Origin: Nostoc commune NIES-4072
GTDB taxonomy: Bacteria; Cyanobacteriota; Cyanobacteriia; Cyanobacteriales; Nostocaceae
Direction: 5' to 3'
DNA: 29,435 bases
Assembly (NCBI RefSeq): GCF_003113895.1
Contig: NZ_BDUD01000011.1
Span: 1 to 29,435, forward strand
Below, one piece after another: positions 1 to 29,435 of this stretch. The notes under the pieces were generated by a model. That model was not told where the DNA came from, did not search any database, and saw only the letters and a program-made list of their open reading frames with translations. How positions within the stretch are numbered: the stretch's first letter is position 1; the number at the start of each line of letters is the position of its first letter. A program made the position numbers and the translations under genes.

Positions 1-148
1 TATATGCATCAAGTGGGTGAAGCACTAGTGCAGCTAGGATGGCAAGTTGATATTGTTTACCCGCAAGGTGAGTCTGAAGCAAGGCTTGATTGTTCAACAT
101 AGCGACAATTGTCGAACTATTCGTTTAAAAGCTGGCCCTATGAGTTAA
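1..148 (+). pseudogene. 3' part of a glycosyltransferase family 1 gene split by the transposon
   Basis: Reading from base 1 gives a peptide beginning YMHQVGEALVQLGWQVDIVY, which ends at a TAG at 100-102. A second frame (83-148) continues with IVQHSDNCRTIRLKAGPMS before a TAA. Both pieces match, from memory, the N-terminal nucleotide-sugar glycosyltransferases of cyanobacteria (sucrose-phosphate-synthase-like GT1 family), where the QVGEAL..GWQVD block is followed by IVQH...CRTIRLKAGP. The gene therefore has a frameshift around 80-90 and no recognisable sequence after 148. Its 5' part lies at 24486-24586 on the other side of the transposon. It is non-functional: interrupted, frameshifted and truncated, and probably a chromosomal fragment picked up by the plasmid. 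Confidence 0.75.
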
Positions 149-322
149 AAGGCTTTGACCAAAAAACCATATTGATGCGATGGGTGCATAGTTTACCGCC
201 GCAAGCATCACTTTTTTTGAACTCAATATTATGAAGGCAATCATAACACTATGATTGCCAACTTTTTACTGCAATGCCAGCACAGCCAGGTAAAGCTAAT
301 AGACTCTAGAGAAATGAATTCA

Positions 323-384
323 CTTGGACGTTTCTCAGGCTCCCAAGATGCCTTCTTAACTCTGGACGTTTTTAAGCTCCCAAG
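323..384. repeat. Imperfect direct repeat pair upstream of a small membrane gene
   Basis: Two copies of a 23-25 bp motif, at 323-347 and 362-384, share GGACGTTT, AG and CTCCCAAG. The first copy can also fold, with arms CTTGG and CCAAG. The pair ends about 30 bases upstream of the ATG at 417 and could be an operator or a small duplication. No function is known. Confidence 0.4.
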
Positions 385-416
385 TTGGCTTGCTACTACA
401 AAACAAGGAAACCGAA

Positions 417-716
417 ATGAGCAACAAAACCAACCCTGACCAAACTAACTCTAACTCCAATGATAAACAAAAGGCTGAACTGCCCAAGGTTAGCCTCGCT
501 ACGAGAGCTAAAAGTATTTTTGGGAAAACTCCCAAAGTAATCTCATCTCTAGTTGTTATGGGTAGCCTTTTTGTTGGTGCAGTAGTGTCCGAGCGCCTTC
601 TTTCTGTGGTTGAATCATCTGACTGCGGAATATCAGTAAATTTCAAGTCCTCTCCTTCATCTCCTTTGGATTTTAAACTTAACAAAGAGGCTTGCAGCAA
701 ACCACCTGAAAGATAG
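417..716 (+). CDS. Small single-pass membrane protein, unknown function
   Basis: This predicts a 99-residue protein. The ATG at 417 follows AAGGA at good spacing, so it is preferred over an in-frame TTG at 390. The N-terminal ~30 residues are Asn/Gln/Lys-rich and polar. One hydrophobic segment follows (about residues 42-60, ISSLVVMGSLFVGAVV), and then a short hydrophilic tail with two cysteines. I do not recognise a family. The topology suggests an inner-membrane protein with most of its mass on one side. It is isolated, with a strong inverted repeat downstream that probably ends its transcript. It lies between the dead glycosyltransferase fragment and a recombinase gene, a typical position for accessory plasmid cargo. 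Confidence 0.55.
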   Translation: MSNKTNPDQTNSNSNDKQKAELPKVSLATRAKSIFGKTPKVISSLVVMGSLFVGAVVSERLLSVVESSDCGISVNFKSSPSSPLDFKLNKEACSKPPER

Positions 717-722
717 AAATTA

Positions 723-777
723 AATAGGAAACAAGTTTCCGAAAGAAAGGCGATTAGAGGGCATCGCCTTTCCTATT
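723..777 (+). terminator. Nested inverted repeats, likely transcription terminator
   Basis: Three mutually exclusive helices can form here: GGAAAC/GTTTCC (727-740), AAAGGCGAT/ATCGCCTTT (746-771, 8-nt loop), and an outer AATAGGAAA/TTTCCTATT (723-731 with 769-777). It directly follows the stop codon at 716. There is no long T-tract, so it could also be a bidirectional or mRNA-stabilising structure. The overlap of alternative stems is unusual for a simple terminator. Confidence 0.55.
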
Positions 778-1058
778 CCTCGCAATAAATATTAGTTCCT
801 GCCACCAGTTAAGCGACAGTTTTGTAAGGTCGTTAATTTGTGCGTTCACGTTTGACCGTGACTGAATAAACGGGAGCATCCCTGTTTAGCACGGTGATGC
901 CTAATTCATCTCGACTCAAAAAAGCGGACGTATTTAGCAATTGATAACAATTTGCAATAACTCTTGAGTGGCGCGTCATCTGACGAAAGAATCGGCATCG
1001 TAGCGTAGTAGACTGTCCATAATAGGGCGCGTACACCGGACACTACCTGCGAGAATAA
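778..1058. other. Gene-free region upstream of the tyrosine recombinase
   Basis: I see no convincing gene here. Short symmetries are present: TAAACGGGA facing TCCCTGTTTA at about 866-888, a palindrome around GCAATTGATAACAATTTGC (937-955), and an imperfect inverted pair GTAGTAGACTGTCC/GGACACTAC at about 1006-1047 just before the recombinase start. The last pair could be a recombinase-binding site or operator, but nothing proves this. Confidence 0.35.
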
Positions 1059-1661
1059 ATGAGGCCGCCACCCCCAACTCGTCTACCTAACAAGCACTAC
1101 AGGTCTAGAGAATACCTTACACCAAGTGAGGTGCGATCTCTACTCGATGCCGCGCTCGATCGCAAAGCTCGTTATGCTCACCGTGATTATACACTGATGC
1201 TGATGATGTTTCGCCACGGTCTGAGGGTGGGGGAAGCTGTAGGGGCTAAGTGCGGTTTAAGATGGGATGCATTGATGTGGAAGGAACGTCAGATTTTCAT
1301 CACTAGGGAAAAGGGCAGTGACTCTGGGGTGCATCCCCTGAGAGATGATGAACTGGAATTGCTCAAAGAACTCAGAGAGATGCTACCTGATAGCAAATAC
1401 ATTTTCGTTTCCGAGCGTGGTGAGGTGATGTCTACTGATGCGGTGCGGAAGTTAATCGGGCGGCTGGCGGCACAGGCGGGACTTGATATCAAAGTTCACT
1501 GTCACATGATGCGCCATGCTTGCGGTTACTATCTGGTGAATCAGGGTTATAACACTAGAGAAATTCAGGACTTCCTGGGACACCGCGATATTAAGCACAC
1601 TGAAAAATATACCAAGCTGAACGCTCGACGCTTCCTGAATTTTGATTGGGGGGATTTGTGA
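1059..1661 (+). CDS. Minimal tyrosine recombinase (phage-integrase catalytic domain)
   Basis: This 200-residue site-specific recombinase would cut and rejoin DNA through a 3'-phosphotyrosine. The catalytic set is visible: R56 in RHGLRVGEA, K85 in REKG, H149-x-x-R152 in HCHMMRH, H175 in LGHRD and the nucleophile Y184 in TEKYTKL. It consists of almost only the catalytic domain, with about 20 residues in front. It lacks the ~100-residue SAM-like core-binding domain of XerC/D or TnpI, and so resembles the short FimB/FimE-type and plasmid recombinases. It is probably the backbone recombinase for dimer resolution or inversion. The symmetric core-like sites at 5924-5950 and 6130-6156 are possible targets. 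The ATG at 1059 lacks a clear Shine-Dalgarno. Confidence 0.88.
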   Translation: MRPPPPTRLPNKHYRSREYLTPSEVRSLLDAALDRKARYAHRDYTLMLMMFRHGLRVGEAVGAKCGLRWDALMWKERQIFITREKGSDSGVHPLRDDELELLKELREMLPDSKYIFVSERGEVMSTDAVRKLIGRLAAQAGLDIKVHCHMMRHACGYYLVNQGYNTREIQDFLGHRDIKHTEKYTKLNARRFLNFDWGDL

Positions 1662-1915
1662 TTTCTCTATAACTTAAAATTTTTAAGTTGCCAAGTTACT
1701 TATCAGAATTTCACTCATGAGAATCAAAGTTCTGACAGGTAATTACTTTTAAACGATATCTCATCCACGGTTGTAAATAAGTTTATTAGCAAAATTATGT
1801 GATATTTCTCTAGCCACACCACTAATGTAACTGTTAATACTGTACTTAATCGGGTATTGTAATTTTGACAAATTTTTTACACGATTATCTATAAATCTTA
1901 CATTCCTAATTTTAT
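1662..1915. other. AT-rich intergenic region with palindromes
   Basis: Just after the recombinase stop lies AACTTAAA-ATT-TTTAAGTT (1671-1689), a perfect 8-bp-arm palindrome that may act as terminator or operator. About 1706-1738 has TCAGAA...TTCTGA arms enclosing the palindrome CTCATGAG. No gene is seen. Confidence 0.4.
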
Positions 1916-2197
1916 ATGCCTAAAGATATTCTAGGAGAACTACGAAAAATTTTTCTTGAAGCTATTGCATCTCACAAATTTATAGAAATGAAATATGGTC
2001 GAAACCAAACTGATGAAATTAACAAATTGAAGCAAAAATATGTGAAACTAAAAAAATGTTTTGAAGCCAGTGAAACGTCTGGAGAGAATCTGTCTTATGA
2101 GCAGTTAAATTCTTCAACACAAAATTTAGAAAAACGATTGGATAATATGGAACAAGAATTATGCACCACCGCTTTTCTTTTCAATGGCTTGGACTGA
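1916..2197 (+). CDS. Short coiled-coil ORF, unknown, probably chimeric at its 3' end
   Basis: This predicts 93 residues, rich in Lys and Glu with heptad-like Leu/Ile spacing (INKLKQKYVKLKKCF and LEKRLDNMEQEL), so an alpha-helical or coiled-coil protein is likely. No family is recognised. The last ~12 residues are translated from the antisense strand of the end of the pentapeptide-repeat gene. The natural 3' end therefore seems to have been lost at a junction near 2160. There is no clear Shine-Dalgarno before the ATG, and the composition is very AT-rich. It could be a truncated remnant rather than an active gene. Confidence 0.35.
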   Translation: MPKDILGELRKIFLEAIASHKFIEMKYGRNQTDEINKLKQKYVKLKKCFEASETSGENLSYEQLNSSTQNLEKRLDNMEQELCTTAFLFNGLD

Positions 2198-3415
2198 TAA
2201 ATCTTCTTCACCATATTCAGCCTGTAGTTCTTGAAAGGAGAGGAGAAATGCTTTCCAGTCAATGCCATCAGTAAAAATTAAGTCAACTGTTTCTAAAGCT
2301 TTCTGAAATAGCTTGCTAAACTCCCCAGGTGCAAACTCTCCACTATGTGGACGGCGCTCTTGTTTGTCACTTTTCAAATAAACATACTGGCAATCAATGT
2401 CATTCAGCTTTGTAGCAGAATTAATATTCCAATCTTCTAAACAAGCACCTGTAAAATTCGCTGCGGTGAAATTTGTTCTTAATGCTTGAGTTCTAATTAA
2501 GCCAGCCCCATTTAGGCTAGTTCCTCTAAGGTCGCTATAACTAAGGTCAGCCCCTGTAAGGTCAGCCCCACTGAGGTCAAGACCACTGAGGTTTGCATAC
2601 TTGATGTTAGCATTCACGAGAAAAACATTATTAAGATTAGCCTCGCTGAGGTTTGTCCTACTAAATTCTAAACCATATTTGTTAGCTTCTTCGACACCAA
2701 TATCGTTGAGATTAGCCCCACTAATATTAACATTATTTAGGATAGCTGCACTTAGATTTGCTCTGCTGAGATTAGCATTACCAAGGTTGGCATCCACGAG
2801 AAAAGCTCCACTCAGGTCAGCCCCGGTGAGGTCAATTCCGATGAGGTTAGCCCCGGTGAGGTCTGCATTGCTTAGGTTAGCCCCGGTGAGTTTAGACCCA
2901 GTGAGTTTAGATCCAGTGAGGTCAAGTCCGATGAGGTTAGCCCCGGTGAGGTCTGCATTGCTGAAGTCGGCCCTGCTGAGGTTGGCCCTACTGAGGTTGG
3001 CCCTGCTGAGGTTTGCATCGCTAAGGTTAGCCTTGGTGAGGTTAGCCTTTGTGAGGTCTACATCGCTAAGGTTAGCCCCTCTGAAGTTAACTCTGCTGAG
3101 GTCTGCATCGCTAAGGTCTGCATCGCTAAGGTTAGCCCATCTGAGGTCTGCATCGCTAAGGTCTACATCGCTAAGGTTAGCCTTGGTGAGGTTAGCCTTG
3201 GTGAGGTCTACATCGCTAAGGTTAACCCCTCTAAGGTTAGCCTTGGTGAGGTTAGCCTTGGTGAGTTTAGCTTTGGTGAGTTTAGCCCCGCTAAGGTTAG
3301 CCCCGCTAAGGTTAGCCTCAATGAGGTCAGGAATTATATTTAGATTATTAGCTCTCCACTCATTCCAAGCTTGCACATCTTTATTCAGCCGAGCATAATG
3401 CTCCTCATTAACCAT
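2159..3415 (-). CDS. Pentapeptide-repeat protein, C-terminally truncated
   Basis: This 418-residue protein has a short N-terminus (about 30 residues) followed by some 55-60 tandem A(N/D)LxX pentapeptides to about residue 340. Such repeats fold into a right-handed quadrilateral beta-helix. A C-terminal segment (SGEFAPGEFSKLF...DGIDWKAFLLSFQEL) ends at IEKKSGGA. In homologues I remember, this segment continues after SGGA with a longer alpha/beta and coiled-coil part, so the protein appears cut at the junction near 2160. The ATG follows AAGGAG at ideal spacing. At DNA level the repeats are 15-bp tandem units prone to slippage. No transmembrane segment or catalytic motif is seen; the biochemical role is unknown. 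Confidence 0.88.
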   Translation of the reverse strand: MVNEEHYARLNKDVQAWNEWRANNLNIIPDLIEANLSGANLSGAKLTKAKLTKANLTKANLRGVNLSDVDLTKANLTKANLSDVDLSDADLRWANLSDADLSDADLSRVNFRGANLSDVDLTKANLTKANLSDANLSRANLSRANLSRADFSNADLTGANLIGLDLTGSKLTGSKLTGANLSNADLTGANLIGIDLTGADLSGAFLVDANLGNANLSRANLSAAILNNVNISGANLNDIGVEEANKYGLEFSRTNLSEANLNNVFLVNANIKYANLSGLDLSGADLTGADLSYSDLRGTSLNGAGLIRTQALRTNFTAANFTGACLEDWNINSATKLNDIDCQYVYLKSDKQERRPHSGEFAPGEFSKLFQKALETVDLIFTDGIDWKAFLLSFQELQAEYGEEDLSVQAIEKKSGGA

Positions 3416-3639
3416 TACAGTTTCTCCTTATGTCCTACCTTCATAACCTCCAATGGGGCATAACTATGGAGATGTTATTTTCGATTAACCTCATTAAATC
3501 TAAGCAACAGGTTTGGTCTTTTGGTCTGGACTATAGCAGTTGTTTTGGGCGGCGGCAAGTTTGGAGATGCTGTCCCCAGTTCGGGGAGATGTCGGGATTT
3601 GATAGTTTGACGACATCTGTTGAGAGGAGGCAGGGAACA

Positions 3640-4656
3640 TCACCCATCATTTACCTCCAAAAGCCGCCTTAACTCCTGCTTTAAAACCTCCGGATCTGGC
3701 AAATAAAGTTGATATCTCGACACAAAAAGCTGATTAGAAATACCACCCGTCGCATACTCAACCAAAATCTCATCCTTATCTCGCGCCAACACAATCCCTA
3801 TCGGCTCGTTGTCATCCTCCATATTCTCCTCAGCCCGAAAATAATTTAGATACATATTCATCTGTCCAATATCCTGATGACTCACCGCTTGCGTCTTCAG
3901 ATCGATTAAGACAAAACACTTGAGAATGCGATGATAAAACACCAAATCCACAAAAAAATGCGTGTTGTTTAACGTAATTCGGTATTGCTGCCCAATAAAT
4001 GCAAACCCCTTGCCCAACTCAAGTAAAAATTTCTCCAACTCAGCAATTAAACGATTTTCTAACTCACTCTCACGATAATAGCGGTCTGGTAAATCCAAAA
4101 ACTCGAACACATAAGGATCTTTGACCACATCCCGCGCCGACTCGATCCGTTGCCCATCCTTAGCCAGTGCCAAAATCTCCGCCCGATCCTTACTCAATGC
4201 CACCCGCTCAAACAAAGCCGAATCCTTCTGGCGTTTCAACTCCCGCACACTCCAGCGATCTTGGATGCACTGCTGCTCATAAAATGACCGCGCCAAATCA
4301 TCGGAAATAGCTAAAAGCTCTGTATAGTGCGACCAACTCAATTTGCCAGACAGTGTTTGGCAATTCTCATAGTTCAAATAAAACAGACGCATATACTGCA
4401 AATTAGAACGGCTAAATCCCTTACCATACGCCGCTTTCAAATCTCGTGAAAGCACCTGTAACAACTTACTGCCATATTCTGCCCGTTCCTTGCCCGCTTG
4501 CTCAAACTCGACAATATAACGCCCAATCTGCCAGTAAGTTTCCACTAAAACTGAATTAACCTGCTCAAAAGCCCGTTGTTGCCCCAACGCCAAACACTCA
4601 CCAATGCGATCTAACAACTGCTGATATGAACCATCATTAACCGTTAAATCACTCAT
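3640..4656 (-). CDS. DUF1016/YhcG-family PDDEXK nuclease-like protein
   Basis: This 338-residue protein has the two-part YhcG/DUF1016 layout. The N-terminal helical domain (about 1-180) contains YWQIGRYIVEFEQAG, YGSKLLQVLSRDL and GFSRSNLQYMRLFY. The C-terminal domain (about 190-330) has a PDDEXK nuclease core around residues 235-252, where FFVDLVFYH is followed by VLIDLKT, giving the D...D-x-K metal-binding pattern. Family members are putative nucleases often found in mobile or restriction-associated regions. No biochemical substrate is visible here. The gene starts just downstream (leftward) of the RHH gene, and an 8-bp-periodic array of TGTAA boxes at 4705-4758 occupies its promoter. It may therefore be co-regulated with the par genes. 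Confidence 0.88.
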   Translation of the reverse strand: MSDLTVNDGSYQQLLDRIGECLALGQQRAFEQVNSVLVETYWQIGRYIVEFEQAGKERAEYGSKLLQVLSRDLKAAYGKGFSRSNLQYMRLFYLNYENCQTLSGKLSWSHYTELLAISDDLARSFYEQQCIQDRWSVRELKRQKDSALFERVALSKDRAEILALAKDGQRIESARDVVKDPYVFEFLDLPDRYYRESELENRLIAELEKFLLELGKGFAFIGQQYRITLNNTHFFVDLVFYHRILKCFVLIDLKTQAVSHQDIGQMNMYLNYFRAEENMEDDNEPIGIVLARDKDEILVEYATGGISNQLFVSRYQLYLPDPEVLKQELRRLLEVNDG

Positions 4657-4704
4657 AACTCAAACCCCAAAGAGAGCCAACTGCGTCTGAAATCTCCAAA
4701 CAGT

Positions 4705-4760
4705 TGTAATAATGTAATTATGTAAATAAATACAAGTGTAAGAATGTAATTTATTACATT
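4705..4760. promoter_or_regulatory. 8-bp-periodic TGTAA box array (RHH operator or centromere)
   Basis: Boxes start at 4705, 4713, 4721, 4737, 4745 and (inverted) 4753: TGTAATAA, TGTAATTA, TGTAAATA, TGTAAGAA, TGTAATTT and ATTACATT. The spacing is exactly 8 bp, with one degenerate slot at 4729. The last two form a palindrome, AATGTAAT-TT-ATTACATT (4743-4760). Evenly spaced short boxes are the usual target of ParG/omega-type ribbon-helix-helix proteins, which are encoded immediately upstream here. The array sits between the RHH stop and the nuclease start. Confidence 0.65.
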
Positions 4761-5034
4761 AGCTTTTTAGCTCCTCCTCAACTAGAGCAATCATATATTC
4801 CTTAATGGTGATGCCTTTTTTGGTAGCGCGGATTTTAATCTCCTGGTGCTGTGCTTCAGTGACTTCAAAAGTAACGCGCTTGCTTTTGCCATTGTTAGCT
4901 TCTTCTATCCCTGTAGTGCTAGGTGTTTCAGCACCATTACGACTTTCCACCCACGCTGCTGCTTCATCTTTTACAGGCGTTTTCTGAACACCTGGCCTCA
5001 AGCTTAGTTTTTGTGATTTTTTAACTTCTGCCAT
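4759..5034 (-). CDS. Ribbon-helix-helix partner of ParA (ParG-like)
   Basis: This 91-residue protein has a basic, disordered N-terminus (about 1-50). A C-terminal ribbon-helix-helix fold follows: a beta strand at about 52-58 (SKRVTFEVT) and two helices, EAQHQEIKIRATKKG and TIKEYMIALVEEEL. This layout matches ParG-type centromere-binding proteins, which bind parS, repress the operon and stimulate ParA through a flexible N-terminus. The start overlaps the end of parA by 14 bases and is preceded by GGAGG, so it is translationally coupled. Likely binding sites are the TGTAA arrays at 4705-4758, 5675-5698 and 5751-5814. The role comes from context and fold; the sequence itself is not a close match to any ParG I recall. 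Confidence 0.75.
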   Translation of the reverse strand: MAEVKKSQKLSLRPGVQKTPVKDEAAAWVESRNGAETPSTTGIEEANNGKSKRVTFEVTEAQHQEIKIRATKKGITIKEYMIALVEEELKS

Positions 5035-5671
5035 GATTCTTTTCCTCCTTCGCCGCTAATATCTCCTCAACAACAGCTCGTACTTCATCACTGGCAGCAC
5101 TTTTCGGGGCAGCTTCCAAAACAGTACTCCCAATGTTCAAACACTCAGCAAATGCTACCCTTTGACTTATCTGTGCTTTTAACACTGGAAAGGGGTATTC
5201 TCCTAAAACTTCAGTTACTTCTCGCCCAAGAGCAGTGTTCACTATCTTTCTGTTGATTAAAAATGCTGCTGTTAGGTCTGGCTTATATATAGTGGCCTCT
5301 TGTACCAGTTCTACTACCTCATGCACCGCCCACACATCCAAAGGAGATGGTTGTACAGGAACCAGCACAAAATCCACTGCCATGATTGCTGATCTGGTTA
5401 AGTCAGAAACTCTTGGCGCACCATCAATGAAAACAAAATCATACCCCTGCGCTAGTTTGGGCAATTCTTTATGCAAGATAGGACGATCCAAACCAATAAC
5501 GCTAAATGGAGCCTCACCATTACGTGCTGCTGCCCAGTCACGGGTCGAGCCTTGAGGGTCAGTATCAACAAGTAATACTCGATACCCTCTCATCGAAAAA
5601 GCATGAGCCAAATGGATAGATACTGTGGTCTTGCCACTGCCCCCCTTCTGGTTCAAAACTGCAATTTTCAT
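5021..5671 (-). CDS. parA: ParA-family partition ATPase
   Basis: This 216-residue Walker-type (type Ib-like, no N-terminal HTH) partition ATPase moves plasmid copies over the nucleoid. The deviant Walker A KGGSGKTT lies near residues 9-16 with the signature lysine. LLVDTDPQGS (A') and YDFVFIDGAP (Walker B) follow. I start at the ATG at 5671 (MKIAVLNQKGG), because this places the P-loop at the usual distance from the N-terminus. A longer TTG start at 5713 would run through repeat boxes. The gene is followed by an overlapping RHH gene. TGTAA boxes at 8-bp intervals lie immediately upstream (5675-5698) and farther up (5751-5814), which indicates autoregulation and a centromere. Confidence 0.92.
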   Translation of the reverse strand: MKIAVLNQKGGSGKTTVSIHLAHAFSMRGYRVLLVDTDPQGSTRDWAAARNGEAPFSVIGLDRPILHKELPKLAQGYDFVFIDGAPRVSDLTRSAIMAVDFVLVPVQPSPLDVWAVHEVVELVQEATIYKPDLTAAFLINRKIVNTALGREVTEVLGEYPFPVLKAQISQRVAFAECLNIGSTVLEAAPKSAASDEVRAVVEEILAAKEEKNHGRS

Positions 5672-5674
5672 AAA

Positions 5675-5814
5675 TGTGTTTTTGTAAAAATGTAATTCAT
5701 TAGGTGATGACAAATTCCAGAAAGTAACAATACCAAGCTTAATCCCTAAATTACAAATTTACAAATGCACAAAAGAGTATTAATACAAATGTAATTAATT
5801 ACAAAAATACATTT
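5675..5814. promoter_or_regulatory. Two phased 8-bp box arrays upstream of parA (candidate parS)
   Basis: Array 1: TGTGTTTT, TGTAAAAA and TGTAATTC start at 5675, 5683 and 5691, just before the parA ATG. Array 2: eight consecutive 8-bp slots start at 5751, 5759, 5767, 5775, 5783, 5791, 5799 and 5807. Most read as TTACAAAT variants (TTACAAAT twice, GCACAAAA, ATACAAAT, TTACAAAA, ATACATTT), which is the same TGTAA box on the other strand. An inverted pair ACAAATGTA/TACATTTGT spans 5785-5816. Strict helical phasing suggests cooperative binding of the RHH protein. Confidence 0.65.
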
Positions 5815-5923
5815 GTAGCTATAAATTGACCACTTTTACACGGTCTTTGTATCTCAGTAATGTAAAGCTAAATTAATTACAAGCTTATCTAATGTCTGTT
5901 GTGATCTCAAGGCAGGCTTGTTT

Positions 5924-5950
5924 GTACAGAGTACAGTACAGACTTTGCGC
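5924..5950. other. Tyrosine-recombinase-like core site, backbone copy 1
   Basis: Left arm GTACAGAGTA (5924-5933), 7-bp spacer CAGTACA, and degenerate right arm GACTTTGCGC (5941-5950), which matches TACTCTGTAC at 6 of 10 positions. One strong and one weak arm around a 6-8 bp spacer is the usual layout of Xer/dif-type crossover sites. The left arm is identical to that of the transposon site at 26237. Confidence 0.5.
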
Positions 5951-6065
5951 TAATAAACCTATTGCATATAAAAAACCCTGGAGAAATGCCAACTCTATCG
6001 AGATTGCAATTTATTCAGGGTTGTAAAGTGTATATTTATGGCACGTAAAAACGTAAACTTAGTAT

Positions 6066-6082
6066 TCCCAAAAATTTTGGGA
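6066..6082. repeat. Perfect 17-bp palindrome in the control region
   Basis: TCCCAAAA-A-TTTTGGGA has 8-bp arms and a 1-base centre. It sits between the two core sites. Nearby are AACCCTG/CAGGGTT (5974-5980 with 6016-6022) and CACGTAA-6-TTACGTG (6221-6240). It may be a protein-binding site; no function is known. Confidence 0.5.
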
Positions 6083-6129
6083 TTTGAACGTTATATAAAT
6101 TTGAACTTCAGGGGGTCTGCCGAAATCAA

Positions 6130-6156
6130 CCACAGAGTATATGCTCTACTCTGTAC
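6130..6156. other. Tyrosine-recombinase-like core site, backbone copy 2
   Basis: Left arm CCACAGAGTA (6130-6139), 7-bp spacer TATGCTC, right arm TACTCTGTAC (6147-6156). The right arm equals that of the transposon site at 26254-26263, and the left arm differs at two positions. It lies about 206 bp from copy 1 in the same arm order, the arrangement expected for a compound resolution site. Confidence 0.6.
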
Positions 6157-6307
6157 CATCTAAACGCAAATTACACGATTGTCGGCTCAACGCCAGATCA
6201 ATATATATAGGCAGTAATTACACGTAATGGCTCTTACGTGCAATGCTGCATGAATCATGAGCCAAAACGATAAGCCAACTATAAAATTTACGAACTTTAG
6301 AAGGATG

Positions 6308-6597
6308 TTATGTGCAAAAATTCTATATAATAAGCTTACTTAAGGTAGTTATATGGAAAAATTCCCTATAATACCCGAATATGAATGTTATATAGAAAAA
6401 TTCTGTATAATCACCCGATTTGAGGTATTTATATAGAAAGTTTCCCCATAATAAATAGTTAGGCTGAAAAAGCACGTTCTTTGTTGGAAGAAATGCGGAA
6501 GGTTTCGTTCTAATTAGCCTATTTGGAATATTATGCGGAAAAGTTCTCAGTCTAATTCGCTATATTGGCGATTAGGCAGAATTTTTCAGTCTAAATA
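6308..6597. repeat. Seven-unit array of degenerate palindromes, ~40-bp period
   Basis: Units of 25-27 bp start at 6308, 6349, 6388, 6429, 6491, 6531 and 6572. Steps are 41, 39, 41, 62, 40 and 41 bp. Units 1-4 fit TTATATRGAA-N3-TTCYNTATAAT. Units 5-7 fit a sister form with TTATGCGGAA-like left arms and right arms ending TCTAAT. All share GAA-N3-TTC at the centre. Unit 3 pairs TTATATAGAA with TTCTGTATAA, while unit 2 pairs TTATATGGAA with TTCCCTATAA, so some changes preserve pairing. The intervening ~15 bp are unrelated. This is likely a multisite binding region (origin, centromere or recombination accessory sites). It is not coding. Confidence 0.8.
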
Positions 6598-6705
6598 ATT
6601 GTTAGCTGGCTCGGCATCGAGTCCTTCCAGGTTATCTGTCATTCCGAAAACGTCTGGGAAGTTGTCTATTGTCCTCAAAGGTTATGCCATTTATGGGGGT
6701 ACTTT

Positions 6706-6837
6706 ATGTCTAATGCTTCCGACAATCAATCTCCGCCCCAGAAGTCTCAACTAGGAACCCCTGAAAAAGCGTTCAATTGGAAAGTCTCTGCTTTAATAGG
6801 GGTAAAAGTAGCCAAGACAGATTTTGCCGCCACGTAA
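6706..6837 (+). CDS. Short hypothetical ORF, possibly a gene remnant
   Basis: This encodes 43 residues starting MSNASDNQSPPQKSQLGTPE. The ATG at 6706 follows GGGGG at 6695-6699, a usable ribosome-binding spacing. No family is recognised; the first half is polar and the second half mildly hydrophobic. It ends just before another open stretch in a different frame (6845-7084), so both could be pieces of one decayed gene. Confidence 0.3.
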   Translation: MSNASDNQSPPQKSQLGTPEKAFNWKVSALIGVKVAKTDFAAT

Positions 6838-6844
6838 AGCTTGA

Positions 6845-7084
6845 AAGGCTTGCCATGAAGGAGTTACAGAAATAAAATCGCTGTTTTATCAAAAAACGGA
6901 GAAAAAGCTTGTTTTGGCTGTACCAGTAAAAGGGCGGCCACCCACAAAAGCCAAACCTATGTCACTAAAGGTACTGCCAAAAGTAATCTCAAAGTCACAG
7001 TTGAATGTTCCCTTCCCAAGCAACCCGAACAGGAAACTTAGTAAGCTTAAAGGACTCTGTGAATCGCGTGGGGGAAATGAATGA
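6845..7084 (+). pseudogene. Open stretch without start codon, basic and Pro/Lys-rich
   Basis: 79 codons are open after a TGA at 6842, reading for example EKKLVLAVPVKGRPPTKAKP, an AT-hook-like basic segment, and ending ...CESRGGNE. There is no ATG until about 6958. It may be the frameshifted continuation of the ORF at 6706-6837. Low confidence; it could be chance. Confidence 0.22.
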
Positions 7085-7107
7085 AGCCAGAAGAGATTGA
7101 GCCAGCT

Positions 7108-7135
7108 ATTACACCTTTGGGCTAAAACGTGTAAT
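7108..7135 (-). terminator. Inverted repeat beyond the end of the mob operon
   Basis: ATTACAC (7108-7114) and GTGTAAT (7129-7135) enclose a 14-base loop 12 bases past the stop of the 222-aa gene. There is no clear T-run, so this is a weak terminator candidate. Confidence 0.35.
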
Positions 7136-7146
7136 GCAGTCGCGGA

Positions 7147-7815
7147 CTAATTGCCAACCCTGATCGTCCAGCAGTCATCTTGCAAATCCGGCGGCAGTTC
7201 TGCTGGAAACTCATCAGTGGCATCTATCATGACGCTAAAGTGTTGATTTGCGTTTTTTCCTAACCTCTTGATTTCACGTAGCCATTTTGCAAGGTTCTTA
7301 CCCATAAAATCAGGATTAGAGGTATCGAGAATCAGCAGACGGACTCCGCTAGTAGCCATCCGTCGCAAACGTTTCTCAATTTGCTTAGATGTAATTGATG
7401 AAGGTTTAATACGGTAGGGGTCAGCAACATTGAAACTCATGACAGCTACACTGTATCGACCTTCTTTTATTGCATCGCCATTATCAATACTGCCCATGAA
7501 AATGAAAATTTCATGGTGAGGGGGGCAGGATTCGTGATCGACAACGTTCAAAACGTTAGCGGCCATTTCGCTGTTTAGATATTGATGAGTTGTCTCTTCA
7601 TCCAGCCACAAAGTTCCAAGCCCATCTTTTTCTGGGTAAATGAATTCATCAATGTCTGGGCGAAACTCTCCAACATTAACTAAGGCATACCCTTTGCCAA
7701 ACTCGCGTTTCATGAAGTGTATCTGCTTAAACGCCTTCGCCACAAAACTTGTATCAAAAAGTACTTGTGAGCAGAAGTCATTTAAAGCTTGCTGCAAAAT
7801 TGAAATGGAATCCAC
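7147..7815 (-). CDS. Unknown 222-aa protein at the end of the mobilisation operon
   Basis: I do not recognise this protein. It starts at GTG 7815 (MDSISILQQAL); an in-frame stop lies shortly upstream, and the next Met is near residue 35. It looks soluble and alpha/beta. Strand-rich segments end in charged turns (EIFIFMGSIDNGD; YSVAVMSFNVADPY; VRLLILDTSNPDF; HFSVMIDATDEFP), a pattern reminiscent of a Rossmann or P-loop-like core but without a visible Walker A. There is no signal peptide or transmembrane segment. It is the last gene of the leftward mob cluster, 37 bases after the 66-aa ORF, so a transfer or plasmid-maintenance role is only positional inference. Confidence 0.6.
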   Translation of the reverse strand: MDSISILQQALNDFCSQVLFDTSFVAKAFKQIHFMKREFGKGYALVNVGEFRPDIDEFIYPEKDGLGTLWLDEETTHQYLNSEMAANVLNVVDHESCPPHHEIFIFMGSIDNGDAIKEGRYSVAVMSFNVADPYRIKPSSITSKQIEKRLRRMATSGVRLLILDTSNPDFMGKNLAKWLREIKRLGKNANQHFSVMIDATDEFPAELPPDLQDDCWTIRVGN

Positions 7816-7852
7816 AATAAAAAGTGCTGTACTTTTAGTTGATGATACTAAC

Positions 7853-8053
7853 TCATTTTAGTATGTCCAATTTTACACGTATCTGGCGGCGTTGTTTCAC
7901 CCAACAGTAACCTAAGCAACTCTTAACTTCTAGGCGGACTGACTCGGAATGTCTGCCTCTGCCTGCAATAGGCGGGTTGGCTCCAGATAGGATTTGTGGC
8001 AGTGGCAGATACCGCTCTCGATTGAGCTTGGTAGGTTTGAAGTGCGTCATCAC
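7853..8053 (-). CDS. Small basic protein coupled to the relaxase 3' ORF
   Basis: This encodes 66 residues, strongly basic (for example KPTKLNRERYLPLP and KQRRQIRVKLDILK), with no recognised family. The start (GTG 8053 or the adjacent ATG 8050) immediately follows the TAG of the upstream ORF at 8054, so translation is probably coupled. High charge and location suggest a nucleic-acid-binding accessory factor, but that is inference. Confidence 0.5.
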   Translation of the reverse strand: MMTHFKPTKLNRERYLPLPQILSGANPPIAGRGRHSESVRLEVKSCLGYCWVKQRRQIRVKLDILK

Positions 8054-8920
8054 CTAAAGGGAAAATCCTTTATTTTGTCTGAGTTCTTGTTGCTGTTCTT
8101 CTATTATTTGTTGCAATACGTGGTCTGCTTTTTGCCAAACCTGAATATCTTCTCTTTCTACTGACCCAATATAAATCGGTGAATACTCAAGCTTACCTGA
8201 CTGGTTTCGGTTGACTGCCACTCGAAAAATCTCACCTCGTTCATCATGGGTAAATACCAATTCTCTACCCTGCTTCTCCAGAGTGGCACGTTTGAATCTA
8301 AGGCTATTTGAGCCACTTTCTCTTAGTTGCCAATTGATGAGTTCAACAGCAATAGGCACAGCCATAGCTAAGAATTCCTCTTCTTTACGCTGCTTTTCAT
8401 CGAGTGACTGTTCTGGTTCTGACTTTTGAGTTGCCAGTTGGTTGCTAGCGATAAGTACCAATTCTCTAGCTTCATCTTGTGTCCATCGGGCTGGACTAGC
8501 AAAGATAATTTCTTCAACATCTTGGATTGGCTTATCATCTAATAGCGCCCGTATAGCAATTTCTTTATCTCGGTCAGTCACTAATAAGTTTTGCAAGTCG
8601 GCGCTGTAATGCTTATATAACTCGGCTGAAAGATTATCTTTTAGCTTTGGTTCATCTGTGGTTATAGTTGGAGTTTTATTAAGAGCAATTGCGTCTACTG
8701 TTTTTTGCGATCTATGGAGTTGCTCCAAATAAACAATCGCTGCTTCCAGGTCGTCGAAGATGGTTCTTCCGGCTGATAGCTGCTGATATTGAGAAAGTTG
8801 TTGCGTTAATTCTAATACTGTTTCAGTTAATGCTGAAGAGATAGTCGATTGCTCAATATAATCAGCAATTGATGAAATGGCTCTTTTCTCTAGATATGAT
8901 TGCAACTCAGTCGCAAGCAC
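8054..8920 (-). CDS. Frameshifted C-terminal continuation of the relaxase
   Basis: This encodes 288 residues from GTG 8920. Its first ~45 residues (ELQSYLEKRAISSIADYIEQ...) repeat the last in-frame part of the relaxase (ELQSHVEKRAILSIFDYIEQ...). The rest is a helical, Glu/Gln-rich domain ending ADHVLQQIIEEQQQELRQNKGFSL. It therefore looks like the C-terminus of one long relaxase, separated by a frame change in the duplicated repeat. It overlaps the relaxase ORF by 31 bases. It could be made separately from GTG 8920, fused by -1 frameshifting at the T-TTA-AAG heptamer (8932-8938), or the gene may simply be mutated. Confidence 0.65.
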   Translation of the reverse strand: MLATELQSYLEKRAISSIADYIEQSTISSALTETVLELTQQLSQYQQLSAGRTIFDDLEAAIVYLEQLHRSQKTVDAIALNKTPTITTDEPKLKDNLSAELYKHYSADLQNLLVTDRDKEIAIRALLDDKPIQDVEEIIFASPARWTQDEARELVLIASNQLATQKSEPEQSLDEKQRKEEEFLAMAVPIAVELINWQLRESGSNSLRFKRATLEKQGRELVFTHDERGEIFRVAVNRNQSGKLEYSPIYIGSVEREDIQVWQKADHVLQQIIEEQQQELRQNKGFSL

Positions 8921-9120
8921 TGCATCCAGGTCTTTAAATGTAGCTTTAGCTGTAACACAAGTCCCTCTTTGTATTGAGAAAGTTGTTGCGTTAATTCTAA
9001 TACTGTTTCAGTTAATGCTGAAGAGACAGTCGATTGCTCAATATAATCAAAGATTGATAAGATAGCTCTTTTCTCTACATGGGATTGTAACTCTTGAGTA
9101 ATCGCCGATTCGAGGTCATC
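8787..9120. repeat. Tandem 185-bp duplication in the relaxase gene
   Basis: About 150 bp beginning at 8787 recurs at 8972 with a period of 185 bp and high identity, for example a shared run from TATTGAGAAAG through CGATTGCTCAATATAATCA. In protein terms, a ~62-residue helical unit (LTQQLSQ...FDDLE...ELQS..EKRA) is duplicated, and more divergent copies lie upstream. Because 185 is not a multiple of 3, the duplication and an indel put the downstream part out of frame. Confidence 0.8.
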
Positions 9121-10323
9121 GAATGCAGTTCTGACTGCTTCGCTCTGCTGCCTGACTTGAGAGAGTTGTTCTGTTAATTGTGGCAACGTTTCACTTAAAG
9201 TTGACTCAACTACTGACTGTGAAATCAAGTCAGAAATTGTATTTATGAGTTCTGAACTTGCTCGTTGTTTCGCATCTGATTTAGCTGGGGCTAGCTGGTG
9301 TTTAGTTTCGGCTATAGCTTGAGCTTTTTTAGGTAATATGGTTGATATTACTTGTTGATTAAGCTGGCTATTATCTACAGATTCTAAGAATTTATTCAAA
9401 CGTTTAATTTCGCTATCGTCCCGTAAGGGGTCGTAGTTTATCCCCAATTCTGTCTGGAGCTTTGTAAAGGAACACTTATATTTATTGAGATTACCTCCCT
9501 GTTTCCAGAGCAAACGGGGGCTACCATCTTCATTAACTGAGCCAATATCAATACCAAATTTAATACCCCTTACCCCACCATGACCGTAATAACTAACGAT
9601 GGCTTTGACTTGATGCTCTCTCCACAACTGCTCAATTAGCTCTTGTATTGTGGGTTTATTTACTGCCACTTGCTCAATCGCTCGGCGCATTATTTCTTCG
9701 CCGGGAAGTCCATCGCGCTCGACTCGTTCAAGTTGGTTACGAGTCATAGCCTTTTGCTTACTCTCCCAACTACTTTGGACTGGGGTTAGCTGAAATTCTC
9801 GCTCTAGTAGTCGGGCTGAGTGTTCCGAATGGGCGAAATTGTTCCAGGTACGAATAGATTTACCATCTAGGTTATTGACTCTAGATGCAACGATGTGGGT
9901 GTGGTCGTGTTCTTTGTCTGAGTGCCGCGCTATAAAGAAGTCATAAGCTGGTAATTCAGTTTCTATAAAATCATCAACTAGCTGTTTTAGTTTGCTGTCG
10001 TCTATCCTTTTATCAGGTTGTTTAACTTGGGACTCATCACCTTGAAGCCGCGATAGTACAATGACCGATGCCAAGTGACGTTGGGACAGATTAGCTAATT
10101 CGTCATCATTTAGCGTTCTATCATTTTTCGGTACACTAAGCATTAGGTGATAGCATGGGTCTTTTAGCTGCGGGTTAAGATGGGCTGATAAGGTAAACTG
10201 CTCCACCAGTTGATTGGTGCTTTTACCATACATATTCCCGCCAATAATTTTGGCTTTCTCTTTCTCAAGCACATATTTAGTAGTGCCACGAAATGATTTG
10301 TTAGCTTTGACTTTAGTAATCAT
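8890..10323 (-). CDS. mobA: MOBP-type relaxase (mobilisation nuclease)
   Basis: This would nick oriT and remain covalently attached to the transferred strand. The N-terminal relaxase domain (about 1-200) shows Y17 in TTKYVLEKE as candidate nucleophile. The metal-binding three-histidine motif is clear at residues 134-143 (H-S-D-K-E-H-D-H-T-H, followed by IVASRVN). Residues 205-330 include GHGGVRGIKFGIDIGS, and the C-terminal ~120 residues are helical repeats. The ATG at 10323 has a strong GGCGGAGAG ribosome site. The ORF ends at 8890 with a non-homologous tail (QLKLHLKTWMQCLRLSCNHI) caused by the frame change; the true C-terminus is the next ORF. It lies downstream of mobC and the deaminase gene. 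Family name MOBP is from motif shape, not a search. Confidence 0.88.
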   Translation of the reverse strand: MITKVKANKSFRGTTKYVLEKEKAKIIGGNMYGKSTNQLVEQFTLSAHLNPQLKDPCYHLMLSVPKNDRTLNDDELANLSQRHLASVIVLSRLQGDESQVKQPDKRIDDSKLKQLVDDFIETELPAYDFFIARHSDKEHDHTHIVASRVNNLDGKSIRTWNNFAHSEHSARLLEREFQLTPVQSSWESKQKAMTRNQLERVERDGLPGEEIMRRAIEQVAVNKPTIQELIEQLWREHQVKAIVSYYGHGGVRGIKFGIDIGSVNEDGSPRLLWKQGGNLNKYKCSFTKLQTELGINYDPLRDDSEIKRLNKFLESVDNSQLNQQVISTILPKKAQAIAETKHQLAPAKSDAKQRASSELINTISDLISQSVVESTLSETLPQLTEQLSQVRQQSEAVRTAFDDLESAITQELQSHVEKRAILSIFDYIEQSTVSSALTETVLELTQQLSQYKEGLVLQLKLHLKTWMQCLRLSCNHI

Positions 10324-10447
10324 CTCTCCGCCTCTAACACCTAGATATTACTTTGGTTCAATGTAAGAGTATCCTGTGTATAATCGACGAAAGCTTTACT
10401 CTTAACCTCTAATAGAGAGACACGGATATGCTCTGATAGGGTTGATT
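10324..10447 (-). promoter_or_regulatory. Leader between deaminase and relaxase genes
   Basis: 124 bases without an ORF break the otherwise tight operon. They contain a CTCTA-T-TAGAG palindrome on the minus strand (about 10410-10420), candidate promoter sequence TTATACACAGGATA, and the relaxase ribosome-binding site. A separate relaxase promoter or second regulatory point is plausible. Confidence 0.35.
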
Positions 10448-10837
10448 CTATCTGTGATATTTATTGGGAAGTAAGTCATTAATAGTAATAAGCATGGAAC
10501 CAGCTTCGCCTGGAACTATTACTTTGGCATCTGGTGCATAATCCGCTATTAACTCTCGACACATACCGCAGGGCGATACAACCTGACCATCTCTATTAAC
10601 TGCTACAATCATTTCAATTTCTGTGTCTCCAGCAGTAGCAGCCATACCAATAGCAATTGCTTCGGCACACACAGCAATTCTTCCCACAGTCGCCTCTATA
10701 TGTACAGCAGAAAAGACTTGACCAGAGCGGGTGAGTATGGCTGCTCCAATTTCGTGGTAATTAGGCTTGAATCGAGTTGTAATAAGCTGGCTGGCTACGT
10801 TGATTAGCTCAGTTTTTTTGTCATCGTTTTCTGGCAT
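10448..10837 (-). CDS. Cytidine-deaminase-fold protein within the mob operon
   Basis: This 129-residue zinc deaminase has the catalytic C57-A-E59 motif (VCAEAIAI) and P89-C90-G-M-C93-R (SPCGMCRE). C57, C90 and C93 are the zinc ligands of tetrameric cytidine or blasticidin-S-type deaminases, and E59 is the proton shuttle. Length and fold order (N-terminal helix, GAAILT strand, CAE helix, MIVAV strand, PCG helix) match the family. It is intact and sits 7 bases after mobC and upstream of the relaxase gene on the same strand, so it is very likely co-transcribed with the relaxosome genes. The substrate is unknown: free cytidine salvage, a toxic nucleoside, or bases in single-stranded transfer DNA are all possible. 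Confidence 0.9.
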   Translation of the reverse strand: MPENDDKKTELINVASQLITTRFKPNYHEIGAAILTRSGQVFSAVHIEATVGRIAVCAEAIAIGMAATAGDTEIEMIVAVNRDGQVVSPCGMCRELIADYAPDAKVIVPGEAGSMLITINDLLPNKYHR

Positions 10838-10844
10838 AAATCAG

Positions 10845-11306
10845 CTACTCTCTAGTTACCTGCTTATCGAGCTTACCATTATCATCACTCGATATAGGTT
10901 GGGTAATTTGTTGGCGAGTTTGTTCTAAGAGTTCCATCAATTCTTCAAGAGTTTTCAGATATGATTTCACCTCCACCGTCAACGGTTGACTACCAATTTT
11001 CACGGCTTCGTTAATAGCCCTAGTCTGCTGATTCAGGTTGTTACCAATCTTCTTTAGCTCGTAGATAGCCTGTCGGTTCACTTCGGGTATGACTAATTTA
11101 GGATGTGGTAGAGGGTAGTCAAATAATCTCGCTCTTATATAGTCACTTTGCACCACTCCACTGCAACGCTGCTCTAATCTAGCTTTCTCGGCATAGCTAG
11201 CTCTAAACGTGATGGTTACTTCTCGCTTTTCATCTGATGCTACTGACCGATTGGTTAATGTGTCAGCTAGTTGATTACTGAGGTTGATACGGGGGTCTGG
11301 CTGCAT
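10845..11306 (-). CDS. mobC: MobC-like relaxosome accessory protein
   Basis: This 153-residue protein has a strand near 27-35 (REVTITFRAS), helices typical of a ribbon-helix-helix DNA-binding region, and the MobC signature VNRQAIYELKKIGNNLNQQT at about 75-94. A helical C-terminus (EELMELLEQTRQQI) follows. MobC proteins bind oriT and help the relaxase open the nick region. It is the first gene of the leftward mob operon, directly beside the structured region at 11340-11710, the expected place for oriT. No strong Shine-Dalgarno precedes the ATG. Confidence 0.87.
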   Translation of the reverse strand: MQPDPRINLSNQLADTLTNRSVASDEKREVTITFRASYAEKARLEQRCSGVVQSDYIRARLFDYPLPHPKLVIPEVNRQAIYELKKIGNNLNQQTRAINEAVKIGSQPLTVEVKSYLKTLEELMELLEQTRQQITQPISSDDNGKLDKQVTRE

Positions 11307-11346
11307 AACTAGTTAAGCGTTTAGCTCTTTAAATATTTATTTTTTA

Positions 11347-11407
11347 CCGGGTTATTCGCTGTAGCTGCTACGGCGCTTTGCGCCGAGCAGGTAGGCGAAT
11401 AACCCGG
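11347..11407. repeat. Long inverted repeat with nested hairpin beside mobC
   Basis: Arms CCGGGTTATTCGC (11347-11359) and GCGAATAACCCGG (11395-11407) are a perfect 13-bp match. Inside is a second stem, CTGCT..GGCGC-TTT-GCGCC.AGCAG (11365-11390). A 61-base cruciform 40 bp from mobC is typical of relaxosome or oriT DNA. A T-run lies only on its left side, so a terminator is less likely. Confidence 0.75.
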
Positions 11408-11456
11408 AACCTCTTGTTGACTCATTTACCCCTTTAATAGACCTATAAAAGGGGGT

Positions 11457-11538
11457 TTGGGGGATACCCCCAACAAGCAACCACGCCGCTTTTACCGAAG
11501 GTAAAAGTAGCCCGGAGGGCGTTACGGCGTATTGCTTG
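11457..11538. other. G/C hairpin followed by a three-way-junction structure
   Basis: TTGGGGG-ATA-CCCCCAA (11457-11473) is followed by a two-layer outer helix: CAAGCAA (11474-11480) with TTGCTTG (11532-11538), then ACGCCG (11483-11488) with CGGCGT (11525-11530). Inside lie two hairpins, CTTTTACC-GAA-GGTAAAAG (11489-11507) and GCCC-GGA-GGGC (11510-11520). All stems are perfect. The fold could exist as single-stranded transfer DNA or as RNA from either strand. Right of it, the minus strand reads CAGTCCTGTCG (about 11551-11561), slightly like MOBP nic sites (TCCTG). Confidence 0.6.
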
Positions 11539-11857
11539 CCTAACCCCCCACGACAGGACTGGGATAACGAGAGCCAAGGGGCACAACGGGAGACTGGGGG
11601 AGTAAGAGACTTTGGCGAACCACGATTGACTCTGTGCAATTTCCTCGGTGTAACCGAGGGCAGGGTCTGTTTAACAATGCTGCCAACAGCCTTTGATGTC
11701 AAAGTGTTGATTCATGGGTAACTGCTTTTTTAAACTAGTCTACCTCACGAGGATATAAACCCATATTGATTGATATTCGTCACATCACGACAAGAAACTT
11801 AAACTTTTTCTGGTCACGTTTTTTTTACAATGGAATAATTTATTACTAGTGCTGGAT
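11539..11857. other. Remainder of the oriT-candidate region
   Basis: The sequence is G-rich on the plus strand to about 11620. It then holds a perfect hairpin CCTCGGT-GTA-ACCGAGG (11643-11659) and a palindrome CTTTGA-TG-TCAAAG (11691-11704). After 11720 it becomes AT-rich and probably carries the promoter for the rightward genes at 11858. Overlapping open frames on both strands do not look protein-like. Confidence 0.45.
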
Positions 11858-12124
11858 ATGCCGCGCAAACCGAAAGCTGTTCCTTTATCAAAAATAGAAG
11901 ATATTCAAACCAGTCTTAAACACTTTGCGGCGACTCCTAAAACTATCAGCCTGTCAGATTTAGTCCTCAGTTTGGCTAAACCTATTCAGGATATGTTAGA
12001 CGCTGGCTACTCTTATGAAGATGTTTCTGATGTGTTTAAAGGTCATGGGGTAGAACTGGCGGCCAGTGGTCTGAAGAGTTTTCATAAAAAAGCTTCAACA
12101 TCAACTGACTCCTATTCGCGCTGA
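11858..12124 (+). CDS. Small HTH-like protein beside the oriT candidate
   Basis: This encodes 88 residues from ATG 11858 (MPRKPKAVPLSK); a GTG at 11849 is an alternative. The middle and C-terminal part (LAKPIQDMLDAGYSYEDVSDVFKGHGVELAASGLKSF) follows the pattern of short plasmid DNA-binding proteins. In these, a GYSY-type helix-turn-helix segment is followed by a GI.LSASTLK-like recognition helix, as in several TraK or mobilisation accessory proteins. That assignment is by pattern only. It diverges from mobC across the structured region, so it may bind oriT or control transfer. Confidence 0.6.
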   Translation: MPRKPKAVPLSKIEDIQTSLKHFAATPKTISLSDLVLSLAKPIQDMLDAGYSYEDVSDVFKGHGVELAASGLKSFHKKASTSTDSYSR

Positions 12125-12143
12125 ACCCCTAACTAAATATGGA

Positions 12144-12329
12144 ATGATGGGGTTAATTACGACAATATTTGCTTTGTCAATGTTCTTTTCAATCAATCAA
12201 TTAATTCCGGTAAAAATCTCGGATGATTTCAATACCTATCTACGAGCTATCTGGCAGCGCACTGGTTATAGTAATGTCAAGCTACAACGGGTAGAAAAGC
12301 GTTTGGGGACTGACCGAAATCAAAGATGA
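12144..12329 (+). CDS. Possible small membrane-anchored protein
   Basis: This encodes 61 residues from the ATG pair at 12144. The N-terminal ~22 residues are hydrophobic (MMGLITTIFALSMFFSINQLI), resembling a signal anchor. The rest is basic (RAIWQRTGYSNVKLQRVEKRLG). It begins 19 bases after the preceding stop and ends before a strong bidirectional terminator, so it is plausibly the second gene of a two-gene unit. No ribosome-binding site is convincing. Confidence 0.4.
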   Translation: MMGLITTIFALSMFFSINQLIPVKISDDFNTYLRAIWQRTGYSNVKLQRVEKRLGTDRNQR

Positions 12330-12343
12330 AGGGCAATATATAG

Positions 12344-12385
12344 TGATTGGGGCAAACATGGTTAACGTAATGTTTGCCCCAATCA
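12344..12385. terminator. Bidirectional terminator between convergent genes
   Basis: Perfect 16-bp arms TGATTGGGGCAAACAT (12344-12359) and ATGTTTGCCCCAATCA (12370-12385) enclose a 10-base loop. It lies between the plus-strand ORF ending at 12329 and the minus-strand ORF ending at 12395. Confidence 0.8.
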
Positions 12386-12394
12386 TACAAAGAA

Positions 12395-12601
12395 TTAGAG
12401 ATAAGAATGCACAAGCTTACCTTGAGTTGACCACTTCTCATCTAGAAGACGACAAGCGACATAAACAACTTTTTGAGGGTTGCGCTTATGTCTGACAATC
12501 ATATTCCAAGAACGGACAGTATAATCACCTTGATAACCTAAGACAAGGGCAAGCTCGTCGTAAGTTAACTGCCATTTTTTCTTAAACTCAATTGGGTGCA
12601 T
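12395..12601 (-). CDS. Small HTH DNA-binding protein
   Basis: This encodes 68 residues. The segment WQLTYDELALVLGYQGDYTVRSWNMIVRHKRNPQKVV looks like a Cro/XRE-type helix-turn-helix, with LTYDELA as helix 2 and YTVRSW as recognition helix. It is the last gene of the leftward cluster, 94 bases after the ATPase gene. Similar short proteins are common transcription regulators on cyanobacterial plasmids; the target is unknown. It ends at the strong bidirectional hairpin. Confidence 0.6.
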   Translation of the reverse strand: MHPIEFKKKWQLTYDELALVLGYQGDYTVRSWNMIVRHKRNPQKVVYVACRLLDEKWSTQGKLVHSYL

Positions 12602-12695
12602 AAATTTAAATCCATTGCTAAGATTTTCGGCTTTTGATGTCTTGATGTCTTGGAACTAAGTGCTTTCTTAACGGCTTTTTGAGATTGCAGTAATA

Positions 12696-14597
12696 TTAAA
12701 AAGCGGTAAAGCCTAACTTCTCGCTACCCTTCAATTGCTTGGATTCTATAAGTTGTGCAATCGCACCCCTTAAATACCGAACACTAGGTTTCTCTTCGCC
12801 CCACTTTCGGCTATTTCTAATCGCGGCAAAGCTGACTGGTGTTGCAACGGCTGAAGTAACGATGTTTAAAATTTGCGACAAGTCAGCCTCAGAAATGCTG
12901 ACGAATTCTAGCTCTGCAATTTCAACGTCTTGGGTAGGCTTTGAAAAAATGGATTCTAGCTGATTAACTGCGTCATCTGGTGCAATTTTCTCGCCTCTGG
13001 GCATAACTGCTGGCTGGTGATGCTGCACCAGTTCCGGGAAGAATTTGAGTAATGTTCTAGCTGGATCTGGTTGACCATTTCCTGGGTGTAACTCTATCTT
13101 TAGCCAGTCTGGAATCATGCCGAGATTGCCACCGTTAACAGGTTCAGCAAAGTTATTAGGGTTGGCTTTGAAATATTCGCCACTGGCAACATTAATCTTT
13201 CGCAATCCACCAGCGCTTACAGACTGAGCTACACACCCAATAAAGTTAACCGATTGCTTAAAGGTGTCTGCTAGTCCTGCCGTAGCTTTACCTACCACGC
13301 TTGTCAGGTTAGAGCCATGCAATACGATAATTAATGTACCGCCACACTTGGCGAAGCGAGAAAGTAAATATTGAATAGCCCAAGTGCGATCGCTCTCATC
13401 AAGTAGGGACAGCAACCGCATCGCCTCATCAATGACTAACAGTAAGTTTTTATGGGAGTAAGGTTCACTTGCATCTAAGCCTTTAAGAAATTTAAGCAAG
13501 TCACGGGCGACTAGTTTATCTGCACCGTCCGCATCTTTTTCGGGGTATTTAAGAGCAGAAATCAGATTGCAACTAAAGGGGTAAACGTCCACCCCGGCTG
13601 TAAAGTATTGGGTGTTTAATCCCGAATCTAAAGCTAGAGATAATGTTGCCAAGATTGCTGCTAAGGTTCCCTTACCACCTCGCTGAGTGCCAGCGATCGC
13701 AATGACTTGGGAACTCATCATATCTTCTACTTGAAAACCATTTTTCGTTAAAGCCGCGATGAGTGCGTTTGCTCTGTTCGCTAGAGGGAGATTAATTATA
13801 GTCTGTGGTGCAAGCCCATTAGCTGATGGCTGTAACTCTGTAGGTCTAGAAAGAGAAGCAGCTTGATGGTTGTGCTGAATATCTACCTGTGGCGATTGAA
13901 ACTGTTTGATATCTACGGTCGGTGGTAACTGGGTTTGAGCTTGTGCAATAGCACTTATCTCTGACAGATTCACCCGACTGTCAATCGTCACATCCTGTAA
14001 ATGGAGAGCCATACTTTGATAAGTGGGTAGCTGACGACCCTTGAGCTTGCCAAACCAGCCAAACATCCAGCGATAAGCATAAAAACGTTTTCCTGGCTCA
14101 ACTTGCGTTAAATACTGCCCAATATTTTCAAATTCAGCATGAAGAAAGGCGTACTCTTCTGCTGATTGTCGCTCTAGAAATTTAACAGTATTAGCAAGAT
14201 GATCTGCTTGATAATTGCTCCGATTATCATAGTCACCAGCACGGGCAACCGCGTCTATAAAGTTGCCACGTACAAAGGGAAAAGGTGCAATTTCTTTAGT
14301 GCGGTTGGAGTGTTCGACAACAAACCATAGCCATGCAGCACCGCCAATTAAACCACCAACCAGTGCCATTGGATTGACAGCATAACAAACCGCTCCTATC
14401 CCAGAAGCCAGTAAGCCAAGTACACGGGTCATGTCTGCTTCGTTCTCAGATGCCCGTGCCATTTCAAATAATTGATCCTTGCGCTCTTGCAACCATTCAG
14501 AAACATTTCCTGCCTCCAAATGGGATAAGGCGGGATAAGAATCGCGTAAGTGTTCCGTTTCCTTAGTTGTAATTTTTGGGATATTATTGCAATGCAT
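12696..14597 (-). CDS. Membrane-anchored ATPase (VirD4/FtsK-like), unknown system
   Basis: This encodes 633 residues from ATG 14597, with AGGG upstream; a longer TTG start at 14633 is less likely. Two hydrophobic segments near residues 59-95 form a transmembrane hairpin (VLGLLASGIGAVCYAV; MALVGGLIGGAAWLWFVV). A soluble linker precedes the ATPase core. Walker A GTQRGGKGT is near residue 305, Walker B LLLVIDE near 388, and a sensor-like TLIIVLHGSN near 425. The layout fits coupling proteins or FtsK-type DNA pumps, but the motor core is divergent. It closes an operon with two membrane proteins and ParM. It may be the coupling protein for plasmid transfer or part of a membrane-linked segregation machine; the data do not decide. 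Confidence 0.78.
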   Translation of the reverse strand: MHCNNIPKITTKETEHLRDSYPALSHLEAGNVSEWLQERKDQLFEMARASENEADMTRVLGLLASGIGAVCYAVNPMALVGGLIGGAAWLWFVVEHSNRTKEIAPFPFVRGNFIDAVARAGDYDNRSNYQADHLANTVKFLERQSAEEYAFLHAEFENIGQYLTQVEPGKRFYAYRWMFGWFGKLKGRQLPTYQSMALHLQDVTIDSRVNLSEISAIAQAQTQLPPTVDIKQFQSPQVDIQHNHQAASLSRPTELQPSANGLAPQTIINLPLANRANALIAALTKNGFQVEDMMSSQVIAIAGTQRGGKGTLAAILATLSLALDSGLNTQYFTAGVDVYPFSCNLISALKYPEKDADGADKLVARDLLKFLKGLDASEPYSHKNLLLVIDEAMRLLSLLDESDRTWAIQYLLSRFAKCGGTLIIVLHGSNLTSVVGKATAGLADTFKQSVNFIGCVAQSVSAGGLRKINVASGEYFKANPNNFAEPVNGGNLGMIPDWLKIELHPGNGQPDPARTLLKFFPELVQHHQPAVMPRGEKIAPDDAVNQLESIFSKPTQDVEIAELEFVSISEADLSQILNIVTSAVATPVSFAAIRNSRKWGEEKPSVRYLRGAIAQLIESKQLKGSEKLGFTAF

Positions 14598-14661
14598 AAA
14601 ACAAATGCCCTGTTGAATTAAGAAGCCGCTCAATGTAAAGAGTTTTTGAGCGGCACGAGCT

Positions 14662-15378
14662 TTAATCTTTGGTCAACCGCCAGATAGCGAACCCAATTTC
14701 ACCCGCCATCATTGTCCCAATGTTGAATAAGGTGCAGCCCAATATCATCAACGGGGCTGTGTAGTCGAATGGGTTACGAGCTGCAAAGGTGGTGACAATA
14801 TCGAACACCCAAACCGCAATCACAACCAGCCCTGCACTAGAGCGATCGCGTGTACCTGCGGTCTTGTAGTCCTTCCAAAGCTCACCAACGAGGTCAATCT
14901 TGCCACTAGGCTTGGTTTCAAGCTCATAAACCATGTGATCTTGAAGTTCCCGCCTAGCTGAATCTGGGTTTTTACCGCGTAAGGCATGGGCTTCAATTAC
15001 CTGAACGCCTACAGAAACCATGAATGCCAAGTAAAACAAAGGGTTGAACAGTGCAAACGGCACATTTAGCCAATTCCAAGCCGTCTCAAACCAAGGACAA
15101 ACCGGGGGCCCAGTAAAGATTAATTGCCAAGTTGAATCAGCACTAATTATGGAACCGCCGATAAATAAAATCCCACCTACCAACGCACGACCCGCACCAC
15201 CGTTAGCAACAAACTGATTGACTATCGCGGCGGCTGCTCTAATCGGTAAGCCGACAATCATCACAACAGCCTTGGCGCAAAAATCTATGATTTCACCAAG
15301 CGTTCGCTTCTTACCTTTGGGTTTACCATCACTGTTACCAGTGCTATTACTTTCTGCACCAGATGTTCCTAACGCCAT
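14662..15378 (-). CDS. Polytopic membrane protein of the ParM-ATPase operon
   Basis: This encodes 238 residues. After a hydrophilic Gly/Lys-rich N-terminus (about 1-30), about five hydrophobic segments follow: AVVMIVGLPIRAAAAIV, ALVGGILFIGGSIIS, LFYLAFMVSVGVQVI, GLVVIAVWVFDIVTTFA and PLMILGCTLFNIGTMMAGEIG. No family is recognised. Its ATG overlaps the stop of the preceding gene (TAATG) and has a GGAGG site, so it is co-translated. It ends 64 bases before the ATPase, a likely partner in the membrane. Confidence 0.72.
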   Translation of the reverse strand: MALGTSGAESNSTGNSDGKPKGKKRTLGEIIDFCAKAVVMIVGLPIRAAAAIVNQFVANGGAGRALVGGILFIGGSIISADSTWQLIFTGPPVCPWFETAWNWLNVPFALFNPLFYLAFMVSVGVQVIEAHALRGKNPDSARRELQDHMVYELETKPSGKIDLVGELWKDYKTAGTRDRSSAGLVVIAVWVFDIVTTFAARNPFDYTAPLMILGCTLFNIGTMMAGEIGFAIWRLTKD

Positions 15379-15788
15379 TACTTCCTCCTTACTGGTTTGG
15401 TATTTTGAACGCTTTTACAAATCTCTTTAGCTTTGTATTTCCATTTCCAAATCCCTTCTTCAATCCGACCTATGCAGCGCCCAGAAGCATCAAAGACATC
15501 AACAATCTCGTCATCTTGATAAAGGGTTGTGTCTGGTCTGGGGTTGCGTTTACTGCTGTCAAAATAATTCGTGATTCTTAGAGAACGAGTTGTGGGCATG
15601 ACTCCCGCCTCATATAAGGCATCGCTGGTTTTAGCCCGTTCTTCTATGCGTTTACGCTCTAATCCTTCGGTGGCTTTTAATCTCTCAGCTTCTGCATAAG
15701 CCCCCAACTTGGGAATTAAGGGGATGATTACAGGCAAGAAGCAGACCCCGACTCCAGCCAAAGCTAGATACAGTTGTTTCTTGTACAT
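15378..15788 (-). CDS. Small bitopic membrane protein
   Basis: This encodes 136 residues. The N-terminus is a membrane segment (about 5-28, LYLALAGVGVCFLPVIIPLI). A charged helix (EAERLKATEGLERKRIEERAK) follows, then a C-terminal part with DGSGRCIG-like beta elements (DVFDASGRCIGRIEEGIWKWKYKAKEICK). No known family. It starts 4 bases after the 85-aa gene and ends one base into the polytopic protein, so all three are a translational unit. Confidence 0.65.
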   Translation of the reverse strand: MYKKQLYLALAGVGVCFLPVIIPLIPKLGAYAEAERLKATEGLERKRIEERAKTSDALYEAGVMPTTRSLRITNYFDSSKRNPRPDTTLYQDDEIVDVFDASGRCIGRIEEGIWKWKYKAKEICKSVQNTKPVRRK

Positions 15789-15792
15789 GAGA

Positions 15793-16050
15793 CTACTGTG
15801 CCATTGCGGTAATCAGTGCAAATTTTTCCCATTGCTTTAACTCATGCAGTCGTTTCAATACTGACTCCGCTTCGTTGCTAGGAGCGGTAGAAGAATCACA
15901 CTCTAGCCATGCTTCATGAGCGATTTTTGCAATTAACCAGAGTGTGTCTGATTCGTTCATCTTTTCTAATCCTTCCCCCCATGTCTCACACATATCTTTA
16001 ATCAGTGCGTTGTCGTGAGAGAGGGAGTAATATCCTACAGGGTGCGCCAT
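15793..16050 (-). CDS. Small soluble protein of the ParM operon
   Basis: This encodes 85 residues from ATG 16050, chosen because AAGGAT lies seven bases upstream; a longer ATG start at 16083 lacks spacing. It is helical and acidic with several Trp (CETWGEGLEKM, DTLWLIAKIAHEAWLE, HELKQWEKFALITAMAQ). No family recognised. It sits tightly in the operon. Confidence 0.55.
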   Translation of the reverse strand: MAHPVGYYSLSHDNALIKDMCETWGEGLEKMNESDTLWLIAKIAHEAWLECDSSTAPSNEAESVLKRLHELKQWEKFALITAMAQ

Positions 16051-16142
16051 TTTGATATCCTTGAATGTGTGTACTGATTTCATCCCTGATATAAGTCACA
16101 ACTGGGCGAACGCTTTTCTTCTCCGGGCAAGCGTTCGCACAA

Positions 16143-16367
16143 TTAATACTCATCAGAACTGTTAGCGAGTTGTACTTTTTCAATGCCATCTAAAACTTCA
16201 GAAATTGATTGAATGGCATCATTCAAAACCAAATCATTTGATGTAGTAAAATGCTCTGATGTTTGCAGTCTCCTATATTCGGGAGTAGCTTGAATCAACC
16301 TTAAAGTTTGCTCAACACCAGCCAGAACAATTACTATTTCTTCTGTGCTAACAATACTGTTCATCAT
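16143..16367 (-). CDS. Small helical protein downstream of the RHH gene
   Basis: This encodes 74 residues from ATG 16367, which follows AGAGGTG and the TAA of the upstream gene by one base. It is soluble and helical (STEEIVIVLAGVEQTLRLI, NDAIQSISEVLDGIEKVQ). Function unknown; strict coupling suggests joint synthesis with ParM and the RHH protein. Confidence 0.6.
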   Translation of the reverse strand: MMNSIVSTEEIVIVLAGVEQTLRLIQATPEYRRLQTSEHFTTSNDLVLNDAIQSISEVLDGIEKVQLANSSDEY

Positions 16368-16368
16368 A

Positions 16369-16563
16369 TTATTCACCTCTTATTGCTTCCAAATCCCCTA
16401 AATTGATTTGATGATTGTTATTGACAGAGAATCTTTCCGAAACTACTTTCTCTAGAGCTTTTCTCAGCCAGTAAGCGGGGGTTGTCCCATCCATTTCTGC
16501 AAGCATTCTGATAGCTGGAGTCAAGTCTTGAGGGACGTTGTAATTAAGCCGCTTGGTTAACAT
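16369..16563 (-). CDS. RHH protein, candidate ParR partner of ParM
   Basis: This encodes 64 residues: an N-terminal beta strand (KRLNYNVP) and two helices (LTPAIRMLAEMDG; TPAYWLRKALEKVVSERF) form a compact CopG/ParR-type ribbon-helix-helix fold. Its start lies 20 bases inside the 3' end of the actin-like gene, the order expected for parM-parR. The GTTTCAT heptamer array at 17792-17907, upstream of the operon, is the probable binding site. ParR role inferred from fold and position. Confidence 0.7.
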   Translation of the reverse strand: MLTKRLNYNVPQDLTPAIRMLAEMDGTTPAYWLRKALEKVVSERFSVNNNHQINLGDLEAIRGE

Positions 16564-17728
16564 CGGTCGTTTCTCCTAAGTAAAGTTTTTTCATTTCTGA
16601 TAAAGCAACGGTTCCCGGATTTTCGGGAATCAACAAGTTACTTTCTGGAATGCTCCCTTTGAGTAATCTTTCTTTAATCAACATCTGCACGGGCGCGATC
16701 GCAAACGCACCGCCACACAAAGTTACTTTGCTGCGTCTGGCTTTCACGGATACGTCATCTAGGGCATAAGCCAAGGGAGAATCTTTCATCCATGAATGAA
16801 TCGCGTTCTCTAACTCACTCCCAATATCTTCGCCATCAGGTGCAATCGCGCTTATGCCGTTATCGCCAACGGTTGCAGTTTCTAAAATCTCGCGCAGTTG
16901 GGAGGGGCGAATCATTTTAGAAGAATCGGTGTTGCTTAATGCTCTGGAGAATTCTTTGATGAGTGTGGCAACACCACCGCCACCATTCGGACTACAAGTT
17001 ACCCGTTTTGGTAATAAGCCTTGATTACTGTATTCGCTGATTGTGGCTGTACCATACCCAATATCAAAAGTATGGAATTGTTTATCGTCAAAGCGTTCGC
17101 TTGCCCAAAGTGACGCGCCATATCCCTCTGGAAATCCCAGAAAGCCAAGTTTAGAGAAACACAAACGGTATCTAACACCATCTACTGCTATCCACTTGCA
17201 TTGTTCAATGGCTTTTTTTAGTTCTAATGGGGAAGCTAGCGAGAGGGTTGATAAACGAATGTGCAAGGTTCTACGCTTGGCGCTTGTACCCGTGGACAAC
17301 TCAAGTAGATTTGGCAAGGAGGCGATCGCGCCTAATGCAAGGATTGGGAAGTAGTGTACTTTGTAATTCTCGGAATCACTCATCGCTATATATTCTTTGC
17401 CTTGCAGTCTGGCGGAGCTACCAACAACCCAATGCTCTACAACATCTTTGTTGTTTTCATCTTTGGCTCGACTTAGGCTGAAAGCTCCTAATTCTCCAAA
17501 GGGTACTGATGGCACACAACACACTAAGGATTCGGTCTTCATCACTGGTGTTGTGCCAGTAGAGTTATTAACGAAAGCCTGATATTTAATACTGGAGCGC
17601 CCAGCATCTAGCATCAAATGAATTACCTTTTTTGATGGCATCGATGCTTTCTCTGTTATAGTTTCAGCCTCGTTTGTGTTAGGTGCGTCCGCGCTTATAG
17701 ATGTTGGTTGTTTTTTAGGTCTTGACAT
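16544..17728 (-). CDS. parM: Actin-like plasmid segregation ATPase (ParM/StbA type)
   Basis: This encodes 394 residues. After a ~30-residue polar N-terminus, the actin-fold motifs appear: phosphate-1 loop LMLDAGRSSIKYQAF (about 34-48), phosphate-2 FHTFDIGYGTATISEY (about 216-231), and the adenosine motif KVTLCGGAFAIAP (about 343-355). Such proteins polymerise into filaments that push plasmid copies apart. GGGGVATLI in the middle is consistent with the ParM/Alp7-like plasmid family. The gene opens a leftward operon with an overlapping RHH gene and ends with membrane proteins and an ATPase. The upstream repeat array is a likely centromere and autoregulation site. An actin-like function other than segregation cannot be excluded. 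Confidence 0.85.
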   Translation of the reverse strand: MSRPKKQPTSISADAPNTNEAETITEKASMPSKKVIHLMLDAGRSSIKYQAFVNNSTGTTPVMKTESLVCCVPSVPFGELGAFSLSRAKDENNKDVVEHWVVGSSARLQGKEYIAMSDSENYKVHYFPILALGAIASLPNLLELSTGTSAKRRTLHIRLSTLSLASPLELKKAIEQCKWIAVDGVRYRLCFSKLGFLGFPEGYGASLWASERFDDKQFHTFDIGYGTATISEYSNQGLLPKRVTCSPNGGGGVATLIKEFSRALSNTDSSKMIRPSQLREILETATVGDNGISAIAPDGEDIGSELENAIHSWMKDSPLAYALDDVSVKARRSKVTLCGGAFAIAPVQMLIKERLLKGSIPESNLLIPENPGTVALSEMKKLYLGETTDVNQAA

Positions 17729-17791
17729 ATCGTAAAACTCTCAACTTTTTATCGTCACTGTCACAAGCAAAAGTAGTCGTTATTAACTAAC

Positions 17792-17907
17792 GTTTCATGT
17801 TTCATGTTTCATGTTTCAGGCTCGTGTAAGTAGCGTTTCACGGTTGTTGTGAGGCTGAAACATTGATGCAACCGTTGAAACTGTTTCATGAAACGTTTCT
17901 GTGAAAC
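17792..17907. repeat. GTTTCAT heptamer array upstream of parM (candidate parC)
   Basis: Three perfect tandem GTTTCAT and one GTTTCAG start at 17792, 17799, 17806 and 17813 (7-bp step). More boxes follow: GTTTCAC 17835; inverted CTGAAAC 17855 and TTGAAAC 17875; the palindrome GTTTCATGAAAC 17883-17894; and GTTTC-TGT-GAAAC 17895-17907. That makes about ten boxes in 116 bp. They lie just upstream of the ParM operon and run into the end of the 62-aa gene. Heptad arrays are typical RHH centromere or operator sites. Confidence 0.8.
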
Positions 17908-18074
17908 ACTACTGAGTATCTTGGCTCCCAGTAGCAGTAGTCTGTGCCAGCATCGAGTGAAAGCAAAATCTGGAGTAAAAGGAAGTTAACTACCTCTGCA
18001 TGGTCATTAATGCCTAATTCCTGCGCTTTATTGCTGATAAATGGGTGTAGAGATTGCCTGATTGTTACTCGCAT
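17886..18074 (-). CDS. Small DNA-binding-like protein upstream of parM
   Basis: This encodes 62 residues with an excellent GAGGAG ribosome site before ATG 18074. The N-terminal sequence MRVTIRQSLHPFISNKAQELGINDHAEVVNFLL reads as strand-helix-helix, consistent with a small RHH-like protein. The 3' end is built from the GTTTCA repeat DNA. It may regulate the ParM operon through that array. Confidence 0.6.
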   Translation of the reverse strand: MRVTIRQSLHPFISNKAQELGINDHAEVVNFLLLQILLSLDAGTDYCYWEPRYSVVFHRNVS

Positions 18075-18258
18075 AAATTCTCCTCAAAATAAATTTGCAG
18101 GCTGAAGTCGCCAAGAATACGTGTATCTTGTCTCTCACTGGCGTTTTTGCCTTCTCTGCTTTTGCGTGGTAGCTAATTAAGTAACTCTGCCGTTTCAACC
18201 ATCTGATACAGGCTTCGTCAAACCGTGGCATTTGTGCCATAGCCACACTATAACACCA

Positions 18259-18356
18259 AATTACGCTATTACTCTATAATCCTAGTACGCAAAAATGAAA
18301 ATTACTGATTATAAGTGGATAATCAAAAAGTAGAGTTTATGAGTAATTGCGTAATT
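18259..18356 (+). promoter_or_regulatory. Promoter with GCGTA operator boxes for the rep-leader operon
   Basis: A consensus -10 TATAAT lies at 18275-18280; the -35 is weak. It is bracketed by AATTACGC (18259-18266) and TAGTACGC (18283-18290), and a GCGTAATT box lies at 18349-18356 just after the first start. Two further direct copies, GCGTACTA and GCGTATTA, lie at 18533-18548 at the start of the next gene. The two RHH proteins encoded here are the obvious candidates to bind them. Confidence 0.55.
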
Positions 18357-18530
18357 GTGGGTAGACCTAAAGGGGATAAACCAGATGAAGTGGCACATCT
18401 TAGAGCAAGGATGCCAAAGGATTTGCATACAGAATTTAAGCTGTGGTGCGTTAAAAATAATCGGACGATGGACACCGTGATCTGTGAGCTAGTCCAGGAA
18501 TTTTTGGATAAGCAGCATTCACAAGGATAA
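18339..18530 (+). CDS. RHH regulator 1 of the replication module
   Basis: This encodes 63 residues from ATG 18339; an in-frame GTG at 18315 is possible. After a Gly/Pro/Lys lead (GRPKGDKPDEV), the strand HLRARMPKD and helices LHTEFKLWCVKNN and TMDTVICELVQEFLDKQ give a CopG-like ribbon-helix-helix protein. First gene of a tight four-gene series upstream of rep; a copy-number or operon autoregulator is the likely role. Confidence 0.68.
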   Translation: MSNCVIVGRPKGDKPDEVAHLRARMPKDLHTEFKLWCVKNNRTMDTVICELVQEFLDKQHSQG

Positions 18531-18776
18531 TTGCGTACTAGCGTATTAGGTGTAGAATTGCTTTCAAAGGCTATAGATAAAAACAGGTATGTGAGTAAAA
18601 GATTTTCAGTAACCGTTCCAGATTATGTTTTTGAAGATTTAGAGGCGATCGCACGAATCCAAGGGAGACCGACCGCTACCTTGGTTGCTTTTCTTGTAGA
18701 AGCATTTGTAAGGGATGCGCGAGAAAAAGGAGAGCTACCCTCAGCGAAACCGCCCAAGCAAGATGGTGCAGCATGA
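18531..18776 (+). CDS. RHH regulator 2 of the replication module
   Basis: This encodes 81 residues from TTG 18531, directly after the previous stop and preceded by AAGGA; a GTG further in (about 18591) is an alternative. The core KRFSVTVPDYVFEDLEAIARIQGRPTATLVAFLVEAFV is a clear ribbon-helix-helix. The Pro/Lys-rich tail is flexible. Its stop overlaps the next ATG (ATGA). The first codons coincide with two GCGTA boxes, so the start region may double as operator. Confidence 0.68.
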   Translation: MRTSVLGVELLSKAIDKNRYVSKRFSVTVPDYVFEDLEAIARIQGRPTATLVAFLVEAFVRDAREKGELPSAKPPKQDGAA

Positions 18777-18967
18777 CTGATGACATAAAACGCTCCAAAG
18801 GAAAATTTGACCCAGTTACGGAAACAAGAGATTGGCAAGTAGCTGCATCTGAGGAGTATTGCAGGCGAATCGCCAAAAAGACAGGTAGACGATTAGTAGA
18901 AATAATTGATACAGAAGATGAACCGTTACCAATAGTTTGTATTTTTGAGGATTACAGCGATGACTGA
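18773..18967 (+). CDS. Small acidic/basic protein of the rep-leader operon
   Basis: This encodes 64 residues, starting in an ATGA overlap. It contains TRDWQVAASEEYCRRIAKKTGRRLVEIIDTEDEPLP, an alpha-beta pattern without recognised family. It overlaps the next gene by 8 bases. Tight coupling supports that it is real. Confidence 0.55.
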   Translation: MTDDIKRSKGKFDPVTETRDWQVAASEEYCRRIAKKTGRRLVEIIDTEDEPLPIVCIFEDYSDD

Positions 18968-19202
18968 AACAGCAACTCTAATGCCACTAAGTACATTTAT
19001 CCCGGTTTTTACGGCTATCAGCGATCGCGATTGGGTACGGTTCAAGGAACTTGAAGTCAGTTTTGCAAACGCTCACGGGGTCGAAACTTGGGCAGATGTT
19101 TTCAACTGGAGAATCATGCCCGCGCTAGAGCCAGAGGCTAAAAGATGGCTGTTAGTCCAGAAATGCAGCCAAGGTATTAAGTCAGTCAAAATCTTAGATT
19201 AA
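18960..19202 (+). CDS. Small soluble protein before the rep leader
   Basis: This encodes 80 residues from ATG 18960, overlapping the previous stop. It is mostly helical with several Trp (DRDWVRFKELEVSFANAHG, ETWADVFNWRIMPALEPEAKRWLLV). Unknown family. Last gene of the leader operon; about 490 gene-free bases follow before rep. Confidence 0.55.
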   Translation: MTETATLMPLSTFIPVFTAISDRDWVRFKELEVSFANAHGVETWADVFNWRIMPALEPEAKRWLLVQKCSQGIKSVKILD

Positions 19203-19694
19203 TGTCTTTTTGAAGCAGCATCAACAAATTGAATTATTTTTAGTCCACTAATACTATTAATATATTGACGTATTTATCTGGTTTTTAATACTAATTGAAA
19301 ACTTGTAATAGCTTTGCTGTGTCTTGGCTTGAGAAAAATAGATAAATTGTTTTATTTTATAAAGTTGAGATATTTATTATTTTTTTCGCCTGAGATAATT
19401 TACTATGTAATAAGACTATACCCTTAGTTCATCTTTTCTAAGTGTCATGTCACCCGATATACATAAGAAAAGAATGCCTCCCCAAGACTCAACTTGTTAG
19501 AAGCAAGTTGTTTAACAGTCCTAGAAGACACCCAATCATTTTTTGTCTATTAAATTTCTTTATAACCTAATGTTATCAGTTCCTAGTACTTCTTACAACT
19601 TCCTACAACGGGTTTAACGAGAAATTTGATTAAAATTTTGGTGAATCTTCAGGGGAGGTAAAGCCCACACAATTTACCTCACAAGGATTTCACA
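19203..19694. other. AT-rich region upstream of rep, origin candidate
   Basis: No gene in 490 bases. 19203-19400 is very AT-rich with T-runs, suited to strand opening. A perfect hairpin CAACTTG-7-CAAGTTG spans 19490-19510. The 3' end holds the rep leader hairpin (19655-19680). No iteron array is evident by eye. Confidence 0.4.
19655..19680 (+). promoter_or_regulatory. Leader hairpin next to the rep ribosome-binding site
   Basis: GAGGTAAA (19655-19662) and TTTACCTC (19673-19680) enclose a 10-base loop, ending three bases before the AAGGA Shine-Dalgarno (19683-19687) of rep. The left arm itself resembles a Shine-Dalgarno. This is a good position for translational or antisense control of Rep. 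Confidence 0.5.
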
Positions 19695-22600
19695 ATGGTA
19701 GCCATTTTAAAAGGACAAGAGACCGTTGGCGGCTCCGTTATGCCAGGGGCGTTCGCCTCCTTCGACATCCGAAATTTTCAAGACCAGTTAGAGCCATCCA
19801 AAGCTAAAGATAAGTTTATTTGTCCAGTTTGTGGGGGTAATGACTTATCTATCGTCCCAGAAACCGGGAAGTACAGATGCTTTAACGGTTGTGAGTGCAA
19901 ACACGTCAGAGAGGCAATTAAACCCTGGGCTGAAGTGGTGGCAGAAAGGGCAGGGGCTAATTACACTCCATCCCTAAACCGTTTGCCTGCGAAGCCTAAG
20001 AGAATCTTGCCCAAACCAGCACCAATTCCAGATGGGGAATTAGGTTTGGTGATGTTGACGGATACTGTAACAGATATTCCCCAACCGAAAAAGTTAACGA
20101 GTAGACCACCAAAAGATGTTGAGGGCAGTGCCACCGAAACAATTTATCCTTACTCAGAGTCGCAATGGGTGGTTCGCTACCAGTGGCCAGATGCCAATAA
20201 GGAGAAAGGTTACAGCAAGACCTTTCGGCAATGGCATAGGCGACTTGATGGCACACCCCAAATGAAAAAAGGCGATTTGCCTTGGGGAGCATATCGCATT
20301 GATGAAGCTTTAGCCTGTGCTAAATCTGTGACGGGAACCCCGGCACTACTCCAGCATGAAGGCGAGGGATGCGTAGAAGTTGGTCGCGCACATGGTCTTG
20401 CTGGGATTACGTTTCAAGGCAGTGGATGGGATAAGAAAACAATTACCTCGGAATATCAACGCGCAATTGAAGCAGGCATAGGATTAATCGTTTTTCTGCA
20501 TGACCCAGATGACACTGGCTTAAAGAAACTCCAGACCTGCCAGGACTGTGCCGACGAGGTGGGGATTGCATTTATTGGAATTAACCCACACGACATCTGC
20601 CCCGATTTACCATATAAATCAAGTGACATCAAAGAAATCTTGGGGCAGATGGAAACACCAGAATTTATCCGTCGGTTAGAGCAGGAGATTCACGCGGCTG
20701 TAGCGCAGCGATCGCAACAGGCAGAATCCGAAACTATTGAAAAAGAAGTTACGGATTTATCTAATTCCAAAATAGATATTGATCCAGCAGACCCAGAGGC
20801 ATTTTACTTGCCTGTATGCACTGCCATGAATTTACCCTACTCTAACTGCGTGACGGCGGGTACTTTTGATGGCTGGTCTTACCGAAAAATCTTTCCTCAA
20901 ACTGAATGGATGGTAGTAAATTCATCCTTTTACAAGTGGTCACAAGAGAATAAGCAATGGCAGCACCAAGATGATAATAAAGCTTACAAGCTCCTCGCTG
21001 ACGCTGGAGAATCCGCTTACAAGCTCTCTTACACAAAGACATTTGGCTGGAGAATAACCAAGCCTTACGAAACTAACGCACACAAGGAATCTGCCTTTAA
21101 ATATTGCCGCAGTCGCTTAGAACCAGCAGAACCACTGCCAACCAATACTCATTTATTAGGGTTTAACAATTGTGTCGTTGATTTGCGAACTGGTGAACAA
21201 ATGCCTCATCGCAAAGATTTTTACCTCACTAATATTATTCCCCACGATTACGAAGCCAACAAACCATGTCCAGAAGTTTTTCGGAAATTTATAACTGAGA
21301 GCTTTGGGTCAGAATTGGTTGAAGTGATTCGGGCGTTCACGAGTATGTTTTTAGACCCAACTGCCCCTTATGGTCGGTTTCCCCACTTAATTGGCTTAAG
21401 TGGTGGGGGCAAGGGGACGCTAGGACGGTTTTGGAGTAGTTTATTTGGCGAATCCGGCTCTAGTAGCGCCACACATTTTGCGGATATTTCTACACCGGAA
21501 GGACGGCATCAATATTTAAGTGGAAAGCGGATATTTGGATTCCCTGACGTAGGAGGTTATGCCGAAGGAGTCCGAGCTTTTTACGAATTAGTTGACAATG
21601 GGGCAATGAGCGGACGCGCTTTATTCAATCCAGTAGCTTATTCAATCCAGTGGTACATTCGGTTTTGGGTTGCCTCTGTAAGTCATCTACAGATTGAAAA
21701 TGCTGGCGACGGCTGGATGCGTCGAGCTTACCCAATTCCAGTCAAAAACCGAGATGTAACCCCTGACCCCGACTTGTGGCTGAAGCTACAAGAGGTGAAG
21801 TCCGACATAATTTCTTGGGCTTTAGCAATGCCACGAGCAGAACGCAACAGCATTTTGTTATCGCCTCCCTCTTCAGATCGGGCAAAGAATCTGGCGCTAG
21901 AGGCATCTTTGTACGGGGACTCGACCAAATCCTTTGTGGATTTGTGCTTACGCCCCTCAACGACCGAAACATTTATCCCACAAAGTCGTTTACACAGCTG
22001 GTATGTACTTTACTGCCGGGAACATGGTTATGCTCCTTTGGGGATGTCCAAATTTATTAGCCATTTAAAAACAGTCTTGCCCCACAACTTCAAGGAACGT
22101 AGCTGGACACCCACGGTCAACGGAAAGCGTGAAAGAATTCAGTCCCACTTTGCATTCATTGAACCACTGGCTGGGGTCTTTGAGATGAAAGTACCGGAGG
22201 GGCCACCGGATTCTTCACTTTCTTCTTCGGAATTTTGGTATTGCTTTAAAGATAAATGCCTTGAAGGGGGAATAGAAGAATTCGAGGAGTTTTTTCACCC
22301 GCTCAAAACGCCAGAACCCTTACACAGCAGGGCTGTCCACCCTGTCCACCCACTAAATACCCCTCGATTTGACCCTGGACAGGCTGAAAGCCTTACACAG
22401 CTTGGCTGTCCACCCTGTCCAATTGTCCTCCCCCAAGAATTAGCATTGCAAAAAAAAGATGAGTTAAATTCTGAAAGTGGAGTTAATCAATTTGTCAATT
22501 TAACTGATAACCCTTCAGTCCCCCTAGACTTTGTGGACAACCTGGACAGCCCTGCTGTGACTGGGTTTGAGCCTGTCCAACAAGGAAATCTTGCCGAAAA

Positions 22601-22895
22601 CTCTTTGGACAGCCAGGACAGCCCTGCTGTGACTGGGTTTTCTCCTCGACAAGATGGTGAATTGATAAATGCACGAGAAAGCGAATTGTTCCGCCCGGAA
22701 TTGAAAGTTGGGGATAAAGTTGAGTTTTTCAACGACAGTGTTCGCAAGTGGCAAGTCGGAATCATTAAGAGTGTTCAACTAATGGAAACATATTTCTGTA
22801 GCGCAACAATTGACTATCGAGGCTTTAAAGGTCAATTATGTCAATTAGAAATCTTCAGGAGTGATTGGATAAAATTTCTGCATCATTTGCGTTAA
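19695..22895 (+). CDS. Plasmid primase-helicase replication protein
   Basis: This 1066-residue protein probably initiates or drives plasmid replication. Domains in order: a zinc motif C43-x2-C46...C62 with C66/C68 (CPVCGGND, RCFNGCEC); a TOPRIM-like region around 220-310 with LIVFLHDPDDTGLKKL (DUF3854-like); a D5/SF3-type helicase from about 490 with Walker A GLSGGGKGT near 568, GKRIFGFPDVGGY near 612 and a sensor in FWVASVSHLQ near 660; a variable linker (about 840-990) carrying DNA-level repeats; and a C-terminal SH3-like module (KVGDKVEFFNDSVRKWQVGIIKSV). The ATG follows AAGGA. It is larger than phage D5 primases. Rep role is by domain content and position. Confidence 0.85.
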   Translation: MVAILKGQETVGGSVMPGAFASFDIRNFQDQLEPSKAKDKFICPVCGGNDLSIVPETGKYRCFNGCECKHVREAIKPWAEVVAERAGANYTPSLNRLPAKPKRILPKPAPIPDGELGLVMLTDTVTDIPQPKKLTSRPPKDVEGSATETIYPYSESQWVVRYQWPDANKEKGYSKTFRQWHRRLDGTPQMKKGDLPWGAYRIDEALACAKSVTGTPALLQHEGEGCVEVGRAHGLAGITFQGSGWDKKTITSEYQRAIEAGIGLIVFLHDPDDTGLKKLQTCQDCADEVGIAFIGINPHDICPDLPYKSSDIKEILGQMETPEFIRRLEQEIHAAVAQRSQQAESETIEKEVTDLSNSKIDIDPADPEAFYLPVCTAMNLPYSNCVTAGTFDGWSYRKIFPQTEWMVVNSSFYKWSQENKQWQHQDDNKAYKLLADAGESAYKLSYTKTFGWRITKPYETNAHKESAFKYCRSRLEPAEPLPTNTHLLGFNNCVVDLRTGEQMPHRKDFYLTNIIPHDYEANKPCPEVFRKFITESFGSELVEVIRAFTSMFLDPTAPYGRFPHLIGLSGGGKGTLGRFWSSLFGESGSSSATHFADISTPEGRHQYLSGKRIFGFPDVGGYAEGVRAFYELVDNGAMSGRALFNPVAYSIQWYIRFWVASVSHLQIENAGDGWMRRAYPIPVKNRDVTPDPDLWLKLQEVKSDIISWALAMPRAERNSILLSPPSSDRAKNLALEASLYGDSTKSFVDLCLRPSTTETFIPQSRLHSWYVLYCREHGYAPLGMSKFISHLKTVLPHNFKERSWTPTVNGKRERIQSHFAFIEPLAGVFEMKVPEGPPDSSLSSSEFWYCFKDKCLEGGIEEFEEFFHPLKTPEPLHSRAVHPVHPLNTPRFDPGQAESLTQLGCPPCPIVLPQELALQKKDELNSESGVNQFVNLTDNPSVPLDFVDNLDSPAVTGFEPVQQGNLAENSLDSQDSPAVTGFSPRQDGELINARESELFRPELKVGDKVEFFNDSVRKWQVGIIKSVQLMETYFCSATIDYRGFKGQLCQLEIFRSDWIKFLHHLR
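22318..22640. repeat. Four-copy repeat inside the rep gene, two direct and two inverted
   Basis: Copies at about 22318-22348 and 22391-22420 read CACAGC(AG/TT)GGCTGTCCACCC then TGTCC. Two inverted copies at about 22534-22568 and 22605-22640 carry GACAGCCCTGCTGTGACTGG. Spacing is 73 and 72 bp. The two forward copies are read in different frames (HSRAVHPVHP versus LTQLGCPPCP), so DNA rather than protein sequence is shared. Confidence 0.75.
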
Positions 22896-23034
22896 ATCAG
22901 TTAACAGTTATTGTCACCGATGTAAAACCCGATTAGGGAATTTTGCAGCATCGACAATGCCGCCAGTCATGTAGATACTTGATAGACAATTAAGATTGAA
23001 TTAGACCGCGATTTCTCCCCTATTAACAATAATC

Positions 23035-23961
23035 ATGGCATCTGCTGAATTTACCTCGCCAGAGTCAACCCAAGCAGTACCGACAGTTGAAAACCCATCG
23101 GATGAAAAGCAAGTAAATGTTGACACGTCAACAGAAACAGAAATTGAATCGACAGCAGCAATATTTCAAGCTGTTGGGGTAATTACTGGGTCGGTCAACT
23201 TTACTACTGATGGACAAAGCACTGTTACTATCGGTAGCTATGAATACCCACTTTATTACTCGAAGCGACAATGGGATGTATTAAACGCTCTCAAGAAGGA
23301 AATAGAAAATACTGGCAACCAGAATCAGCGTTTGGTTGTTTATCCAAAGGCAATTCACTTTCCACGCAGAGAGCAACCGCATCGCATCGGTTTTCAGTTA
23401 GTGGGCTTTGACAGAGGGCGAAAACTAGATGCAGTTTCAGGGGAGTTAGAAGACCTAGAGTTTAAATTATCAGGATTATGGCAGTTCATTCCTGTCTGCT
23501 CTACTCCCTGTATCTCTGTGTTCCGAAATTTCTCTGATGAAAGACTCGAATTTATTAAGCAGGCCGAACCTGCCCGAAAGGTGAAATTCATGAAGGCTAG
23601 TCATATACCGTTGCTATGGAAGGATGCACCCGTCCGACCCTTCAGATTTAATCCCAAATTGGAGAAAGACCAACAAGGACGCGCCGTGTTTGTCACAATC
23701 AAGGCGAAATTTCTGCCGGGGCGTGATGTCTTCGGTTTTGTTGCACTGACTGCGCTACCACAAGAAGCTGCACCGAGATTTCTCAAAGCGTCTAAGGAGG
23801 ATAAAGCCACAGTGCAGTCAGCAGCTAAGAAAGCGCAAAGAGCAGCAGCACCACCTGCACCGAAGAAAGGTAAGTCAAAAGCGACTAGTCAGGATAATAC
23901 CTCTGTGCCGCGTACCAAACCATTACCAAAACCAAAACCAAAGTTAAAAACGGGTGAGTAA
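23035..23961 (+). CDS. Unknown plasmid protein with basic C-terminal tail
   Basis: This encodes 308 residues. N-terminus (about 1-45) is acidic, Ser/Thr/Glu-rich. A beta-rich core follows (about 45-240): IFQAVGVITGSVNFT...VTIGSYEYPLYYSKRQW, LVVYPKAIHFPR, RIGFQLVGFDRG, GLWQFIPVC, ISVFRNFSDERLEF, AVFVTIKAKFLPGRDVFGFVAL. Strand density suggests an OB-fold-like or nucleic-acid-binding domain. The tail (about 255-308) is Lys/Ala/Pro-rich and ends PKPKPKLKTGE. It is 139 bases downstream of rep, so a single-stranded DNA-binding or replication accessory role is plausible but unproven. Confidence 0.7.
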   Translation: MASAEFTSPESTQAVPTVENPSDEKQVNVDTSTETEIESTAAIFQAVGVITGSVNFTTDGQSTVTIGSYEYPLYYSKRQWDVLNALKKEIENTGNQNQRLVVYPKAIHFPRREQPHRIGFQLVGFDRGRKLDAVSGELEDLEFKLSGLWQFIPVCSTPCISVFRNFSDERLEFIKQAEPARKVKFMKASHIPLLWKDAPVRPFRFNPKLEKDQQGRAVFVTIKAKFLPGRDVFGFVALTALPQEAAPRFLKASKEDKATVQSAAKKAQRAAAPPAPKKGKSKATSQDNTSVPRTKPLPKPKPKLKTGE

Positions 23962-24485
23962 AACCGCTTTTTTGTTTGCTCATGCGATCGCCATCATGGG
24001 GGTTAGAGCCGTTGTGTGGCCCCCTGAATAAATAAGTATTTGCAATAGTCGAGTCAGCCCTGACTGGCTGGCGCTCACGAGAGATTAAGGTTTTGGGGCG
24101 GTTAGGCTATCTTATTGACATTAGCTAGTCATCTCAAAATTTTCAACGCTGTATTGCTGTGCCACCTCTTCACCCTTTAGTCCTGCTACCCGACTACGGT
24201 GACGCCAAGTGCGATCGCTTATTGATTTTGAGTTGTAATGAAAAAAATATAATTTTCATCTATAAAAAGTATGAAATCTAAAGATAACAATTTTCTATAT
24301 CTAAAGAAATTAAGTATTTGTTGTATTTAATCTAATAGTATACTTCTGGCAGAAGATGTAAAAAAATATTAGGCATAGTAAATCAAAATCAATATTAATC
24401 AAGATTCCTAAACAATTCAGGCAAGTGTGCTATATACAAACTTGGAACAGCCTAAAGCTCTGTTAAAATCAGCAGCACACAAACT
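23962..24485. other. Gene-free region with HIP1 sites and hairpins
   Basis: Just after the stop, ACCG followed by CTTTTTTG (about 23962-23977) may terminate transcription. GGGGG/CCCCC (23998-24024) and the CAGCC..GGCTG hairpin (about 24056-24073) follow. Two HIP1 sites lie at 23984 and 24211. From 24235 the DNA is AT-rich and leads to the glycosyltransferase fragment. No gene seen. Confidence 0.4.
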
Positions 24486-24586
24486 ATGAACTCTATCACC
24501 GAAAAACGTATCGCCTTGATTTCCGTCCACGGAGACCCGGCGATTGAAATAGAGAAAGAAGAAGCTGGGGGACAAAATGTTTATAT
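24486..24586 (+). pseudogene. 5' part of the glycosyltransferase interrupted by the transposon
   Basis: From ATG 24486 the peptide reads MNSITEKRIALISVHGDP, AIEIEKEEAGGQNVY, the typical N-terminus of cyanobacterial GT1 enzymes with the conserved G-G-Q-N-V-Y. The reading frame runs directly into the transposon end at 24587. Joining 24586 to base 6 of the window gives ...GQNVYMHQVGEAL, a seamless family match. Confidence 0.85.
24582..24586. repeat. Left target-site duplication TATAT
   Basis: TATAT precedes the left terminal repeat and recurs at bases 1-5, directly after the right terminal repeat at 29435. Five-base duplications are standard for Tn3-family insertion. Confidence 0.85.
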
Positions 24587-24636
24587 GGGGTAGAGCTGGC
24601 GAAGCTGTCACCAAATGCAAACTAAACAGTTTAGTT
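24587..24636 (+). repeat. Left terminal inverted repeat
   Basis: 50 bp matching the right end with about five mismatches: GGGGTAGA(G/A)CTGGCGAAGC, then TGTCA...TGCAAACTAAAC. Longer than the usual 38 bp. Its inner part is a perfect palindrome AACTAAAC-A-GTTTAGTT (24620-24636). Confidence 0.93.
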
Positions 24637-24697
24637 CAGTAAAGCGGTAAAGTTTAGTTTGAATAATGAAAGAGACAAGTAGTAAATAATACTAATA

Positions 24698-25168
24698 TTA
24701 AAGGGGCTGGCTTTGAGATTCAGAACTAATAGAAGCTTTATATGGAAAGCCACAGTAAGGACAAAACCGAAATTTCAATGACGTAATAGGTTCGTTACAC
24801 TTAGCACAACTATTACGTAATGCCGTACCGCACAAGAAACAAAACTGCGATCGCGGCAATAACCAGATTTCTTCAAGAGTTGTTCCGGGAGTCCAGCAGT
24901 CGGGGCAAAATTTGAGGACATCGGTTGCAGACATGGGTACACCCCGGATGACTGCATCAAGGTACTCAGATGGAACCTGCAATGCGCGAGCTAATCCACG
25001 CTGGCTTTTACTATTGAGCTTGGTAGTCATGCCTCGTTCAATCTTACCTAAACTTTGAAGATGAATGCCTGCCTTAGTTGCCAAATCATTTTGACTTAAT
25101 GAAAGGCTTGTGCGTATTCTTTTAACGTACTGGGACAGCGTTTCTTGGGGTTGGGGGGTATTGTCCAT
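24698..25168 (-). CDS. XRE-type regulator with two zinc ribbons
   Basis: This encodes 156 residues. A Cro/XRE helix-turn-helix lies at about 11-65 (LSQYVKRIRTSLSLSQNDLA, AGIHLQSLGKIERG). The C-terminal half has four CxxC pairs (CPDC, CFLC, CAKC, CPYC), which can form two zinc ribbons. It diverges from the tyrosine recombinase gene with 96 bases between starts, so it probably represses the shared promoter region. The AAACTAAAC-N-GTTTAGTTT palindromes in the terminal repeats are another candidate target. Not a standard Tn3 gene. Confidence 0.82.
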   Translation of the reverse strand: MDNTPQPQETLSQYVKRIRTSLSLSQNDLATKAGIHLQSLGKIERGMTTKLNSKSQRGLARALQVPSEYLDAVIRGVPMSATDVLKFCPDCWTPGTTLEEIWLLPRSQFCFLCGTALRNSCAKCNEPITSLKFRFCPYCGFPYKASISSESQSQPL

Positions 25169-25264
25169 GCTTTTAATATGTAGTAAAGTATATAATTAAT
25201 TATTTTATATAAGTGCATATTTTAAATGAATAGCAGTACTTTTAATTAGATAAAGAGGTGAAAC
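25169..25264. promoter_or_regulatory. Divergent promoter region of regulator and tnpI
   Basis: 96 AT-rich bases hold TAATTAATTA and two CTTTTAAT motifs (near 25170 and 25239). Promoters in both directions must lie here. In Tn4430-type elements the recombination site is upstream of tnpI, but I see a clearer core at 26236-26264. Confidence 0.45.
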
Positions 25265-26170
25265 GTGACAACTACATTAGCACAAGTTGCTACAGCTTTC
25301 CTTTCTCGACAAGGATTAGCTGCTAGTACACTTAAATCTTACGAGCTAACACTACTATCTTTGCTGAAAGAGCATGGCTCCTTACCTATAGAGTTAGTAG
25401 ACCGTCAACTGCTGAAAGACTACTTAGCTCGGTTAGATGAACTAAAATACACGACTCATAATCGTCACCAAGCAATAATCAGCGCTCTGTTGAATTTTGC
25501 TGTTGAATCTGGCTACATTCAATCAAACCCAGTTAGCCGTCTGAGTCTGAGGAAACCAAATCGAGAACGGGGAGAACACAATACAGACGAGATAATACGC
25601 TACCTCACGTCTCAAGAATTAGATATTTTGTATGATTTGTTAAAAAAATCTAATGCTAGACTTGAGACGATAGTCCGCTTGCTGCATCGAAGTGGAGCTA
25701 GAATTGGAGAATTACTTGGACTGGAACTGGCACAAATTTTTCAGGAACAACGTAAATTTCAGGTAGTGGGTAAAGGCAACAAAAAACGCTGGTGCTTTTA
25801 TAGTGAAGATGCAGAAATTGCTTTAAAAAACTATATAAAATATTATCGTCATCCAGGTTCAACAGCATTATTCACCGCTCAACATCCAACGACTAAAGTT
25901 GTAACACCAGTAAGTTATGAGGCAGTAACGGCAGACTGGCGAGAAATAATTGACCAAAGCCAGAAATTAAAAGGGATTAGGCTGCATGATCTCCGCCATA
26001 CCTTTGCCACTGAGCGGGTGGGATTGATGGGAATTGAAGAATTACGGGCGCTGATGGGACATGAAAACATTCAAACAACTCTCCGCTACCAAAAAGTAAC
26101 TAGTGCGAGAGCAGAAATAGTAGCAAAGTCTGCTTTAGAGAATTTAAAAAAAGTATATAAAAGTATATAA
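25265..26170 (+). CDS. tnpI: TnpI-like tyrosine recombinase (cointegrate resolvase)
   Basis: This encodes 301 residues from GTG 25265, with AGAGGTG upstream. The N-terminal core-binding SAM-like domain (about 1-95: AQVATAFLSRQGLAASTLKSY ... HNRHQAIISALLNFA) precedes a catalytic domain. That domain carries Arg in HRSGARIGELLGLE (~147), Lys in GKGNKKRW (~170), LHDLRHTFA (~240-247), His in MGHENIQ (~265) and Tyr in LRYQKV (~275). It would resolve transposition cointegrates at a site in the element. The palindrome immediately downstream (26236-26264) is the best candidate. It is a normal full-length member. Confidence 0.9.
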   Translation: MTTTLAQVATAFLSRQGLAASTLKSYELTLLSLLKEHGSLPIELVDRQLLKDYLARLDELKYTTHNRHQAIISALLNFAVESGYIQSNPVSRLSLRKPNRERGEHNTDEIIRYLTSQELDILYDLLKKSNARLETIVRLLHRSGARIGELLGLELAQIFQEQRKFQVVGKGNKKRWCFYSEDAEIALKNYIKYYRHPGSTALFTAQHPTTKVVTPVSYEAVTADWREIIDQSQKLKGIRLHDLRHTFATERVGLMGIEELRALMGHENIQTTLRYQKVTSARAEIVAKSALENLKKVYKSI

Positions 26171-26235
26171 AAGTTAAGGAATATTTCTGAGTAATAAATT
26201 TACCAATACATATATTGACTAGAGTTAATTGTTGC

Positions 26236-26264
26236 AGTACAGAGTAGAGTATCTACTCTGTACT
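26236..26264. other. Recombination core site between tnpI and tnpA
   Basis: Arms GTACAGAGTA (26237-26246) and TACTCTGTAC (26254-26263) flank the 7-bp spacer GAGTATC. Symmetry extends to 13-bp arms with a 3-base centre. It lies 14 bases before the tnpA start region, and could also act as operator or attenuator for tnpA. The same arms occur twice in the plasmid control region. Confidence 0.75.
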
Positions 26265-26280
26265 AAGAAAGTGAGGGATG

Positions 26281-29256
26281 ATGAAACGAAACTGGCAACC
26301 AGAAGAACTACTAGAGTACTGGACGCTGTTACCAAAGGAATTAGAGCTATTAGCGCACAAAAATCCTCAAAATCGTTTGATTTTTGCTTTATTGCTCAAG
26401 TTTTTCCAGATGGAAGCAAAATTTCCCGAATCAGACCATGAAATTCCGGCTGTAGTTGTTAACTACGTAACACAACAACTCAGTATTACTCCTAGTGTTT
26501 ACCAAGACTGTAATTGGCAAGGACGGTCAGTAAAATATTACCGCAAGAAAATTAGAGAACTTTTTGGATTTCGAGAAGCTACTATCAATGATGCTGAAGA
26601 ATTAGTTAATTGGTTAACAGAACAAGCGTTGATTTATGAATTAAAATTTGAACAACTTAAAAGTGCAGCTTTTGATCGTTTACGAGAATTAAAAATTGAG
26701 CCGCCAACGCTCAATCGCTTAGAACGTATTACTCGCTCTGCTCTTCATAGTTTTGAGGAGAACTTTTTTCAAAAAACTGTTGCACAGTTATCTAGCCGAA
26801 CTAAAGAACAGATAGATAATTTATTCAAACCTCATCCCCTTGAAAATCAATCTGATGAAGAAGTAACTCAGTTAGATGTTGATTCCTCACAGTTATCGAT
26901 CTGGAATGAATTAAAATTAGACCCCGGAAGGATTGGTGTAGAAAGTTTTCAAAAATCAATTGAAAAATTATCAATTTTGCGTCAATTAGATTTACCTCCT
27001 GATTTATTTACTACCATACCAACAAAAATTTTACAAAAATATAAACAACGTGTAGTTGTTGAATATCCGAAAGACTTACGCCGTCATCCAGAACCAATTC
27101 GGTATACATTAGTTGCTATTTTCGCCCTTGTAAGAAGCCAAGAAATAATAGATAACTTAGTAGAGTTAATTATTCAAATTGTACATCGTATAGGAGCTAA
27201 AGCCGAAAAACGTGTAGACCAAGAATTGCTGCAAGATTTTAAAAAAGTCAATGGTAAGACTAATTTACTATTTCAAATGGCAGAGGCTTCTTTGCAACAG
27301 CCTGATGGAGTTATTAGAGAAGTTATTTTCCCGATTGTTGGTGAAACAACTCTCAAAAATTTAGTTAAAGAATACAAATCAACAGGTAATGTTTACCGCG
27401 AACGAGTTTATACTGTCATGCGCTCTTCTTATGGAAGACATTACCGAAGAATTTTACCATTAATTTTAGAGCAGCTTGAATTTCGCTCAAATAATGATGT
27501 TCATCGTCCAGTAATTCAAGCACTCCTATTACTCAAAAAATATGCTCACAGTAGTCAGCGATACTATGATATAACAGAAGATATTCCTATTGAGGGAGTG
27601 CTGCGTAGTGGCTGGCAAGAATTAATCTTGGAAAAAAGTAGTGATGGTGATCTCAAGGTAAATCGCATCAATTATGAACTAAGTGTGCTTCAAGCATTAA
27701 GAGACAAACTCAGATGTAAAGAAATTTGGGTAGTTGGAGCCTATCGTTACCGCAACCCAGAATCAGATTTACCAACAGACTTTGAAGCCCAACGAGCCGC
27801 ATATTTTCAAGCTCTACAACAACCATCTGATGTTGAAGAATTCATTACTGATTTACAGATGCAAATGCAGTCAGCGCTGATGCAATTAGAATCAGGATTA
27901 TCTAAAAATAAGTATGTCTTAATTAAAAATCAAGTCAAATCTCAGATTTCTTTATCACCTATACCGCCTCAAAGTGAGCCAATAAATTTAGGGCGCTTAA
28001 AGACTGAAATTAATCGCCGATGGGCGAGGACTAGTCTCTTGGATATCCTGAAAGAAACAGATTTACGTGTCAATTTTACTGGACATTTTCAATCAGTCTT
28101 AACTAGAGAAGTTTTAGAATCTGAACTATTACAAAAGCGTTTGTTACTATGCTTATATGGTTTGGGGACAAATACAGGACTGAAGCGTTTAAGTGATGAT
28201 ATAGGGGGCAATAATTATCAGGAATTATTACACGTCAAACGTTGTTATATCCAAAAACAACAATTACGCAACGCTATTACCAATGTTGCAAATGCTATTT
28301 TTCAAGCCAGATTGAAGCATATTTGGGGAGAAGGTACATCTTCTTGTGCTTCTGATTCCAAAAAATTTGGTGCTTGGGATCAGAATCTGATGACTGAATG
28401 GCACATTCGTTATGGTGGTCGCGGTGTGATGATTTACTGGCACGTTGAAAAAAATTCTGTCTGCATCTACTCGCAGTTAAAAACCTGTTCAAGTAGTGAA
28501 GTGGCAGCCATGATTGAAGGTTTACTACGCCATTGTACCCAGATGAAGGTTGAGAAGAATTTTGTGGATAGTCATGGACAAAGTGAGGTAGCTTTTGCTT
28601 TCTGCCATTTGTTAGGTTTTCAACTGATGCCACGTATTAAACGCATTAATGTTCAAAAATTATATTTACCCATCAATGGAAGTGCCAGTGATTATCCCAA
28701 TTTACAACCTGTCTTAACTCGCACAATCAACTGGGACTTAATTCGTCAGCAATATGACCAAATGATTAAGTATGCCACTGCACTTCGCTTAGGAATGGCA
28801 GAAACAGATGCTATTTTAAAGCGTTTTACTAGGGGGAATTTATTGCACCCTACTTATCAAGCACTATGTGAGTTAGGGAAAGCTGTCAAGACCATTTTTC
28901 TCTGTCAATATCTGCATTCAGTCGAACTGCGTCGAGAAATTAACGAAGGATTAAATGTAGTTGAAAATTGGAATAGTGCTAACAGCTTTATTTTTTATGG
29001 CAAGGGTGGAGAAGTAGCGACTAATCGCTTAGAAGATCAGGAGTTAGCTATTTTATCCTTACATCTGCTCCAAATATCATTGGTGTATATTAATACATTA
29101 ATGATTCAGCAGGTCTTGTCACAACCCGAATGGATGAAATTAATGACTAAACTTGACTTGCGGGCACTTTCACCTTTGATTTGGTTACATATTAATCCTT
29201 ACGGTACTTTCAAGCTGGATATGAATGAACGTTTGCCTATTGAGACTGCTGCCTAA
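26281..29256 (+). CDS. tnpA: Tn3-family transposase TnpA
   Basis: This encodes 991 residues, start chosen at the second of two adjacent ATGs (26281), giving [14 protein letters not shown] with GAGGG at suitable distance. Full-length Tn3 transposase (family about 950-1020). The catalytic DDE is visible in the C-terminal third: D near 690 in [10 protein letters not shown] near 761 in [18 protein letters not shown], and E near 910-922 in [25 protein letters not shown] after the second D is a family hallmark. The protein cuts the terminal repeats and performs replicative transposition. No internal stop, so probably active. Confidence 0.95.
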
Positions 29257-29265
29257 AACATGCAA

Positions 29266-29315
29266 CTGGAGTTATATCTTCTCTATTAAGCATAACTATT
29301 ACCTTTTTACTCCAG
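29266..29315 (+). terminator. Inverted repeat after tnpA
   Basis: CTGGAGT (29266-29272) pairs with ACTCCAG (29309-29315), 36-base loop, ten bases past the tnpA stop. It overlaps a HIP1 site by one base. Weak terminator candidate. Confidence 0.35.
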
Positions 29316-29385
29316 CGATCGCCTGAATGTATTTCATGCAATCGATAATTTAACGGCAATCTTATCCTTCCACCGACAGTTTTTA

Positions 29386-29435
29386 AACTAAACGGTTTAG
29401 TTTGCACTTCATGACAGCTTCGCCAGTTCTACCCC
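29386..29435 (-). repeat. Right terminal inverted repeat
   Basis: Reverse complement begins GGGGTAGAACTGGCGAAGC and matches the left end over 50 bp with about five mismatches. It contains the 19-bp perfect palindrome AAACTAAAC-G-GTTTAGTTT (29385-29403). The element ends at the last base of the window. Confidence 0.93.

Follow-up and report, generated by a model that had tools for sequence, protein, structure and literature searches.

Putative TnpI-type core recombination sites in a Tn3-family transposon and in the backbone of a Nostoc plasmid, and their probable spread by miniature Tn3 elements

The stretch of DNA analyzed here, henceforth the window, comprises the 29,435 nucleotides of plasmid AP018334 of Nostoc commune HK-02 (Table 1). 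It contains a Tn3-family transposon, with terminal inverted repeats longer than the approximately 38 bp typical of the family (50 nt, 90% complementary) and a 5-bp target duplication, TATAT, at 24582-24586 and, across the circle, at 1-5. Its TnpA is a Tn3-type DDE transposase, scoring 464.9 bits against DDE_Tnp_Tn3 and 1013 bits against NF033527 (cut-off 500), and its TnpI is Xer-like in an NCBIfam search, with scores below the cut-offs, and matches XerD structures in sequence. The regulator combining HTH and zinc-ribbon domains adjoins tnpI in many relatives. The plasmid backbone codes for a much smaller tyrosine recombinase, whose best NCBIfam likeness, below the cut-off, is to a tyrosine-type DNA invertase model, of the FimB/FimE kind. 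The Phage_integrase domain is present in both enzymes, in agreement with the original prediction that two tyrosine recombinases are encoded here.

Table 1. Features of the window, with the evidence or remarks for each
Feature	Position	Strand	Evidence or remark
Conserved ACTGTCC-N19-GGACACT element upstream of the 200-aa recombinase	1012..1044	.	Upstream alignment
Small backbone tyrosine recombinase, 200 aa, catalytic domain only	1059..1661	+	Phage_integrase, NCBIfam
Degenerate backbone core site 1, GTACAGAGTA-CAGTACA-GACTTTGCGC	5924-5950		4 mismatches, all in right arm; direct reading
Module between the backbone sites, ~200 bp	5951..6129	+	No listed reading frame of at least 80 aa
Backbone core site 2, CCACAGAGTA-TATGCTC-TACTCTGTAC	6130-6156		2 mismatches, both in left arm; pattern search
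Right-hand block, mostly travelling with TATGCTC spacer	6157..6244	+	Comparison of loci
Tn3-family transposon with TnpI, 4849 bp	24587..29435	+	Terminal repeats, flanks
Left terminal inverted repeat	24587..24636	+	50 nt
HTH/zinc-ribbon regulator	24698..25168	-	Pfam HTH_3, DZR
TnpI tyrosine recombinase, 301 aa	25265..26170	+	Phage_integrase
TnpI-type core palindrome, GTACAGAGTA-GAGTATC-TACTCTGTAC	26237-26263		0 arm mismatches; pattern search
TnpA, Tn3-family transposase	26278..29256	+	DDE_Tnp_Tn3, NF033527
Right terminal inverted repeat	29386..29435	-	50 nt

Three palindromes with 7-bp spacers had been proposed, one between tnpI and tnpA and two in the backbone, and direct reading combined with a pattern search confirms all of them, with 0, 2 and 4 arm mismatches. 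The arms of the transposon copy extend to 13 bp. When up to three mismatches are allowed, this copy and backbone site 2 are the only matches in the plasmid, site 1 being missed because of its four arm mismatches; 100 dinucleotide shuffles yielded no palindrome at this threshold, which rules out a chance origin for the two. The half-site GTACAGAGTA occurs in four copies, each perfect and each within the three palindromes. This is weaker evidence than the full palindromes: allowing one mismatch gives an expectation of 1.25 copies, and four are reached in 4 of 100 shuffles. A longer half-site of 26 positions, TTGGTGCAGAGTA, composed from the sites of other genomes, has its top three places in the plasmid at the three palindromes (scores of 20, 20 and 18); as the next place scores 17, the site at 6130 hardly rises above background by this measure. 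Two further contigs of the genome have the transposon core with the same spacer, along with an identical tnpI.

We compared 30 tnpI loci spanning 60-100% TnpI identity and found CAGAGTA-N7-TACTCTG (at least 11 of 14 positions) within 200 bp downstream of tnpI in 26 of them, and in none of the 30 corresponding 200-bp stretches upstream; a match of this quality after tnpI arises in 0.9% of base shuffles. In an alignment of 13 loci, picked from those possessing the core site, the palindrome is the most conserved block past tnpI. This conservation beside tnpI disposes of the objection, raised with the original prediction, that the palindrome might be absent from relatives of the transposon. Four loci (L207, L219, L224 and L228) lack the site in this place, and in L224 an insertion has displaced the core from behind tnpI. 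The arrangement resembles the TnpI/irs system of the Tn3-family transposons Tn4430 and Tn5401, the core of which consists of inverted repeats IR1-IR2 (PMC7157771): the tyrosine recombinase gene of the window is colinear with a Tn3-family tnpA, and the conserved palindrome is an IR1-IR2-type inverted core, for which a comparable function may be supposed. Unlike Tn4430, where irs lies upstream of tnpI and includes additional DR1-DR2 repeats, the palindrome here lies downstream, and neither the window site nor the aligned relatives showed further copies of the arm as direct repeats.

The wider pattern search that had been suggested recovers the exact core in 40 of 217 Nostocaceae genomes, with zero in the reversed-pattern control columns. 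In eight site-bearing genomes (G107, G110, G118, G122, G132, G134, G139 and G140), with 1-7 exact sites apiece, TnpI was not found at E<=1e-20 among the up to 10 candidates scored per genome, so that the acting enzyme there may be a different one or may since have been lost. The exact 27-bp pattern was absent from the viral contigs searched. A 23-bp core occurs in 56 stretches of genome_contigs, 7 of them cyanobacterial, and 5 of these 7 encode relatives of tnpA, tnpI or parA; L048 has only the C-terminus of tnpA, and L057 encodes none of the six proteins tested. Of the other 49 stretches, eight belong to a single Candidatus Symbiothrix assembly and are therefore hardly due to chance.

Beyond complete transposons, the CAGAGTA core, with outer arms GGTG/CACC, is found inside miniature elements of 246-286 bp with Tn3-type ends. 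One flank, F0, is common to 34 of 54 distinct fetched sites, its partner being F1 (18), F2 (14) or another sequence (2), and the F0-flanked sites lie in elements with Tn3-like inverted repeats of about 38 bp. A paired-end search recovered 23 distinct miniature elements, 21 of which contain the exact core; 6 are bounded by a perfect 5-bp target duplication (chance of about 0.001 each, assuming 60% A+T) and 17 are not. The full 38-bp end is also present on six TnpI-transposon loci (L214, L215, L221, L224, L226 and L229), five of which have a 12-13/14 core after tnpI. A complete copy of such a transposon is about 4.7 kb long, and its stretch from site to end matches F1 at 83%; it matches F0 at the latter's end only, and the source of the F0 half was thus not found in it. 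Nor were sources of the window's own flanking halves found in the related genomes compared. The tnpI and tnpA genes of L307, the partner transposon, are oriented divergently. A whole-element search has matches in 127 of the 217 genomes, a figure that does not count miniature elements, since most of the matches listed are to the terminal repeat alone. Among the Phage_integrase matches listed for 15 genomes, no recombinase was a constant neighbour of the miniature-element sites. The sister plasmid AP018330 encodes a 325-aa integrase, which was considered as the partner of the sites and rejected, only fragments of it being found near two sites (L145 and L157).

These elements, found in other replicons, recall the TIMEs, which are short and non-autonomous, have ends of the Tn3 type, duplicate 5 bp of their target and in some cases contain a resolution site, and for which inversion between two copies has been reported (PMC4133298, PMC13367494). 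The elements described here are likewise short and non-autonomous, share their Tn3-type ends with an autonomous partner and, in the six cases above, have the duplication. Unlike the published TIMEs, whose resolution sites are described as serving TnpR resolvases, they have sites of the tyrosine recombinase, TnpI, kind; the main texts of both papers do not mention TnpI, and that of PMC13367494 does not contain 'cyanobacter-' either. In the open literature we found no report uniting cyanobacteria, TnpI and Tn3, or Nostoc, plasmid, site-specific recombination and the Tn3 family, which is not proof of novelty.

The module between the two backbone sites occurs elsewhere beside other neighbours. It is absent from L061 and L094, where its flanks meet through one degenerate site, and inverted in L079; in 5 of the 20 loci classified, i.e. 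those with the exact module-edge string, it is joined via site 1 to half of a miniature element. The spacer of site 1 measures 2 bp in L062, L074 and L104, where the site is hardly an ordinary core. A TATGCTC-like spacer stays with the right-hand block in 25 of 32 distinct rows, in combination with several left partners, and three junctions of the block (L067, L116 and the second copy in L063) have no core. Of 126 interior ends of homology between positions 5701-6420 of the window and related genomes, 35 fall within the two CAGAGTA sites against 9.8 expected (15 at site 1 and 20 at site 2, with 4.9 expected for each), and 22 within a 28-bp palindrome at 6217-6244 against 5.1 expected, though these ends are not independent, as near-duplicate loci stay in the set. 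Further clusters lie off the sites, at 5968, 6093 and 6195. The segment 5924-6244 is not a complete TIME, there being no match of at least 22/38 to the 38-bp end nearby; only element halves are recognizable in it, via comparison. A complete miniature element around 6157-6244 was also considered and rejected, because its end pairs with no left end and is itself the 28-bp palindrome. Given the cores inside Tn3-type miniature elements and the module joined to element halves, the backbone sites look transposon-derived, which in substance supports the capture of a transposon site by the plasmid, one of the two options in the original prediction, though not the dimer-resolution role that this option assigns to it.

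The other option, that both recombinases use related sites, is not borne out. Upstream of the 200-aa recombinase gene the conserved element reads ACTGTCC/AGTGTCC...GGACACT (16 of 30 fetched regions aligned), and the copy at 1012-1044 is more likely the candidate target of this enzyme; in L170-L199 no CAGAGTA-type palindrome is among the best palindromes listed for the surroundings of the gene (about 450 bp on the upstream and 400 bp on the downstream side). The 28-bp palindrome recurs at 7108-7135 and is the likely site of a 183-aa recombinase, the gene for which lies on other replicons of the strain. The spacers also run counter to expectation. The window's left flank goes with CAGTACA in this plasmid and with GAGTACA in L061 and L094; GAGTACA in L079 is readable as a hybrid of the GAG of GAGCATA and the TACA of CAGTACA; and spacers occur in either orientation between like flanks. 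To judge from these comparisons, spacer differences were no barrier between the site families, contradicting the claim that they should block cross-recombination. Normal tyrosine recombination does not explain both spacer orientations.

The explanation we favour, and consider probable, is that TnpI-type cores spread via miniature Tn3 elements and then recombined, yielding the backbone pair. The three palindromes would be core sites for recombination by a TnpI-type enzyme. On the transposon, TnpI, bound to both inverted arms, would recombine one copy of the site with another and so resolve the cointegrates that TnpA produces. The backbone pair would share the origin of the transposon site: related Tn3 transposons may have given rise to miniature elements consisting of transposon ends and a core site, which would have spread the core through Nostoc plasmids. 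Once several cores coexist in one cell, a recombinase of the TnpI type could act in trans to join, excise, integrate or invert the intervening DNA, and the two-site module of the window would be one such product. The comparisons show the family of sites, their linkage to tnpI, the miniature elements and a TnpI transposon to match, the breaks in homology at the cores, and a module that is variously present, absent or inverted; that TnpI binds and cuts the sites and was the agent of the rearrangements, and which way each change went, we infer.

Alternatively, the backbone site might be the plasmid's own dimer-resolution site, of the cer/dif kind, serving the 200-aa recombinase or host Xer, with the similar transposon site acquired independently. 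The location near parA, where stability functions often sit, would suit this, as would the persistence of sites in genomes where TnpI was not found and the presence of the 200-aa recombinase in many site-bearing genomes, at times on the same contig and in two cases 0.6 kb (L146) and 2.2 kb (L162) from a miniature-element site. However, the element and palindromes listed around the 200-aa gene are not of the CAGAGTA type, most classified sites have miniature-element flanks, and a pair of sites separated by 206 bp would be unusual at a resolution locus; we regard this as unlikely. An equally unlikely reading dispenses with a site-specific recombinase altogether, with the palindromes being regulator operators or hairpins and the junctions arising where replication switches templates or where hairpins provoke illegitimate recombination. 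Template switching that inverts the loop would indeed give both spacer orientations at like flanks, and the arms are sometimes perfected past the core, as in L076 with arms of about 15 bp, but linkage to a tyrosine recombinase gene with constant 7-bp spacing despite wide divergence, the retention of a TATGCTC-like spacer by the right block, and module presence, absence and inversion resembling integration, excision and inversion all argue against it. Least probable, and very much so, is that the backbone structure came about by transposition targeted into core sites, as by res-site hunters, instead of core-core recombination. Elements that hunt sites are known near Xer sites (PMC10132070), and in L132 a miniature element abuts, by eye, an apparent half-core of another element; yet several junctions have 7-bp-spaced palindromes on either side of the module, and halves from different elements meet in a single core, which goes beyond insertion alone.

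The spread and recombination of TnpI-type cores invites comparison with Acinetobacter plasmids, in which DNA blocks bounded by short tyrosine-recombinase sites, dif/pdif, are shuffled between plasmids. A dif/pdif site of XerC/XerD has 11-bp arms and a 6-bp spacer, whereas the CAGAGTA sites have symmetric arms, a 7-bp spacer and an apparent origin in transposons. Modules set off by such sites and passed between replicons, as in the pdif systems, may also exist here; the homology ends, taken over the segment as a whole, cluster at the sites. In one survey, dif prediction failed in Cyanobacteria (PMC3025954). We tentatively raise the broader possibility, without holding it to be the likelier case, that Nostoc plasmids undergo pdif-like module exchange by tyrosine recombinases other than XerCD: miniature Tn3 elements would sow TnpI cores, an unrelated catalytic-domain-only 183-aa enzyme would serve the 28-bp family, both site families would act in trans on plasmids without the gene, and exchange would proceed across unlike spacers, for instance by one-strand exchange finished by replication.

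The favoured explanation ties together TnpI resolution, miniature Tn3 elements and plasmid module shuffling, which are usually treated apart. The hybrid and two-way spacers challenge the usual rule of spacer identity, and candidate target sites can now be named for three tyrosine recombinases in Cyanobacteria. For Nostoc, it would offer a concrete, testable reason for the mosaic structure of its plasmids.

The window is as long (29,435 bp) as AP018334.1, a circular plasmid of Nostoc commune HK-02, and is 100% identical to it over the two stretches compared; the point at which the circle is opened in the window is exactly the end of a transposon. This element encodes an HTH/zinc-ribbon protein, the tyrosine recombinase TnpI and a Tn3-family TnpA, and the same genome has two further copies, with identical core and tnpI, on its contigs C2 and C9. 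Direct reading and a pattern search bore out the coordinates, arms and spacers originally described for three palindromes of the form CAGAGTA-N7-TACTCTG (the core); the transposon copy, then called near-perfect, has the position and spacer ascribed to it and is actually perfect. Searching the window with up to three mismatches recovers two of the sites and none in 100 shuffles, site 1 being only half a site by this measure. When scored with a half-site composed from other genomes, all three rank first in the plasmid, site 2 scoring just a single position above the next background match. Elsewhere in the backbone, a 166-nt direct repeat (82%) at 8787-9137 lies where two reading frames annotated as relaxase (8054-8920 and 8890-10323) meet, and these may be one split gene.

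Coordinates of the features discussed (window positions unless a contig is named)
Feature	Position	Remarks
Site 1	5924-5950	backbone; spacer CAGTACA
Module	5951-6129	between sites 1 and 2
Site 2	6130-6156	backbone; spacer TATGCTC
Right block	6157-6244	
Transposon core	26237-26263	spacer GAGTATC
TnpI	25265-26170	
Transposon	24587-29435	50-nt inverted repeats; 5-bp duplication TATAT spanning circle junction
200-aa backbone recombinase	1059-1661	nearest models: tyrosine-type DNA invertase, below cut-off
Second-kind palindrome	6217-6244	11-6-11; ATTACACGTAA-TGGCTC-TTACGTGCAAT
Second-kind palindrome	7108-7135	11-6-11; ATTACACCTTT-GGGCTA-AAACGTGTAAT
183-aa recombinase	G000:C7:19841-20389; G000:C8:2261-2809	other contigs, same strain; also loci L267-L296

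The core is a regular companion of tnpI. Across 30 tnpI loci of 60-100% identity, one per genome with the window's own included, a core matching at 11 or more of the 14 positions occurs within 200 bp after the gene in 26, and in none of the 30 within the 200 bp upstream; 0.9% of base shuffles reach this score. When 13 post-tnpI regions, picked from those having the site, are aligned, conservation is highest in the palindrome. Spacers differ among the transposon relatives, and a tnpI locus 98% identical to that of the window combines the same flanks with the inverted spacer (GATACTC). These are the features expected of a recombinase core, and the palindrome is inferred to be active as one. In Tn4430, the irs lies on the opposite side of tnpI (PMC7157771). 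Reading by eye, we also noted extra sequence from the core to the terminal repeat in four TnpI transposons (L214, L215, L226 and L229), which may hold putative cargo genes; in L221 merely ~100 bp separates the two.

Forty of 217 Nostocaceae genomes contain the exact 14-base core, whereas the reversed-pattern controls gave 0. Among 54 distinct sites classified from loci fetched among the places listed, 34 share a flank type termed F0, the other flank being F1 (18 sites), F2 (14) or different (two), while the remaining 20 comprise transposon copies, window-type sites and singletons. Those with F0 sit inside miniature elements with paired ends, GGCATCACCGTGCCAAAACGGGAAAATTGTACGCTAAG, at ~90-140 bp around the core; other sequence stands in place of the left end in L152 and L169. 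Twenty-one of the 23 distinct elements located via both ends have the exact core, and the 5-bp duplication is perfect in six but not in 17. One element resides on AP018330, a sister plasmid of the same strain (~4364-4645), and the window has, near 7609-7652, a homologue lacking the element, though not a clean empty site. The 38-bp end of the miniature elements is complete in six TnpI-transposon loci, and a complete transposon copy of ~4.7 kb runs from tnpA through the regulator, tnpI and the core to a stretch with 83% identity to F1. F1 is therefore a transposon end with half of the core; no source of F0 was found in the comparisons made. A 35-kb contig (G135:C29) holds two miniature elements, alike in core, flanks and orientation and 26.3 kb apart, which represent either a cointegrate or an assembly overlap. 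A ACAGAGTA-N7-TACTCTGT core was also seen in eight loci of one Candidatus Symbiothrix assembly (L006, L008, L016, L017, L027, L037, L044 and L051), which supplies 8 of the 56 genome_contigs stretches with it; these are probably a repeated element of that assembly, which is far from cyanobacteria.

With window 5951-6250 as query, matches were obtained in at least 42 of the 217 genomes, own genome counted; three candidates were scored per genome, so that these counts are lower bounds. Once the window's own copy and four loci repeating a place already included were removed, 126 interior homology ends remained. Site 1 accounts for 15 of them, site 2 for 20 and the palindrome 6217-6244 for 22, together 57 versus 15 expected, these ends not being independent as near-duplicate loci were kept (e.g. 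L088/L092/L093/L118 and L111/L114). Position 6133 has ten ends and 6153 has four; further clusters at 5968, 6093 and 6195 are unexplained by the sites. Any mechanism would yield such ends from a conserved palindrome in differing surroundings; what matters is the change of surroundings at these positions. In L061 and L094 the window's left flank (95% identical) is joined to a variant of the right block via one degenerate site, with the module absent, and in L079 the module is reversed relative to the right block, with a spacer, GAGTACA, that reads as GAG of one parent and TACA of the other. The core is kept beside a different right neighbour of the module in L078, L079, L104, L105 and L106, and L080 has a junction at the module's right side without a core. 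Among 20 loci compared by the exact module-edge string, the left site of the module is joined to an F1 half of a miniature element in five (L062, L074, L076, L100 and L104), the terminal repeat of that half being visible in L062; four weakly to strongly resemble two other left halves, and 11 resemble neither. Site 1 of L062, L074 and L104 has a spacer of 2 bp, not 7 bp, between perfect or near-perfect arms.

The original prediction that different spacers should block cross-recombination is not borne out, as the site families are not kept apart by spacer. Of 32 distinct rows with the right block, 25 have TATGCTC or a near variant, three have GAGTACA or CAGTACA, one has the hybrid and three have no core. 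The left flank of the window adjoins CAGTACA in the window but GAGTACA in both L061 and L094. For a related left half (74% across 107 bases), the spacer is TATGCTC in L088 and CAGTACA in L102. Miniature elements display both spacer orientations between like flanks, such as F0-TTGGTAC-F2 and F0-GTACCAA-F2; L142, L130, L162, L140 and L201, covering miniature elements and the transposon itself, present the same picture. Normal tyrosine recombination does not flip the spacer relative to its flanks. Flipped spacers could arise by exchange of one strand followed by replication, or alternatively by template switching within a hairpin.

By linkage, TnpI is the best candidate for the enzyme acting on the cores; eight genomes having exact sites gave no TnpI match at E<=1e-20, which counts against it. 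One of two alternatives originally raised was that both recombinases of the window use related sites. Near the genes of relatives of the 200-aa recombinase, no CAGAGTA palindrome is among the best palindromes listed, and these relatives have in common a different element, ACTGTCC/AGTGTCC...GGACACT, directly before the gene (16 of 30 loci aligned). Hence, the two recombinases probably target different sites. In the window, GGACACT at 1038-1044 falls inside this conserved element and is inverted relative to AGTGTCC at 584-590, ~450 bp away; the segment between them is possibly invertible or regulated. A search for the second kind of palindrome in a strict form, which neither window copy has, matched 23 of the 217 Nostocaceae genomes against 0 for the control, and by eye its spacer is GAGCCA or GGGCTA, in either orientation, in 18 of 39 among the matches listed. 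A 183-aa tyrosine recombinase, comprising the catalytic domain only, has this 28-bp palindrome ~47 bp upstream, whose outer arms are recognizable by eye in 17 of 30 loci and which a script scored as palindromic at 9 or more of 11 positions in 14 of 30. The window plasmid was not among the contigs matched in the search with this protein, despite its two 28-bp palindromes.

Miniature Tn3 elements (TIMEs) that carry serine-resolvase sites have already been described, as has inversion between them (PMC4133298, PMC13367494), and pdif modules are likewise published. The miniature elements seen here carry instead a tyrosine/TnpI-type core, a counterpart not found for cyanobacterial plasmids in the literature searched.
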